A stretch of DNA of 64,000 nt. Source: Winslowiella toletana. GTDB lineage: Bacteria; Pseudomonadota; Gammaproteobacteria; Enterobacterales; Enterobacteriaceae. The stretch is taken from contig NZ_CP134152.1 of NCBI RefSeq assembly GCF_032164335.1, positions 4,154,001-4,218,000 on the forward strand, written 5' to 3'. A program made the position numbers and the translations under genes. Of the stretch, positions 1 to 64,000 are shown in pieces (position 1 is the first letter of the stretch; the number at the start of each line of letters is the position of its first letter). The notes beneath the pieces are model-generated. The model was given only the letters and a program-made list of their open reading frames with translations. It was not told where the DNA came from and did no database searches.

Positions 1-552
1 CGGGAAATCATCGACGCCGTAATGATTAGGAATCGGTAACGATTTACTCACCTCATCTTCCACCAGCCACATACCCGCCAGTCCGTTATAAACATGAGGA
101 GCCATACGGTTAGGCGTGTTGGCGTGATACCAGCAGGTGGCAGCCGCCTGACGGATCGGCACCACCGGTGACCAGTCGACACCCGGCGACATCATGCGCG
201 GCGCACCGCCCATCAGGGCACCCGGCACCTGCAAACCACTGACCGTCATCGATACCGGCTCATTCAGGCGGTTGCTGTAGATCAGCTTGACGTCATCGCC
301 ACTCCAGACTCGCACCGTCGGACCAAGATAGCCGCCGTTGATGCCCCATACCGGCACTCTGTTTTTGTCGCCGCTAAACGACCAGTGACTGCGTTGCAGG
401 GTAAGAAACAGCGGCTGACCACGACGAGATTCCAGCAACGGTGGAACCGGTAATGCAGTTCCATTCTCGGCGGCGCGGGCACTGAAAGGCAGTGCGCTGC
501 CACACAGGGCGAGGCCCGATGCCTGAATAAATTGACGTCGACTAAAGGACAT
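1..552 (-). CDS. ftsP: FtsP/SufI cell division protein, N-terminal part (runs off left edge)
   Basis: 184 codons are present; the C-terminal part lies beyond base 1. The product begins MSFSRRQFIQASGLALCG, a twin-arginine (Tat) signal with SRRxF followed by a hydrophobic stretch and an Ala-rich cleavage zone (SARA) near residue 27. The following segment resembles the first cupredoxin domain of SufI/FtsP, including the W-H-x-N (WYHANTPN) and HVYNGLAG motifs of the multicopper-oxidase fold. FtsP is a periplasmic, Tat-exported, non-copper relative of multicopper oxidases that stabilises the divisome under stress (family knowledge). The gene lies directly downstream of plsC on the same strand, as in E. 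coli, with a gap of about 130 bp. Identification rests on both synteny and sequence. Confidence 0.93.
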   Translation of the reverse strand, partial: MSFSRRQFIQASGLALCGSALPFSARAAENGTALPVPPLLESRRGQPLFLTLQRSHWSFSGDKNRVPVWGINGGYLGPTVRVWSGDDVKLIYSNRLNEPVSMTVSGLQVPGALMGGAPRMMSPGVDWSPVVPIRQAAATCWYHANTPNRMAPHVYNGLAGMWLVEDEVSKSLPIPNHYGVDDFP

Positions 553-680
553 AAAAACTCCGTACCCGTGAGCGCGGCTATAGGGGACTGGCCGCTTTCC
601 ATTTTATTATGATGTGAGAAAGTGCTGCGTTACTGCTTATATCACGCGGAGCAGCATAGCTGCCGCTCCGATATTCATCA

Positions 681-1418
681 TTAAACCCGGTTACTGGCTT
701 CACGTTCCGCGACTTCCGCATCCAGCTGCTCAAGCTTAGCAGCCATCAGCTCGCGGCAATGGGTCGCCAGTTTACGCACCGACTGATTTTCGAACTGCTT
801 CACATCAACCGGTGGCAGCATTTCGACAATCACTAAACCATTATTCCAGCGGTTCAGTTTTATTTTGTTATGCGTTGTTGAGACCACAATAGGAATGATC
901 GGCACGCCCGCTGTCACCGCGGCATGAAACGCACCGGTTTTAAACGGCAATAAACCGCGACCACGGCTGCGCGTGCCTTCCGGGAACATCCAGAAAGAGA
1001 TTTTTTTCTTCTGAAACTGTTCAACCATCTCACCGATAGTGCCATGTGCTTTTGCGCGATTATCCCGGTCAATCAGCAGGTTACCGGTCAGCCAGTAGAG
1101 CTGTCCAAAAAACGGAATCCACAGCAGACTTTTTTTACCGATAGTTACGGTCGTCGGCTGCACAATGTTCGCGGCGGTGATCATATCGTAATTATTCTGA
1201 TGGTTAGCAATATAAATGGCATTGCCATAATTTGCAGCATCAGCAGGTTTACGCTGTTCAACCTTAACGCCAAACACCCGGGAAAGTCGGCCAAACAGGT
1301 GGCCAAAGGTCGCAACGTGACGGGGATTTCGCGGCGAAAACAGACAATAAATACAACCAAACACACACAGCAGAATTGAATAAATGACGACAAAAATTAC
1401 CCGTAAAATTAAGAGCAT
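681..1418 (-). CDS. plsC: 1-acyl-sn-glycerol-3-phosphate acyltransferase
   Basis: PlsC acylates lysophosphatidic acid to phosphatidic acid at the inner membrane, the second acylation step in phospholipid synthesis. The 245-residue product equals the E. coli length. It has an N-terminal membrane segment (residues 2-27), the catalytic HxxxxD motif NHQNNYD (His73, Asp78) and the substrate-binding motif FPEGTRSRG near residue 147. An in-frame GTG lies one codon upstream, but the ATG at 1418 follows GAGG with a 5-base spacer and is preferred. It lies between parC and ftsP on the same strand, separated from parC by a cluster of hairpins. Confidence 0.97.
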   Translation of the reverse strand: MLLILRVIFVVIYSILLCVFGCIYCLFSPRNPRHVATFGHLFGRLSRVFGVKVEQRKPADAANYGNAIYIANHQNNYDMITAANIVQPTTVTIGKKSLLWIPFFGQLYWLTGNLLIDRDNRAKAHGTIGEMVEQFQKKKISFWMFPEGTRSRGRGLLPFKTGAFHAAVTAGVPIIPIVVSTTHNKIKLNRWNNGLVIVEMLPPVDVKQFENQSVRKLATHCRELMAAKLEQLDAEVAEREASNRV

Positions 1419-1466
1419 CACAACCTCGTTATTGCTTCCGAGCTAAGCAACCCGGCGCCAATGCCC

Positions 1467-1539
1467 CCTCCACCAGAATATGGCGGAGGATTGGGATGGA
1501 GCAAGCTCCATCCTAACCTTCCTCCGTAAAGGAGGAAGG
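1467..1539. other. Three consecutive hairpins between parC and plsC
   Basis: Three inverted repeats lie side by side: 1467-1489 (nine-base arms with one mismatch), 1494-1513 (GGATGGAGC / GCTCCATCC, two-base loop) and 1517-1539 (CCTTCCTCC / GGAGGAAGG, five-base loop). They occupy almost the whole intergenic space downstream of parC on the minus strand. There is no U-tract typical of an intrinsic terminator. They could be mRNA-processing or stabilising stem-loops, or a palindromic repeat element; the sequence alone does not decide. Confidence 0.6.
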
Positions 1540-1565
1540 GACGTTATGGTGAAAATATCTGACCG

Positions 1566-3839
1566 TTACTCTTCGCTGTCGGCCGCTGGTGGACGCGCAG
1601 GGGCATCTACATCCACGCGATCGATACGTTGTAATCCACGCGGCAACAGGGTGCCACGACGACCACGTTCAGCACGGAACTTCTGTAACTCTTCAGCACG
1701 CAGCGTCAGTTTGCGCTTACCCACATGCAGGGTAATTGCACTCTGCGGCGTGAGCAGCAGCAGCCACGCCAGCTTATCTTCGCCCGATGCAGCCTGAGCC
1801 GATGGAATCGAGATAATCTTGTTGCCCTTACCTTTCGACAGCTGTGGCAGGTCGCCGACCGGGAACAGCAGCATGCGGCCCGCAGTGGTAATAGCCAGCA
1901 GCATATCGTCGTTGCTGTGAATCGCCATCGGCGTCATCACTTTGGCATTTTCTGGCAGCGACAGCAGCGCCTTACCGGCACGATTACGCGAAACCAAATC
2001 GCTGAAAGTGCAGACAAAACCATAACCGGCATCGGATGCCATCAGCAGTTTCTGCTCGTCGGCTTCCATCAATACCTGCTCAATGACCGCGCCCGGCGGT
2101 GGCGTCAGCTTTCCGGTCAGTGGCTCGCCCTGACCACGCGCCGACGGCAGCGTCGTTGGATCCAGCGCATAGCTACGTCCGGTAGAGTCGATAAACACCA
2201 CCGGCTGATTACTCTTGCCGCGCGCGGCGGCGCGATAGCTGTCGCCAGCTTTATAGCTCAGACCTGACGGGTCGATATCGTGCCCTTTGGCGCTGCGCAC
2301 CCAGCCAGACTGCGACAGCACAATCGTTACCGGCTCAGATGGCATCAGATCGTGTTCACTGATGGCTTTCGCTTCTTCGCGCTCACGCAGCGGAGAACGT
2401 CGGTCATCGCCGTAGGCATCGCTGTCAGCCTGTAGCTCTTTCTTCAGCAAATTATTCATTTTGCGCTCGGAAGCCAGAATCGCCTGCAACCGATCGCGCT
2501 CTTTTGCCAGTTCGTCCTGCTCACCGCGAATTTTCATCTCTTCCAGTTTGGCGAGATGACGCAGTTTTAATTCGAGAATCGCTTCTGCCTGAGTTTCGCT
2601 GATGCCAAAACGCGACATCAGTGCCGGTTTCGGCTCATCCTCAGTTCGGATGATCTCAATCACTTCATCGATATTCAGAAACGCCACCAGCAAACCTTCG
2701 AGGATATGCAGGCGTTTCAGCACTTTTTCCAGACGATAATTAAGACGGCGACGCACCGTATCACGGCGGAATACCAGCCACTCGCTGATAATCTCCAGCA
2801 GATTTTTCACTGCCGGGCGATTATCCAGGCCAATCATATTCAGGTTAACGCGATAGCTCTTTTCCAGATCGGTGGTGGCAAACAGGTGGTTCATCACCTG
2901 TTCCATATCCACCCGGTTGGAGCGCGGCACAATTACCAGACGCGTCGGGTTTTCGTGGTTCGATTCATCGCGCAGGTCTTCCACCATCGGCAGCTTTTTG
3001 TTGCGCATCTGCGCGGCAATCTGCTCCAGCACACGCGCACCGGAAACCTGGTGTGGCAACGCGGTGATCACCACATCACCCTCTTCTTTTCGCCATACCG
3101 CTCGCATACGCACTGAACCGCGGCCATTTTGATAGATCTTACGGATCTCATCGCGCGGCGTAATGATCTCGGCTTCGGTCGGATAGTCCGGCCCCTGCAC
3201 GATATCCAGCAGCTCATCAAGCGAGGTTTCCGGGCTGTCAATCAGGGTGATGGCGGCTTTTGCCACTTCACGCAGGTTATGTGGCGGGATATCGGTCGCC
3301 ATTCCCACCGCAATACCGGTCGTGCCGTTCAGCAGGATGTTCGGCAGGCGCGCAGGCAGCATTTTCGGCTCCTGCATGGTGCCGTCGAAGTTCGGTACGT
3401 AATCTACCGTACCCTGACCCAGCTCTCCCAGCAGCACTTCTGCATATTTCGACAGGCGCGATTCGGTATAGCGCATCGCCGCAAAGGATTTCGGATCGTC
3501 CGGCGCACCCCAGTTTCCCTGACCATCCACCAGCGGATAGCGATAGGAGAACGGCTGCGCCATCAATACCATCGCTTCATAACACGCGCTGTCGCCGTGT
3601 GGATGATATTTACCCAGCACGTCACCGACGGTACGGGCTGACTTTTTAAATTTGGCGCTGGCGTTCAGCCCCAGTTCCGACATGGCATAGACAATGCGGC
3701 GCTGAACCGGCTTCAGGCCATCGCCAATATAAGGAAGCGCCCTGTCCATGATGACGTACATGGAGTAGTTGAGGTACGCATTCTCTGTAAACGTATGCAG
3801 GGCAAGACGCTCTGCACCATCCTGCGTCAAGTCACTCAT
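1566..3839 (-). CDS. parC: DNA topoisomerase IV subunit A
   Basis: ParC is the DNA-cleaving subunit of topoisomerase IV, which decatenates daughter chromosomes together with ParE (encoded at 6878-8773). The product has 757 residues starting [15 protein letters not shown]; the longer upstream reading is rejected because this ATG follows GAGGAAATG and matches the family N-terminus. The DNA-gate domain contains the quinolone-resistance-determining stretch [10 protein letters not shown] with Ser84 and Glu88 (equivalent to E. coli Ser80 and Glu84), so it is wild type for quinolone susceptibility. The catalytic tyrosine is in AAMRYTE (Tyr124). A coiled-coil tower (about 375-500) and the C-terminal beta-pinwheel follow, with [19 protein letters not shown] blades. 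Confidence 0.98.
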
Positions 3840-4050
3840 TAATTTCATTTCCTCACATCGCGGCGCAATTATTACTGATTTCAACGCGCCACACAGCGGT
3901 ATGTTTGGCGAGGATAGTACCTTATCTGGTGATGTTCTGTCACAGAGAACCGCGAGGTGGCTGGCACAACTGTCAGCAGGCGCGGCTGCACACCGCTCTC
4001 AGACGACCCGTCAGATATCGGGCGGCATTATCGCCGCCGGTGAACAGTGA

Positions 4051-4815
4051 TTAATCGCGGGCTAACCACTGACTGACAATCTGCTGATACTCGCCGGTAG
4101 CGGTGCTCAGATGCAGCCACTGGTCGACATACAGCTTCCAGTTAATATCATCGCGCGGCAACATATAGGCTTTCTCGCCATACTGCATCGGCTTATCGGC
4201 ATTAACCGCACACAGCTGCGGGAAGCGTTTCTGCTGATACAACGCTTCCGACGCATCGGTAATCATGACATCCGCTTTGTTATCCACCAACTGCTGGAAA
4301 ATAGTGACGTTATCATGGAATAGCGTCAGATTCGCTTTCGGTAAATGGCTGTGAACAAAGGCTTCATTTGTGCCGCCGGCCGGTTCAACCAGCCTTACCT
4401 GCGGCTGATTAAGCTGCTCAATGGTCTGGTATTTGGCTTTATCCTCACAGCGCACCAGCGGAATTTTACCGTCAGTGCCGAGCGGGTTAGCAAACCAGGC
4501 AGTCTGCTGACGTTTTAGCGTAACCGAAACGCCACCCAGTGCAATATCACACTGCTTCGCCAGAAAGTCCGGCATCAGCATTTTCCAGCTGGTTGGCACC
4601 CACTTAACCTGCGCGCCAAGGCTCTTCGCCAGTGATTCAGCCATTGATATATCAATCCCTTCGTAGCCGCCATCGCTGCGCAGAAAGGTATAAGGTTTGT
4701 AATCACCGGTAGTACAGACGTTCAGGATTTTGCTCTGCATTACGCGGTCCAGATGCGACTGCGCGCTGGCTCCGCCTGCCACCATCATTAATGCCACGGC
4801 CCATAGTTTGTTCAT
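4051..4815 (-). CDS. pheC: Periplasmic cyclohexadienyl dehydratase (PheC-like) of the SBP-bac-3 fold
   Basis: The 254-residue product has a signal peptide ending ASA (about residue 18) and the fold of polar-amino-acid-binding proteins. Its closest family by recognisable motifs is PheC, the periplasmic enzyme that converts arogenate or prephenate to phenylalanine or phenylpyruvate: TTGDYKPYTF near the N-terminus, VPTSWKMLMPDF, GGTNEAF (carrying the Glu reported as catalytic in PheC), DNVTIFQQLVDNKADVMITD and AEKAYMLPRD-type motifs. An ATG at 4824 is only one base from AAGGA, so the ATG at 4815 is preferred. It stands alone between parC and the divergent mdaB. A plain ABC-transporter binding protein is the alternative, but no permease or ATPase gene is adjacent. 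Confidence 0.72.
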   Translation of the reverse strand: MNKLWAVALMMVAGGASAQSHLDRVMQSKILNVCTTGDYKPYTFLRSDGGYEGIDISMAESLAKSLGAQVKWVPTSWKMLMPDFLAKQCDIALGGVSVTLKRQQTAWFANPLGTDGKIPLVRCEDKAKYQTIEQLNQPQVRLVEPAGGTNEAFVHSHLPKANLTLFHDNVTIFQQLVDNKADVMITDASEALYQQKRFPQLCAVNADKPMQYGEKAYMLPRDDINWKLYVDQWLHLSTATGEYQQIVSQWLARD

Positions 4816-4971
4816 TACTGCCATTTCCTTTTTATTATCAAGGCTAAGACATTACTCCAGCCGCGATGATTATTGCTGCTGAAGCAAGAGTGTTGTGATC
4901 AACAGCACATTTTTCTCTGGCGCACAGGCGCGTACACTGGCATTAATTTCATGAACCAGAGACAAAATCAC

Positions 4972-5553
4972 ATGAGCAAAATTTTTATCATTGATGCAGG
5001 CAAACAGTTTGCCCATTCCAAAGGCGAGCTGAACCATACCCTGACTAACGTTGCGGCCAGTTTTCTGCGTGATAACGGCCATGAAGTAGACGTCACCATG
5101 GTCGATGAAGGTTATGACGTGGCGGCAGAAATTGAGAAATACCTCGCAGCCGACACGGTGATCTATCAAATGCCTGGCTGGTGGATGGGTGAACCCTGGA
5201 TTCTGAAAAAATATATTGATGAAGTGTTCACCGAAGGCCACGGCAAACTGTATGCCAGTGACGGGCGTACCCGTGCTGATGCGGCGAAAAAATACGGTTC
5301 CGGCGGCCTGATTCAGGGCAAAACCTATATGCTGTCGCTGACCTGGAACGCCCCGCTGGAAGCCTTTACCGATCCCGAGCAGTTCTTTGAAGGTGTTGGC
5401 GTTGATGGCCTGTATCTGCACTTCCACAAAGCCAATCAATTCCTTGGCATGGAAGGTTTGCCAACCTTTATCTGTAACGATGTGATTAAACAGCCGGATA
5501 TTCCACGTGATATCGAGCGCTATCGTGAGCATCTGGGCAAAATTTTTGCTTAA
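4972..5553 (+). CDS. mdaB: NAD(P)H:quinone oxidoreductase MdaB
   Basis: This is a cytosolic FAD flavoprotein that reduces quinones by two electrons, limiting redox cycling. The product from the ATG at 4972 has 193 residues, the E. coli MdaB length. It shows the flavodoxin-like fold of the family: IFIIDAGKQFAHSKGELN at the N-terminus, YQMPGWWMGEPWILKKYID in the middle and a NAPLEAF loop. ygiN follows 32 bp downstream in the same direction, so the two probably form a quinone-cycling operon (MdaB reduces quinones, YgiN acts on quinols). Codons upstream of 4972 are an unlikely extension because the family starts at MSKIFIIDAG. Confidence 0.96.
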   Translation: MSKIFIIDAGKQFAHSKGELNHTLTNVAASFLRDNGHEVDVTMVDEGYDVAAEIEKYLAADTVIYQMPGWWMGEPWILKKYIDEVFTEGHGKLYASDGRTRADAAKKYGSGGLIQGKTYMLSLTWNAPLEAFTDPEQFFEGVGVDGLYLHFHKANQFLGMEGLPTFICNDVIKQPDIPRDIERYREHLGKIFA

Positions 5554-5585
5554 CTTAACACTCCTGAATAACTGAAGGATTAAGC

Positions 5586-5894
5586 ATGCTGACCGTGATT
5601 GCTGAAATTTGTGTCAAACCGGGCCGTCGCAATGAAGTTTTGGCGGCAATTGAACAGTTAACCCCAACGGTACTGGAAGAAGAGGGTTGTGGCAGCTATC
5701 AGGCACTGCTTGATCTAAAAGCCCAGGTACCGTGGAAACAGCATTCACCAGATTCTATTTTTATGCTGGAACACTGGGACTCGCTGCGCCATCTGGAACA
5801 GCATCAGCAAATGCCGCATATGGAAGCGCATCGCACCAGGATCAAAGATGATGTGGTAGATGTGAAGATTTTCGTGCTGGAAGCGGCGAAGTAG
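5586..5894 (+). CDS. ygiN: Putative quinol monooxygenase YgiN
   Basis: The 102-residue protein has a single antibiotic-biosynthesis-monooxygenase (ABM, ferredoxin-like) domain, recognisable from MLTVIAEICVKPGRR at the start and FMLEHWDSLRHLEQHQ near the middle. E. coli YgiN (104 residues) oxidises menadiol and is proposed to work with MdaB in a quinone redox cycle. A good ribosome-binding site (GAAGGAT) precedes the ATG. The gene ends just before a strong hairpin shared with the convergent LysR-type gene. Confidence 0.94.
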   Translation: MLTVIAEICVKPGRRNEVLAAIEQLTPTVLEEEGCGSYQALLDLKAQVPWKQHSPDSIFMLEHWDSLRHLEQHQQMPHMEAHRTRIKDDVVDVKIFVLEAAK

Positions 5895-5901
5895 TTCATT
5901 G

Positions 5902-5923
5902 AGGGCGGAGCTGGCTCCGCCCT
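5902..5923. terminator. Hairpin between convergent ygiN and lysR-type gene
   Basis: A perfect nine-base stem GGGCGGAGC / GCTCCGCCC with a two-base loop sits exactly in the 30-bp gap between two convergent genes. No long T-run is present, so termination strength is uncertain. Confidence 0.6.
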
Positions 5924-5924
5924 G

Positions 5925-6824
5925 CTACAGCAGGGGCTTTGTGGCAATCTGCTCGCTGAGAAAATCAAGGAAGCAGGTAATGCGCGTCGACAGCGTGGTA
6001 TTGCGGTAATAGACCGCATGAATCGGGTGATGCATTTCACGCGTCTGCTCTTCAAGCACCGGCACCAGCCGACCACTCTGGCGATCCTGCCGACTAAGAA
6101 AATCAGATATCCGCGCAATACCCTGACCATATACTGCCAGCTGGCGAATGGTTTCTCCGCTGGAAGCCGCAACATCCGGCTTGATCTGCAACAGCTCCCC
6201 TTCACTGCGCCACAGCGGCCAGAGGTTATGTTTATCCAGTTGAGTAAAGCCGATCAACCGATGGTTAGCCAAATCGGCTACGCTTTCCGGCTTACCGTAT
6301 TTCTCCAGATAGTCCGGGCTGGCCAGCAGGCGTAACTTACTGCTGCCGAGCGCGCGCGCATGAATAGTGGAATCCCGCAGCTCACCAATGCGAATGGCGA
6401 TATCGGTCTGCTGCTCTAGCAGGTCGATCACCACATCATCGGTATTCAGCTCCAGCTGAATCAAGGGATAGCGCGCACTGAACTCCGCCATCAACGGCAC
6501 AATCACATGCAGCATAAACGGCGTGGCGGCGTTAATACGCAGTCTTCCGGAGGGGATTTCTCGGCGCTGAGCAATTTGCTCTTCAGCTATTTCTACCGAA
6601 GACAGAATGTTCCGCGCGTGCTCAAGAAAAATCTGCCCTTCTTCGGTTAACGCCAGCCGACGCGTGGTGCGGTGTAGTAGCGTCGTTTGCAGCTTATTTT
6701 CCAGCCGACTCAGCGCACGACTAATGCCCGAGCTGGTTTGATTCAGTTGTTCAGCCGCGGCGGTAATCGAACCGGTGTCGATCACCACAACCCAGGCACG
6801 CAGTTCTTCAAGGGTGATTTTCAC
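5925..6824 (-). CDS. LysR-family transcriptional regulator
   Basis: The 299-residue product has the standard LysR layout. An N-terminal winged helix-turn-helix covers about residues 5-62 (GSITAAAEQLNQTSSGISRA, then LENKLQTTLLHRTTRRLALT), and an effector-binding domain with two Rossmann-like lobes covers about 90-295. The pattern of the C-terminal part (GRLRINAATPF, HRLIGF, ISDF) is that of the large DmlR/PtxR/AaeR-like group. It lies convergent to mdaB-ygiN and upstream of parE on the same strand. No specific orthologue or ligand can be named. Regulation of the mdaB-ygiN pair is possible from position but not shown. Confidence 0.9.
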   Translation of the reverse strand: MKITLEELRAWVVVIDTGSITAAAEQLNQTSSGISRALSRLENKLQTTLLHRTTRRLALTEEGQIFLEHARNILSSVEIAEEQIAQRREIPSGRLRINAATPFMLHVIVPLMAEFSARYPLIQLELNTDDVVIDLLEQQTDIAIRIGELRDSTIHARALGSSKLRLLASPDYLEKYGKPESVADLANHRLIGFTQLDKHNLWPLWRSEGELLQIKPDVAASSGETIRQLAVYGQGIARISDFLSRQDRQSGRLVPVLEEQTREMHHPIHAVYYRNTTLSTRITCFLDFLSEQIATKPLL

Positions 6825-6852
6825 AGACCATCCTGCAAACCAGAAATAATAA

Positions 6853-6872
6853 GGGCGACCTGTTGGTCGCCC
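6853..6872 (-). terminator. Hairpin downstream of parE
   Basis: An eight-base stem GGGCGACC / GGTCGCCC with a TGTT loop lies directly after the parE stop codon and before the start of the lysR-type gene. It is probably a terminator or 3'-end-stabilising hairpin for parE. Confidence 0.6.
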
Positions 6873-6877
6873 CGGAT

Positions 6878-8794
<1,917 letters not shown>

Positions 8795-8826
8795 TTAAAA
8801 ACGGTTAGCTATGTTCCCACAATCGC

Positions 8827-9408
8827 TCAGGCGTGATTCAGGCCAATAAAGTCGAGAATCTGCGGGAAATGGCGTTCGAATCCGATAAAGGCATGATTTC
8901 CGCCCTCTTCTACCGTCTGGCGGCAGGCACTGTAGTAGTCCAGAGCCTGACGGTAATCGAGCACTTCATCACCCGTTTGTTGCAGTAGCCAGATAAGATC
9001 GGGCGACTCCAGCGGGTCAATTTGCATGACTTTCAGATCGTGAATGTGGCAAGACTCTAACACATAATGTTGCCCGGTGTATGGGTTCTCGTTATGCCCA
9101 AGATAGTCAGCCAGCAGCTCAAAAGGCCGCACGGCGGGGTTTACCACTACCGCAGGTAACATAAAACATTGCGATAGCCAGGTGGCATAGTAGCCGCCTA
9201 ATGAGGAGCCGACCACGCCCAACGGTTGACCGGCCCGCTCCATAACCAGACTTTCCAGCAGCGTAGCGGCGCTGTCGGGAAATGCCGGTAACTGCGGCAC
9301 CAGCATCTCAATCTCCGGTGCATGTTCTGCCAGCCAGCGCTGAAACTGCGTCGCTTTTGCCGATTGCGGCGAACTGTTAAATCCGTGCAGATAGAGCAAC
9401 GTCGCCAT
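8827..9408 (-). CDS. yqiA: Esterase YqiA
   Basis: The 193-residue alpha/beta-hydrolase starts [19 protein letters not shown], carrying the oxyanion-hole HGF segment. The nucleophile elbow GSSLGGYY (Ser near residue 69) and C-terminal acid and histidine ([15 protein letters not shown]) complete a Ser-Asp-His triad. E. coli YqiA hydrolyses short acyl esters with a preference for palmitoyl-CoA and pNP-butyrate. Its start lies two bases after the cpdA stop, indicating translational coupling in one operon with cpdA and parE. Confidence 0.95.
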
Positions 9409-9410
9409 TG

Positions 9411-10238
9411 CTAATATCCTTCTGAGTCGAGGTCGGGATTAAAATACTGAGTTTGCAGGCGCTTTACCTGAGTTTCCAACCGACCATCAGCAAACAGATC
9501 TAACCAGCGCCAGCCCGGCGCAACGGAATCAATAGTGAAGTTAGTGCAGTGTGGCTTGAACTGGACGCAGGTCGATGGCGTCGCGAGTATCCGGCGTCCA
9601 TTCCAGTTGAGATCCAGTTCCTGATGGATATGGCCACAGAGCAGCGTTTTCGCCAATGGATAATGCTGCAAGACTGCATCCAGCGCGTGGGGATTGCGCA
9701 AGCTGTGTTGATCGAGCCAGTTACAACCCGATGGCAGCGGATGGTGGTGCAACAATACCAGCGTATGCCGGTGCGGTTGCTGTGCCAGTGTGTTCTCCAA
9801 CCACTCCACTTGATATTCACTCAGCATACCGTGCGGCACGCCAAACACCTGACTGTCGAGCAGCACTACCTGCCAGCTTTCGCCCAGCAGCACATGCTTG
9901 GCATCAGCGATATCCGCTTCAGCAAGCGTGCTAAACATCGCGGGCTGAAAATCATGATTACCCGGCAACCAGACGCAAGGAGCCGGCAGACGTGCAATAC
10001 CCTCAGCAAAGTGCTGATAAGCCTCAGCTGTGTGATCCTGAGCCAGATCGCCAGTGGCGACGATCAGATCATAATGCCGCCCTTCCGCCTCGATAGCGTC
10101 CAGCACTGCATCATAACTTTCCCAGGTATTCACACCCAGCAGCGTCTCATTTTTACCTGCGAAAAGGTGGGTATCCGTTATTTGTAAAATCCTGATGTTG
10201 TCCCCACTCGACACAGGAAGTTTTAACAGGCTATCCAA
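9411..10238 (-). CDS. cpdA: 3',5'-cyclic-AMP phosphodiesterase
   Basis: CpdA hydrolyses cAMP and so tunes CRP-dependent regulation. The 275-residue product shows the calcineurin-like metallophosphoesterase motifs in order: DTHLF, GDLAQD, GNHD, HHHP and GHIHQ, which bind the two metals. The start codon ATG at 10238 is preceded by AAGGATACTC with good spacing. Genes on both sides (yqiB, yqiA) match the E. coli operon order. Confidence 0.97.
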
Positions 10239-10283
10239 AGAGTATCCTTAGTCTCCACGCCATTATCGTCTTCTGTCGCACGG

Positions 10284-10709
10284 TTAACAGGCTGGTACAG
10301 CCATCGCGCCATGCGCTAAACAGTAGCGCAACCAGTCAGCAAGAAACTGGTTAATCTGATGCTTTTCGTCACGTTGATGCAATTTTTTATTTGGATAATC
10401 ATAGCGTGCTTTGAAGCGATAGATCTGCTGCGTTGAACACACTTCCGCAACCATAGCATCATGATAAAGTCTGACAGACATTGATGGCAGGCTCCAGTAA
10501 CTCACGGCCGGCGCAGTTTGCTTGATTTCTACCAGCGTGGTGTAGCGGGTCGATTCCTGAATAGTGATGCTGTAACTGGCGCTGTTAACCTGATAAGTCA
10601 CCGCTTCACCCGCCTCATCATTGCGAGGCAACAAGCGACGCAGCTGGGCGAAATTGGTTTCGCACAGGCGCATCATTTCGGGGAAATCAGGGGTATAGCG
10701 CTTAATCAT
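10284..10709 (-). CDS. yqiB: DUF1249 family protein YqiB
   Basis: The 141-residue protein beginning [19 protein letters not shown] is recognisable as YqiB, a conserved gammaproteobacterial family of unknown function. Conserved segments include [44 protein letters not shown] and [17 protein letters not shown]. The start is chosen at 10709 because its ATG overlaps the nudF stop (ATGA) and agrees with the family N-terminus; upstream codons MERQ are not part of the family. The overlap suggests translational coupling to nudF. Confidence 0.94.
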
Positions 10710-11341
10710 TTGGCGTTCCACTCTTCGCGTAGTTTCTTATGGTGCAGCTCCAGCCATTGCAGGGCGATGACAGAGGCCGCGTTGTCAATTCTCCCCTCTT
10801 CCACCCACTGATAAGCCTGTTCACGGCTTACTACATGGACGAGAATATCCTCATTCTCTTCCTCCAGACCATGGCATCCCTGTGCCAGGCTGGCATCCAC
10901 TTCACCCACCATCACCGACGATCGTTCGCTGGTGCCCCCCGGGCTGGCAAGATAACTGATAATCGGTTTTATACGACCAACGGTTAATCCGGCTTCTTCA
11001 ACCGCTTCACGGCGCGCCACATCTTCAACGCTTTCACCCGGCTCAATCATCCCGGCGACCATTTCCATCAGCCAGGGCGTCGGGCTGGTGTCGAAAGCCG
11101 CGATGCGAATCTGTTCAATCAGTACTACCTCATCGCGTAATGGGTCATAGGGTAGCAGCACCGCAGCGTGACCACGTTCAAAAATTTCCCGCACCACTTC
11201 ATCGCTGACTCCGCCATTAAACAGGCGGTGGCGAAAACGATAACGCTGGATGGAAAAAAAACCACGGTAAAGCGAGTCACGTGCAATAATTTCTACATCG
11301 TTTTTTGTGAAAGTCACAGGGTATTTTTTTTCACTGTCCAT
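10706..11341 (-). CDS. nudF: ADP-ribose pyrophosphatase
   Basis: NudF cleaves ADP-ribose to AMP and ribose-5-phosphate, clearing a reactive metabolite. The 211-residue product has the Nudix box [22 protein letters not shown] (about residues 97-119) with the catalytic REAVEE glutamates. The ATG at 11341 follows AGGAGGTGT, a near-ideal ribosome-binding site, so the longer open frame is rejected. It is the first gene of the minus-strand operon leading to parE and is divergent from tolC, with a 215-bp shared promoter region. Codon 211 overlaps the yqiB start. Confidence 0.96.
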
Positions 11342-11556
11342 CGTTACACCTCCTGAACAAGCTGGGGACGAAATTGAGTATCTCAAATCTCAATCTCGGA
11401 GAAGTATGGTTCTTTCTGAAAGATTTACGTAAATTAAGGGAAGATGGCACGTTCAGCCAACTTATCCAGGCGGCAGATTCTGCTAGAATCGGCGATTATT
11501 TTTTTGGCTTATGTCAGCGCTACCATAGCAATATTGCTGCACAACAAGGAATGCAA

Positions 11557-13041
11557 ATGAAGAAACTGCTCCCATTACTTATCGGCCTGAGCCTGGCGGG
11601 CTTCAGCGTCGCAAGTCAGGCAGAGAACCTGCTGCAAGTTTATCAGCAGGCGCGAATCACTAACCCTGACCTGCGCAGTTCTGCTGCCGACCGTGATGCT
11701 GCATTTGAAAAAATTAATGAAGCCCGCAGTCCGCTATTACCACAACTTGGTCTGGGCGCAGATTATACTTATAACAACGGTTATCGCGACAGCAGCGGCC
11801 TGCACTCCAATACCACCAGCGGCACATTACAATTAACGCAAACGCTGTTTGATATGTCTAAATGGCGCGCGCTGACGTTACAAGAAAAAAGTGCCGGCAT
11901 TCAGGACGTTACTTATCAGACCGCGCAGCAGTCGCTGATGCTGAATACCGCCACCGCCTATTTTAATGTTTTACGCGCCATTGACTCGCTTTCGTATATC
12001 GAAGCGCAGAAACAGTCGATTTACCGTCAGTTAGATCAGACCACTCAACGTTTTAACGTTGGCTTAGTGGCGATTACCGATGTGCAGAATGCGCGCGCGC
12101 AATATGACAGCGTGCTGGCGAGTGAAGTGTCCGCACGTAATGCGCTGGATAATACCGTTGAAATCCTGCGCCAGGTGACCGGCAACTACTATCCGTCACT
12201 GGCTTCACTGAATATCGACCGTTTCCAGACCGAAAAACCGCAGCCGGTAAATGCGCTGCTGAAGGAAGCGGAAAGCCGTAACCTGAGCCTGTTATCTGCG
12301 CGTCTGTCACAAGACCTGGCGCGTGAGCAGATTCGCTCGTCAGAAACCGGCCACATGCCAACTGTCGACCTGACTGCTTCTACCGGTATGTCGAACAGCA
12401 AATATGGCGGCAGCCGTGCCAATCAGTCCACTGGCTCCACTGATAGCATCACCGGCAGCAACCAGGTTGGCCTGAGCTTTACGCTTCCGCTGTACAGCGG
12501 CGGCGCGGTGACGTCCCAGGTGAAACAGGCGCAATACGCTTACGTCAGCGCCAGTGAGCAGCTGGAAAGCGCGCATCGCTCCACCGTACAAACCGTTCGC
12601 TCCTCATTTAACAACGTGAACGCGTCCATCAGCAGCATCAACGCCTACAAACAGGCAGTGGTTTCTGCGCAAAGTTCCCTGGATGCCATGGAAGCCGGTT
12701 ATCAGGTGGGTACCCGCACTATCGTTGATGTGCTGGATGCAACGACCACATTGTACAATGCCAAGCAGCAGCTTTCTGATGCCCGTTATGACTATATGAT
12801 TAACGAACTGAACATCAAATCTGCTCTGGGTACGCTGAACGAACAGGATCTGTCGGCACTGAACACCCGTTTAGGCAAGGATGTTTCCACTGCGCCTGAC
12901 GCTGTTGCGCCAGTAGATCCGCAGCAGGATGCCGCTGCCAACAACACGAATCTGGATCAGGCTCCGGTACAAACGCAGGCCACACCTGCCGCTGCGCCGC
13001 GTCAATCAGCCAGTACTGGCCGTAACCCATTCAGTCAGTAA
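11557..13041 (+). CDS. tolC: Outer-membrane efflux channel TolC
   Basis: TolC forms the trimeric outer-membrane/periplasmic tunnel used by AcrAB, EmrAB, MacAB and type I secretion. The product has 494 residues (E. coli 493) with signal peptide MKKLLPLLIGLSLAGFSVAS-QA. Mature ENLLQVYQQAR is followed by two repeated alpha-barrel/beta-barrel halves, visible in RFNVGLVAITDVQNARAQYD and its partner YQVGTRTIVDVLDATTTLYN. Start at 11557: the ATG six bases after AAGGA. An alternative ATG two codons upstream and a much longer open frame are not supported by the family. The poorly conserved Pro/Ala/Gln-rich C-terminal tail (about 455-494) is typical. Confidence 0.98.
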   Translation: MKKLLPLLIGLSLAGFSVASQAENLLQVYQQARITNPDLRSSAADRDAAFEKINEARSPLLPQLGLGADYTYNNGYRDSSGLHSNTTSGTLQLTQTLFDMSKWRALTLQEKSAGIQDVTYQTAQQSLMLNTATAYFNVLRAIDSLSYIEAQKQSIYRQLDQTTQRFNVGLVAITDVQNARAQYDSVLASEVSARNALDNTVEILRQVTGNYYPSLASLNIDRFQTEKPQPVNALLKEAESRNLSLLSARLSQDLAREQIRSSETGHMPTVDLTASTGMSNSKYGGSRANQSTGSTDSITGSNQVGLSFTLPLYSGGAVTSQVKQAQYAYVSASEQLESAHRSTVQTVRSSFNNVNASISSINAYKQAVVSAQSSLDAMEAGYQVGTRTIVDVLDATTTLYNAKQQLSDARYDYMINELNIKSALGTLNEQDLSALNTRLGKDVSTAPDAVAPVDPQQDAAANNTNLDQAPVQTQATPAAAPRQSASTGRNPFSQ

Positions 13042-13049
13042 GTGATACC

Positions 13050-13072
13050 GGGGGCAGTCATCGCTGTCCCCC
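13050..13072 (+). terminator. Possible terminator of tolC
   Basis: A GGGGG...CAG / CTG...CCCCC imperfect stem with a short TCATCG loop and CTTC tail lies just after the tolC stop. The stem has one bulge and no long T-run. Confidence 0.45.
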
Positions 13073-13188
13073 TTCACAATCAAACGTATAGCTAAGTAAA
13101 GATCCCCATTCCATCTGGCTTCACCGCTTCAAATTTCACCACTCTTCCCCTATTCTATGCACTACCTTTGGGCACAGGACAGATTGCT

Positions 13189-13851
13189 ATGAAACGGACT
13201 AAACAAATTAAACATGCCTCCTTCCGTAAGAGTTGGAGCGCACGTCATTTAACGCCAGTTGCGCTGGCCGTTACTGCTGTATTTATGCTGGCTGGCTGTG
13301 AACAGTCAGATGAAACCGTCTCCATGTTCCAGAATGCAGATGATTGTGCAAAAGCCAACCCTGGCCAGAGCGCACAATGCACCACTGCTTATAATAACGC
13401 CTTGAAAGAAGCCGAAAAAACCGCGCCTAAATATGCGACTCGCGAAGACTGCGTGGCTGAGTTTGGTGAAAGCCAGTGCCAGCAGACTCCAGCGCAGGCC
13501 GGTGTAGGTACCACTAACAATGCTGAAGCTCAGCAAAGTGGCAGCTTCTGGATGCCGCTGATGGCGGGCTATATGATGGGCCGTATGATGAGCGGTGGCG
13601 CATCACAACCGTTGTTTACCTCACGCGCACCGAACAGCCCGGCTAACGGTAAGTTTGTTGATGCCAGCGGTCGTAATTATGGTAATGCCACTTCCGGCCG
13701 CACCATGACCGTACCGAAAACCGCACTGGCGCCAAAACCAGCAACCACCAGCACCGTGACGCGCGGCGGCTTTGGTGAGAGCGTGGCGAAGCAAAACAGC
13801 ATGCAGCGTAACAGCGCCGCTTCTGGCACCAGTCGTTCTTACGGAGGCTAA
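13189..13851 (+). CDS. ygiB: DUF1190 lipoprotein YgiB
   Basis: The 220-residue protein has an N-terminal hydrophobic segment ending in a lipobox-like LAGC (Cys about residue 37) after a basic start [16 protein letters not shown]. It continues with the YgiB pattern [45 protein letters not shown] and a Ser/Gly/Thr-rich tail with [14 protein letters not shown]. Function is unknown. YgiB sits with the ATP-grasp protein YgiC downstream of tolC, and the set has been called the tolC-ygiBC operon. The ATG at 13189 gives the family N-terminus. Confidence 0.94.
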
Positions 13852-13859
13852 TCAGCCCG

Positions 13860-15020
13860 ATGAAGCGCATTGCGATTACCGAACGACCTGACTGGCGCGA
13901 AAAAGCCACCGAATACGGCTTTCGCTTTCACACCATGCACGGCGAACCGTACTGGTGTGAAGATGCTTATTACCAGTTCACACTGCCGCAGATTGATTAC
14001 CTGGAAGACACCACCCGCGAGCTGCACCAGATGTGCCTGCAGGTGGTAGAGAAAGTGGTCAACAGTGACGCGCTGATGACCAAATTTCGCATTCCCAAAC
14101 ACACCTGGGACTTTGTCCGTCAGTCGTGGAAAACCTCGCAGCCGTCGCTCTATTCGCGTCTGGATTTAGCATGGGATGGCGAGGGTGATGCCAAGCTGCT
14201 GGAAAACAACGCCGACACGCCAACCTCATTGTATGAAGCGGCATTTTTTCAGTGGATTTGGCTGGAAGATCAGCTGAATGCCGGCCAGCTGCCTGCCGGA
14301 ACAGACCAGTTTAATAGTCTGCAGGAAAAACTGATCGAGCGGTTTACTGAGCTGCATCAGCAACATGGGTTTAGCTGGCTGCACTTCGCCTGCTGTCGCG
14401 ATACCGATGAAGATCGTGGTACGGTGCAATATCTGCAAGACTGTGCCACCGAAGCGGGCTTACCCTCTGAGTTCCTGTATATGGATGAAATCGGCCTCGG
14501 CGAAAAAGGCCAGTTTACCGATATTCACGATCAGGTAATTGGTAATCTGTTCAAGCTCTACCCGTGGGAATTTATGCTGCGCGAGATGTTCTCCACCAAG
14601 CTGGAAGACGCTGGCGTCCGCTGGCTGGAACCGGCGTGGAAGAGCATTATTTCCAATAAAGCCTTGCTGCCGTTATTGTGGGAAATGTTCCCAAATCATC
14701 CTAACCTGCTGCCGGCTTACTTTGCCGAGGATGATGTGCCGCCAATGGATAAATACGTGGTGAAACCGCTGTTCTCACGTGAAGGTGCGAATATCCGCAT
14801 CGTGGAAAACGGTGAGGAAATCGCGCGTGTTGACGGGCCATACGGTGAAGAAGGCATGATTGTTCAGCAATTTCATGAACTGCCTAAATTCGGCGACAGT
14901 TACACGCTGATCGGCAGCTGGCTGATTAACGATCAACCAGCCGGTATTGGCTTACGTGAAGATCGCGCCCTGATCACTCAGGATCTTTCGCGCTTTTATC
15001 CGCACGCCTTTATCGAATAA
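13860..15020 (+). CDS. ygiC: Glutathionylspermidine synthase-family ATP-grasp protein YgiC
   Basis: The 386-residue product matches YgiC and the synthetase domain of glutathionylspermidine synthase (GSP_synth). It begins [21 protein letters not shown], has [20 protein letters not shown] in the ATP-grasp core, and later [19 protein letters not shown] and [16 protein letters not shown]. coli YgiC has been reported to use peptides, but its physiological substrate is not established. The start codon lies eight bases after the ygiB stop, consistent with one operon. Confidence 0.95.
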
Positions 15021-15074
15021 GTCCTGCCGATTGTCGGGGGCGGCTTCTCGCCGCCCATAACAATCTTCAGTAAC

Positions 15075-15860
15075 TCAACCTACCTGCACCGAAAGCATAC
15101 TCAATGATGCCATTTCAATTCCGTCAACCGGGATCGAAATCGCTTCATCTGGCGCTCTGGCTCCCAGCACATACAGCAGCGGCAGATAGTGTTCAGGTGT
15201 CGGATTCGATAAGGCAGCACCTTCGTGACGCATAAAATTCACCAACGGATGTTCCTCATCCGGCCCCTGCCAGTCGAGATTATCGCGCACATACTGATTA
15301 AACGACTCAGCCCACGGATAAGCGGCTGCTTCACCCTGCCAGCGCGCCATCCGCAGGTTATGCACCACGTTGCCGCTGGCCACAATCATAATCCCCTGCT
15401 CGCGCAGAGCGGCCAGCTTACGTCCCAGTTCGAAATGATATGCCGCGGGTTTAGTGCCATCGACGCTTAACTGCACCACCGGAATATCCGCATCCGGGTA
15501 CATTTTAATCAGCACGCCCCAGGAGCCATGATCGAGGCCCCACTCCTGATCGAGCTGCACCTCAACCGGCGACAACGCATCCGCAATCTGCTGCGCCAGT
15601 GCTGGCGAGCCAGCGGCGCGATAGTGAGTATCAAACAGTGCCTGCGGAAAGTTACCGAAATCATGGATGGTGCGGGGCTGCGCCATCGCCGTTACTGCGG
15701 TGCCGCGCGTATACCAGTGGGCAGAAACCGCAATAATCGCTTTCGGGCGCGGCAGGGTTTCACCCAGTTTACGCCAGCTTTCGGTATAGATATTGTCTTC
15801 CAGCACGTTCATTGGGCTGCCGTGACCCAGGAAAAGAGCCGGCATACGTATTTGACTCAT
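15075..15860 (-). CDS. ygiD: 4,5-DOPA dioxygenase extradiol (YgiD)
   Basis: The 261-residue protein has the LigB-type extradiol dioxygenase fold. FLGHGSPMNV carries one metal-binding His, VSAHWYTRG another, and GSWGVLIKMYPDADIPVVQLS and SGNVVHNLRMARW carry the remaining active-site segments; TPEHYLPLLYVLGA closes the domain. E. coli YgiD cleaves L-DOPA in vitro to the betalain precursor class; its physiological substrate is not firmly known. It is convergent to ygiC with a GC-rich hairpin between them (about 15036-15054) and divergent from zupT. Confidence 0.94.
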   Translation of the reverse strand: MSQIRMPALFLGHGSPMNVLEDNIYTESWRKLGETLPRPKAIIAVSAHWYTRGTAVTAMAQPRTIHDFGNFPQALFDTHYRAAGSPALAQQIADALSPVEVQLDQEWGLDHGSWGVLIKMYPDADIPVVQLSVDGTKPAAYHFELGRKLAALREQGIMIVASGNVVHNLRMARWQGEAAAYPWAESFNQYVRDNLDWQGPDEEHPLVNFMRHEGAALSNPTPEHYLPLLYVLGARAPDEAISIPVDGIEMASLSMLSVQVG

Positions 15861-16012
15861 TATTCATCCCCGGAAAGAGTAGTATGGTTAATAGTGGTTA
15901 CCTTACGCCGTTTACTGACCGGAAGAACTCGGATAACGGTGATGAAGATGGTCAATAAATTTGAATAGCCACTGAATGATGACGTGCAGAGAACTAATTT
16001 ACGGAGAGTGAG

Positions 16013-16780
16013 ATGTCAGTACCGTTGCTGTTGACGATTCTCGCGGGCGCTGCCACCTTTATCGGCGCTCTGTTGGGGGTTATTGGACAAAAACCGTCTA
16101 ATCGTCTGTTAGCTTTCGCCCTCGGCTTTGCCGCTGGAATTATGTTATTGATTTCATTAATGGAAATGTTGCCCGCGGCGCTGCATACACCAGGTATGCC
16201 ACCGATGCTGGGTTACGGCATGTTTATGCTCGGCCTGCTGGGTTATTTTGCGCTGGATCGTATGGTGCCGCATCAGCATCCGCAGGATATGAACCACAGC
16301 AGCGGGCAGCCGCAGAATCTGCGACGCACCGCGATTCTGCTGACGCTTGGCATCAGTTTGCACAACTTTCCTGAAGGTATTGCTACCTATGTTACTGCCA
16401 GCAGCGATCTTGAACTGGGGCTTGGCGTCGCGCTGGCGGTCGCTATCCACAATATTCCTGAGGGGCTGGCAGTTGCCGGACCGATGTATGCCGCCACCGG
16501 CTCAAAAAGAAAAGCTATATTTTGGGCCTGTGTTTCCGGTATGGCCGAGATTCTTGGCGGTCTGCTGGCATTTATGCTGCTCGGTCCAATGGTATCGCCG
16601 GTCATTATGGCCGCAGTGATGGCCGCAGTTGCCGGTATTATGGTGGCGCTGTCGGTAGATGAACTGATGCCGCTGGCGAAAGAGATCGATCCGCACAATA
16701 ACCCCAGCTATGGCGTACTCTGTGGCATGACGGTAATGGGATTCAGTCTGGCGTTACTGCAAAGTACCGGAGCCGGTTGA
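16013..16780 (+). CDS. zupT: Zinc transporter ZupT (ZIP family)
   Basis: ZupT imports zinc and other divalent metals across the inner membrane. The 255-residue product has eight predicted membrane segments. The two diagnostic metal-binding motifs are HNFPEG (TM4) and HNIPEG (TM5). A His-rich cytoplasmic loop ([13 protein letters not shown]) lies between TM3 and TM4. The ATG follows ACGGAGAGTGAG. It is divergent from ygiD and convergent with ribB; the downstream gap has two hairpins (about 16783-16804 and 16838-16858). Confidence 0.96.
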
Positions 16781-16863
16781 GGTGGGGAGCCATTTTCGGC
16801 TCCCTCATGATGGCATGCAGAGTGCAAATCCTCTTTACGGGCGGCGAAAACGCCGCCTGGAGA

Positions 16864-17502
16864 TTAACGGCTCTGGCGGTAAGCGATTAAATCATCAATC
16901 GTGACAACCGGCATATCATGCTGTTTAGCAAACACAATAACCTCAGGCGCATGCGCCATTGAACCGTCGTCGTTCGTCAGTTCGCACAGTACACCTGCAG
17001 GTTTGAACCCAGCCAGCGTCACCAGATCAATGGTAGCTTCAGTGTGGCCGCCGCGAGACAGCACGCCGCCCTGATGCGCACGCAACGGGAACACGTGTCC
17101 AGGACGATTCAGATCAGAGGGTTTTGCATCATCGGCAATCGCGGCCTTGATGGTGGTCAGCCGATCGGATGCCGAGACCCCGGTAGTGACGCCTTCAGCC
17201 GCTTCGATTGTCACGGTGAAGCCGGTGCCATAGGAGCTGGTGTTATTTTCCACCATCATCGGTAATTCAAGCTGCTGGCGGCGTTCTTCATTGATGCACA
17301 GGCAGACAATGCCGCTGCCGTGGCGAATGGTTAATGCCATTTGTTCAACCGTCATGGTCTCTGCCGCGAAGATCATATCACCTTCGTTTTCACGATTTTC
17401 ATCGTCGAGTACCATTACGCCGCGACCTTCACGCAGCGCTGCAATTGCACGTTCTACACGCTGTTCCGGCGTGCCAAATTCAGAAAGTAGCGTCTGATTC
17501 AT
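16864..17502 (-). CDS. ribB: 3,4-dihydroxy-2-butanone 4-phosphate synthase
   Basis: RibB converts ribulose-5-phosphate to the four-carbon precursor of riboflavin. The 212-residue product has the signature [18 protein letters not shown] (acidic metal-binding loop), [21 protein letters not shown] and [19 protein letters not shown] motifs of the family. It is a stand-alone RibB, with no fused GTP cyclohydrolase II domain. A complete FMN riboswitch lies in its leader (17613-17758), so expression should fall when FMN is plentiful. Confidence 0.97.
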
Positions 17503-17612
17503 GGTAAATAAACCTTATAAAGTGTATGGGTTACCAGAATCAGGGCGATCTTGAGGAGTGTCATGCAGTGACAAAAAATAACGCGCGGCGAGCAAAAGCC
17601 CGACAAATATCG

Positions 17613-17758
17613 TTACTCTCTCCCATCCGGACTCTAACCGTCGGCCCCGGAATTACACCGGGTCTGCTGACCTTCGGGCCTGGCGACCAGAAGCGCTCGC
17701 GGGCTTTCAGCGTGAGCTGATTTACCGCCGGTGGGGAATTTCGCCCCGCCCTGAGAAT
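17613..17758 (-). promoter_or_regulatory. FMN riboswitch (RFN element) of ribB
   Basis: Read on the minus strand the element begins CTTATTCTCAGGGCGGGG and ends GATGGGAGAGAGTAACG, the hallmark 5' and 3' conserved blocks of the RFN aptamer. In between are the conserved CCCCACCGGCGGTAA hairpin, AGCCCGCGAGCG, the GGTCAGCAGACCCGGTGTA segment and CCGACGGTTAGAGTCCGGAT. All parts of the six-helix junction are present. It lies about 110 bp upstream of the ribB ATG, the usual arrangement in enterobacteria. Confidence 0.97.
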
Positions 17759-17941
17759 AAGCGAACTCACTATAGCGCCAATAAAAAATCAGAGCAACGA
17801 ACAAAAACAGCAAATTGTTATGCGCAGTGCTTCTTTAAGCCCCCGGCGGCCAGAAGTCTCACGGCGATGCAGTTTTAAGGTTTATCCTTTTGGCTTCTGG
17901 CATTACACTTACAAGATACTTGTTGCGACCAGGAAACCGCC

Positions 17942-18229
17942 ATGATCGACCCGAAAAAAATTGAACAACTTGCTCGTCAGGTTCATGAATCTATGCCGAA
18001 GGGCATTCGTGAATTCGGCGACGACGTTGAGAAGAAGATCCGTCAGGTATTGCAGGCACAGTTGACGCGCATGGATCTGGTAAATCGTGAAGAGTTTGAT
18101 GTTCAGACGCAGGTGTTACTGCGCACGCGTGAAAAGCTGTCCGCGCTGGAACAGCGTCTGGCTACGCTGGAAAGCCGCGCAACAGAAACGGCGCCGCAAG
18201 CCGTGATTAAGACTGAAGACCCGCAATAA
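17942..18229 (+). CDS. ubiK: Ubiquinone biosynthesis accessory factor UbiK
   Basis: UbiK (YqiC, BMFP family) binds UbiJ and helps assemble the soluble ubiquinone-biosynthesis complex. The 95-residue protein has the N-terminal amphipathic region [39 protein letters not shown] and a C-terminal coiled coil [20 protein letters not shown]. The length fits the family (about 80-120). It is divergent from ribB, and the intergenic region holds the ribB riboswitch and both promoters. Confidence 0.94.
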
Positions 18230-18237
18230 TCAGTCAA

Positions 18238-18270
18238 AATAGCGGGACAAGCCTGAGCCGTCCCGCTATT
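18238..18270. terminator. Terminator between convergent ubiK and hldE
   Basis: An eleven-base stem AATAGCGGGAC / GTCCCGCTATT fills the gap between ubiK and the convergent hldE. The A/T ends of the stem can serve as U-tracts in either direction. Confidence 0.75.
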
Positions 18271-18276
18271 TAAGCA

Positions 18277-19707
18277 TCAGCTTTTGGCTGAGCGGATGCT
18301 TTTAATGATATTGCTGGTAGAGATGCCGTCTTCAAAATTCAGCACCCGCACGTCGCCGCCGTTTGCCCACACTTCTTTGCTGCCGGCAATGTCTTCCGGT
18401 TTGTAATCTCCGCCTTTAACCAGCAGATCCGGTAGTACATCGGCAATTAAACGCTGTGGCGTGTCCTCTTCAAAAGCCACCACCCAATCTACCGCTTCCA
18501 GCGCACCCAGCACGATCATGCGATTAATCAGTGGATTAACCGGACGGCTTTCGCCCTTCAGGCGCTTCGTCGATGCATCGCTGTTCACCGCCACAATCAG
18601 ACGGTCGCCCAGCTTGCGCGCGTTCGCCAGATAAGAGACGTGACCAGCATGCAGAATGTCGAAACAGCCGTTGGTCATCACCACTTTCTCGCCGCGTTTC
18701 CGTGCCTGCTCCACCGCATGCTTCAGCTGGGCTTCATTCATAACGCCAAAGCCGGTTTCCGGGCGCGCATGAATGGCATTTTCCAGTTCAACCGTGCTGA
18801 CGGTTGAGGTTCCCAGCTTGCCTACCACCACGCCCGCTGCGGCATTCGCCATAAAGCAAGCTTCTTCCAGCGAATCTCCGGCCGCCAGCGTTGCCGCCAG
18901 CACGCCAATCACCGTATCGCCCGCACCGGTAACATCAAACACTTCCTGCGCCTGAGTCGGCAGATGCAGCGGTTCTTTACCCGGTTGCAGCAGCGTCATA
19001 CCATTTTCTGAACGCGTCACCAGCAGCGCCGACAGCTCAAAGTCAGCAATCAGCTTCATACCGCGTTCAACAATCTGCTCTTCGTTGTGGCACTTACCAA
19101 CCACCGCCTCAAACTCGGAGAAGTTCGGCGTTAACAGTGTTGCACCGCGATAGCGGGCAAAATCAGTACCTTTTGGATCCACCAGCACCGGCACACCGGC
19201 ATCGCGCGCCAGCTTAATCATCGCTTCGACGCTGGCCAGTGCACCTTTGGCATAATCAGAGAGCACCAGCGCACCAATAGACGGCAGAGCAGTCGAAATT
19301 CGATCGTGGATCGGCTGCGGATCGACACCTTCAAATCCCTCTTCGAAATCAAGACGGATCAGCTGTTGATTACGGGAAAGAATGCGTAACTTAGTGATGG
19401 TTGGATGAGTGGGCACCGCAACAAAATCACACTGAACGTTGACGCTACCGAGGGTAGCACTCAGCGCCTGTGCCGCATCATCAATGCCGGTTAACCCTAC
19501 CAGCCGCGATTCGGCCCCCAATGAAGCAATATTCATTGCCACGTTAGCCGCGCCGCCGGGGCGATCTTCGACATTGTCCACTTTGACTACCGGCACCGGC
19601 GCTTCCGGTGAAATACGGCTGGTTGGGCCATACCAGTAGCGATCTAACATGACATCACCAACTACCAGCACGCCTGCGCGGTTAAAATCGGGCAGTGTTA
19701 CTTTCAT
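18277..19707 (-). CDS. hldE: Bifunctional heptose-7-phosphate kinase / heptose-1-phosphate adenylyltransferase
   Basis: HldE carries out two steps of ADP-L-glycero-D-manno-heptose synthesis for the LPS inner core. The 476-residue product has an N-terminal PfkB-type kinase domain (GGAANVAMN at about 53-61, [11 protein letters not shown] near 262 with the catalytic Asp). The C-terminal nucleotidyltransferase domain begins near residue 343 with [16 protein letters not shown], which carries the HxGH motif. The ATG at 19707 follows GGAG by eight bases; a GTG three codons upstream is less likely. It follows glnE on the same strand. Confidence 0.97.
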
Positions 19708-19792
19708 TCCTGACACTCCAGACTGCAGAAAAATATTGCGCGGGATAATAGCATAATTGCTAAAAACTCTGTCTATCCCGGCGGGATAGCAA

Positions 19793-22639
19793 TCAGGCTT
19801 CCAGCCAGCGTTTCCAGCTGGCGGTTACGCCGTCTCGCGCCTCAATAAAGCTCTCATCATCAACATGCCCCGGCAACTCCTGCAATGCCAGGTGATGCAG
19901 CTCATCACGCAGGGTGACGTAGGCGTTGGTCAGCGCTTTGGCTTCGCCCTCATCCATCCGCTCATAATTTGCCATTAACTCGAGTATGCGCACGTTATCT
20001 GACCAGCGCGTCAGCTTCGGTTCTTGCGAAGCGTAACGTAGGACAAGATATTGCGTAATGAATTCAATGTCCGTGATGCCACCCGCATCCGCTTTGATGT
20101 CCCAGCGCCCTTTATGTTTGCTGCCAAGATGCGCACGCATTTTTTCCCGCATCTCGCGCACTTCAGTTTTCAACTGCTCAGCATCGCGCGGCAGACAGAG
20201 TATTCCGCGACGAATATCATCAAAACGTCGGCTGAGTGCCGCTTCACCATAAACGATACGCGCACGTACCAGCGCCTGATGCTCCCAGGTCCAGGCTTCA
20301 TTGCGCTGATAGTCATCGAAAGCATCAAAGGTGCTGACCAGCATCCCGGCGGCACCTGAAGGACGCAGGCGGGCATCCACTTCGTACAGAATGCCCGACG
20401 AAGTGCGGGTGCTGAACAGATGCATAATGCGTTGCGCCAGCCGCAGATAGAACTGGCGTCCGTCGATACTGCGCTCGCCGTCGGTTACAGAATCATTCGG
20501 GCAGTCGTGCAAAAACACCAGATCGAGATCGGAACTGTAGCCCAGCTCCCAGCCGCCCAGCTTGCCATAACCGATGACCGCGAAACCGCGCTCGCCTTCA
20601 CCGGTCAGATGTGACGGCTGACCATAGCGCTGCACCATCATATTCCACGCCTGCTGCACCACCGACTCGATAATCGCTTCTGCCAGCCAGGTTAAATGGT
20701 CGCTGACTTTCATCACCGGCAGCGTTTCAGCGATATCCGCCGCGGCAATACGCAGATGCTGCGCCTGTTTAAACTGGCGCAGTGCTTCCAGCTGCTGCTC
20801 TTCATCATCTTCCGGAATGCGCAGCAGATACTGACGCAGTTCGTCACGGTAGGCATCGGTGGCGGTCGGCTGATAAAGCGTGGCCGGATCAAGCAGTTCG
20901 TCGAGCAGCAATGGATGGCGCGACAGCTGGCTGGCCAGCATCGGTGACGCGGCACACAGGCGAATAAGATGACGTAATGCGCCATGAAATTCGGTCAACA
21001 GCTCAAGATAGGTACTGCGCGTAACCACGCCGAGCAGCAGCGGCGTCAGACGGCTAAGGGTAATTGCCGCATCATCACGCGGGCAGACCTCACTCAGTAA
21101 TCGCGGCATTAGCTGATCGAGCGCCTGGCGGCCGCGCGGTCCAATGGTGCGCTTATCCACATCATGGCGAAAATCCGTCAGTTCCCGCAGCAGGCTGTGG
21201 CGACCAATGTCGTCCAGATGCGGCACCAGCGGAGCCAGTTCAATCTCTTCCAGCTTATCCTGCCACAGCACGCCGTAATCGGCCCCCTGCTGATTCTCAT
21301 CAATTTCCGGCGCATCATCACCAATCAGTTCGTCGAAAATAGCCCGTACCGCCGCCATATGCTTATCAAGCCCGGCGTGCAGCGCCTGCCAGTCGGCGAA
21401 GCCCATCGCCCACGCCAGCCGCGCGCGGTTAAGCTCGTCAGCAGGCAAAGTTTGGGTCTGTTCATCATTAATGCTCTGTAACAGGTTTTCCAGCCGGCGT
21501 AAAAACAGGTAGCTGTCATGCAGCTGATCGATCTGCGATGCAGGCAACAAATTCAATGCGCCAATCGACTCGAGGGTTGGCAACAGTGAACGCAGTTGCA
21601 GCGAGCGCTCACGTCCACCGCGTATCAGCTGAAATACCTGCACGATAAATTCGGTTTCGCGAATCCCGCCGGCACCGAGCTTAATATTGTCAGTCAGGCC
21701 ACGACGTCGCACTTCACGCGCAATCATGCCTTTCATATTGCGCAGTGACTGAATCACACTGAAATCGATATAGCGGCGGAAAACAAAGGGCCGCAGCATC
21801 TGGCGTAATTCCAGACTCCAGCGGTCATCTTTGTCACCCATCAGTCGCGCTTTCACCATCGCGTAGCGCTCCCAGTCACGCCCCTGCTCCTGGTAATAAT
21901 CTTCCAGTGCGGCAAAACTCAACACCAGCGGCCCGCTGTCACCAAACGGACGCAGACGCATATCAACGCGATAGACAAAGCCATCCATCGTTGGCTGATC
22001 GAGCACTTTGATCAGCCGTTGCCCCAGCCGCGTGAAGAACTGCGCGTTATCCAGCTCGCGACGGCCACCGTGCGTAGCGCCATTTTCCGGATAAGAGAAA
22101 ATCAGATCGATATCCGAGGAGAAATTCAGCTCACCGCCGCCGAGTTTACCCATGCCGAGAATCAGCAGCGGCTGCGCTTCGCCTGCGGCATTACAAGGCG
22201 TACCCAGATCCTTGCAGCACGCCTGATACAGCCAGTCGCGCGCGGTGACAATCAACGTCTCTGCCAGCACGCTCAGCTGCTGCAAGGATTGTTCCGTGCT
22301 GCTGGTTGCCAGCGTCTGCATCCAGGCAATACGCACCAGCATATGACGACGAAACAGCCGCAGCTCGCGCATCAGCGCATTCTCATCGGCCACTGTCGCC
22401 AGCTGATTGTCCAGCCACTGTTGATAATGCTGCCATTCATCAGGCTGTGGTGCCACCTGCACTATCTGCTGCCACCAGTGCGGATGCTGAGCAACGTTTT
22501 CACTGATGAAATCGCTGAACGCCAGCACTGCCTGCTGCTGTGCGCTGAACTCAGTTAACGGCAGACTTAACCGCTCAGTCGCTTTTACGGCTTGCTCCAG
22601 CAACAGCGGCGGCAACGGTTGTGATAACGATGGCAACAT
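19793..22639 (-). CDS. glnE: Glutamine synthetase adenylyltransferase/deadenylase
   Basis: GlnE adenylylates and deadenylylates glutamine synthetase in response to PII and glutamine. The 948-residue product contains two nucleotidyltransferase domains with the paired signatures [18 protein letters not shown] (N-terminal, deadenylylase) and [18 protein letters not shown] (C-terminal, adenylylase), each with the DxD metal site. A central regulatory domain and PII/UTase-like helical regions lie between. The ATG at 22639 lies five bases after GGGAG; an in-frame GTG two codons earlier overlaps the ribosome-binding site. It sits between ygiF and hldE as in E. coli. Confidence 0.97.
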
Positions 22640-22701
22640 AAACACTCCCTGATGACGATAGCGAAAAACGGGGATGTCGCCCCGTAGGATTTACTCAATA
22701 A

Positions 22702-24024
22702 TCAGGCTTCCGGGCGCTCTTTAACGCTGCCGTTCATCCAGAATGCCGGCTGCTTCACTGCCTGACGGCAATGTGCGTCCAGCCAGCTCTCCTGCTGATA
22801 ACGAATCGCCTGTAACAGTTGATTCCAGCTGCCGGTCCAGGCTTCAACCGCCGCACTGTCGTAAGCACCTGCTAACAAATGTACCGCCAATAGCTGCCGC
22901 TCCAGTCGCGGCGCTTTATCCCGATACTCACCGTTGTGATGGATTGTGTCGAAACTCTCTTTCATCTCGGCAGCAAGACGACCCAACATAATGTCGGCGA
23001 AACGCTTAAACGAACCCTGTAGTTTGGCATCGGCTTTGGCATCAATAAACTGACGCCAGCGCTCGGTAGCCAGCCAGTTAGTAAGTGCCAACTGGGTATC
23101 CAGCCATAGCGCGCTAAAACAGAGGTTTTGCGCCTCAGGGCGCTTCTCTGCCAACGCCTCTTCCAGCGCGGTTAAGTTCTGGCGCAGCTCACTGCTCGCC
23201 TTGCGTGGAATCAATACGCCAAACAACGAGAACGCCTGACGCAGCGTTTCCAGCGCTTCCTGTACCGAAGCCCGCGCAGCTGGGTTGCCCCGCAGCCAAA
23301 GCTCTTCGTGGTATTGCCACTGGCTCAGACCCAGCATAAATGCTGCACGCATCCCCTCTTCAACCGTGGCTTTACGCTTAACCTGCATCACCGGCAGCGG
23401 GCGCAGCGCCTGTTGCGCGCCTCCCTGAGCCAGCGCATAGCCACGCGCCGCTTTGCTCAGGCTACCGAGGCGTAAGCCGCCCATCTTGCCCAGCTCGGCT
23501 GCAAAGGCCAGCAGGTCATCACGCTCGCCGCTTTTCAGCTCCAGCTCCACTTCATACAGCGGTTCGCTAAGCTCTCCGGCCGCCACTTCGCCGCGGTCTA
23601 ATGCCACTTCAATCTCGCTGCTTTTGTAGCTCACCAGCCACTTTTCACGTTGAAAATGGGTACTGAACAGCGCGCTAAGCTGCTGTTGTAACGCAGCCAA
23701 ATCGCAGCCAGCAGGCCAGATATCTGCAGGCAGCAGAAAAATATCAAGTTCAGGCTGCTGCAAGTCGATGTTATATTCCGGACGCTGATGTAATCCGCCA
23801 ATGGTTTGACCGGCGGTTTTTAACGTCATTTCATAGTGTTCACCGAAACCACGAATGCGCAGCCCCATATCCCAGCGCCGCAACTGATTATCAGCGGTTT
23901 CGAAGTAGATATTGGTCAGCGACTCCGCGGGGGTGTGCTGATGCGGCCATGCAGCGAGTTGCGCGGCGAGATTTGCTGCCGCTTCCGGCAGCACAATGAA
24001 CTTTAATTCGATTTCGATGGTCAT
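22702..24024 (-). CDS. ygiF: Inorganic triphosphatase YgiF (CYTH-CHAD)
   Basis: The 440-residue protein starts MTIEIELKFIV, the ExExK signature of CYTH triphosphate-tunnel enzymes. The N-terminal 200 residues form that domain, with RRWDMGLRIRGFGEHYEMTLK and YEVELELKSG. The C-terminal half (about 215-430) is a His-rich helical CHAD domain, with MRAAFMLGLSQWQYHEELWLR at its start. E. coli YgiF hydrolyses inorganic tripolyphosphate. It is the first gene of the ygiF-glnE-hldE series, 62 bp before glnE. Confidence 0.95.
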   Translation of the reverse strand: MTIEIELKFIVLPEAAANLAAQLAAWPHQHTPAESLTNIYFETADNQLRRWDMGLRIRGFGEHYEMTLKTAGQTIGGLHQRPEYNIDLQQPELDIFLLPADIWPAGCDLAALQQQLSALFSTHFQREKWLVSYKSSEIEVALDRGEVAAGELSEPLYEVELELKSGERDDLLAFAAELGKMGGLRLGSLSKAARGYALAQGGAQQALRPLPVMQVKRKATVEEGMRAAFMLGLSQWQYHEELWLRGNPAARASVQEALETLRQAFSLFGVLIPRKASSELRQNLTALEEALAEKRPEAQNLCFSALWLDTQLALTNWLATERWRQFIDAKADAKLQGSFKRFADIMLGRLAAEMKESFDTIHHNGEYRDKAPRLERQLLAVHLLAGAYDSAAVEAWTGSWNQLLQAIRYQQESWLDAHCRQAVKQPAFWMNGSVKERPEA

Positions 24025-24244
24025 ATTTTCTTATTCAGATACTCACTGGCACAGGCAGCTGAGATTAGGCAAAGGTCAAGAGTGAAGAGTAATGCAGAAA
24101 AAGCGCTGCTGTCTCGGCTTTCTTAATACTTTTACCCGCACAACGACATGACTCTGAGACCAGGATAGTTCTCATTCAGATTTAAGCGGAGCCTCTCCAG
24201 ACTGTGCCTTTACATTCCCGAACTTTTTGCAAAAACGACATCTA

Positions 24245-24865
24245 ATGAAGAAATCACACTTAATTGGCCTGACTTTGCTGACTTTCAGCGTAACCCTTTC
24301 CGCCCACGCCGAAGAGAAACGATATATTTCCGATGAATTGTCGACCTGGGTACGTAGCGGCCCAAGCAATGATTATCGCCTGATTGGTACGGTAAACGCA
24401 GGTGAAGAAGTCACCCTGCTGCAAACCAATGATAACAGTAAATATGGGCAAATCCGTGATGCCAACGGGCGTACCACCTGGATTCCACTGGCGCAGCTGA
24501 GCGAACAGCCAAGTCTGCGTACCCGCGTGCCGGAATTAGAAAAACAGGTAAAAGATCTCACCGACAAGCTGGCGAATATTGATGGCAGCTGGAATCAGCG
24601 CACCGCCGATATGCAGAAGAAAGTGGCCGGTAGCGACAGCGTTATCAACGGGCTCAAAGACGAAAACCAGAAGTTGAAGAATGAGTTAGTGGTCGCGCAG
24701 AAGAAAGTTAATGCCGCCAATGTGCAGCTTGATGATAAACAGCGCACCATCATAATGCAGTGGTTTATGTATGGCGGTGGTGTAGCAGGCGTTGGCCTGC
24801 TGTTAGGTTTGCTGTTGCCACATATGATCCCGCGCCGTAAAAAAAGCGACCGCTGGATGAACTAA
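24245..24865 (+). CDS. ygiM: SH3-domain protein YgiM (TIGR04211 family)
   Basis: The 206-residue product (identical in length to E. coli YgiM) has a cleavable signal peptide ending SAHA near residue 21 and a bacterial SH3 domain (about 24-90; YISDELSTWVRSGPSNDYRL). A coiled-coil stalk follows (about 100-165; LEKQVKDLTDKLANIDGSW), then a single C-terminal membrane anchor (VAGVGLLLGLLLPHMI) followed by basic RRKKSDR. This suggests an inner-membrane protein with a periplasmic SH3 and coiled coil. Function is not established. It is transcribed towards cca, 151 bp upstream of the cca start. Confidence 0.93.
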   Translation: MKKSHLIGLTLLTFSVTLSAHAEEKRYISDELSTWVRSGPSNDYRLIGTVNAGEEVTLLQTNDNSKYGQIRDANGRTTWIPLAQLSEQPSLRTRVPELEKQVKDLTDKLANIDGSWNQRTADMQKKVAGSDSVINGLKDENQKLKNELVVAQKKVNAANVQLDDKQRTIIMQWFMYGGGVAGVGLLLGLLLPHMIPRRKKSDRWMN

Positions 24866-25016
24866 TTTTTCCGCACGCCCATGCATTGATGCTGACGAGG
24901 TGGCTTTACGCCGCCCGTTTTTTCCTGCCCGCAATTTGCCCTCGTTTGTGCGACAATTACCCTGATTGCCTTTTAATACCCCGAATTTAGCAATGAATGT
25001 GCTCTGGAGATCTGTA

Positions 25017-26237
25017 GTGAAAACTTACCTTGTCGGTGGTGCTGTACGCGATGGTCTGCTTAAACTGCCGGTCAAAGATAAAGATTGGGTGGTGGTCGGC
25101 GCTACGCCGCAAACAATGCTCGAACAGGGCTATCAGCAGGTAGGCCGCGACTTTCCGGTGTTTTTACACCCAAAAAGCCGTGAAGAGTATGCGCTGGCGC
25201 GTACCGAAAGAAAGTCAGGCCAGGGTTACACCGGTTTTGTCACCGATTTCGCGGCGGACGTCACGCTTGAACAGGATTTAATGCGCCGCGATTTGACGAT
25301 AAACGCCATTGCCCGAGATGAGCACGGCGAGTACATCGATCCTTACGGTGGCCGGGACGATATTGCAAAACGCCTGCTGCGCCATGTCTCCGCCGCATTT
25401 AATGAAGATCCCTTACGGGTATTGCGCGTGGCGCGCTTTGCCGCCCGCTTTGCCCATCTCGGCTTTCGCATTGCCGATGAAACCCAGCAGCTAATGCGTC
25501 AGATGGCAGAAAGCGGTGAGCTGGCACACTTAACCGCCGAACGGGTATGGAAAGAGACGGAAAATGCGCTGCAGTCGGCCAATCCTCAGGTCTATTTCCA
25601 GGTGCTGCGCGACTGTCATGCACTGGCGGTGCTGTTTCCGGAAATCGACAATCTGTACGGCATTCCGGCTCCGGCCAAATGGCATCCGGAAATCGATACC
25701 GGCATTCATACGCTAATGACGCTGGCGATGGCTGCGCAGCTCAGCCCGGAAACTGACGTGCGCTTCGCCACGCTGTGTCACGATCTTGGCAAAGCGCTAA
25801 CGCCACCGGAGAAATGGCCGAGCCATCATGGCCACGGACTGGCTGGTGTGCCTCTGGTTGAAGGGCTTTGCCAGCGGCTGCGGGTACCCAATCATATTCG
25901 TGACCTTTCGATGCTGGTTGCCGAGGTTCATGATCTGGTGCATACCATCGAGAGACAGCAGCCCGAAACTTTAATTCAGCTGTTTGACCGGATTGATGCC
26001 TGGCGTAAACCGCAGCGTGTTGAACAAATTGCCTTAACCAGCGAGGCCGATGCACGCGGGCGTACCGGTTTTGAAAGTAATCCATATCCGCAGGGTGATT
26101 TTTTGCGCCAGGCATTTCAGGTGGCGTTAAGCGTATCAACTAAAGCGGTGGTGGAAGCCGGTTTTAAAGGGCCAGCGGTAAGAGAAGAGTTAACACGCAG
26201 AAGAGTTGCAGCGTTGGCGGCGTGGAAAGCGGCATAA
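25017..26237 (+). CDS. cca: CCA-adding tRNA nucleotidyltransferase
   Basis: Cca builds or repairs the 3'-CCA of tRNAs. The 406-residue product begins (GTG start) [15 protein letters not shown], with the GG-x-VRD flexible loop. Next come DKDWVVVG (DxD catalytic acids), [15 protein letters not shown], the ATP/CTP-selecting [17 protein letters not shown] motif and an HD phosphohydrolase domain with [12 protein letters not shown] in the C-terminal half. GTG at 25017 lies eight bases after GGAG and fits the family N-terminus; an upstream ATG in frame would add 17 unrelated residues. Confidence 0.97.
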
Positions 26238-26240
26238 AAC

Positions 26241-26263
26241 AAGGGCCAGCATGGCTGGCCCTG
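26241..26263. terminator. Terminator between convergent cca and uppP
   Basis: A nine-base stem AGGGCCAGC / GCTGGCCCT with a three-base ATG loop lies between the two stop codons, and T-rich sequence follows in the plus direction. Confidence 0.65.
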
Positions 26264-26270
26264 TTATCAA

Positions 26271-27089
26271 CTAGACAAACACCATGTAAACCGCCGCAGC
26301 GACGATAAAGCGATAGATAGCGAACGGCACAAACGAAATTCGTTTGATGATATGCAGGAAAGTTTTAATCGCCACCAGCGCGACGATGAAGGCAGTGACA
26401 AAGCCGACGGCAAACATCGGCAAGTCCGCCATGCTGAGGAAGCCCATGCTCTTGTACAGATCCAGCCCGGTGGCGCCCATCATCATCGGAACCGCCAGAA
26501 TAAACGAGAACTCTGACGCCGCATAACGGCTGACGCCCATCAGCATCCCGCCTGAAATAGTGGCACCTGAACGCGAGAAACCCGGCCACAGAGCCAGACA
26601 CTGGAAGCAACCAATCACAAACGCCTGACGGTAAGTAATATCGTCAATGCCTTCTGCTTTTGGCTTCTTCGGCTTCAGGAACTCGGCCGCCAGCAGCAGC
26701 ACACCCCCGACTACCAGCGCATACATCACGTTGATAGGGTTAAACAGCGATTTGATTTGATCGTGTAACAGCAGGCCAATCACTACCGCGGGTGCCATTC
26801 CCAGCAAAATATGAATCAGCGTCAGATGGCCGGTTCCGGTCCCTTCATGTTTGACTTCGCCAAAGTGAATGCCAATCAGTCCAAACAGGCGACGCCAGAA
26901 CATTACCACCACTGCCAGAATCGAACCCAGCTGGATAACCACTTCAAAAGTCTCAGCTTTCTGACCTTCGAACCCCAGCAGATGGCCGACAATAATCATA
27001 TGACCGGTGGATGAGACGGGGAGAAACTCGGTAAGCCCCTCAACAATGCCCAGGATAACTGCCACCCAAAGCTGATGAATATCTGCCAT
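26271..27089 (-). CDS. uppP: Undecaprenyl-diphosphate phosphatase
   Basis: UppP (BacA) recycles the undecaprenyl carrier lipid for peptidoglycan and other envelope polymers; overexpression gives bacitracin resistance. The 272-residue polytopic membrane protein has the two family signatures [16 protein letters not shown] (N-terminal, catalytic Glu) and [19 protein letters not shown] (catalytic Ser/Arg). The ATG at 27089 follows GAGGACGATTG; the TTG just upstream is not needed. It is convergent to cca. Confidence 0.97.
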
Positions 27090-27239
27090 CAATCGTCCTC
27101 TACCCTAAATATTTAAACCACGAAAAAGGCGGCCGCTGTAACAGATGACCGCCAGAAAAAGATGCCTGATACGTTTTCGACAGGCTTATGACATACGATA
27201 ATGTGGTTTGGTTTCATTGTGATGGCAATCACAATGGTT

Positions 27240-27599
27240 TTATTTCGGATTAGTCCCGCGCTCAATAATGACGCCAACCTGCGCCGCCTGCGCGACCGCG
27301 CCCGGTTTGCTGACTTTAATCCGTACCCACGGCGAAGCGAAGCGCGCTAACAGCAGCGAGGCGACCTCTTCTGCCACCCGCTCAACCAATGCGAATTTAC
27401 CTTCAGCGACGTGAGAAATGATCGCTTCAGACACATCGGCATAGCTCAGGCAGTCATTTACATCATCGCTGGCCGCGGCTTTGCGGTTGTCCCAAGCCAT
27501 TTCGACATCGAACACTAATTTCTGTTGAATGGTCTGTTCCCAGTCATATACACCAATGGTAGTGATGACCGTTAGCTGTTCAATAAATACAATATCCAT
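27240..27599 (-). CDS. folB: Dihydroneopterin aldolase
   Basis: FolB converts 7,8-dihydroneopterin to 6-hydroxymethyl-dihydropterin and glycolaldehyde in folate synthesis. The 119-residue protein shows FIEQLTVITTIGVYDWEQTI (substrate-binding Glu near residue 22), LSYADVSEAI, LVERVAEEVASLLL with the pterin-anchoring Glu, and VRIKVSKPGAV with the conserved Lys. Length and motifs are standard. It is divergent from plsY. Confidence 0.96.
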   Translation of the reverse strand: MDIVFIEQLTVITTIGVYDWEQTIQQKLVFDVEMAWDNRKAAASDDVNDCLSYADVSEAIISHVAEGKFALVERVAEEVASLLLARFASPWVRIKVSKPGAVAQAAQVGVIIERGTNPK

Positions 27600-27706
27600 G
27601 ATGTCTGTCTCTGTTTTTGCGTTAGCCGGATACCACTTCTGGCGGTTTATGCGTATTATCCACTGATGATGAGAAGAAAACGACCCTTACGGTACGGGAC
27701 GGTGTT

Positions 27707-28318
27707 ATGAGTGCTATCGCGCTTGGTATGATTATTTTCGCGTATCTGTGCGGCTCCATTTCCAGCGCGATTTTGGTTTGCCGTCTGGCAGGATTACCTG
27801 ACCCTCGTCACAGTGGTTCCGGCAATCCTGGCGCCACAAACGTGTTACGCATCGGCGGTAAAGGTGCGGCGGCGGCGGTGCTGATATTTGACGTGCTGAA
27901 AGGCATGCTGCCGGTTTGGCTGGCTTATTTTCTTGGCGTCTCGCCGGTGTACCTCGGCCTGACGGCGATTGCTGCCTGCCTCGGCCATATCTATCCGGTG
28001 TTCTTCCATTTTAAAGGTGGTAAGGGTGTGGCGACCGCCTTTGGTGCCATCGCGCCAATCGGCTTTGATCTTACCGGCCTGATGGCCGGCACCTGGCTAC
28101 TGACGGTGTTACTCAGCGGCTACTCTTCGCTGGGAGCAATCGTCAGCGCGCTGATTGCACCCTTCTACGTCTGGTGGTTTAAACCGCAGTTCACGTTTCC
28201 GGTGGCAATGCTCTCCTGCCTGATTTTGTTACGTCATCACGACAATATTCAGCGCCTGTGGCGCGGGCAGGAAACCAGAATCTGGAAGAAAAAGAATAAA
28301 GACAAAAAATCCGCTTAA
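27707..28318 (+). CDS. plsY: Acyl-phosphate:glycerol-3-phosphate acyltransferase
   Basis: PlsY transfers the acyl chain from acyl-phosphate to glycerol-3-phosphate, the first step of phospholipid synthesis. The 203-residue protein has five membrane segments and the cytoplasmic motifs [12 protein letters not shown] (motif 1), [12 protein letters not shown] (motif 2, phosphate-binding) and the third motif [16 protein letters not shown] near the C-terminus. The ATG follows GGGACGGTGTT. The stop codon is embedded in a strong terminator hairpin. Confidence 0.96.
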
Positions 28319-28332
28319 CGCGGATTTTTTTT
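28306..28332. terminator. Terminator shared by plsY and tsaD
   Basis: AAAATCCGC / GCGGATTTT forms a nine-base stem with a five-base loop followed by a run of eight Ts. The loop includes the plsY stop codon, and the A-run on the left gives a U-tract for the convergent tsaD. Confidence 0.85.
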
Positions 28333-28336
28333 GACA

Positions 28337-29350
28337 TCAGATTGCCGGTAGTTCAGCCAGCGGCCAGCGCGGGCGCACCGTTACGCTCAGCTCACCGTGC
28401 GTTCCGCCTTTCAGACGCACCATGCCGGCATAAGCAATCATCGCGCCGTTATCGGTACAGAACTCCGGGCGTGCATAAAATACTTCACCACCACGCGCCT
28501 GCATCATTTCTGCCAGTTTACTGCGCAGGGTGTGGTTGGCGCTGACGCCACCGGCAATCACCAGACGCTTAAATCCGGTGCTTTCCAGTGCGCGCTTGCA
28601 CTTAATGGCCAGCGTATCGACCACCGCATCCTCGAAGGCACGCGCGATGTCCGCATGAGTCTGCGCATCGTTACTGTTTTCACGAATGGTATTGGCAGCA
28701 AAAGTTTTCAGCCCGGAAAAGCTGAAATCCATCCCCGGACGATCGGTCATTGGGCGCGGGAAAGTAAAACGCCCCGCTTCTCCCTGCTGTGCCATTTTCG
28801 ACAGCATTGGCCCGCCAGGATAATCCAGCCCCAGTAACTTGGCCGTTTTATCAAAAGCTTCGCCAGCGGCATCGTCGATCGATTCGCCGAGCAAGGTATA
28901 TTCACCAATGCCGGTAACACTAATCAGCTGGGTGTGACCACCCGACACCAGCAGTGCCACAAACGGAAAGTCCGGTGGATTGTCTTCCAGCATCGGTGCC
29001 AGCAGGTGGCCTTCCATATGGTGTACCGGCACCGCAGGCACGCCCCAGGCAAACGCCAGTGAACGGCCAATGGTGGCGCCGACCAGCAGCGCACCGACCA
29101 GGCCTGGGCCCGCGGTGTAAGCCACGCCGTCAATATCCTGCGCCGTCAGCCCGGCTTCTTTTAACGCCGCCTGAATCAGCGGCACGGTTTTACGCACGTG
29201 ATCGCGTGACGCCAGCTCAGGCACCACGCCGCCGTAATCCGCATGCAGTTTCACCTGACTGTACAGCTGGTTAGCCAGCAAACCGGTGGCATCATCATAA
29301 ATCGCGATGCCGGTTTCATCGCAGGATGTTTCAATTCCCAGTACACGCAT
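28337..29350 (-). CDS. tsaD: tRNA N6-threonylcarbamoyladenosine transferase subunit TsaD
   Basis: TsaD, with TsaB and TsaE, transfers threonylcarbamoyl to A37 of ANN-decoding tRNAs. The 337-residue product equals the E. coli length. It starts [19 protein letters not shown] (ASKHA nucleotide-binding fold) and has the iron/zinc-binding HHMEGH motif near residues 110-115, [24 protein letters not shown] and a C-terminal [12 protein letters not shown] motif with the metal-binding Asp. The ATG at 29350 is preferred to an upstream extension. It is divergent from rpsU, as in all enterics. Confidence 0.97.
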
Positions 29351-29483
29351 TAATTTTTTACCTCTTTCTCGCGGCGCGCAGTTTATCACAACCGCCGATT
29401 GCGCAACGGCTATTTTGACGGCTAAGCGGTTACTCCATGAACAATAAGCAGAAAATTTTCCAACGTGGACAAGTTGATTGTTG

Positions 29484-29489
29484 TATAAT
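29484..29489 (+). promoter_or_regulatory. Probable -10 box of the rpsU-dnaG-rpoD operon promoter
   Basis: A perfect TATAAT lies about 165 bp upstream of rpsU in the tsaD-rpsU intergenic region, where the E. coli operon promoters also sit. No good -35 hexamer is visible 17 bases upstream, so an activator or a different spacing may be involved. Confidence 0.5.
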
Positions 29490-29614
29490 CAGCCCCCTGA
29501 AAAAAACCGGCAGCCGCACAGGCGCTTCTGTTGGTTTCATTAGCTCATGGTGCTTTACAACGCAGCGTATGTTGGAGTAAAATTCCGCACCATTTTGAAA
29601 TGAGCTGGCACTGA

Positions 29615-29869
<255 letters not shown>

Positions 29870-30007
29870 TTTCTTCTGGAGGTCCGCCTCCATCGCGTAT
29901 TACACGCAGACAGAGTCATTATAAGAGGCCGTGCTTTCCGAAAGGAATGCGCGGCTTGTTCTCGTTTATGAGCTGAACCATTTTTATAGGCAGAACAATC
30001 GGGGCTT

Positions 30008-31753
30008 ATGGCTGGACGAATCCCACGCGTATTTATCAATGACCTGTTAGCTCGCACAGACATCGTGGATCTGATCGATGCACGTGTGAAGCTGAAAAAG
30101 CAGGGTAAGAACTATCATGCGTGCTGTCCTTTTCATAACGAGAAAACCCCTTCGTTTACCGTAAATGGTGAAAAGCAGTTCTATCACTGCTTCGGCTGTG
30201 GTGCCCACGGCAACGCAATTGACTTTTTGATGAACTATGATCGCCTGGAGTTTGTCGAAAGCATTGAAGAGCTGGCCACGCTGTACGGACTTGAAGTGCC
30301 GTATGAGGCGGGGAGTGGGCCGAGTCAGCTGGAACGTCATCAGCGTCAAAGCCTGTATCAGTTAATGGAAGGCTTGAGCAGCTTTTATCAACAAGCACTA
30401 CCACAAGGCCCTGCCGCGCCTGCGCGCGACTATCTGGCAAAACGTGGGCTGAGCGAAGAAGTAATCAAACACTTCGCGATTGGTTTTGCGCCGCCAGGCT
30501 GGGACAACGTATTAAAACGCTTTGGTCGCGACGAGGAAAATCGTCAGTCGCTGATTGATGCCGGAATGCTGGTGACCAACGACAAAGGTCGCAGCTATGA
30601 CCGCTTCCGTGAACGCGTGATGTTTCCTATTCACGATAAGCGCGGGCGAGTTATTGGTTTTGGTGGCCGCGTATTAGGCGATGGTATGCCGAAATACCTG
30701 AACTCACCGGAAACCGATATTTTTCATAAGGGCCGCCAGCTGTATGGCCTGTATGAAGCTCAGAAGAACCATCCAGAGCCTGCACGTTTGCTGGTTGTGG
30801 AGGGTTATATGGATGTGGTGGCGCTGGCGCAGTTTGGCATTGATTATGCCGTCGCCTCGCTTGGCACCTCAACAACCGCCGACCATATTCAACTTCTTTT
30901 CCGCTCGACGGAAAACGTAATCTGTTGTTATGACGGCGATCGTGCCGGTCGTGAAGCCGCATGGCGTGCATTAGAAACAGCATTGCCTTACATGACCGAC
31001 GGTCGTCAGCTACGCTTTATGTTCCTGCCGGACGGGGAAGACCCGGATACGCTGGTGCGTAAAGAAGGCAAAGAGGCGTTTGAAGCACGGATGGAGCAGG
31101 CAATGCCGCTCTCCAGCTTCTTATTTGACTCGCTGATGCCGCAGGTGGATCTGTCCTCACGTGACGGACGTGCGCGGCTCAGTACTCTGGCACTGCCGCT
31201 GATTAGCCAGATACCCGGTGAAACGCTGCGTATCTATCTGCGTCAGGAGCTGGGAAAGTACTTAGGTATTCTCGATGACAGCCAGTTGGAAAAGCTGTTA
31301 CCGAAGAAAGCGGAAAATGCCACGCCGACGCTGGCACCTCAGTTAAAACGCACAACCATGCGTATACTGATTGGATTGCTGGTGCAGAATCCACAACTGT
31401 CCGCGATGGTGCCGTCTCTGCAAGGTCTGGGGCAGTCAAAAATGGCAGGATTGCCGCTGTTTGTAGAGTTAGTGAATACTTGCACAGCTCATCCTGGCCT
31501 GACCACCGGACAGCTACTAGAGTTATATCGTGGAACAAATTTTAGCCAGCACCTTGAAACGCTGGCAACATGGAACCACATGGTAGTAGATGACGAAGTA
31601 GAAACCATGTTTAAGGATTCACTGGCCAGCATGTACGACTCAGCGCTGGAGCAGCGTCAGGAAGAATTGATTGCGCGCGATCGGACCCAGGGTCTGAATG
31701 CCGAAGAACGCCGCGAACTGTGGTCACTTAACCAGGCGCTGGCGCGTAAGTAA
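30008..31753 (+). CDS. dnaG: DNA primase
   Basis: DnaG synthesises RNA primers at the replication fork. The 581-residue product (same size as E. coli) has the N-terminal zinc-binding domain CCPFH...CFGCG (Cys/His near residues 40-64). The RNA-polymerase basic domain follows, with the TOPRIM catalytic segments VVEGYMDVVAL and CCYDGDRAGREAAW (acidic metal ligands), and then a C-terminal helicase-binding domain. It lies between rpsU and rpoD. The initiation region is preceded by GGGGCTT, a weak ribosome-binding site that keeps primase scarce. Confidence 0.98.
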   Translation: MAGRIPRVFINDLLARTDIVDLIDARVKLKKQGKNYHACCPFHNEKTPSFTVNGEKQFYHCFGCGAHGNAIDFLMNYDRLEFVESIEELATLYGLEVPYEAGSGPSQLERHQRQSLYQLMEGLSSFYQQALPQGPAAPARDYLAKRGLSEEVIKHFAIGFAPPGWDNVLKRFGRDEENRQSLIDAGMLVTNDKGRSYDRFRERVMFPIHDKRGRVIGFGGRVLGDGMPKYLNSPETDIFHKGRQLYGLYEAQKNHPEPARLLVVEGYMDVVALAQFGIDYAVASLGTSTTADHIQLLFRSTENVICCYDGDRAGREAAWRALETALPYMTDGRQLRFMFLPDGEDPDTLVRKEGKEAFEARMEQAMPLSSFLFDSLMPQVDLSSRDGRARLSTLALPLISQIPGETLRIYLRQELGKYLGILDDSQLEKLLPKKAENATPTLAPQLKRTTMRILIGLLVQNPQLSAMVPSLQGLGQSKMAGLPLFVELVNTCTAHPGLTTGQLLELYRGTNFSQHLETLATWNHMVVDDEVETMFKDSLASMYDSALEQRQEELIARDRTQGLNAEERRELWSLNQALARK

Positions 31754-31975
31754 CAGATTTTGCATTCGGCCACGGCCGGACGCAACGAACATTGAATTTG
31801 GGCAAGCAAGACAGCCCGACGCAAGACTCAGCGGCTTAAGTGCCGAATATCGTTCGGGCCGGACCCGACAGCCGCCACGAGGGCAGCGGCAATAATCTAA
31901 AAGCCTTCAACTGTTATTGTTGGCTGCATGGCCGACCGACACCAATCTAATTAACAGAAGTGTGGATACCGTCTT
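31754..31975. other. dnaG-rpoD intergenic region, structure-rich
   Basis: No open reading frame is supported in these 222 bases. The stretch is GC-rich with several short inverted repeats, including ATTCGGC (31764) and its complement GCCGAAT (31842). It separates dnaG from rpoD, where E. coli carries an RNA processing site; no promoter is convincing by eye. Confidence 0.5.
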
Positions 31976-33817
31976 ATGGAGCAAAACCCGCAGTCACAGC
32001 TTAAGCTACTTGTCACCCGTGGTAAGGAGCAGGGCTATCTGACCTATGCCGAGGTCAATGACCATCTGCCGGAAGATATCGTCGACTCCGATCAGATCGA
32101 AGACATCATTCAGATGATCAACGACATGGGCATTCAGGTTGTAGAAGAAGCGCCTGATGCCGACGATCTGATGCTGAACGAAAACAGTTCCGATACCGAC
32201 GAAGACGCTGCTGAAGCCGCTGCTCAGGTGTTATCCAGCGTAGAATCTGAAATTGGGCGCACCACCGACCCGGTTCGCATGTACATGCGTGAAATGGGTA
32301 CCGTAGAGCTGCTGACGCGTGAAGGCGAAATCGACATCGCCAAGCGTATCGAAGACGGTATCAACCAGGTGCAGTGCTCTGTTGCTGAATATCCGGAAGC
32401 GATTACCTACCTGCTTGAGCAGTACGACCGTGTTGAAGCGGGCGAAGCTCGCCTGTCTGACCTGATCACTGGTTTTGTCGATCCTAACGCCGAAGAAGAT
32501 ATTGCACCAACGGCAACGCACGTCGGCTCTGAACTCTCTGAGGAAGAGCGTGATAATGACGACGAAGAAGAAGACGATGACGATGACAGTTCCGACGACG
32601 ACAACAGCATCGACCCGGAACTGGCGCGCGAGAAATTTACTGAGCTGCGTACCCAGTACGAAGTTACGCGTACCGTAATTAAGGCTAACGGCCGCAGCCA
32701 TGCGAAAGCCGCGGCTGAGATTCAGAACCTGTCTGACGTGTTCAAACAGTTCCGCCTGGTACCGAAGCAGTTTGATTTCCTCGTCAACAGCATGCGTACC
32801 ATGATGGACCGCGTTCGTACTCAGGAACGCCTGATCATGAAGCTGTGTGTTGAACTGTGCAAAATGCCGAAAAAGAACTTTATTACCCTGTTCACCGGCA
32901 ACGAAACCAGCGAGACCTGGTTTAAAGCAGCACTGGCAATGAACAAGCCGTGGTCTGAAAAGCTGAATGACGTCTCTGATGACGTACAGCGTAGCTTACA
33001 GAAACTGGCACAGATCGAAGAAGAAACCGGCCTGACCATCGAGCAGGTAAAAGATATCAACCGTCGCATGTCAATCGGCGAGGCGAAAGCGCGTCGTGCG
33101 AAGAAAGAGATGGTGGAAGCAAACTTACGTCTGGTTATTTCGATTGCCAAGAAATACACCAACCGTGGTCTGCAGTTCCTTGACCTGATTCAGGAAGGTA
33201 ACATCGGCCTGATGAAGGCGGTAGATAAATTTGAATATCGTCGTGGTTATAAGTTCTCGACTTATGCCACCTGGTGGATTCGTCAGGCTATCACCCGTTC
33301 TATCGCCGACCAGGCGCGTACCATCCGTATTCCGGTGCATATGATTGAGACCATTAACAAACTCAACCGTATTTCGCGCCAGATGCTGCAAGAGATGGGC
33401 CGCGAGCCGTCGCCGGAAGAGCTGGCTGAGCGCATGCTGATGCCAGAAGATAAAATCCGCAAAGTGCTGAAAATCGCTAAAGAGCCGATCTCCATGGAGA
33501 CGCCGATTGGTGATGATGAAGATTCACATCTGGGCGATTTTATCGAAGACACCACGCTGGAGCTGCCGCTGGACTCTGCCACGTCAGAAAGCCTGCGTTC
33601 TGCGACGCATGATGTTCTGGCTGGTCTGACCGCGCGTGAAGCGAAAGTACTGCGTATGCGTTTCGGTATCGATATGAACACCGACCACACGCTGGAAGAA
33701 GTCGGCAAGCAGTTTGACGTAACGCGTGAGCGTATTCGTCAGATCGAAGCGAAGGCGCTGCGTAAGCTGCGTCACCCAAGCCGCTCTGAAGTACTGCGCA
33801 GCTTCCTCGACGATTAA
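31976..33817 (+). CDS. rpoD: RNA polymerase primary sigma factor sigma-70
   Basis: The 613-residue product (E. coli 613) has region 1.1 ([20 protein letters not shown]), the -10-recognising region 2.4 ([18 protein letters not shown]), region 3 and region 4.2 helix-turn-helix ([20 protein letters not shown]) ending [14 protein letters not shown]. The non-conserved insert between regions 1.2 and 2.1 carries a very acidic run of Asp and Glu near residues 185-205. The gene is third in the rpsU operon and is followed by a strong terminator. Confidence 0.99.
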
Positions 33818-33837
33818 TTTCGCCGGGCTTGCAGTGA

Positions 33838-33864
33838 AAAAACCCCGGTCTGCCGGGGTTTTTT
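33838..33864. terminator. rpoD terminator (bidirectional with mug)
   Basis: AAAACCCCGG / CCGGGGTTTT stem with a TCTG loop and a run of six Ts lies 20 bp after the rpoD stop. The complementary A-run serves the convergent mug gene. Confidence 0.9.
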
Positions 33865-33877
33865 ATTGCCTGAAGAA

Positions 33878-34405
33878 TTACAGCCCGCGCAACGCCAGCG
33901 CGCTGTCCAGCTCTTGATAACTGGCGACCATCTGCTCCTGCGAAGCGCGATTCAGCCCGCTGGGATTTGGCAACACCCAGACTTCGCTATCACCAATGGT
34001 AATCGCCTGCCTGCCCCACTCCACTTTGCTCTGACGAAAAGCGCGCTTAAACGCCTCTTTACCTAATACCGCCAGCGCCCTCGGCTGATAATGTTGAATC
34101 TTCTCAATCAGCGCTTTACCGCCATCACGCAATTCCAGCGCCGACAGCTCATTAGCCTGCACGGTTGGGCGCTCCACCAGCATAGTGATACCACAGCCGG
34201 TCTCCAGCAGCCGCTGCTCCTGTTCTGGTTTCAGCAACTGCGCGGTAAATCCCGCTTGCCAGATAGTCTTCCAGAAACGATTACCGGGATGGGCAAAGTG
34301 AAAGCCGGTGTGCGCCGACGACTTACCCGGATTGATCCCACAGAACACCACGCGCAGGCCCGGTGCGAGAATATCGGTAATCGGCTGTTCAGTATTATCG
34401 CTCAT
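33878..34405 (-). CDS. mug: G/U mismatch-specific uracil/thymine-DNA glycosylase
   Basis: Mug excises uracil, ethenocytosine and related bases opposite guanine. The 175-residue product (E. coli 168) has the catalytic motif [14 protein letters not shown] (Asn near residue 24), [11 protein letters not shown], and the DNA-intercalating [10 protein letters not shown] loop. The ATG at 34405 follows AGGAAAATT; a further 60 in-frame upstream codons do not belong to the family and run into an apparent gene fragment on the other strand. Confidence 0.96.
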
Positions 34406-34478
34406 AATTTTCCTGTGAAAGTGACAGCACATGCAGGCGCACGCTGGCCTTAACCGCTTTGCCGCTAAAACTCTGCTG

Positions 34479-34618
34479 AAGGCCCCGGCTACCCGCTTAT
34501 CGCGCAAGGAGAAATGGGCTCCGAAGTCACTGTGGATATTAATTATTATGGACGCCATATTCAAACCGCTGCTCACCTGATACAACGCGGCGACGACTCA
34601 TTCTGGATGCATTGGTAG
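34479..34618 (+). pseudogene. Unidentified 3' gene fragment
   Basis: A coding-like open frame of about 46 codons ends at the TAG at 34616-34618 and reads ...[16 protein letters not shown], ending in FWMHW. It is in the 337-bp gap between mug and the tRNA gene. No ribosome-binding site fits and a TAA closes the frame upstream, so it looks like the tail of a lost gene. I do not recognise the family; only an internal ATG (34513) could make a short protein of 34 residues. Confidence 0.35.
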
Positions 34619-34742
34619 CGGGCCATCATTAATTCCTTGAGATTCAGATGGTTTGCGCTGCATGAGGTTTGCTTAAAAAAAGGGCAACCGGACGCTTATC
34701 GCTGGATTGCGCACCAGAGTTACATTATAATCCTGCCCCGCA

Positions 34743-34818
34743 GGCCCCTTAGCTCAGTGGTTAGAGCAGGCGACTCATAATCGCTTGGTCGCTGGTTCAA
34801 GTCCAGCAGGGGCCACCA
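34743..34818 (+). tRNA. ileX: tRNA-Ile2 (CAU anticodon, lysidine-modified)
   Basis: The 76-base tRNA has an encoded 3' CCA, an acceptor stem GGCCCCT pairing with AGGGGCC, a D-arm, an anticodon loop ACTCATAAT with CAT and a T-arm GGTTCAAGTCC. The sequence is that of the AUA-reading tRNA-Ile2 whose C34 is changed to lysidine by TilS; annotation programs often call it tRNA-Met. The position next to mug-rpoD is that of E. coli ileX. Its 3' half is the integration site of the neighbouring prophage. Confidence 0.96.
34773..34784 (+). other. attL core in the tRNA anticodon arm
   Basis: ACTCATAATCGC is shared exactly with 55109-55120 beyond the integrase gene. Similarity continues imperfectly from here through the tRNA 3' end and about 80 bp downstream flank. 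Coliphage 186 is known to integrate in the sister gene ileY, which encodes the same tRNA-Ile2, so the target fits the 186-like integrase. Confidence 0.8.
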
Positions 34819-34844
34819 AATTTTAGCTTTGAAATCATATAATT

Positions 34845-34870
34845 AAGCCACTCTTTCGAGTGGCTTTTTT
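34845..34870 (+). terminator. tRNA-Ile2 terminator
   Basis: AAGCCACT / AGTGGCTT stem with a short CTTTCG loop followed by six Ts lies 27 bp after the CCA end. Confidence 0.85.
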
Positions 34871-34935
34871 ATTGCCTCATTTCTGAGTGGCGATGCAATG
34901 GCGGTAGATTTTTTACCGCCACTTTCATCAGCACA

Positions 34936-34960
34936 TAAAAAAACCCGCACGCGGCGGGCA
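34936..34960 (-). terminator. Terminator of the prophage D-ogr late operon
   Basis: Read on the minus strand, CCCGC-CGCGT-GCGGG is followed by seven Ts, 16 bp after the ogr/B stop codon. Confidence 0.8.
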
Positions 34961-34975
34961 TTTGGCAGATATGGT

Positions 34976-35194
34976 TCAAAGACACAGTGGGCGCTGACCC
35001 GTTACAGCAGGGTGAGGAGGTGCCGGCTTTATGGCTCCCGGCGTGACAATAAAACGTTCAACCGTCTCCATTGTCATAAACGTGCAACTGCAGTTGATGT
35101 TCTGGCACTGGTGGTAACGCTCTTTGGTGTTTTCAGTTAAATAGCGGCTGGTTCGCGCATGTGCGGCATGATGACACTTCGGACAATGAAACAT
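34976..35194 (-). CDS. ogr: Late-gene transcription activator Ogr / 186 B
   Basis: The 72-residue protein from ATG 35194 has the length and layout of P2 Ogr and 186 B: MFHCPKCHHAAHARTSRYLT, then KERYHQCQNINCSCTF. The Cys-x2-Cys...Cys-x4-Cys pattern binds zinc. These proteins recruit host RNA polymerase alpha subunit to the late tail, head and lysis promoters. It is the last gene of the prophage late block next to attL, as in P2. The intact gene means the tail and lysis operons could still be switched on. Confidence 0.93.
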   Translation of the reverse strand: MFHCPKCHHAAHARTSRYLTENTKERYHQCQNINCSCTFMTMETVERFIVTPGAIKPAPPHPAVTGQRPLCL

Positions 35195-35259
35195 AACCCA
35201 CCTTTTATCCTCAAATTGTGAACTAGTAATAATCATAAATTCACTTTATGTGAATTTAT

Positions 35260-36429
35260 TTATTCACTTTCCGATTCATCGCTGTAATCCACATCAGCAA
35301 GCTTAACCTCAAGCTCTAAGCCGGTGGTGTAGCCGTTATTGTTGAGATTGTGAGTTACCTTGCTGATTAACCATAACTGATCGTCTATGACGCGCTTAAA
35401 GCCCGACACCCGCATCGGCGTTTCAGGAAATAAATCTGCACGCCCTAATGCCAGCGTAATAGAGAACTCAGCTGCGCCGCGCTGCAGCATGTCCCACTTG
35501 GCCTGAGCAGCACGCATCGCCTGTTCTTTTGAGGCATAGACCGTGGTCAGCGCCAGCACGTTATCCGCTTCACCGGCCATATATTCGTCCTCGCGTGCCT
35601 CCTGCTCTTTTTTAAGCGCTGTCTCTTTGCTGTCCGGCGTTGCTTTGGGATGCTGCAGCGCGCGCAGCTGCCCCTCCTTGGGTTTGCGCTTCAGCGTCAC
35701 TTTCTGCTTTTGCGGCTTCGGGTCTTCAGTGTGCAACCATTTAGCCGTTACGCCGGTATAAGCGCTACGGTCAGCGATGGCAAACTGATGACGGTCACCG
35801 TCGCTGCGGGTCAACGTCATTTGTGGGATCGCCGCACCACTGGCCGTTGTTGCACTACCCGCCCTGAGAAACAGTAGCTTTCCCGCCTTTACCGACACCG
35901 CCGCACCATTGCGGTTAGCCAGCCGGGTCAGGAACACCGCGTCTGACTCCTGCGACTGGTCAATATGCGGCACCGGAATTTTTTTCAGTGAATCCGCGAC
36001 GCTGGCCGTCAGCTTATTGCGCTTTGCGATGGTACTGACCAGATCGCCGAGGGTGGTGTCGTGCCATGATTCCTCACGCCGTGCATTAAGCGTTCCACGA
36101 AAGTCTGCGCTGCGCGCGCGTAGGGTCAGCGTATCCGGCGCGCCACGGTGCTCAATTTCATCGACCGTAAAGTCGCCCTTATTCAGCAGCGCCGAACCCT
36201 GCCAGCCCAGCCACAACGTCAGCACTGCCCCGCGCTGGGGTAGCTCGACTTTACCGTCGGTGTCGTCGAGCTCAATGTTGAGCTGGTCAGCCTCAAAGCC
36301 CCGGTTGTCGATCATGGTCAGAGAAATCAGCCGGTCATAAAAATTGCGGGTAATGTCCTGACTGTTAAGCGTCAGCATAAATGCCGGTGCGAGGCTGGCA
36401 CCGGCATCAATGGTAAGTCCCGTAATCAT
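35260..36429 (-). CDS. D: Tail/baseplate hub protein gpD
   Basis: The 389-residue product (P2 gpD 387) starts MITGLTIDAGASLAPAFML and has the phage late-control D (T4 gp27-like) pattern: LTMIDNRGFEADQLNIELDD, RSADFRGTLNARREESWHD, and TPMRVSGFKRVID near the end. gpD forms the hub at the base of the contractile tail. Its start overlaps the end of U by four bases. The reading frame is undamaged. Confidence 0.94.
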   Translation of the reverse strand: MITGLTIDAGASLAPAFMLTLNSQDITRNFYDRLISLTMIDNRGFEADQLNIELDDTDGKVELPQRGAVLTLWLGWQGSALLNKGDFTVDEIEHRGAPDTLTLRARSADFRGTLNARREESWHDTTLGDLVSTIAKRNKLTASVADSLKKIPVPHIDQSQESDAVFLTRLANRNGAAVSVKAGKLLFLRAGSATTASGAAIPQMTLTRSDGDRHQFAIADRSAYTGVTAKWLHTEDPKPQKQKVTLKRKPKEGQLRALQHPKATPDSKETALKKEQEAREDEYMAGEADNVLALTTVYASKEQAMRAAQAKWDMLQRGAAEFSITLALGRADLFPETPMRVSGFKRVIDDQLWLISKVTHNLNNNGYTTGLELEVKLADVDYSDESESE

Positions 36430-36911
36430 GCGGTCAGCCCTCCAGCCGAGCCCTGTAGATTACCGACCAAACTGGCGGCAGAGTCGATAAGCTCACCGGC
36501 CTGCTTATTCAGGTCGCCAAACATCGCCGTCAGCGATTCATCGACCCGTTTCAGAGAGAGTGTGAAATCAATCTTTCTGGCCGCGCCGTCGCTGAAAAAC
36601 TCGGTATGCGTGGTCGATACCTTATCGACGATATACATTCCGAGAATATTGCCGGTACCCTCAATCAACGGCCACGCCCTGCCCTCGTTGGCCATCAGCT
36701 CAACAGCCAGCAAGGAGATACGCCCGCCGGTAATGGCGGGATAAAGCGTTCCGGCAAGCTGGCGTGAGGTTTCCCCTTCCCCGAGAAACTGATACGCAGG
36801 CGGTTTACCGATCCGGTCATTAGACGCCCAGCGATAATCCTTCGAGTGCTGCATCGACTGATAAGGCAGGGTGCGGCGTTCAAACACAAACATTCCAAGT
36901 GCAAGCATCAT
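36426..36911 (-). CDS. U: Tail protein gpU
   Basis: 161 residues, nearly the P2 gpU length (159). It has the family pattern LGMFVFERRTLPYQSMQ, GRISLLAVELMANEGRAWPLIEGTG, and FSDGAARKIDFTLSLKRVDE. gpU is a tail protein needed for assembly of the P2 contractile tail. A second ATG one codon in is an equally possible start. It is sandwiched between T and D in the FI-FII-E-T-U-D operon. Confidence 0.93.
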   Translation of the reverse strand: MMLALGMFVFERRTLPYQSMQHSKDYRWASNDRIGKPPAYQFLGEGETSRQLAGTLYPAITGGRISLLAVELMANEGRAWPLIEGTGNILGMYIVDKVSTTHTEFFSDGAARKIDFTLSLKRVDESLTAMFGDLNKQAGELIDSAASLVGNLQGSAGGLTA

Positions 36912-36925
36912 TATTTTATCCTCCC

Positions 36926-39367
36926 TCAGTCATGACTCATGTTGGCACGCGCACGCGCACGCTTCTCGCGATCAATCTGCTCGACGGTGTCGCGAAGCTG
37001 ACGGTCAAGCTGATGCCCCGGTGCAATACCGCCCGAAAGCGTGATGTTGTATTCGCTTTTGCTCTGGTCGACGTAAGAGCGCCCTGCCGGTGCGGTAACT
37101 GGCTGGTAAGCCTGATAGCCACCATAGCTGCTGGTCGCCGGAATGTAAGAATTCCCCTGCGTGGCGGCATTGGTTTTGATGGCGGTCTGGTCGAGAATGT
37201 CCGACTCTTTGCTGATAATGCCGAGCTTTTCCAGAAGCCAGTCGACGCCGCTGCGCAGCTTGTTAAATACGTCAAGCGGTGCTGTCAGTGCTGAGGCCAG
37301 CGCCTGACCGAATATGACGCCGACGTTTTTACAACTGTCGAGCGTTTCCTGCGTCGTCTTGATCGGCGCAATCAGGTCTTTAAAACACTGCCAGACGCCA
37401 CCTAATTTCTCACCAAGCTCGTCAAAGATCGGAGTCAGCGGAGTGAACATCTCCCCGACCGGCGCAAAGGCGCTTATGACCCCCTCAATCACCCCTGAGA
37501 AAAATGCGCTGATGGGCTCCCAATATTTACGGATCAGCAACGCGCCAGCCACAATCACCAAGCCTATGGCCACAATCGGCCAGGTAATCGCGCCGAGCGC
37601 GGTAACAATAGCGCTACCTACCACGGTAAACGCGGTGCCAAGAAAGCCAGCAGCAGTAATGATGACATTTATCCCACTAATGATCGGCCACGCAATCAGA
37701 CCAATAACGCCAATCACACCGATGAAAGCCAGCGCCCCGGTAACTACTGTAAAAAGGGTTTTCGTCAGCTCTGGATTGGCTTTTGTCCATGTTCGTAAAG
37801 TATCCACCCAGCCTGTGGCTGATGTGGTTAACTTACGCAGTGCTGAGTCTTCTTTTTCAAATACCTCAATTTGCAAATTTTCCGAGGCTGACTGCAGTTT
37901 TTTCAAATCACCGTCGAGGTTATTCGTCTGGATTTTTGCGATCCGTGCGGTAGTACCTTTAGAGTCACCAATCTGATTGCGCTTCTCCGCCAGCTGGCCA
38001 TTACCCGCAGCAGCAACCAGCTTCACTGCGCCTGCCATCGCCTCTTCACCGAAAATAACTTTCAGATATTCAGCCTGCTGCGCGCTACTGAGCTGGTTTT
38101 TATCAAATGAGCGGTGGATATCACTGAGGATTTTCTCAACCGGCAGCATATTTCCGTTATTATCTTGCGTGGTGACTGACAGCTCTTTAAGGGCGTCAGA
38201 AGCCTGCCCCTGTGGAGCCTGCAGCCTGCTGAAAATGGCGCTGGCACTCGTTCCCGCCATCGAGCCCTTGATATCGTTATCAGCCAGTATGCCGATCACG
38301 GCGGCAGTATCTTCAATGCTGGCACCTGCGGCCTCTGCTGTGGGCGCGACGGACTTCATCGCCTCCGTAAACTCGATCAGACCGGTTTTGGACGACGTAA
38401 AACCTTCCGTCATCACATCCGTTACGCGTTCAACTTCCGTCGTGGACAGATTAAACGCAGACTGGATACTGGTGATAATATCGGCGGCTTCGGCAGTATC
38501 AACCTCCGCAGCCAGGCTGAGATTAATGGTCGATCCCGTGGCAGCCAGTACGGCATCAGCGTCGTATCCGGAACGCGCCAGCGTCGTCTGAGTAAGCGCC
38601 ACATTACCTGGTGAAACCCCGGTCTTCGCGCCGATATCCCGCGCCTGTTGCCTGATAGCCGCAAGTTTTTCATCGCTGTTACTCAGATCGAGAATCGCCT
38701 GCGTGCCGGACATCTGTTTATCAAAGTCGATACCGGGAGCAATAAACTGCGATGAGGCATTCAAGCCTTTCATCGCGATGCCAACACCGGCCATACCGGC
38801 ATTCCGCGCGCCAGAAGCCAGCTTTTGGCCGGTTTCGTAACGGGCTTTGACCTGGCTCAACCTCGCCTGTTGTGCTCTGACACGCGCCAGCGCCTCACGC
38901 TGTCGGTTAAGCTGCGCCGTCGTCTCGTTGATGGAGGCTTTCAGCCGACGCTGATCGGCAGACAGGCTGCGGGTATTAATACCGGCCTGCATCAGTCCGG
39001 TACGCTGGCGCTGAACCGAGATTCTCAGTTCGTTGTATTGGGTCTGCAGCTCAGAGGCTGCACGCTTTGCCGCTTCGAGTGCCTGCGCCTGTGCGCGGGT
39101 AGGATTGGTGGCGTTTTTAAACCGCACGGCCAGCTCACCCGCTTCGCGCTTCGCCCTGTCGAGCGCCTGACCGGTCACGGCCAACTGCGCACTTGTCTCA
39201 CGGAAGCCGTTGATTTTCGACGCCTGATCATTCAGGTCGCGCAGCCCCTTTTGTGTGTCGCGAATGTCACCCGACAGGGTTTTACTCGCGGCCTGGATGG
39301 ACTTCAGCGGTCGGGTCGCCTGGTCGACCGCTTTTAGCAAAATCTCAAGCCTCAGGTTATTACTCAT
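36926..39367 (-). CDS. T: Tail tape measure protein gpT
   Basis: 813 residues, matching P2 gpT (815). The N-terminal 170 residues are a coiled coil (MSNNLRLEILLKAVDQATRPLKS, many Gln/Ala/Arg heptads), then the conserved phage tape-measure region around SQFIAPGIDFDKQMSGTQAI and DNDIKGSMAGTSASAIFSRL. Hydrophobic transmembrane-like segments lie at about 540-610. The tape-measure length sets tail length, so an almost P2-sized tail is predicted. The ATG overlaps the end of E' by eight bases. Confidence 0.95.
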   Translation of the reverse strand: MSNNLRLEILLKAVDQATRPLKSIQAASKTLSGDIRDTQKGLRDLNDQASKINGFRETSAQLAVTGQALDRAKREAGELAVRFKNATNPTRAQAQALEAAKRAASELQTQYNELRISVQRQRTGLMQAGINTRSLSADQRRLKASINETTAQLNRQREALARVRAQQARLSQVKARYETGQKLASGARNAGMAGVGIAMKGLNASSQFIAPGIDFDKQMSGTQAILDLSNSDEKLAAIRQQARDIGAKTGVSPGNVALTQTTLARSGYDADAVLAATGSTINLSLAAEVDTAEAADIITSIQSAFNLSTTEVERVTDVMTEGFTSSKTGLIEFTEAMKSVAPTAEAAGASIEDTAAVIGILADNDIKGSMAGTSASAIFSRLQAPQGQASDALKELSVTTQDNNGNMLPVEKILSDIHRSFDKNQLSSAQQAEYLKVIFGEEAMAGAVKLVAAAGNGQLAEKRNQIGDSKGTTARIAKIQTNNLDGDLKKLQSASENLQIEVFEKEDSALRKLTTSATGWVDTLRTWTKANPELTKTLFTVVTGALAFIGVIGVIGLIAWPIISGINVIITAAGFLGTAFTVVGSAIVTALGAITWPIVAIGLVIVAGALLIRKYWEPISAFFSGVIEGVISAFAPVGEMFTPLTPIFDELGEKLGGVWQCFKDLIAPIKTTQETLDSCKNVGVIFGQALASALTAPLDVFNKLRSGVDWLLEKLGIISKESDILDQTAIKTNAATQGNSYIPATSSYGGYQAYQPVTAPAGRSYVDQSKSEYNITLSGGIAPGHQLDRQLRDTVEQIDREKRARARANMSHD

Positions 39368-39479
39368 TCTGATTTCCGCTACGCTGCAGCGCCTTATCGC
39401 GCCATGTGATGAGCTCGGTCAGGCTCAGGGAATAGAGCTCCGATGGCGGCCAGTGAAAAATAACTGCGATATCCGCCAT
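39360..39479 (-). CDS. E': Tail protein E' (GpE' C-terminal extension frame)
   Basis: This small frame encodes MADIAVIFHWPPSELYSLSL followed by TELITWRDKAL, the strongly conserved E' sequence of P2-like phages (39 residues from its own ATG). In P2 it is expressed as the tail of an E+E' fusion by a -1 ribosomal frameshift in E; the slippery site is present at 39533-39539 and the -1 frame is open from there to this stop. E and E+E' act as tail assembly chaperones comparable to lambda G/GT. Confidence 0.9.
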   Translation of the reverse strand: MADIAVIFHWPPSELYSLSLTELITWRDKALQRSGNQNE

Positions 39480-39511
39480 CAGGTCATCAGTCGACAGGTC
39501 GGACGGGAAAT

Positions 39512-39847
39512 TTACTCCACCGAAGCCGGTGACAAAAAACCAATCACCTTAGCGGCCAGCGACAGCATATCGGGCAGTTTCATTGCGGTAAGTTCCTGCG
39601 CGGTCAGCGCGGGGCTGGTCATACGCGGCAGCACCTTAATCAGCGCATCGACTTCCGACTGCGCCACTGCCGCCAGGCTGACACCGCGCAGGGTACCCGC
39701 GTTCGGCTCAATCAGGGTGACTTGATCAATCGTCTGGCCGGCGCGCTTAATCGGCGAATCCAGCGTCACGACGTGAGGGTTTACGGTTGCGATTTCATTG
39801 CCAGCCTCGTCAGTAAATTCAGGGGCCTGGTGCTTTGCTGTAGTCAT
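39512..39847 (-). CDS. E: Tail assembly chaperone gpE
   Basis: The 111-residue product has the Mu-type/P2 gpE tail-assembly pattern VTLIEPNAGTLRGVSLAAVAQ, MKLPDMLSLAAKVIGFLSPASV. It ends shortly after a T TTT TTG heptamer, where a fraction of ribosomes should slip -1 and continue into E'. It lies 63 bp after FII in the same operon. Confidence 0.92.
   Translation of the reverse strand: MTTAKHQAPEFTDEAGNEIATVNPHVVTLDSPIKRAGQTIDQVTLIEPNAGTLRGVSLAAVAQSEVDALIKVLPRMTSPALTAQELTAMKLPDMLSLAAKVIGFLSPASVE
39533..39539 (-). other. Programmed -1 frameshift slippery sequence in E
   Basis: On the minus strand the heptamer TTTTTTG reads in the E frame as T-TTT-TTG. A -1 slip continues through GFGGVNFPSDLSTDDL into E' with no stop. 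The position and heptamer are those described for P2 E/E'. Confidence 0.88.
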
Positions 39848-39910
39848 GAAGTTTGTCTCTGCTCTGAATGGGAGTTAATAACCGGCCAGCAATGCTGACC
39901 GGTATGGGGA

Positions 39911-40429
39911 TTACAGACCGATTGCGCGGCGATGCTGTTCCAGACGATCGACGCCGTTCACCTTCTCAACCATGTTAACGGTATCGATTTCGATGATGTC
40001 GCTACCATCAATCGAGAGACGGTAATAGCTGCAAACGGTCGACAGTTTGGTCGAGCTGTTTTCACCCTGCTTATTCTCGCCGCCGTCGATTTCTTTATGA
40101 CGGCCACGCATGACCACCTCGACCGCGACGATATCGCCGGTGTCGTCGCGCTGATAGGAACCAGCGAAACGCAGCGGCACGGCATCTGCACCCGGCGCGG
40201 CGTACTGCGCCCACAGCGCCACATCGGGCAGGCCACCTACAGACCACTCGACGGTTAACGCATCATCGTCGAGGCCGAGGTCAATCGCGGCCGCGCCATT
40301 CATGCCGCCGCCGCGATAGTTTTCGAGCTTGCGCGTCAGCTTCGGCAGCGTCACGGATTCAACAACGCCCATATAGCTGAGGCCGTCATTGAACATATTC
40401 AGATATTTAAGTTTGCGGGGTAGTGCCAT
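39911..40429 (-). CDS. FII: Major tail tube protein gpFII
   Basis: 172 residues, identical in length to P2 FII. It begins MALPRKLKYLNMFNDGLSYMG and has KLTRKLENYRGGGMNGA and YYRLSIDGSDIIEIDTVNMV of the phage tail tube family. It forms the inner tube of the contractile tail. It lies 15 bp downstream of the sheath gene. Confidence 0.95.
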   Translation of the reverse strand: MALPRKLKYLNMFNDGLSYMGVVESVTLPKLTRKLENYRGGGMNGAAAIDLGLDDDALTVEWSVGGLPDVALWAQYAAPGADAVPLRFAGSYQRDDTGDIVAVEVVMRGRHKEIDGGENKQGENSSTKLSTVCSYYRLSIDGSDIIEIDTVNMVEKVNGVDRLEQHRRAIGL

Positions 40430-40444
40430 GTTATTTCAGGCTCC

Positions 40445-41623
40445 TTAGCTATTGACCGATTCGGCCAGATTCACCAGATACTTATCGGTGATACGCTGGC
40501 GCAGGGTCAGGCTTTCCAGTGGGGGAACCGGCGTATAGTCGTAGTCGATATACAGTTTCCCGGCCTTGAGAGTTTCCTTATCGTTCGATTCCTCATCGAA
40601 CCAGCATTCACCGTCCAGGATGTAGCCGTTAGATTTCAGCTCACGGAACTTGGCGTTAATGCCGTCAACAATGTCACGGATAAGCGAGGCGGTGATGGGC
40701 TTATCGACCGCCCACATGTGCGCCTCGGCCATCGTGTCGGCCAGCACCTGCGCGGTGCGGGTGTAATTCTCAAACAGGAAAAGCGGATCATCAGAGCAGG
40801 TGCGGTTACCCCAGAAACGGAAACCATCTTTGCGCACCAGTGTCGTAACCCCGGCCTCGTTGAGCAGGTCGGCATCGGTGCCGGATGCCTGCAAATCCCA
40901 GAATACTGAAGCGCTGATGCCGGTAACGCCCTGCACGCCAACGTTAGACAGGGTTTTGTGCCAGCCGACAGTCTGGTCAATGTAAGCCCGCAGGCCGAGC
41001 GCGCGTGCAGTGGCATAGGCCGTCGCGGAAGCGTTCCCGGTGGTGTCCCATGCCAGAAAATCAGGCCAGATGACCATCAGCTCGCGCTGGCTGAAGTTTT
41101 CGCGATAGGCCATTGCTTCGGAAATGGTCTTGCAATTCCATGCGCTGACATAACCAAATGCGCGCAGGCTGATACAGACCGACGCCAGCGCGGTCGCGAC
41201 CTCCTGCGAATCGAGACCCGGCACGCCGAGAATGCGCGGCTTAACGCCGGTAACCGCTTCGGCAGTCAACAGCGCCTTGATTCCGGTGTATTTACCGTTT
41301 TCATCGGTGCCACCGATGATGTTGGAAATGGTCTGCGCTTCGGCATCTTCTCCGGTACCTTCGGCAACGCGCACAACGACGGTGACGGGTTTTGACTGGT
41401 CGGCAATAGCCTGCAGGGATGCGGCCAGCGTGCCTTTTTTACCGGCTTTCGCAATGGCGCTCTGCACATTGGTAATCAGTACCGGCTGGTTGAGGGGAAA
41501 TGTCGCGGCATCTGCATCGCTGGCCGTACAGACCATGCCGATGATTGCAGTCGAGACAGTGGATATGACGCGGGTGCCGTCGTTAATTTCAAGCACCTGT
41601 ACGCCGTGGTGAAAATCACTCAT
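40445..41623 (-). CDS. FI: Major tail sheath protein gpFI
   Basis: 392 residues (P2 396). The sheath signature is clear: [20 protein letters not shown], then the conserved [20 protein letters not shown] block and the C-terminal [21 protein letters not shown]. It forms the contractile sheath. It is the first gene of the FI-FII-E-T-U-D operon, preceded by 130 bp that hold the terminator of the upstream operon and should hold an Ogr-dependent promoter. Confidence 0.95.
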
Positions 41624-41722
41624 CCGGTTAACTCCGTGGTTAGTAGGCGAGTGTTATTATCCTGGCTGGTCAGGGAAGGAGCTATTTGTCACAGGTGGAT
41701 GACGGCTGGCACATAAATAAAC

Positions 41723-41748
41723 TAAAAAAAAGGCGGGCATCAGCCCGC
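41723..41748 (-). terminator. Terminator of the V-to-G tail operon
   Basis: GCGGGC-TGAT-GCCCGC stem followed by CTTTTTTTT on the minus strand, six bases after the tail-fibre assembly gene. Confidence 0.88.
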
Positions 41749-41753
41749 TTTAC

Positions 41754-42353
41754 TTATTCCGGTTTTACCGGCCATTCAATATCCGGTGCAGTGGAGGCAT
41801 CGACCGTCTTCAGTGCCTGAATGTATTTCATCCACTTAATCAGGCTGGCTTTATCCTCATCGCTGATGATGCCGAGTTGCAGCTCGGTCTGCCACAGGCT
41901 GATAGTGTTTTGCGCTTCGGCCAGTAATGCGGCTTTTTTCTGTTCAGCTTCCATTACATTACCGCGTTTCTGCGCATCCTCATCCGTGACCCACTCGCTA
42001 CCGTTCCAGCGGTCATAAGGCGTCAGCGGTTCGATGGTGGTCACACCGGCAGGATAATCACCAAGTTCAGAAATTTCGACAGGCTGGCCGGTTTCCGTGT
42101 CATAAGCTATTTTTCCCCGGTGGTCTTCGATATATTCCCATCCATCAAGACTGGCCTTACGACAAATGGCAAAATTATTCTTTTCATCGATTGGCGCATC
42201 GGAGCAAGAATTGGCAGGAATCCCCACTCCCACAGCCAGAAATTCAACTGATGACGTCAGATATTCGCGCGTTTCACCGTTGTAGTTATAAACAGTAATA
42301 TCACCGGTCTTTGTCGCAATCCCGTTTTTATTCAGCGTTGCTTTCTCCATCAT
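41754..42353 (-). CDS. G: Tail fibre assembly protein (Tfa/gpG-like)
   Basis: 199 residues with the Caudo_TAP pattern: central LTPYDRWNGSEWVTDEDAQ, a helical segment EAEQKKAALLAEAQNTISLW, then LGIISDEDKASLIKWMKYIQ and a C-terminal PDIEWPVKPE. Such chaperones fold or attach the tail-fibre tip. It overlaps the H stop codon (ATGATG), so it is coupled to the fibre gene it serves. The N-terminal third is unlike P2 G and may match this fibre specifically. Confidence 0.9.
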   Translation of the reverse strand: MMEKATLNKNGIATKTGDITVYNYNGETREYLTSSVEFLAVGVGIPANSCSDAPIDEKNNFAICRKASLDGWEYIEDHRGKIAYDTETGQPVEISELGDYPAGVTTIEPLTPYDRWNGSEWVTDEDAQKRGNVMEAEQKKAALLAEAQNTISLWQTELQLGIISDEDKASLIKWMKYIQALKTVDASTAPDIEWPVKPE

Positions 42354-43396
42354 GCAGCCCTTACGATATAGTTAAACGCCACGTTACGTGGTCTCGTTTC
42401 AGATGCATTACCAACATTCAGATTAATTCGGTTTGCACCGCTAGGCGTTCCCGACCTTGTATTTTCTACATAATCCCACCCGGATGTTGCTGCATTGTCT
42501 TCTTGTGAAAATATGCCTGTGGCGCCCTGAACAGCCCCGGAAGATGTTGCCCCCGTATGCTGAACAGTTTTGAATTGCCTCGCCCAGAAATAACCTGATT
42601 GTGTTCTAGTACCGTCACTCTGCGCAGACAGCAAGGCTCGGTCAGTGTCAACTCCGCGCCCGTCATCCCATCCACGCAGAAACTCACCACGTAAATCAGG
42701 CAGACTACCGGAAGGATAAGCCACGGCCAGCTTTGGATATTTCACTTTATCAAAGGCTGCACCGTTGCATTTAAGCCAGCCATCGGGCGGCGTTGCCTGC
42801 GGCCACGGCAGCGGAAAACCGACCGGAGTATATTTATCAATATCCGCCACTTTCAGGTATTGCGGATGCGGGCCAGCGGCGGCAAGGTGTGCGGCCATCA
42901 CACCATCAGCATAGGCTTTCACCTCAATAACCTTATCATCGACATACTGACGCGTTGCCAGTACGACCGACGGGTCAATTTTCAGTGTGACTGCCGACGT
43001 GCTCGACACAATCAACATCATGCGAATGGTCTGCGTACGGCCGCTGCCCTCCTGTAGCTGCGGCTTGTAGGTCTCCGGGCAGTTTGCCACGGCAATCAGA
43101 ATGCCGTCGTCGTCATACAGGCCAATCTCGCGGATCCAGAACCCGCCCTCATTCTCGGGAATGATCTGCTCGGCGATAATCTGGCTGGTATTTGCCGGGT
43201 CAACGGCCAGCAGATTAAGCGGCGCAATGCGTTTCTGATTAATAAGTTTGGTCTGCGCCGGGTCTGGCGTCGGTAACGCGCCGTTGGCATCACCGACGGC
43301 CATCTGCGTCAGGTTAAGCTGGGTGCCAAGCGCAGCCGCATTCGCCAGCCGCGCCGCGCCCTGATTGGTCAGAATGGCAAAATATTTCGCTGTCAT
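42350..43396 (-). CDS. H: Tail fibre protein gpH, short form with collar domain
   Basis: 348 residues against 669 in P2 gpH. The N-terminal 150 residues are the conserved baseplate-attachment domain (MTAKYFAILTNQGAARLANA, FWIREIGLYDDDGILIAVAN). A linker QYVDDKVIEVKAYADGVMAA leads to a phage tail-collar domain (PVGFPLPWPQATPPDGWLKC, FLRGWDDGRGVDTDRAL), and the chain ends ETRPRNVAFNYIVRAA, as in Mu S-like fibres. The long repetitive shaft of P2 H is missing, which gives a stubby fibre. The C-terminal part should set receptor specificity. Confidence 0.9.
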   Translation of the reverse strand: MTAKYFAILTNQGAARLANAAALGTQLNLTQMAVGDANGALPTPDPAQTKLINQKRIAPLNLLAVDPANTSQIIAEQIIPENEGGFWIREIGLYDDDGILIAVANCPETYKPQLQEGSGRTQTIRMMLIVSSTSAVTLKIDPSVVLATRQYVDDKVIEVKAYADGVMAAHLAAAGPHPQYLKVADIDKYTPVGFPLPWPQATPPDGWLKCNGAAFDKVKYPKLAVAYPSGSLPDLRGEFLRGWDDGRGVDTDRALLSAQSDGTRTQSGYFWARQFKTVQHTGATSSGAVQGATGIFSQEDNAATSGWDYVENTRSGTPSGANRINLNVGNASETRPRNVAFNYIVRAA

Positions 43397-44001
43397 GCGT
43401 TCACTCTCAGGTTATCAATTAAATGGATGGCCGAGGCCGGGTAATAGTCACCGCCAATGACAATTTGCTCAGGGGTATAGGGATAAACCGCCAGCGCGTC
43501 GCCGTGGTAGCATCCCGCGCCGACAAACAGCTCACCCGATGAACTCAGGTTGATAGCAAGCCCGGTAAGATGACGACTTGCCGGTTTAGCATCTTCAATC
43601 AGGCGCTCCAGCTCCTGATACATTTCGTCAGTGATGCCACTGTCGAGCACGCCGACCACCAGTCGGAATGTGCCCGGTTCCTCGTCGAGCTGCCACCACT
43701 CGCGCACCTCAATCAGAAAGCCCAGCGGCTCTATCACCCGACGCAATGCACTAATGGTGCCTTTGTGCTGATGGACGAAAAACGAGGAGGCAATAACGCT
43801 GCGTTTGGTCGCCTCCGGCCATTTCTCATCCCATCGGTCCACCGACAGTGCCCACGCCAGATACGGCAGCAGGTTTACCGGGCAGCTGCGCCAGTTCCAT
43901 AACGTGCGCAACGGTACCGGCACGCGTTCAATCTGCGCCAGCGCGGCGGCGGCGGCGACCTCCAGCGGCGATGATCCAACCGGTAGCAGTCGGTCACTCA
44001 T
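43393..44001 (-). CDS. I: Baseplate protein gpI
   Basis: 202 residues from ATG 44001. It has the P2 gpI family pattern MSDRLLPVGSSPLEVAAAAA, LPYLAWALSVDRWDEKWPEA and HQHKGTISALRRVIEPLGFL, and a C-terminal extension with IVIGGDYYPASAIHLIDNLR. The protein is part of the baseplate that holds the fibres. The ATG overlaps the J stop by eight bases; the four extra codons upstream are ignored. Confidence 0.93.
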   Translation of the reverse strand: MSDRLLPVGSSPLEVAAAAALAQIERVPVPLRTLWNWRSCPVNLLPYLAWALSVDRWDEKWPEATKRSVIASSFFVHQHKGTISALRRVIEPLGFLIEVREWWQLDEEPGTFRLVVGVLDSGITDEMYQELERLIEDAKPASRHLTGLAINLSSSGELFVGAGCYHGDALAVYPYTPEQIVIGGDYYPASAIHLIDNLRVNA

Positions 44002-44902
44002 CCGAGCCCCCAACCGTTATCTGATAATCGATGCAGCTCGACGCCTGCGATTTGCTCAGCACAATGTCGGCCTGCGGTGCGGCCAGCTCAACACGCTGTA
44101 CCCCCTCAACATGCAGCGCCGCGTAAATGGCTGACAACCGGATATCACGTCCGAGCCGGTGCTGCGCGCTGATATAATTCTGCAGCTTCTGCTCTGCCGC
44201 CTGCCTGATGGGTTCGGATTCGGGACCGGGGTAAACGTAGATCGTCGCGTCAATCTGATACGGTACAACCTCGGCTGACTGGACGATCACGCGGTCACCT
44301 ACCGGGCGCACGGTTTCGGCATTGAGTGCCGCCTCAACGATGCTTAACAGTTCAGCGCTGGCGGTGCCATCGCCCTCGCGGGATAACACAGAAATCGTCA
44401 CGCAGGCGGGCGTCGGGCTTTCCACCGAGACGTCAGCGACCCGCCCATCGGCGCTGCGACCGTGATACTCATACGCCCCGACCGGACCCGCCACGCTTAA
44501 TCCCTCAAACGCCTGCTGCGCACGCAGCCGCAAATCACCGTCGGACTCCATGACGGCAAGCGTTGGCGGAATGGTGGAGTTATCCTCCGGAGTGATGATC
44601 AGACGATCGGTATTGTTGTTGGCGGCCATAACGTCAAGGTCATTACCGGCGGCATACGCCAGCGTTACCGCCTGCGCGGATTCATTCACGCGCTGGCGCC
44701 AGATCATTTCCCGATAAGCGTTTTCCTGCAGCAGCTTAACAATCGGCTCAGACTCCAGCGCCAGCGTCCGCGCCATCGCCTCCTGCTGCTCTTCGGGATA
44801 AAGCGAAATCAGCGTCGCAATGCGTTCCGCAAGGATGGTTTCATAGCCCAGTTCCTCAACCACATCGGGAACGGGTAACTGACTCAGGTCAACAGTTGCC
44901 AT
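43994..44902 (-). CDS. J: Baseplate protein gpJ
   Basis: 302 residues, exactly the P2 gpJ length, with the Baseplate_J-like pattern: ETILAERIATLISLYPEEQQ, AAGNDLDVMAANNNTDRLII, DGRVADVSVESPTPACVTIS and a C-terminal AALHVEGVQRVELAAPQADI. It forms the wedge of the baseplate along with W. The frame is intact. Confidence 0.94.
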   Translation of the reverse strand: MATVDLSQLPVPDVVEELGYETILAERIATLISLYPEEQQEAMARTLALESEPIVKLLQENAYREMIWRQRVNESAQAVTLAYAAGNDLDVMAANNNTDRLIITPEDNSTIPPTLAVMESDGDLRLRAQQAFEGLSVAGPVGAYEYHGRSADGRVADVSVESPTPACVTISVLSREGDGTASAELLSIVEAALNAETVRPVGDRVIVQSAEVVPYQIDATIYVYPGPESEPIRQAAEQKLQNYISAQHRLGRDIRLSAIYAALHVEGVQRVELAAPQADIVLSKSQASSCIDYQITVGGSDE

Positions 44903-44908
44903 AATGAT

Positions 44909-45256
44909 TTAACTCAGTGAAACAGTGGTTGAAACGGACGCACCGGTATCGGTGCGCATCCCGGTGATATCGACATACATCTCGCCAGCGTCGCCGGCCT
45001 CAAAGCTAATGGCGCTAAGCCTGATGCGCGGCTCCCATTTCTGGATCGCCGAGTAGCAGGCAACCATAATCTGGAGTTTGAGCGCAGGGTTTTGCGGCAT
45101 ATCAGTCAGCGCCGACAGGAGCGAGCCATATTCACGACGCATCACCCGTGAGCCAACCGGCGTCAGCAGAATGTCGCGCATGCTCTGGCTGATGTGCCCG
45201 GTGTCGCTGATGCTGTGGCCGCTATTGCGGTTCATACCCTGATAGCGTGCTGTCAT
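44909..45256 (-). CDS. W: Baseplate wedge protein gpW (T4 gp25-like)
   Basis: 115 residues, the P2 gpW length. It starts MTARYQGMNRNSGHSISDTG and carries the gp25-family segment MRDILLTPVGSRVMRREYGS, ALKLQIMVACYSAIQKWEPR. gp25-like proteins trigger sheath contraction. The start overlaps the V stop by four bases. Confidence 0.94.
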   Translation of the reverse strand: MTARYQGMNRNSGHSISDTGHISQSMRDILLTPVGSRVMRREYGSLLSALTDMPQNPALKLQIMVACYSAIQKWEPRIRLSAISFEAGDAGEMYVDITGMRTDTGASVSTTVSLS

Positions 45257-45888
45257 ATTGGTTCACCCGTTGTCCCGCCGCTGTCGCCGGGATGTTTATG
45301 GCTATGGAGCACCTTGCCATTGGATGACAATGACCCGCCGGTGTGCTCGATATTCCCGCTCATTTTGCCGCCCTTCTGCACCTCAAGCGTCGCCGTCGTC
45401 AGCTTGTTGGTGCAAATCACCTCCGGCGTATCCAGGGTGATTCGCTCTGCCGCTTTCACCAGCACTACCGGCACGGTGGCGGTGATCGACTCCGATGCCG
45501 TCACATCGGCGGTTTTGACGCCGCTGACCGTCAGTGCGCCGGTCTGAGGCTCGTACTCCATCAACGCGCCGTCAGGGAAAACCATATGCCACGCATCCGC
45601 CGAGGCAGACGGGGCCGGGTTATCGTCGGAGAAAATCCCCGGCAGTACGAAAGCGGTATCAAGCTCACCGCCAATCGACAGCAGCAGCACTTGCTCACCG
45701 ACCGAGGGAGCCCACCACGTCCGCGAACGACCGGCGCGGCTGGTCAGCCAGTTCAGCCAGGTAGTCTGGATCCCGCCGCTCTGCACACGGCAGACCCCCT
45801 GTACGGTGTCGACCTCAGTCACCACACCCGAGCGGATGAGGTTGCGGATAGCGCGCGCAAGCTCCTGTATTGTGGATAACGTATTCAT
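45253..45888 (-). CDS. V: Baseplate spike protein gpV
   Basis: 211 residues, as in P2. It has an N-terminal OB-fold (RNLIRSGVVTEVDTVQGVCR, WWAPSVGEQVLLLSIGGELD), a beta-helix region, and a C-terminal tip with SHKHPGDSGG carrying His-x-His that binds iron in P2 gpV. This spike pierces the target membrane. It is the first gene of the V-W-J-I-H-G operon. Its ATG overlaps the stop of the truncated S gene. Confidence 0.95.
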   Translation of the reverse strand: MNTLSTIQELARAIRNLIRSGVVTEVDTVQGVCRVQSGGIQTTWLNWLTSRAGRSRTWWAPSVGEQVLLLSIGGELDTAFVLPGIFSDDNPAPSASADAWHMVFPDGALMEYEPQTGALTVSGVKTADVTASESITATVPVVLVKAAERITLDTPEVICTNKLTTATLEVQKGGKMSGNIEHTGGSLSSNGKVLHSHKHPGDSGGTTGEPI

Positions 45889-46022
45889 AGTGTAAGGATG
45901 CCTCGGTTCTGGAGCCGCGCCAATCCGGGCGGCTCCGGTGATGGTTCACACAATAATGACTTGCTCAGATGGCTGATAATCACCTCTTCAATCCGCTGCT
46001 TATCGTGTCGGCTCAATCCAGG
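45885..46022 (-). pseudogene. S: Truncated tail completion gene S (C-terminal remnant)
   Basis: An open frame of 45 codons reads LSRHDKQRIEEVIISHL, which matches the conserved C-terminal helix of P2 gpS (LLGFSRxDxxxIEExI-type), and ends in TGA overlapping the V start. P2 gpS has about 150 residues, but only 247 bp separate R from V here, and the frame is closed by TAA upstream. The N-terminal two thirds are therefore deleted. A short alternative-frame stretch (SQLRQINREMRAKDRAN) in 46028-46110 is not recognisable as S. Confidence 0.72.
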
Positions 46023-46135
46023 TTACGCTGCACGTCCCGGCAGTGAGGATTTGCCCGGTCTTTGGCTCTCATCTCACGGTTGATTTGCCGTAGCTGGCTA
46101 TCAGAGCTGCCAGACGCTACCGCAGTATCGTAAAC

Positions 46136-46603
46136 TCACTCATCCCACTGACTCACCAGCTCGCCGTTAACATACAGCGCAGTGGGACGACTCACCGGCT
46201 CAGGCGGTGGTGGCTCAGCGGCATAGCTGGCGTGCAGCACACCGTCGATCTCTTCTACGAGCGTGCGCTCGGTCAGTTTCAGACTGATGCTGATATCAAG
46301 CGAATCGTCGTTATTGATATCAGCCAGCCAGGTGAAGCCTTTCTCACGTCCGTCATTGCTGGTCATCATGTCCGGCTGATGTTCGCGCAGCCACGCCTGC
46401 ACCGGCACAAATATCGAATCAAGTTCGCCGGTGAAGCCGGTCACCACCACGTTAAGCACGTACACTTTTTCGAAGGAGAGCGAACTTGCAAGGCGGGAAT
46501 CCGTATGTCCGCTGTCAGCGAAAAAACGCAGCATATCGGGGTTATTTTTGAATTGCGGTACGGCGCTAATCAGCGCGTTGCGCAGGCTTTTGTACTTCTG
46601 CAT
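46136..46603 (-). CDS. R: Tail completion protein gpR
   Basis: 155 residues from ATG 46603, the P2 gpR length. Conserved parts are MQKYKSLRNALISAVPQFKN, LASSLSFEKVYVLNVVV, MTSNDGREKGFTWLADINND and the C-terminal ALYVNGELVSQWDE. gpR is needed to finish the tail before head joining. It overlaps the Rz1 gene by 38 bp. Confidence 0.93.
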   Translation of the reverse strand: MQKYKSLRNALISAVPQFKNNPDMLRFFADSGHTDSRLASSLSFEKVYVLNVVVTGFTGELDSIFVPVQAWLREHQPDMMTSNDGREKGFTWLADINNDDSLDISISLKLTERTLVEEIDGVLHASYAAEPPPPEPVSRPTALYVNGELVSQWDE

Positions 46604-46856
46604 CGATTTCATCCTGACAGTGTTTGACGGTTTTGACCTGCAGCGCACAGGCAGTCAGCGCGCGCTCAAGACGGCGGATATCCGCACTCAGGTCACCATT
46701 GATTTTCGGGTCACTTTCCGGCATCGGACAAAGGCTCACCCTCGGGCATCCGCTGATTACAATCACCGGCGCTGACGCAGGCGGTGCGGGCGTGCAGCCG
46801 ACGCACAGCATCAGGCAGAGGAGCGTGATACCAGCGGCGAAAAACGTCATTTTCAT
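46566..46856 (-). CDS. lysC: Spanin outer-membrane lipoprotein LysC (Rz1-like)
   Basis: 96 residues starting MKMTFFAAGITLLCLMLCVG with a lipobox ending in Cys and then PAPPASAPV, the proline-rich Rz1 signature. It overlaps lysB by 146 bp in another frame, the nested arrangement typical of Rz/Rz1. It disrupts the outer membrane in the last step of lysis. Confidence 0.88.
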   Translation of the reverse strand: MKMTFFAAGITLLCLMLCVGCTPAPPASAPVIVISGCPRVSLCPMPESDPKINGDLSADIRRLERALTACALQVKTVKHCQDEIDAEVQKPAQRAD

Positions 46857-47124
46857 TAAGTAACCTCGTAATCATCTGCTCACGACGGCTGGCTTCCTCA
46901 CTGGACTTTGCGAGCTGTTCGCGCAGCGCCATCTGCGCGGATTCATTACGTCGGGCAAGCTTGCCGGCAACACTGAGCTGATTTTCCAGCATGCTAATCG
47001 TCGTCTTTTGCTGGCTGGCGACGCGGTTTGCCGTCTCAACAGCACGGGACAGATTGCCGTTCTCATTGCGCAGCCACAGGAGGCCGAGCGCGGCCAGTAC
47101 TGACAGTACGACGAACAGCCTCAT
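46711..47124 (-). CDS. lysB: Spanin inner-membrane subunit LysB (Rz-like)
   Basis: 137 residues: an N-terminal anchor MRLFVVLSVLAALGLLWLRN followed by a periplasmic coiled coil (NLSRAVETANRVASQQKTTI, REQLAKSSEEASRREQMITR). This is the Rz-type i-spanin. It overlaps the endolysin stop by four bases and contains the start of lysC in another frame. Confidence 0.9.
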   Translation of the reverse strand: MRLFVVLSVLAALGLLWLRNENGNLSRAVETANRVASQQKTTISMLENQLSVAGKLARRNESAQMALREQLAKSSEEASRREQMITRLLNENDVFRRWYHAPLPDAVRRLHARTACVSAGDCNQRMPEGEPLSDAGK

Positions 47125-47621
47125 TGCACCCCCTTCAGACAGTAAGCAAGCTCACGCTGGCGACGATTTTCGAGGCCTTTACTGCGCTCGCCGTTGACGT
47201 ACACCCACCGGGTAAGCTGGTCGCATGCCTGGAACCACTGCTGATGCTTGAGATAGGAAACCAGCGTCGACCGACAGGCCGCGCCGGTACCGACGTTAAA
47301 GGAGAAGCTGACCAGCGCGTCATACACCGGCTGCGGCATTGTGACCGGTACGCAAGCTGCCAGACGGCGCTCGGTATTCAGCACATCGGCAACCAGATTT
47401 GCCGCGGCTTCGCGCTCGGTGATATCGCGTTTCGGAACCACTCCGCCAGTGTGGCCGATGCCTGACGTCCATACGCCCGCACTGCACTGGTAGGGCCGCA
47501 ACCGGCATCCTTCAAGGTCGGCAAGCAGCGCCAGCCCTTCAGGCGAGATATGCAGCAGACGAAAATCAGGCATCAGCGCAGCCAGCGCCAGCACTATGGC
47601 CACACTGCAACGCTTAACCAT
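47121..47621 (-). CDS. SAR endolysin (glycoside hydrolase 24 lysozyme)
   Basis: 166 residues from ATG 47621 (an ATG five codons upstream is also possible). An N-terminal weakly hydrophobic, Ala-rich signal-arrest-release segment (SVAIVLALAALM) precedes the catalytic Glu-x8-Cys-x5-Thr arrangement (Glu37, Cys46, Thr52 in DLEGCRLRPYQ...WTSGIGHTGG). Cys in place of Asp is a known variant in SAR lysozymes. NGERSKGLENRRQRELAYCL closes the lysozyme fold. It replaces the unrelated P2 gpK. Together with holin and spanins it makes a full lysis cassette. Confidence 0.88.
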   Translation of the reverse strand: MVKRCSVAIVLALAALMPDFRLLHISPEGLALLADLEGCRLRPYQCSAGVWTSGIGHTGGVVPKRDITEREAAANLVADVLNTERRLAACVPVTMPQPVYDALVSFSFNVGTGAACRSTLVSYLKHQQWFQACDQLTRWVYVNGERSKGLENRRQRELAYCLKGVQ

Positions 47622-47823
47622 TGAACTCACGAGCATTGCCTTTGCCGACGCCGGTTTCGGTCAGACAGCGAAAGGTTTTGCGCCGGTACCAGAAATTCAC
47701 CGCAGCCGTAAAAATGGCGCACAGGCTCCCCACATAAAGCGCAAGCCGTTCGGGAGTCTGCGCCCCGAAATACGCCAGCAGCACCGCCAGCCAGTAGGTG
47801 ACAAAGGTGCTGAACCTTTCCAT
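47614..47823 (-). CDS. Y: Holin (P2 Y position, class II type)
   Basis: 69 residues with two membrane segments (FVTYWLAVLLAYFGAQ and LYVGSLCAIFTAAVNFWY) followed by basic RRKTFR. This is the layout of class II/HP1-family phage holins. An ATG at 47835 that overlaps the X stop would add four residues. It sits directly upstream of the endolysin gene, as expected for the lysis timer. Confidence 0.85.
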   Translation of the reverse strand: MERFSTFVTYWLAVLLAYFGAQTPERLALYVGSLCAIFTAAVNFWYRRKTFRCLTETGVGKGNAREFNG

Positions 47824-47825
47824 TG

Positions 47826-48029
47826 TCAGTCCCATAGATTCAGGGTCTCCGCTGTGGGTGATGTTTCAACGTCAGGCAGGTCAATTGCCGCGCCATGCGG
47901 CAGAATGACGCCCAACTCACACAGGCCAGGGTTAGCCTGCAGCACCGCCTCAACCACGCCCTCAGTGCGCCCGTAATACCGGAAGCAAAGCGCGTCGAGG
48001 ATGTCGCCCTGCATCGCGTAAACTTTCAT
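47826..48029 (-). CDS. X: Tail protein gpX
   Basis: 67 residues from ATG 48029, exactly the P2 gpX length. MKVYAMQGDILDALCFRYYG and LPHGAAIDLPDV are diagnostic, a LysM-like tail protein family. The start overlaps the gpL stop (TGATG). Upstream in-frame codons belong to L in another frame. Confidence 0.93.
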   Translation of the reverse strand: MKVYAMQGDILDALCFRYYGRTEGVVEAVLQANPGLCELGVILPHGAAIDLPDVETSPTAETLNLWD

Positions 48030-48523
48030 CAGCGTTGCCCCCTGAAACAGCGCGGTTTGTCCTGCAGCCGCGAGACGAACCAGCGCATATCCCGCCACAG
48101 GTCATCGATGGTGGTTTCAACGCTGCGCGCTTTTTTGTCACCCTTACCGTTGGCCCCAACGCCGCGATAGTGTTCATACAGATTGGCGGTCGCCAACGCC
48201 GTCGCGGCGCTCAGATAGTGGAAAACGTGCTCGCTCTCGCCGTCGATTTCCTCAGCAGGCACGTCGGCCAGTTGCCTGAGCCCTGCGGCAATCTGGCGCG
48301 CCCGGTAGTCGTAAAGCTCTGCATTAATTTCCGCCATGCCGGTCTTGATGGCATTGCGCAGGCGAGCATCTGACACCGTCTGCCCAAGCCGCATCAGCTC
48401 GCGCACCCGCTTCGGATCCACATCAGGAAAAAAGAAGGTGTTTTTAATCACCGTGTCGCCCGCCTCCGGCGCGGGGATCACCACGCCCGGTACATTGGGC
48501 TGATTAAGTATCACTGTCGTCAT
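48029..48523 (-). CDS. L: Head completion/stabilisation protein gpL
   Basis: 164 residues (P2 169), with FFFPDVDPKRVRELMRLGQT and TIDDLWRDMRWFVSRLQDKP typical of gpL. In P2 it seals the filled capsid. It is the only complete head-related gene left in this prophage; everything expected to its right (M, N, O, P, Q) is deleted or decayed. Its ATG overlaps a TGA that appears to be the end of M. Confidence 0.9.
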   Translation of the reverse strand: MTTVILNQPNVPGVVIPAPEAGDTVIKNTFFFPDVDPKRVRELMRLGQTVSDARLRNAIKTGMAEINAELYDYRARQIAAGLRQLADVPAEEIDGESEHVFHYLSAATALATANLYEHYRGVGANGKGDKKARSVETTIDDLWRDMRWFVSRLQDKPRCFRGQR

Positions 48524-48648
48524 GACAATCTCATTAGGTTGGGTGGTGGACGCCGCTCGCCGTCAGGGTCTGCGTCTGCTTTGACCCGCGTGCTGCCCGA
48601 TTTCAGGTCTGCGGTCTGCCAGCAGCTCATTACTGCCATCGCCTCTCT
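48520..48648 (-). pseudogene. Possible 3' remnant of the small terminase gene M
   Basis: A 42-codon open frame (ending ERRPPPNLMRLS) ends in TGA overlapping the L start codon, the coupling expected for M-L in P2-like phages. No similarity to P2 gpM can be asserted from memory, so the identity rests on position and the ATGA overlap. It is closed upstream by TAA at 48649-48651. Confidence 0.35.
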
Positions 48649-48854
48649 TTAGTGCGTTGCGGCTGGCTGTTTTCTTCAATCTTGCCGGCCAGCACCTCAT
48701 GCATCGGTTGGTGTTACCGGTTACCGCCAGTTTCCAGACTCAGGACATCCTCAGCCACCCGTCACGACTGGATGACTCGTAACACAACAGCACCTTAGCC
48801 AGTCACTGACGGCTATTAAAAAGCGTTGCTCAGAATCCATCACGACGAGGCATC

Positions 48855-49198
48855 ATGACGATCTCCGCCAATACAACTTTGTCGTGAAGTTAATAACCTG
48901 TTTATGCGCGAGTTTTTTAATACCAGACGTCGGTTTTCTATTCGGGGAGTTGCAGTGCAGCATGATCGACGGGATGGAAGAATGGGAAGGCTTTGCCAGG
49001 TTTGGCTGGCGCCCGGAGTGGGTTAGCTAAGACCCGTCACACACCGGCGACAGCGCCAGATGCGTCGTGCTTGCGCCGCTGGGGGCCGGAGCAAGTTCCG
49101 CATGCTGGAGCGTCACCAGCGGGGAGGGTATGGACTTTGCCGCGCAGGCAGAGGGGATCAGCAGCGGGCGGAATAACATCAAAGAGAGCGAAAGATAA
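48855..49198 (+). pseudogene. P: Decayed remnant of terminase large subunit gene P
   Basis: The plus strand is the direction expected for P, divergent from O-N-M-L. An ATG at 48855 reads MTISANTTLS then stop, resembling gpP N-termini. From about 48891 a fragment reads NLFMREF, and after a frame change EEWEGFARFGWRPEW, stop, DPSHTGDSARCVVLAP. Another change gives SKFRMLERHQ, and then GMDFAAQAEGI returns to the earlier frame. These blocks match, in order, the conserved middle of P2-type terminase ATPase/nuclease (NLFM, YDPSHTGDSA, KFRxLERHQ, GMDFAAQAE). About 350 N-terminal residues, the C-terminal part and all of Q are missing. Confidence 0.78.
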
Positions 49199-49299
49199 AA
49201 AAGCTATTACGTATCCATGATTTTGCTTTATATGTAATCACTATAAAAACAAACCCATGCTATTCAACATGGGATTTCAGTTTGCAAATTTTTCAGAAA

Positions 49300-49740
49300 C
49301 TAACGCCAGCTCTCATCTTCCCAAACTTCCTGAAGAATATTATCCAACGACTCACGGTCTGAATCTTCATCAAACCCCACCAGCTCAACGCCGGTCATGG
49401 AGCCTTTTTTGACGGTGACACACGTAAATGGAAAAACAGACTGTATTCGCCTGGTCAATTCGCATTGAAAAGCGTCAATTACCGGCTGACCTATCTTATG
49501 ATCTTTATCCAGCGTGATATTTACCCTAACTTCGCCCGCTCTTTTTAATCGTTCTTCGACAGGCGTTGCAGAGAAAACCACTGAAAAATCATTGTTTTTC
49601 ATCAAGTTCCCTCTTGCTATCTCCGCTATCAAATTCAATGCAATTTCACGGTCTCTTTCCTGACAAGTACCTTCAGCCGTCAGACGCGCAATCATTTCGA
49701 CCCGCTCAATCATAACGTGCTTGCTTAACTCTCTGTCCAC
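49300..49740 (-). CDS. tum: SOS-controlled antirepressor Tum (186-like, DinI-like C-terminal domain)
   Basis: From GTG 49740 (four bases after GGAGG) the product has 146 residues. MDRELSKHVMIERVEMIARL and the rest look like coliphage 186 Tum, which binds CI and frees the lytic promoter after DNA damage. The C-terminal half from about residue 72 (RVNITLDKDHKIGQPVIDAF ... KKGSMTGVELVGF) is a DinI-like domain. A near-consensus LexA box lies 19 bp upstream. An ATG-initiated longer reading would run through the LexA box and is rejected. The frame is undamaged, so SOS induction of the element looks possible. Confidence 0.88.
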   Translation of the reverse strand: MDRELSKHVMIERVEMIARLTAEGTCQERDREIALNLIAEIARGNLMKNNDFSVVFSATPVEERLKRAGEVRVNITLDKDHKIGQPVIDAFQCELTRRIQSVFPFTCVTVKKGSMTGVELVGFDEDSDRESLDNILQEVWEDESWR

Positions 49741-49758
49741 ACAACCTCCATCACGAGA

Positions 49759-49778
49759 TACTGTATAAACATACAGTA
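49759..49778 (-). promoter_or_regulatory. LexA box controlling tum
   Basis: TACTGTATAAACATACAGTA matches the consensus TACTGTATATATATACAGTA at 18 of 20 positions and is a near-perfect palindrome. It lies between the tum start codon and gene A. Confidence 0.95.
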
Positions 49779-49877
49779 GCACTGGTATCAATTTGTGTGA
49801 AGAAAAATTCGTGTGAAATACGATGTATGTACATGATATCGATGGCTATAAGCTGCTTTCTTTTAAGAGTTAAACCT

Positions 49878-52070
49878 CTAAGACCGCAACAAGGCTGAGG
49901 TTTTCATCCCCTTTGTCGGATGTAATGGTGCTGCGAAAAATATTTCGCCGTGTTGCGAACCGGTGCACCATTTCCCGTTAAAGCAGCTTTTACCGCCCCT
50001 GATCAGATGCAGGGCTTCGCCCCGGCTGATGACTATGCCGGTGGTCTGATTTATCTCATCGATACTTCTCACTATCGCGGCGTTTTGATCATCCGTTCCA
50101 TGGATAAATTTTCGCCGGATAATCGTCTTTTGGTCTCTGAGTCGATTGATTAACTGCCGCCTTTCACGTTGATTCAGAGGCTTTGATAAATCCAGCGCCG
50201 GTGGAGCACGTTCGCTTCCCGTACAGTTATTGACAGAACTCCGAGAGGGCGCAGCAGCGCCCTTAACGTCAACGGCTAAATCAACGGCATGCTTCGGCAC
50301 AATTTTCCACTGCGTAAGCCTGGTTAAAATCGGAGTGCCTGCACCAACGGTAGAATCGTACACGCCACGAATGCAGATCATTTCCTCGCCATACTGATTA
50401 AACCCGGTGCGTGATTCATACAGCGTGCGCACCTGCAAATCATCGCGACGGACAAACGGACCACCTTGCGCATTAACATAACCGGCCCAGTCACCGGCGT
50501 CGGCGGCGTCGTGGACAGCGGCAAACTCGACGCTCAGGCCGTGCGCCGTCTCGGTATCAGCCAGACGACGCAGCTCACGGTAGACCGTTACCGGCGCACC
50601 GCCGATAAATTGAAACTGACGAATGTGCCAGCGCGCCGCCCATGCTGAAACGGCAGGAGCTGTCTCTTTCAGCAGCTCACCGCTTTCGTTATCGCTTTCG
50701 CCATCAAGAGCATAACCGTCGATATTTTTTGAGATGTATTTGGCAATATAGCCGGTAGCACTGCCCTTCTCCGGGTCAATGGCCTCGGCGTGGAAGCGTG
50801 CTTTTTGGGCTTTATCGCTTTTCAGCTCAACGCGATCTTCCTCCCACGCATAATCTCGGATGATAAGGCGCACGCGCTCGACATCTTCCGGCAGCATAAA
50901 CATAAGCATGTGCCAGTGAGGGGTTCCGTCGTGATGGGGTTCGGCGACGCGGATACCGAAAATGCGGATCGCTTCCCGGTGCAGCTTGGCCCGGATGCGC
51001 GCCCACATCCCGGTGAGATAGCCTTGGGTGTCCGCCGGGCTGGCTCCGTTCCATTTGCTGTTGCGGTAGCCCGCTTTAGTGGTGGCATGATATTTAGACG
51101 GCGCGGTCAGGGTGTAAAACTCTCCGACGTAACCGAGCTGATTGCAGATATTTTCAAACCCACGAATACGGGTCATCAGCTCGCAGCGGCGTATCGCAGG
51201 ATTAGCGACTGAGCCGTCGTATTTTTCAATCAGGCTGATGCGGTTGCCGTCTTCGTCTTCGAGATCCAGACCTTTAAGAAATTCGCGCGTGCGGCGCTTC
51301 TGCTCGCGCCAGTCTGTCACGCATTTTTTGCTCGCGTAGGCGTGCTTTTTCTTACTGACGTTGCCGACAGCGATTTGCAGATGTTCGCACCATGCAGCCG
51401 CAACACGTCGCAGGCGGCCACGCCACCAAACCTCATTAAACATGCGGGTGACTGCCGGTGCGATTTCATCTTCGGCGACATACTTCTTTTTCACCCGCTC
51501 CCAGTGCGGAGGAATGATGTTGAATTGCAAGGAAATTAAGCCGGCGCGCAGGTACCAGCTGTACAGCGTTTTGAGCTCGCTTAATCCGTTATCATCAATG
51601 TCGGCCAGCTCACCACGAATAAAATTAGCGATATCAGCGGCCAGCAGGTCAATATCGGCGCGCGACATATCCGGAAGCCGGTTATATCTGGCGACCATAT
51701 TAACCATGCGTGACGCCAGATATTGCATAAGCTGAGTATCGAAATGACCACCGAAAACAGCGGCTGATACGTTGCTGTTGATACCGGCGCATTGATATTT
51801 TTTCGCAACCCGTTCAAGACGCGGCAATGCCTTTTTGCAAAAGCTGATTAAAAAAGCATTGGCGCGTCGACTGCCCAGATTTTGCTCCAGCACCTCTGCG
51901 GTGCGATAAACCTCAAAACGCACGCACTCGGGCTGGAGAGAAAACATCTTTCTCGCATGCAGCAACGCCGCAAACATACGGTCGCGGCGGTGCTGTTGCT
52001 CATAGGTAAGATACGGGCTGGCGATTGCCGACCGCGGAGCATTCCACGGATAAGCGAATTGAACAGCCAA
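49878..52070 (-). CDS. A: Phage replication initiator gpA (HUH endonuclease)
   Basis: 730 residues in the range of P2/186 A. HUH motif: HHDGTPHWHMLMFM near residue 385. The two catalytic tyrosines lie in YIAKYISKNIDGY (Tyr about 441 and 445, spaced by three), as in rolling-circle initiators of the A family. gpA nicks its own origin inside the A gene and covalently attaches. It is followed on the same strand by tum and preceded by a run of small early genes, with the first only one base away. Confidence 0.95.
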   Translation of the reverse strand: MAVQFAYPWNAPRSAIASPYLTYEQQHRRDRMFAALLHARKMFSLQPECVRFEVYRTAEVLEQNLGSRRANAFLISFCKKALPRLERVAKKYQCAGINSNVSAAVFGGHFDTQLMQYLASRMVNMVARYNRLPDMSRADIDLLAADIANFIRGELADIDDNGLSELKTLYSWYLRAGLISLQFNIIPPHWERVKKKYVAEDEIAPAVTRMFNEVWWRGRLRRVAAAWCEHLQIAVGNVSKKKHAYASKKCVTDWREQKRRTREFLKGLDLEDEDGNRISLIEKYDGSVANPAIRRCELMTRIRGFENICNQLGYVGEFYTLTAPSKYHATTKAGYRNSKWNGASPADTQGYLTGMWARIRAKLHREAIRIFGIRVAEPHHDGTPHWHMLMFMLPEDVERVRLIIRDYAWEEDRVELKSDKAQKARFHAEAIDPEKGSATGYIAKYISKNIDGYALDGESDNESGELLKETAPAVSAWAARWHIRQFQFIGGAPVTVYRELRRLADTETAHGLSVEFAAVHDAADAGDWAGYVNAQGGPFVRRDDLQVRTLYESRTGFNQYGEEMICIRGVYDSTVGAGTPILTRLTQWKIVPKHAVDLAVDVKGAAAPSRSSVNNCTGSERAPPALDLSKPLNQRERRQLINRLRDQKTIIRRKFIHGTDDQNAAIVRSIDEINQTTGIVISRGEALHLIRGGKSCFNGKWCTGSQHGEIFFAAPLHPTKGMKTSALLRS

Positions 52071-52071
52071 T

Positions 52072-52293
52072 TCATCCCCTCCGATAGTGTTTTAATTTGA
52101 GTTCGGCGATTTGCTGGCAGGTGACACAAAAACACACGCCCGGAATCGCAACGCGGCGAGCTTCCGGGATGGGTGCATCACATTCTTCGCAGTGGAAACG
52201 AAACGGCGCCGCGATACGGCTACGTGCATTGCTGATATGGCGCTCACGGTCTTCCTGCTCGCGCTGTTGTGCTAAATCCATTGCGTCGGCCAT
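52072..52293 (-). CDS. TraR/DksA-type C4 zinc-finger protein
   Basis: 73 residues: a helical N-terminus MADAMDLAQQREQEDRERHI and the zinc finger CEECDAPIPEARR...CFCVTCQ. Such proteins in P2-like phages resemble TraR, which binds the secondary channel of RNA polymerase. It shares one base with the preceding gene and ends one base before gene A, so it belongs to the early operon. Confidence 0.88.
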   Translation of the reverse strand: MADAMDLAQQREQEDRERHISNARSRIAAPFRFHCEECDAPIPEARRVAIPGVCFCVTCQQIAELKLKHYRRG

Positions 52294-52520
52294 CAGTGCA
52301 GCTCCTGTAATTCGTTCTCAAAACGAGAAGCTTCGCGGCGCAGCAGTTCAGCGGCGTCTTTACCGCTCATGCCCTCTTCGGTGATATGGACAGCCAGCGC
52401 CTCAAGACGGATTGAAACTGCGCGCGCGCGGTCTTTACGCTCTTCGTTTTTTGCGTCTGTCAGCAATAGGGCCATTGCATCTCTATCGGTGATAAAACGA
52501 TGAGATTCGGTATTACGCAT
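52293..52520 (-). CDS. DUF2732 family early protein
   Basis: 75 residues, MRNTESHRFITDRDAMALLL then KNEERKDRARAVSIRLEALA and GMSGKDAAELLRRE. This is a conserved small early protein of P2/186-like phages without known function. It is coupled to the zinc-finger gene downstream. Confidence 0.82.
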   Translation of the reverse strand: MRNTESHRFITDRDAMALLLTDAKNEERKDRARAVSIRLEALAVHITEEGMSGKDAAELLRREASRFENELQELH

Positions 52521-52587
52521 AATTAACTCTCCTGATTTCAGGCAATAAAATGCCCGGCGGGTTTACGCCATTAATTTTCTGTCTGGA

Positions 52588-52926
52588 TTAGTTCGGCATG
52601 GTTAGCCGTTTAGGAAATAAGCTCACTATTGCGCGAAAATGATTCATCGCTGTTATCAGCGCCTTTTTCTCGCCAGTAGTCAGCTCGTTTAATTCGAGCT
52701 GATGACGAGCCGCCGGTATTTTTGCCAGAAAGAAGATAGCGGCCAACGCTCGGTTATTTTCCTCAAATTGCGAGTCGTGTTTATCGCGCATATCATCGAC
52801 AAAACGTTCGACCTCTTTCCAGCCAGCTCCCCAATATCTGGCGCGCAGCTCGGCCACATGATTGAGACCGACCAGACGCTCACCCGCTTTTAGCGGAACG
52901 GTTAACGAGACGGCTTCAATAGCCAT
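52588..52926 (-). CDS. Early phage protein, DUF5347-like
   Basis: 112 residues from ATG 52926, which follows a strong GGGGGGAG ribosome-binding site; upstream codons are not used. The sequence (ERLVGLNHVAELRARYWG, FVDDMRDKHDSQFEENNRAL) resembles a small early family of P2-like prophages that I believe is DUF5347. It has no established function. It stands where 186 carries fil/dhr after cII; there is no cII-like gene here. Confidence 0.7.
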   Translation of the reverse strand: MAIEAVSLTVPLKAGERLVGLNHVAELRARYWGAGWKEVERFVDDMRDKHDSQFEENNRALAAIFFLAKIPAARHQLELNELTTGEKKALITAMNHFRAIVSLFPKRLTMPN

Positions 52927-53028
52927 AACTCCCCCCTGCTTTGGTAGAGAGGCCAGCCAGTGAGCAACCTGAATGCCTGGCAAGCTGAAAATCAAACATG
53001 TCGCCCCATGAAATTCACATAAAGTGAA

Positions 53029-53292
53029 TTACGCACCAATGACGAGCTGAAAGCGGGAATGACCCAACGCCTTACGCAACTGATCTTCTTTCCAGCGCGC
53101 GTAATAGATGCGAATAGGCCCGCCTGCTTTCTTGCAGCCTTTGCGGATAATACGAGGTTCGATAGGTACACGCGGGTTATCGCCGGTGGTCCAGCGGTAA
53201 GCGGTACGTTCAGAAACACCCTCAAGCTCTGCGAACTGTTGCAGAGTAACGATCGGTGCAGGCACTTTGATGATTGCGATTTCAGAAGCCAT
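53029..53292 (-). CDS. apl: Apl excisionase / early repressor
   Basis: 87 residues from ATG 53292 (MASEIAIIKVPAPIVTLQQF). It looks like coliphage 186 Apl, with a MerR/Xis-like winged helix (FAELEGVSERTAYRWTTGDN) and a basic second half (IRKGCKKAGGPIRIYYARW). Apl both aids excision by binding at att and represses the early and lysogenic promoters. A TTG 11 codons upstream is a less likely start. It is divergent from cI. Confidence 0.9.
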   Translation of the reverse strand: MASEIAIIKVPAPIVTLQQFAELEGVSERTAYRWTTGDNPRVPIEPRIIRKGCKKAGGPIRIYYARWKEDQLRKALGHSRFQLVIGA

Positions 53293-53379
53293 GTTGCATG
53301 ATTCCCATTTTGACAATGTTTGCAATCAACGGCCTCTGTTTGCCAACTTCCGCCAGTGATTGTCCTAATTAGCAATGAT

Positions 53380-53403
53380 ACTAATACCCAAATGAGTATT
53401 AGT
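53380..53403. promoter_or_regulatory. Operator palindrome between apl and cI
   Basis: ACTAATAC and its exact complement GTATTAGT are separated by eight bases (centre near 53391), in the 132-bp divergent apl-cI gap. A further half-like AATACTC lies just downstream at 53406-53412. This is the expected place for CI operators over the early promoter. Confidence 0.75.
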
Positions 53404-53424
53404 AAATACTCAAAGGAATAAATA

Positions 53425-54000
53425 TTGATCTTTGATACTCAGGTGAATAATGACGAGTTACTGGACAGAATCTGTCAAGTATATGGTTTCAAACAAAAAA
53501 TCCAGTTAGCTCGCCACTTCAATATTGCAGCCAGCTCCCTGCAAAATCGCTACGCGCGAGGAACGGTTTCTTATGACTTCGCGGTGCAATGTGCTTTAGA
53601 AACTGGCGCGAGCCTGCTATGGCTGCTGACCGGGCAGGGTTCCCAATACGACGGGAAACCGGCACCAACGGATCCTAAAACAATAGAATCATTCACGCTG
53701 AGTGATGGAAAGCTCGAAAAAAACTCACCATTGAGTATCGATGCGAGTTTTTTCAGTAAGCAAATGTCAAAAGGTATTGCTGTCCGGGCCGATGGAAAGC
53801 TTAACTTTATCGAACAAGATGCCTCACTTTCTGATGGCCTTTGGCTGGTTGATATTGAGGGCGCTACCAGCCTCAAAGAATTGACGTTACTACCTGGCAA
53901 GAAACTTCACGTTGCGGGCGGTAAAGTACCGTTTGAATGTGGGATAGATGAGATAAAAACGATTGGCCGTGTAGTGGGTATATACAGCGAGGTTAATTGA
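53425..54000 (+). CDS. cI: Prophage repressor CI (186 type)
   Basis: 191 residues with a TTG start seven bases after AAAGGA. N-terminal helix-turn-helix: LLDRICQVYGFKQKIQLARH, NIAASSLQNRYARGTVSYDF. The C-terminal oligomerisation domain (ADGKLNFIEQDASLSDGLWL, LHVAGGKVPFECGIDEIKTI) is close to coliphage 186 CI. That protein lacks LexA-type self-cleavage and is inactivated by Tum instead, which fits the tum gene here. The stop TGA overlaps the int ATG. Confidence 0.92.
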   Translation: MIFDTQVNNDELLDRICQVYGFKQKIQLARHFNIAASSLQNRYARGTVSYDFAVQCALETGASLLWLLTGQGSQYDGKPAPTDPKTIESFTLSDGKLEKNSPLSIDASFFSKQMSKGIAVRADGKLNFIEQDASLSDGLWLVDIEGATSLKELTLLPGKKLHVAGGKVPFECGIDEIKTIGRVVGIYSEVN

Positions 54001-55034
54001 TGGCGGTCCGTAAAAATCCGGCTGGAGGCTGGATTTGTGAGCTTTACCTTAACGGGGCAAAAGGCAAACGCATCAGAAAGAAATTCGCCACCAAAGGCGA
54101 GGCGTTGGCCTTTGAACAGTACACCGTTCATAATCCGTGGCAGGAAGAAAAACAAGACCGGCGCACGTTAAAAGAGCTGGTTGACGCATGGTACAGCGCA
54201 CACGGCATTACCCTGAAAGACGGACTAAAACGTCAGTTAGCGATGCACCATGCTTTTGAGTGTATGGGCGAACCGCTTGCGCGTGATTTCGATGCGCAGA
54301 TGTTTTCCCGCTACCGGGAAAAGCGGTTAAAGGGTGAATATGCCCGTTCAAACAGGGTAAAAGAAGTATCGCCCCGCACGCTTAACCTTGAGCTGGCCTA
54401 CTTTCGCGCGGTGTTTAATGAGCTAAACCGTCTCGGAGAGTGGAAAGGCGAAAATCCACTGAAAAATATGCGCCCTTTCCGCACGGAAGAGATGGAAATG
54501 GCCTGGCTAACTCAGGATCAGATTGCTTTGCTGCTCGGTGAATGCAAACGGCACCACCATCCAGATTTAGAAGCCGTGGTAAGAATCTGTCTCGCCACTG
54601 GCGCTCGCTGGTCTGAGGCCGAGAGCCTGAAAAAAAGCCAGCTCGCGAAATATAAAATCACCTATACCAACACGAAAGGCAGAAAAAACCGCACCGTCCC
54701 AATCAGCCAAGCGCTTTATGAATCCCTGCCTGATGATAAAAAAGGTCGGTTATTCAGTGATTGTTATGGCGCGTTCCGGTCAGCTCTGGAAAGAACAGAT
54801 ATCGAGTTACCGGCGGGGCAACTGACCCACGTTTTGCGCCACACTTTCGCCAGCCACTTTATGATGAATGGCGGTAATATTTTGGTGTTGCAGCGCGTGC
54901 TTGGCCATACAGATATAAAAATGACGATGCGATATGCGCACTTTGCTCCAGACCATCTGGAGGATGCTGTTAAGTTCAATCCACTGGCGGTAAGTGGCGG
55001 TAAAGTGGCGACAGAAATGGCGGATAATGGGTAA
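54000..55034 (+). CDS. int: Phage integrase, tyrosine recombinase
   Basis: 344 residues. N-terminal arm-binding segment MAVRKNPAGGWICELYLNGA, core-binding domain (about 55-160), and catalytic residues Arg203 (ATGARWSEAE), Lys226, His277-x-x-Arg280 (THVLRHTF), His303 (LGHTD) and Tyr312. All are present, so the enzyme looks active. It is coupled to cI through an ATGA-type overlap and lies 75 bp from attR, as in 186. Confidence 0.95.
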   Translation: MAVRKNPAGGWICELYLNGAKGKRIRKKFATKGEALAFEQYTVHNPWQEEKQDRRTLKELVDAWYSAHGITLKDGLKRQLAMHHAFECMGEPLARDFDAQMFSRYREKRLKGEYARSNRVKEVSPRTLNLELAYFRAVFNELNRLGEWKGENPLKNMRPFRTEEMEMAWLTQDQIALLLGECKRHHHPDLEAVVRICLATGARWSEAESLKKSQLAKYKITYTNTKGRKNRTVPISQALYESLPDDKKGRLFSDCYGAFRSALERTDIELPAGQLTHVLRHTFASHFMMNGGNILVLQRVLGHTDIKMTMRYAHFAPDHLEDAVKFNPLAVSGGKVATEMADNG

Positions 55035-55108
55035 TCACTGGCAAACAGTGGCAATCTAAGTCAATGACTTATAGAGTAAAGTATTGTTTTTCCATTGTTC
55101 TTGTAGGA

Positions 55109-55158
55109 ACTCATAATCGCCTGCTCGCTGTTTCAAGTTCAGCAGAAGGACCACCAAA
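55109..55158 (+). other. attR with degenerate tRNA-Ile2 3' half
   Basis: The core ACTCATAATCGC (55109-55120) is identical to that in the tRNA gene. The following bases resemble the tRNA 3' half (TTTCAAGTTCAGCAG ... CCACCA) with several substitutions and one inserted base. Similarity continues in the next 75 bases to the downstream flank of the tRNA gene, including CATTTCTGAGT. This is the displaced host copy, free of selection since integration. The rest of 55035-55363 holds no gene I can support. Confidence 0.75.
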
Positions 55159-55363
55159 GTTTAGATTTGAAATCCTATAATAAGCCAGTCTAATGAATGA
55201 TTCTTATTTCCCCCATTTCTGAGTAGCGATATCTCTCCGCACACTTTATGCCACCCCCTCCAACACTCCAGCGTGCCTGTGCAGATCAATGATTACAAAA
55301 CATGTTAATGCTAAAATTATTACGCGCTGATACATGTTTTACTTCTTTAAAAAGGAAATTTGA

Positions 55364-55729
55364 GTGAAAAATATGCTGGGTTTTGTACTGTTGACTGCCA
55401 CTTTCTACGCAAACGCGGGCTTTGTAAATCCGATGGATTTTGATGGTTCAGAAGCGCAGAAGCAGGAGGTAATCGATTTTATTCAGACTCAAGTCAAAAA
55501 AGATTATTGCGAGGGGGCAATTGATATGTGCCAGGACACGACCCTCCGCATGATGGAAAAACAAAACCTTAACGCTTTTAAAAAACTAACGCAGGCTAAT
55601 AACAAAAAGATCCTCGATAAGGTGATTGCAGATTATTGCGAGGGGGCGATTGATATGTGTAATTATTCAACTCTAAGCATGATGTACGATCAGAATCTTA
55701 AAGCCAGTAATGAAACGCTGAGTTGGTAA
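55364..55729 (+). CDS. Small secreted protein with duplicated CEGAIDMC motif
   Basis: 121 residues with a GTG start eight bases after AAGGA. A signal peptide MKNMLGFVLLTATFYANA-GF is followed by a first unit DYCEGAIDMCQDTTLRMMEK and a second unit DYCEGAIDMCNYSTLSMMYD, 43 residues apart, each with two cysteines that could pair. The DNA of the two motifs is nearly identical (55501-55530 and 55630-55659, one mismatch). I have a vague recollection of similar small enterobacterial proteins but no function. It lies just outside attR and is convergent with the autotransporter gene. Confidence 0.75.
   Translation: MKNMLGFVLLTATFYANAGFVNPMDFDGSEAQKQEVIDFIQTQVKKDYCEGAIDMCQDTTLRMMEKQNLNAFKKLTQANNKKILDKVIADYCEGAIDMCNYSTLSMMYDQNLKASNETLSW
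55501..55530 (+). repeat. 30-bp direct repeat inside the small secreted protein gene, copy 1
   Basis: AGATTATTGCGAGGGGGC followed by A and ATTGATATGTG; it recurs at 55630-55659 with one base changed. It encodes DYCEGAIDMC in both copies. Confidence 0.9.
55630..55659 (+). repeat. 30-bp direct repeat inside the small secreted protein gene, copy 2
   Basis: Second copy, offset by 129 bp (43 codons) from the first, with G in place of A at position 19. The in-frame spacing shows an internal protein duplication. Confidence 0.9.
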
Positions 55730-55775
55730 TTAAAACAATTAAAACATTCCGTAATCCGCACGTTAGCATCATTAC

Positions 55776-55807
55776 CAAAAAAAATGGCGGGATAAATCCC
55801 GCCATTT
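55776..55807 (-). terminator. Terminator of the autotransporter gene
   Basis: An eleven-base stem AAATGGCGGGA / TCCCGCCATTT with a four-base loop, followed on the minus strand by a T-run, 28 bp after the autotransporter stop codon. It may also stop transcription from the convergent small gene. Confidence 0.9.
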
Positions 55808-55834
55808 AATCACCGCCGTAAAAGCCGGACAGTT

Positions 55835-58800
55835 TTAGAAATTATATTTCACGCCAAATGTTACGGTGGTATCACTGTAACCTTTACTGCCGACCTGTTG
55901 GCCGACATTGCCCCACATATTGAGGCGGTTGGTGAGATCCCCCTCAAGACCCAGTTTCATCTCCGCAACGTTACCTGCGCCGCCCTGTTTAAAGGTATGG
56001 CTACCGGTGGTTTCATGGGACATTTTCGCAGCAAAGTCTTTGCTGTTATGAATCCATGTGGCTTCGATATACGGTTTGAATTTCTGAGATTGCGCCTCTT
56101 CTTCCTGAGAAGGTTGGGTAAGGAATGCTTTCATACCCAGCCGCGTTTGCACATTGCCGTCACCTTCTCCTGAGACCAGCGTATTCGAGGCTTCTCTGTG
56201 ATCATCCGCTTTTACGCCCATCCAGATAGCCTGTGCTTTCGGCTGGAGGTAGAAGTTATAATGCTCACTTGCACCGGCAAAGAAGGTATATCCGGTTTCA
56301 AGTGAAGCCGTGAAGCCTTTTGAGTCGTATTTCTCCTGAGCCAGTCCCTCACCATTCACTTCGTTTTTAAACCAGCTGTATTGCAGCCAGCTATCCACGT
56401 AAGCACCGGTATGAGCCTTCTCATCAGCAAACCATGTTCCGTAGGTACCCACGCTGTAACCTTTCGCTGAGCCTTTAGAACGGCTGCCTGAACCCGACGT
56501 TATGGTGTTATTGCTGCTATTGGCATAGCCCGTCATCAGCCCTACGCGCCACAGATCGTTTTCGTTGCTGCTGAAGCGGAAAACGTCGCCACCCAACTGC
56601 GTCACAAAACGATTATCCTGCGTTTTAAAGGTCCCGCTGGAATCACGAGAGCGGTTGTGGCTGCCGGTGGTACGCAGCCACATTGAGGTCGCTTTCTTCT
56701 CACCCGTCATCGCATCGGTATACCAGGTTTCTCCTGAACGATTCTCCAGGCTGGTATTGAACATGGTATTCGCCGCCGCGAGGTTTGCGATATAACTTCC
56801 CGCTTCCGGACGATCCGGGTTCTCGGTGCGCAGATACCAGTCGCCGTCGGACGGATTCGTCACCCCACCCTGATACAGTTTATAGTCATACGCGCCTGCA
56901 ACCACGCGGCCTTCCAGCTCGAAGTTAGCGCCAGATTTTCCTGAGATATCAATAATTCTGATACCGTTATTGGTATAAGCCCCCTGGCCACCAATATTGT
57001 TGACTTTAATGCTGCTGACTCCGCTGGTATCCCCGTTAATCACCAGACGGTCCGTCGTACTCTCGTCCCCGGCAAGTACGGTATCAAAGATAATCCGGCT
57101 GCCTTTCTGTCCAACGTAGTTACCGTTGACAGTAAAGTCTGCGTAATTATCTCCGGTTAGCGCATGGGACATGATCAGACGGCCGGCGTTATCTACATTC
57201 CCCGAGACACGCCCGAATCCACCGAGCGCACCATTTTCCTGAATGGTCACGTTACTGTTAAGAACAACCGGAACCTGCGTATTGCGGGCTCTGGCCCGGG
57301 TATCAGCAACGTAAATCGTTTGCCCATCCTGATTTTTCACCGTGCCTTCACCCAGCTGGATAATGCCATTTTCGATAATGGTGTTACCCGCCGTTACCAC
57401 ATTTTCAAGCAACTTCAGCGTACCGCTACCCTGTTTAATCAGATCACCGCTGCCGCCGATCAGGTTTTTCAGGCTCCAGTCATTGGCCACATCCAGAATT
57501 AATTTGCCGTCATTACTTACGCGTCCGGCTCCCAATTGCTCTGCCTTGTTGGCGGCAAGCGTGGTGTCCTCTGCCAGAGTAAATGCTCCGGTGTACTGCG
57601 CGTTGTTACCGCTCAGTTGAACCGTTGCCTTGTTCTGCAACTGCAGGTTACCCGCCTCGCTCAGGCTATTGGCGAAGGTACCCTGAGCGCCGTTAAGCGT
57701 CAGCGTGCCTTTGTTGGCAATATTTCCGGAACCCAGCCCTGTGACATCTGCCAGCACCACGCTGGCGGCGCTGCTAATCGCGGTATTACCGGTAAATGAA
57801 CGGTTTGCCTGGCTGACGTTAAGCGTGCCCGCAGACAGACTCAGCTGACCGGCCCCCGTAAGAAGCCCATCGACCTGACCACCATTTTTAATTGTGACGT
57901 TACCGCCATTAAGATTAAACCGGCTGTCAGCCTGGGCATTTAACTGACCAATGGTCTGACGGGTACCATTGATATCCACCTGCGTGCCGCCGGACATCGC
58001 CAGCTCTGAGGTTAAGCCCAGAGCATTGCTGGCTTCAAGCCTTAAGCCACCCTGGCGCAACAGCGTCGCGCCGGTATAGTCATTATTGCCATTGCTTAAA
58101 GAGAGGATTGCGCCATCGGTTAAGCCCTCAATAGCCAGGTCGCCACTACCGGAAATCTTCGCCGACATGCCGTTGGATTGCAGAGCATTGTTTGCTTCCA
58201 GAGCCTGTAACCTGAGCGCATCGACGCCTTTCGCAAGCAGATCAATCGCTTTAAGGCCGTAGTTAACATACAGGCCATCCTGACGGGTACCCGTAGTTAA
58301 GCCATAGTCGAACGATCCCACGGCTGATGGTGCGCTGGCCCCGTCATTGGTCAGCCCGGCCTGAACAGATTGGGTTATCGGCTGGCCGTTCGCATCCGTC
58401 AGCGTCAACTCCTGCCCGCTTCCTTTAGCATCACCGCGCGCTAAATCGACGATAATTTCCCCTTCATCGAGTTCTAACAAGGACTTACCTTCAAGCCCTG
58501 GCGTGACGTTCGCCGGAAGATTCACCTGTACTTCACCGCCGCCGGTCACATCGATGCTGCCCGCCTCAATGACTCCCTCAGAGACAAATTGCCCGTTATT
58601 ATCAACGATGTTATCGAACTTCAGCGTGCCGTTATTCAGGGTCAGCCCACCGATTTTCTGCACGCCATCAGACACATTAACCAGACCATTTTCAGAAAGC
58701 GTCAGGTTAGCGTTAGTGAGCGCGAGGGTATTGCTATTCCCTAATATCAACCCAGTGCCGGACAAATCGACCTTACCGGCGAATGCCGTGCCTGCTGCTT

Positions 58801-61800
58801 CACCAAACGAGAACAGCGGACCACCTGACGTCACATTCAGCGCGCCATTACCTGCAAGCGCGTGATCAAAGCGATTCAAACCGGAAAGCGTTAATGCGCT
58901 ATTGCGGTTAATGTTCACGCCAACAGCCTTATCAAGCTGGTAGCCAACGCCGAATGTAACATTCGCCTCATCGGCAAGAGTCAGCACGCCATTTCCGGCT
59001 ACTTTATTGCTAAATACTCCCTGATAGCCTGACAGGACGAGCTTATCAAAGGCACCCGCAAGCGAGATGCTGGCGTTTTTTCCCAGCTGGCTCAGCGAGC
59101 CCACCGTCAATGCACTGTTACCGTTAAGCGCATAGCTTCCTGTGAAGCCATCGTTATTTCCGGTAAGTTGCACATTTGCACTGTTCGTCAGCGCAACAAC
59201 GCTGTCCTGCACGCCAGACAACGCATTTCTGATTGCACCGCTCAGCCCGTTCATCACTAAAGACGCACCGCTTTCATCCAGATTAACTCCGGCTTTATCT
59301 GCGCCCAGATTATTCGACTGAGTGATGGTTAACGACCCATCCCCACTAACGTGATGCTCACCGGTAAAGGTGCTGTTACCATTTAGCGTGGTCGCCGCAT
59401 TAACATTCACCCGCCCATCACCGCTCAATGCATTTCCGAGCGTTAAGCCAGCCGCATTCAGATTTAGTGCACCATCAACGTCAACTTTACTGCTGCCAAG
59501 GTTACCGTTATCGCTTAGCGTAATGGATGCTCCACTATTGATTGAGGTATTACCTTTAAGATTGTCATTCGCGCCAGAAATGCTCAGGTCACCACCGGCT
59601 ACGGTGATAGCCCCCTCGCCTTTTAATCCGTCGTCAGAGCCAGACTGGCCGCCGTTGCTTAACACCAGTTCACCGTTATCCAGTGAGACCGTGCCGCTGT
59701 TATCCAATACCCCGATGGTCTGTTTAAAACCGTTTAAGGAAGTGGTCGCCCCTTGTTTAATAGTTAGCTCAGAGGTCTGGCCCAACGCATTGTCAGCCCC
59801 TAACAGCAACGCCCCCTGATTCACCGTCGTAACACCCGTGTAGCTGTTTTTACCGTTAGCGAGGGTTAATGCCCCGTTCGATGCATTGATATTCAGGCCA
59901 CCTTTGCCGGATAACAACGCATTTAAACTCTGATTAGAACCTGCTTCACCGGTTTCCAGCAACAGCGCATCAGTACCATCAGTCACTAATTCAAGCGCCG
60001 TCAGGCCATACTTAATATACAGCCCGGTATCATCACCGTTGTTACTGGTCAGGCCGTAGCTATAGGTGGCATTAGCAACCGTTTTATCGCCCTGAGTAAT
60101 GGCAGAGAGCACCGCCTGATCGCCTGAGATAACCGGCGTACCGTTAATGCTCAAATTTATGTTGTTAACATTACCGGTCACCGCCCCGGCATTCACCAGC
60201 GTCATCAGCACCTCGCCTCTATCCTGGTCAAGAATCGAGACACCCGGTGCCGCTGGTACGCCAACGTTTTCCCACTCGGCATCACCGGTCACAGCAACAT
60301 CGCCGCTGTTCAGCGCCAGCGTTTCAGCATTAATAATGCCATTCGCTTTTGACTGTGGTGCATCGACTTCGAATGCCAGCTTACCGCCGTTAACATCGAT
60401 ATCTTTCAGCGACCTGTCGGTACTGCCAACATTAGTGATGCTGTCCCGGCCCAGAGTCAACGCCGCATTAGCCACGGCTGTTACGTTATTTTGATTAAGA
60501 TTGAAGGTGCTATCTTGCAGAGTGACACTACCGGTAAATGCTCCCCCGGTATTCGCCCCGAAGTTAAACGTCTGATTTCCGGCATTCACATTCAGCGAAC
60601 CGTTACCGCTTAGCGCCTGATTAAACTCGGCTACATCGGACAATTGCAGCTCGCTGTTATTGTCGATGCTCATGGCGATATCGGATCCGATATTCGCCAT
60701 GCTGTTCATCGCCACCAATGAACCCCCGGTCAGCGATATCGTCCCCTTGCCAGCGACCTGATTAGCAAAATCACCGCGGTATTCTGAGAGGTTTAATGCA
60801 TCACCTGCGGCTTCCAGTAACACGCTGGCCTCTTCACCAAGCTGGCTGGTAAAACTGGCCGTCAGGCTACTCTCGCCGCTAACGTTATAGGTGCCTTTAA
60901 ACGCGTCATTATCGCCGGTCAGAATAGCGCCGGAGCCTTTGGTGACATTGATTTGGCTACCGGAAACGCCAGAAAGCGACTGGCCAAGCTCACCATTCAG
61001 GGCATCAAATACCAGCGCAGAGCTTGCATCCTGCAGGGCGACATTTGCCTCACTACTCCCCAGGTTGGCAGCCTGAGATATCGTCAGCATGCCGTTACTA
61101 TTAACGCGGTGTGTTCCTTTGAACGAACTCTCTGCGCTAAGCGTCACGTTGCCATTAGTATTGATATCCCCAGTGCCCCTCAGAACGTTTACCAGCGTCT
61201 GGTTAACGTTCAGATTCAGCATCCCGTCGACGGCTACCTCGGCGTTACCCAGCGTACCGCTATCGCTGAGCGTGAGGGTTCCCGCTTCATCAATCAACGT
61301 GGTACCAGCAAGCCCTGCGTTCGCCTGTGATATCGCAAGCTCACCGCCGGACACCACCAGATTGCCGTTACCGGTAAGTCCGCCTGCCACCGTAGAGGCT
61401 CCGCCGTTATTCAGCGTCAGCGTGCCGTCGCCAATATCGACCACTCCCGTATTATTGAATTCGCCGGTTTTGCCTGTGGTGTCGTCTTTATTAATCGTCA
61501 ACGCACCATCCGCACCCACCTTAATCGTACCGGCATTAATCAGCGCCCCCAGGGACTGGGATTTACCGTTGAGATCAAAGAGAGTATTAGCAAGCGCGCT
61601 CAGTTGTGAGGTGTTCCCCAGCGCATTATTACTTCCAGCGACCAGGGTTCCGCTCTTAATGAGTGTGCTGCCGGTATAGTCATTTTCCGTATTACTCAGC
61701 CTCAGACTTTCGCTATTGGCATTAAGCGCAAGGTTACCGTTACCGGTAATTTGAGCAGTAAAGGTTTTTGCCGCTTCGGAAGTATTGGCAGTATTAAGTT

Positions 61801-64000
61801 CCAGGGTCTTATCAGCGAGCAGAGCCAGTTTCACCAGCCTCGCCACTACGCTTATGCCGCTGTCAGCGCTCAGGGCAAAATTATAGAAGCCTTCAGCCAC
61901 CGTCGCGCCACTCTGAATAACACCCACTTCGGTATTGTTCGTCAGCGAATTGCCATCCAAATCCTGTAATGAGAGTTTTGCCAGCTCCTCAGCGCTCAAT
62001 GCCTTACTGTTCACCAGCACGCGCGATTCGCCGTTGCTTTGCTCCAGTAAGTTATCGCCCAGCGACAGGTTGTTTTGCACCTGAATAATGCTGCTATCGG
62101 TCACATCCAGCGAGCCGGATTCAATATATCCATCGGAAGTAAACCTGGTCGTACCGCCACCCAGCGTCAGACCACCAATAGCCTGCGGATCCACATCGAC
62201 ACTCACCGTCGTGCCGCCGCCAACATTCAGGTTGGCATCAGTCAGCGCCAGGGTATTGTTGCCGGACAACATAAACTGCGCATTACTGAGATTTACCTGA
62301 CCGGCAAAGTTGTTTCCGGTGTTGTCGCCAAAGTTAAATGCCTGGTTTCCTGTCGCGGCATTAACATTCAGCGCGCCGCTCCCGGTAAGCGCTTGATTAA
62401 ATACATTAAGACCCGCCAGAGTTAGGGCACTGCCGTCAGCAATATCCACCCCGATATCCGACGCAAGATTGCCGGTACTGTTCAGGGTGACATCCGCGCT
62501 GTCGCTCAGCGACAGCAGGCCCGTGCCGCCGACCTGGTTGCCAAAGGCGCCGCTGTAGCCCGCCAGGTTCAGGGTATTACCCGCGCCGTTCAGCAGGACG
62601 GAAGCACTACCCGCGCCGAGATTACTCGCGCTGCCCACGCTCAGCGTGCTGTCGCCGCCGACCGAATAGGTGCCGAGGAAGTTGCTGTTATTGCCGCCCA
62701 GCGCCGCCTCGCTGCCGCCGGTCAGGCTGACGGTGCTGCCCGCCACACCGGACAGCGCATTGTTAATCGCTCCGCTGAGCGCATTCAGCACCAGCTGCGA
62801 GCCCGCGCTGCTTAACGAGACCGTGGCCGCGTCACTGCCGAGGTTGCCCGCTTTCGAAATCGTCAGCGCCCCGTCCGCGCCCACGTTGTGTAACCCGCTG
62901 AAGGTGTTGTCCGCACTCAGGGTGACGTTAGCCCCGGTGTTGATGTTACCACCGCCGCTCAGCACGTTCGCCAGCGTCTGGTCCGCGTTCAGGTTCAGCG
63001 TACCGCCGCTGGCAATGCCAACCGCCGCGCTGCCGAGCGTTCCGGTATCCGTTAAGGTTACGGCCGCGCCCTGATTAATCGTGGTATTACCGGCAAGACC
63101 GGCGTTAGCTTTGGAGACAGCAAGCTCGCCGCCCGATACCACCAGGTTGCCGTTGCCGGTCAGCCCGCCAGCGGCGCTGGAGCTGCCGCCGTTCGTCAGC
63201 GTCAGCGTGCCGTCGCCAATATCGACCACTCCCGTATTATTGAATTCGCCGGTTTTGCCTGTGGTGTCGTCTTTATTAATCGTCAACGCACCATCCGCAC
63301 CCACCTTAATCGTACCGGCATTAATCAGCGCCCCCAGGGACTGGGATTTACCGTTGAGATCAAAGAGAGTATTAGCAAGCGCGCTCAGTTGTGAGGTGTT
63401 CCCCAGCGCATTATTACTTCCAGCGACCAGGGTTCCGCTCTTAATGAGTGTGCTGCCGGTATAGTCATTTTCCGTATTACTCAGCCTCAGACTTTCGCTA
63501 TTGGCATTAAGCGCAAGGTTACCGTTACCGGTAATTTGAGCAGTAAAGGTTTTTGCCGCTTCGGAAGTATTGGCAGTATTAAGTTCCAGGGTCTTATCAG
63601 CGAGCAGAGCCAGTTTCACCAGCCTCGCCACTACGCTTATGCCGCTGTCAGCGCTCAGGGCAAAATTATAGAAGCCTTCAGCCACCGTCGCGCCACTCTG
63701 AATAACACCCACTTCGGTATTGTTCGTCAGCGAATTGCCATCCAAATCCTGTAATGAGAGTTTTGCCAGCTCCTCAGCGCTCAATGCCTTACTGTTCACC
63801 AGCACGCGCGATTCGCCGTTGCTTTGCTCCAGTAAGTTATCGCCCAGCGACAGGTTGTTTTGCACCTGAATAATGCTGCTATCGGTCACATCCAGCGAGC
63901 CGGATTCAATATATCCATCGGAAGTAAACCTGGTCGTACCGCCACCCAGCGTCAGACCACCAATAGCCTGCGGATCCACATCGACACTCACCGTCGTGCC
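55835..64000 (-). CDS. Giant autotransporter adhesin, C-terminal 2.7 kiloresidues (5' end outside window)
   Basis: The open frame runs off the right edge, so more than 2,720 codons are visible. The last ~300 residues (from about ATSMWLRTTGSHNRSRDSSG to FGVKYNF) form an AIDA-type outer-membrane beta-barrel ending in Phe. Before it lies a pertactin-like autochaperone/passenger end (GSGDLIKQGSGTLKLLENVV, RLIMSHALTGDNYADFTVNG). The remaining passenger is a Gly/Asn/Ser/Thr-rich beta-helix made of repeated units such as GALNVNAATGNQ, TLSDSGTLG and NDYTGSTLIKSGTL. These are arranged in super-repeats of about 590 residues beginning near 58690, 60450, 62215 and, judged by the exact offset, 64000. It is type Va secreted and surface-exposed, probably adhesion or aggregation. 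No catalytic motif is visible. Confidence 0.93.
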   Translation of the reverse strand, partial: GTTVSVDVDPQAIGGLTLGGGTTRFTSDGYIESGSLDVTDSSIIQVQNNLSLGDNLLEQSNGESRVLVNSKALSAEELAKLSLQDLDGNSLTNNTEVGVIQSGATVAEGFYNFALSADSGISVVARLVKLALLADKTLELNTANTSEAAKTFTAQITGNGNLALNANSESLRLSNTENDYTGSTLIKSGTLVAGSNNALGNTSQLSALANTLFDLNGKSQSLGALINAGTIKVGADGALTINKDDTTGKTGEFNNTGVVDIGDGTLTLTNGGSSSAAGGLTGNGNLVVSGGELAVSKANAGLAGNTTINQGAAVTLTDTGTLGSAAVGIASGGTLNLNADQTLANVLSGGGNINTGANVTLSADNTFSGLHNVGADGALTISKAGNLGSDAATVSLSSAGSQLVLNALSGAINNALSGVAGSTVSLTGGSEAALGGNNSNFLGTYSVGGDSTLSVGSASNLGAGSASVLLNGAGNTLNLAGYSGAFGNQVGGTGLLSLSDSADVTLNSTGNLASDIGVDIADGSALTLAGLNVFNQALTGSGALNVNAATGNQAFNFGDNTGNNFAGQVNLSNAQFMLSGNNTLALTDANLNVGGGTTVSVDVDPQAIGGLTLGGGTTRFTSDGYIESGSLDVTDSSIIQVQNNLSLGDNLLEQSNGESRVLVNSKALSAEELAKLSLQDLDGNSLTNNTEVGVIQSGATVAEGFYNFALSADSGISVVARLVKLALLADKTLELNTANTSEAAKTFTAQITGNGNLALNANSESLRLSNTENDYTGSTLIKSGTLVAGSNNALGNTSQLSALANTLFDLNGKSQSLGALINAGTIKVGADGALTINKDDTTGKTGEFNNTGVVDIGDGTLTLNNGGASTVAGGLTGNGNLVVSGGELAISQANAGLAGTTLIDEAGTLTLSDSGTLGNAEVAVDGMLNLNVNQTLVNVLRGTGDINTNGNVTLSAESSFKGTHRVNSNGMLTISQAANLGSSEANVALQDASSALVFDALNGELGQSLSGVSGSQINVTKGSGAILTGDNDAFKGTYNVSGESSLTASFTSQLGEEASVLLEAAGDALNLSEYRGDFANQVAGKGTISLTGGSLVAMNSMANIGSDIAMSIDNNSELQLSDVAEFNQALSGNGSLNVNAGNQTFNFGANTGGAFTGSVTLQDSTFNLNQNNVTAVANAALTLGRDSITNVGSTDRSLKDIDVNGGKLAFEVDAPQSKANGIINAETLALNSGDVAVTGDAEWENVGVPAAPGVSILDQDRGEVLMTLVNAGAVTGNVNNINLSINGTPVISGDQAVLSAITQGDKTVANATYSYGLTSNNGDDTGLYIKYGLTALELVTDGTDALLLETGEAGSNQSLNALLSGKGGLNINASNGALTLANGKNSYTGVTTVNQGALLLGADNALGQTSELTIKQGATTSLNGFKQTIGVLDNSGTVSLDNGELVLSNGGQSGSDDGLKGEGAITVAGGDLSISGANDNLKGNTSINSGASITLSDNGNLGSSKVDVDGALNLNAAGLTLGNALSGDGRVNVNAATTLNGNSTFTGEHHVSGDGSLTITQSNNLGADKAGVNLDESGASLVMNGLSGAIRNALSGVQDSVVALTNSANVQLTGNNDGFTGSYALNGNSALTVGSLSQLGKNASISLAGAFDKLVLSGYQGVFSNKVAGNGVLTLADEANVTFGVGYQLDKAVGVNINRNSALTLSGLNRFDHALAGNGALNVTSGGPLFSFGEAAGTAFAGKVDLSGTGLILGNSNTLALTNANLTLSENGLVNVSDGVQKIGGLTLNNGTLKFDNIVDNNGQFVSEGVIEAGSIDVTGGGEVQVNLPANVTPGLEGKSLLELDEGEIIVDLARGDAKGSGQELTLTDANGQPITQSVQAGLTNDGASAPSAVGSFDYGLTTGTRQDGLYVNYGLKAIDLLAKGVDALRLQALEANNALQSNGMSAKISGSGDLAIEGLTDGAILSLSNGNNDYTGATLLRQGGLRLEASNALGLTSELAMSGGTQVDINGTRQTIGQLNAQADSRFNLNGGNVTIKNGGQVDGLLTGAGQLSLSAGTLNVSQANRSFTGNTAISSAASVVLADVTGLGSGNIANKGTLTLNGAQGTFANSLSEAGNLQLQNKATVQLSGNNAQYTGAFTLAEDTTLAANKAEQLGAGRVSNDGKLILDVANDWSLKNLIGGSGDLIKQGSGTLKLLENVVTAGNTIIENGIIQLGEGTVKNQDGQTIYVADTRARARNTQVPVVLNSNVTIQENGALGGFGRVSGNVDNAGRLIMSHALTGDNYADFTVNGNYVGQKGSRIIFDTVLAGDESTTDRLVINGDTSGVSSIKVNNIGGQGAYTNNGIRIIDISGKSGANFELEGRVVAGAYDYKLYQGGVTNPSDGDWYLRTENPDRPEAGSYIANLAAANTMFNTSLENRSGETWYTDAMTGEKKATSMWLRTTGSHNRSRDSSGTFKTQDNRFVTQLGGDVFRFSSNENDLWRVGLMTGYANSSNNTITSGSGSRSKGSAKGYSVGTYGTWFADEKAHTGAYVDSWLQYSWFKNEVNGEGLAQEKYDSKGFTASLETGYTFFAGASEHYNFYLQPKAQAIWMGVKADDHREASNTLVSGEGDGNVQTRLGMKAFLTQPSQEEEAQSQKFKPYIEATWIHNSKDFAAKMSHETTGSHTFKQGGAGNVAEMKLGLEGDLTNRLNMWGNVGQQVGSKGYSDTTVTFGVKYNF
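61411..62215 (-). repeat. Long identical repeat in the autotransporter, copy A
   Basis: These 805 bases recur at 63196-64000 with an offset of 1,785 bp (595 codons). All lines compared by eye are identical, starting at CAGCGTCAGCGTGCCGTCGC and reaching the window edge. Confidence 0.92.
63196..64000 (-). repeat. Long identical repeat in the autotransporter, copy B (truncated by window)
   Basis: Second copy of the 805-base segment; it probably continues beyond base 64000. Immediately before base 63196 the two units diverge (for example AT against CG), which defines the repeat boundary. Confidence 0.92.

What the first reader, a model, noticed from the sequence alone, without database searches (positions are those of the whole stretch)
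34773..55120. Headless, SOS-inducible P2/186-type prophage: candidate R-type tailocin locus
Seen: genes for a complete contractile tail (sheath, tube, tape measure, spike, baseplate, fibre, E/E' frameshift), an Ogr/B activator, holin, SAR endolysin, spanins, CI, Apl, Tum with LexA box and integrase have undamaged frames at P2/186-like lengths. Portal, scaffold, capsid and both terminase genes are missing, leaving only a decayed shred of P. Established: some R-type bacteriocins (for example xenorhabdicin-type) descend from P2-like prophages and are SOS-released headless tails. Inference: this locus may release killing tail particles rather than phage. The alternative is an ordinary decaying prophage caught soon after head-gene loss; the truncated S gene argues for caution.
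Basis: partly seen in the sequence, partly recalled or inferred. Interest (0 to 1): 0.75.

Follow-up and report, generated by a model that had tools for sequence, protein, structure and literature searches.

The report
Headless prophage remade into a tailocin
A bacterial chromosome carries a virus that has lost its head and DNA-packaging genes but keeps an intact, SOS-controlled contractile tail and lysis kit, so it most likely makes tail-only particles that kill related bacteria, and it looks caught part-way through that change.

Summary
Window 34773-55145 is a 186/EtG-type prophage in the 3' part of a tRNA-Met gene. The tail genes (all but S), lysis genes, Ogr/B, CI, Tum with LexA box, gene A and int have open frames. 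Portal, terminase, scaffold and capsid genes, cos, orf97, cII and fil are gone or shreds. Searches found no P2 capsid or phage portal elsewhere in the genome.

Comparison favours an R-type tailocin over plain decay. (1) The head region eroded through at least five deletions, yet the Ogr-dependent promoter pV survives and now stands before L-X-lysis-tail; several other headless loci have pV fused to L or X. (2) The S loss supports the tailocin reading: S was not found in 44 of 44 headless loci that keep X or K, but was found in 72 of 72 complete ones (2 diverged); the proven tailocin BceTMilo also lacks S. (3) Head remnants and the still-open head gene L evolve near neutrally, while ten tail genes stayed constrained (modelled dN/dS about 0.39 since head loss) with no broken frame.

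The tree nests it among complete phages: an origin separate from the genus's older tailocins. New member of a known kind; particle release and killing are untested.

The parts
34743..34818 (+). tRNA-Met (CAT), attachment gene
   Evidence: ARAGORN and Rfam RF00005
34773..34809 (.). attL copy of the 37-nt repeat
   Evidence: direct repeat D1
34976..35236 (-). B / Ogr late-gene activator
   Evidence: PHROG 603; NCBIfam NF007241 above cut-off
35260..36429 (-). tail gene D
   Evidence: PHROG 52; open frame
36426..36911 (-). tail gene U
   Evidence: PHROG 76; open frame
36926..39367 (-). T, tape measure, 813 aa (812 aa in phage 186 by its annotated span)
   Evidence: PHROG 28, TIGR01760
39360..39847 (-). 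E (39512-39847) and E' (-1 frame continuation to 39360)
   Evidence: PHROG 103; frames read
39911..40429 (-). FII, tail tube
   Evidence: PHROG 55 (labelled head closure there), annotated as P2 FII-like in EtG
40445..41623 (-). FI, tail sheath
   Evidence: PHROG 23; only PF04984 hit in the genome
41697..41714 (-). pJ Ogr/B box TGT-N12-CCA, 91 bp before FI
41754..42353 (-). G, tail fibre assembly
   Evidence: PHROG 105
42350..43396 (-). H, tail fibre
   Evidence: PHROG 327; PF12571 and PF07484
43393..44001 (-). I, baseplate
   Evidence: PHROG 48, PF09684
43994..44902 (-). J, baseplate
   Evidence: PHROGs 4226 and 6
44909..45256 (-). W, baseplate wedge
   Evidence: PHROG 43
45253..45888 (-). V, spike
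   Evidence: PF18715 and PF04717
45940..46135 (-). remnant of S (head-docking adaptor), two pieces with a large internal deletion
46136..46603 (-). R, tail terminator
   Evidence: PHROG 65
46566..47124 (-). spanin pair: outer (46566-46856) and inner (46711-47124)
   Evidence: PHROGs 952 and 89
47121..47636 (-). K, endolysin
   Evidence: PHROG 7
47614..47835 (-). Y, holin
   Evidence: PHROG 20
47826..48029 (-). X, baseplate hub / tail protein
   Evidence: PHROG 46; open frame
48029..48523 (-). L, head-completion gene, open frame but near-neutral substitution pattern
   Evidence: PF05926; N:S 20:8 against 18:42 in complete phages
48524..48692 (-). remnants of M (48524-48599) and O (48608-48692)
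48706..48882 (-). retained O/P divergent promoter region with late promoter pV; Ogr/B box TGTGTTACGAGTCATCCA at 48787-48770
   Evidence: alignment to annotated 186 pV; box; HMM E 9.3e-21
48890..49163 (+). remnant of P (terminase large subunit) with several small indels
49300..49791 (-). Tum antirepressor (longest frame; conserved part ends near 49740)
   Evidence: PHROG 189; 86% identical to 186 Tum
49759..49778 (.). LexA box, identical to the annotated 186 site
   Evidence: alignment with feature
49878..52070 (-). A, replication initiation protein
   Evidence: PHROG 91
52072..52995 (-). three small early genes (DksA-like, DUF2732-like, DUF5347-like)
   Evidence: PHROGs 54, 128, 602; EtG names
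53029..53325 (-). Apl
   Evidence: EtG Apl matches over 100% of its length; no Pfam hit
53425..54000 (+). CI repressor
   Evidence: PF07022 and PF16452
53997..55034 (+). integrase
   Evidence: PHROG 1
55109..55145 (.). attR copy of the repeat
   Evidence: direct repeat D1

Best explanation
The locus is an R-type tailocin derived from a 186/EtG-like prophage, at an early-to-middle stage of domestication. Proposed working (inferred from 186 biology): DNA damage cleaves LexA and frees the Tum promoter; Tum inactivates CI; B/Ogr is made and drives pV and pJ; pV, whose head genes were deleted, now transcribes L-X-holin-endolysin-spanins-R-V-W-J-I-H-G, and pJ transcribes FI-FII-E/E'-T-U-D. Headless contractile tails assemble, capped by R without the head-docking protein S, and the cell lyses and releases them to depolarise and kill cells that carry the fibre's receptor. 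Shown here: gene content, open frames, promoter and operator retention, absence of head genes from the genome, selection contrast, convergence with other headless loci. Inferred: induction, assembly, release, killing.
For: Tail and lysis frames open. Head genes and cos gone by at least five deletions, with pV kept (HMM E 9.3e-21). pV found 17-26 bp before L or X in four other headless loci at E 2e-6 or better or 0.004 (L130, L164, L046, L136; L143 weaker). S not found in 44 of 44 headless loci keeping X or K, found in 72 of 72 complete loci (70 at 60% or more of its length, 2 at 30-59%). cII absent in 4 of 4 headless loci with a 186-type Apl, present in EtG, 186 and the lysis-less L160. N:S changes on the window's lineage: remnants 52:23, ten tail genes 133:148, L 20:8; post-loss tail dN/dS 0.39 (0.28-0.67), medians 0.32-0.41 and upper bounds at most 0.68 over kappa 1-4. 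No frame-breaking indel in 10,749 bp of tail genes against 6 (counted by hand) in 562 aligned remnant sites, 115 expected at that rate. LexA box kept. Proven tailocin BceTMilo has the same losses and keeps Ogr.
Against: No induction or killing data. L, A, int and Apl are still open, so domestication is incomplete. The pV core is no better conserved than its flanks (54/67 against 92/109 identical to 186, p 0.54), so base-level selection on it is not shown. Tail N:S is higher than in complete phages as a set (133:148 against 262:656), which could mean partial relaxation; but one complete phage outside the reference clade, L144, shows the same ratio (143:147), so that excess is not specific. Lysis genes are less constrained (54:40). 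T, G and H were left out of the selection test because they are mosaic.
Confidence: 0.8

Rival explanations
1. An ordinary decaying prophage that happened to lose its head genes and has not yet lost its tail genes.
For: Head genes are shreds, S is broken, other early genes are missing; L160 shows that plain deletion prophages exist; in three other species of the genus and one of the family, cI/lysis/B remnants without a tail occur, so such loci do decay.
Against: Remnants have been near-neutral for a modelled 0.39-1.00 of the branch while tail genes gained no broken frame and kept dN/dS below 0.7. The losses match those of other headless loci (S, cII, head) rather than falling at random; L160, the one headless locus in the count that lost X and K, kept part of S and cII.
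Confidence: 0.14
2. A still mobile element that borrows heads or packaging from a helper phage (tail-donating satellite).
For: Integrase, Apl and replication gene A are open, and the first 12 nt of the att repeats are identical.
Against: cos, both terminase subunits and S (head docking) are gone, and no P2 capsid or portal was found in this genome.
Confidence: 0.03
3. The locus is kept for CI immunity or SOS lysis, and the tail genes ride along.
For: CI, Tum and the lysis cassette are kept; other species keep cI, tum or lysis genes and B with no tail (L166, L171, L174, L179).
Against: Ten tail genes are more constrained than the remnants (133:148 or 146:168 against 52:23) and no more relaxed than the lysis genes.
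Confidence: 0.03

Closest known systems
BceTMilo, P2/KL3-like R-type tailocin of Burkholderia cenocepacia (PMC5411513, section 7 read)
   Same: P2-type tail and lysis genes, Ogr and a CI-like repressor kept, head genes and S missing, RecA-dependent induction there and a LexA/Tum route here.
   Different: There the break lies between X and L; here L is still open, and shreds of M, O and P plus pV remain. BceTMilo particles and killing are proven; these are not.
Xenorhabdicin (Xenorhabdus; passages of PMC13280938; loci L052-L067, L082)
   Same: P2-type headless locus; in 14 of 14 loci a TGT-N12-ACA box stands 105-106 bp before X; S not found.
   Different: Own lineage in the tree; old and genus-wide by that paper; R not found by tblastn there.
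Pantailocin (Pantoea; passages of PMC12873547; the original paper is not held)
   Same: Described as an R-type tailocin island beside rpoD; here rpoD (31976-33817) is 1 kb from the att site.
   Different: sulP on the other side was not looked for here; sequence relation untested because no pantailocin sequence was compared.
Dickeya P2D1 and Pectobacterium carotovoricin (passages only)
   Same: P2-related headless tail loci that kill relatives.
   Different: Other lineages; not compared by sequence here.
Erwinia phage EtG and phage 186 (L004, L005)
   Same: Nearest annotated complete phages; same order, integrase 94% identical to both.
   Different: They have heads, cos, S, cII and fil.

Membership tests
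R-type tailocin | complete contractile tail and baseplate gene set with open frames | tested here: met
   S is the one tail-region gene missing, as in BceTMilo
R-type tailocin | no capsid, portal, terminase or packaging site | tested here: met
R-type tailocin | lysis genes for release | tested here: met
   holin, endolysin and spanins
R-type tailocin | SOS control | tested here: met
   LexA box identical to 186 and an open Tum frame; sequence only, induction not tested
R-type tailocin | tail genes kept by selection after head loss | tested here: met
   with the L144 control against over-reading the excess over phages
R-type tailocin | headless tails released that kill relatives | not testable with these tools
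   needs induction, microscopy and killing assays
Eganvirus (functional 186-like phage) | head genes, terminase and cos | tested here: not met
Phage satellite (P4 or PICI kind) | packaging site or redirecting genes for a helper's head | tested here: inconclusive
   no cos and no terminase; no dedicated search for redirecting genes

The most novel reading that the evidence does not exclude
186-like prophages are turned into tailocins again and again by one route: deletions remove the head operon but spare its Ogr-dependent promoter pV, which becomes wired to L or X, the lysis genes and the tail; S and cII are lost in parallel. This locus is a part-way snapshot, with pV, shreds of M, O and P, and a drifting but still open L. 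The headless label needs 11 changes on the tree of 78 loci, at least 9 forced by starred branches (gains or losses, and recombination can inflate it).
Probability: 0.5. Interest if true: 0.65.

Novelty: new member of a known kind. Interest (0 to 1): 0.5.

Why it matters
Tailocins are held to come from prophages by loss of head genes, but intermediates are seldom described. A locus with dated, near-neutral head remnants beside constrained tail genes lets one separate domestication from decay by sequence, gives a rule of thumb for spotting other tailocins (no head, no S, pV fused to L or X, lysis kept), and points to a testable antibacterial particle in a probably plant-associated genus.

Tried and rejected
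A single clean deletion of the head genes: rejected, at least five junctions. Trans-complementing head genes: rejected for P2-type capsid and portal (other capsid folds than PF05125 and PF03864 were not searched). First remnant count 73:24: replaced by 52:23, because MAFFT misplaced the short M and S pieces. First S tally listed four 'headless' loci with S (L148, L117, L069, L216); the stricter tally keeps 119 of 151 loci and drops those four: L148 and L117 are cut inside L and Y, L069 reaches only 2.6 kb above S, and L216 has J at 36% and stops in R. That rule was set after seeing them. Constraint on the pV core: not found. The pV HMM also hit L122 (E 0.00095) on a contig where neither X nor L was found, and did not hit the Xenorhabdus, Photorhabdus, compact Erwinia-type or L178 loci at E 0.01 or better. 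The strict box TGT-N12-[AC]CA is missing upstream of O in 16 of 73 loci with O and before X or L in L046, L130, L164, L143 and L178; no shuffle control was run for it. An exact-pattern test of a junction gave 0 matches because the pattern was mistyped and was not used.
Full report
What is there. The element spans 34773-55145, between copies of a 37-nt repeat, in the 3' part of a complete tRNA-Met. Its nearest annotated phages are Erwinia phage EtG (70% of a 23-kb query covered at 86.9%) and phage 186 (63% at 84.1%). The host genus is not named by any tool. The best plasmid match of one 20-kb piece of the second contig is Erwinia rhapontici (40% covered, 94.2%); two other pieces match best to Serratia and to Enterobacter/Citrobacter plasmids. 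I take the genus as probably Erwinia, by inference.

Gene content. Tail, lysis and control genes are listed under parts. All 23 frames tested are open. Against EtG and 186 the map is collinear with gaps. In the head region five junctions separate pieces of M, O, O again, the O/P intergenic region and P from the Tum side; the last one swallows the rest of P, the second terminase gene, portal, cos and orf97. S has a net loss of about 250 bp. The stretch with cII and fil is gone, as are EtG's DUF5405 and exonuclease genes; the last two may vary among phages and are not used as evidence.

Promoters. The surviving O/P region holds 186's pV with its B box: the window reads TGT-N12-CCA there and again before FI. 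An HMM from 56 distinct pV regions of 72 complete loci finds the window at E 9.3e-21, 184 bp before L, and L130 and L164 (5.7e-8, 6.3e-8; 22 bp before L), L046 (9.4e-7; 17 bp before X), L136 (2.2e-6; 26 bp before X), and more weakly L143 (0.0041), L179 (0.0049) and L050 (0.01), the last three 22-54 bp before X. In Serratia (5 of 5), Xenorhabdus (14 of 14) and Photorhabdus (11 of 11) headless loci a strict box lies 102-116 bp before X; these are few lineages, not 30 independent cases. Against: the pV core of the window is not better conserved than its flanks. So retention is shown by position and motif, not by base-level constraint.

S as a marker. Of 151 loci held in one orientation, 119 could be judged. 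Complete loci: 72, S found in 72 (70 at 60% or more of its length, 2 Photorhabdus at 30-59%). Headless loci keeping X or K: 44, the window among them, S found in none at 30% or more. Two part-head loci have S; the one headless locus without X and K (L160) has part of it. The rows dropped between the first and the final tally are told under Tried and rejected. The BceTMilo paper says that S is the only tail gene missing there and that in P2 it appears to dock the tail to the head, which explains the pattern.

Selection. Changes unique to the window's lineage were sorted into N and S. Remnants of P, O, M and S: 52:23. Ten tail genes: 133:148, or 146:168 with X and another polarisation. L: 20:8 against 18:42 in complete phages, p 0.0004; lysis 54:40 against 56:70, p 0.08. 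Neutral expectation is 2.4-3.3 over kappa 1-4. So L, though open, drifts like the remnants, while tail genes do not. A two-phase model puts head loss so that 0.76 (0.39-1.00) of the branch lies after it, and post-loss tail dN/dS at 0.39 (0.28-0.67), little changed by kappa or by leaving out S. Frame-breaking indels: 6 in 562 remnant sites (hand count), none in 10,749 bp of tail genes, 115 expected at the remnant rate. Limits: unique changes stand in for true polarisation; the complete phage L144 shows a tail ratio of 143:147, so the window's excess over other phages is not proof of relaxation; L130 and L164 have L at 45:29 and 44:29 and lysis near 3.

Origin. In a quick tree of 78 loci on V-W-J-I the window is sister to a complete phage contig (L085, 95) inside a set of 18 rows, 16 of them complete (99). 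The headless label needs 11 changes, at least 9 forced. Five compact tailocin-like loci in sister species (L167, L168, L169, L176, L215) form a distant clade; they have cI, tum, X, K, Rz, R, tail and B but no int, A, L or S matches. Of five sister-species tRNA-Met flanks fetched, three show no prophage gene over 16 kb or more, one contig ends 0.7 kb on, and one has weak V and R remnants. So this copy is a later arrival.

Literature. Tailocins as headless prophage derivatives, with many origins, are established (passages of PMC12090994, and PMC10598620). The library gave 0 papers for tailocin with Eganvirus, 0 for tailocin with late promoter and 1 for tailocin with Ogr. Two Erwinia prophage surveys hold no 'tailocin' in their main text. 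Most subscription papers are not held, so this is no proof of absence.

Verdict. An R-type tailocin locus is the best reading (0.8). It is a new member of a known kind; the value lies in the part-way state and in the repeated retention of pV.

Noticed in passing
window 55835-63991 (-), continuing past the window (L229 136-19899): A giant autotransporter-like frame: 2718 aa within the window with an autochaperone domain, and at least 6587 codons open when read on the genome.
   Followed up: partly
L166, L171, L174 (same genus), L179 (same family): Remnants that keep some of cI, tum, lysis gene K and B but lack the tail, which may be dead tailocins or a kept SOS-lysis module.
   Followed up: no
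L167, L168, L169, L176, L215: Compact headless tail loci in sister species, with cI-tum-X-K-Rz-R-tail-B order and no int or A match.
   Followed up: partly
L130 and L164 (viral contigs): pV lies 22 bp before L with O, N and M missing, and the tail fibre region differs between two otherwise similar contigs.
   Followed up: partly
L160 (viral contig): A prophage that lost head, X, K and R but kept cII, fil and part of S: a contrast case of plain deletion.
   Followed up: partly
window 31976-34818: rpoD, a uracil-DNA-glycosylase family gene and tRNA-Met stand beside the element; pantailocin islands are also reported next to rpoD.
   Followed up: partly
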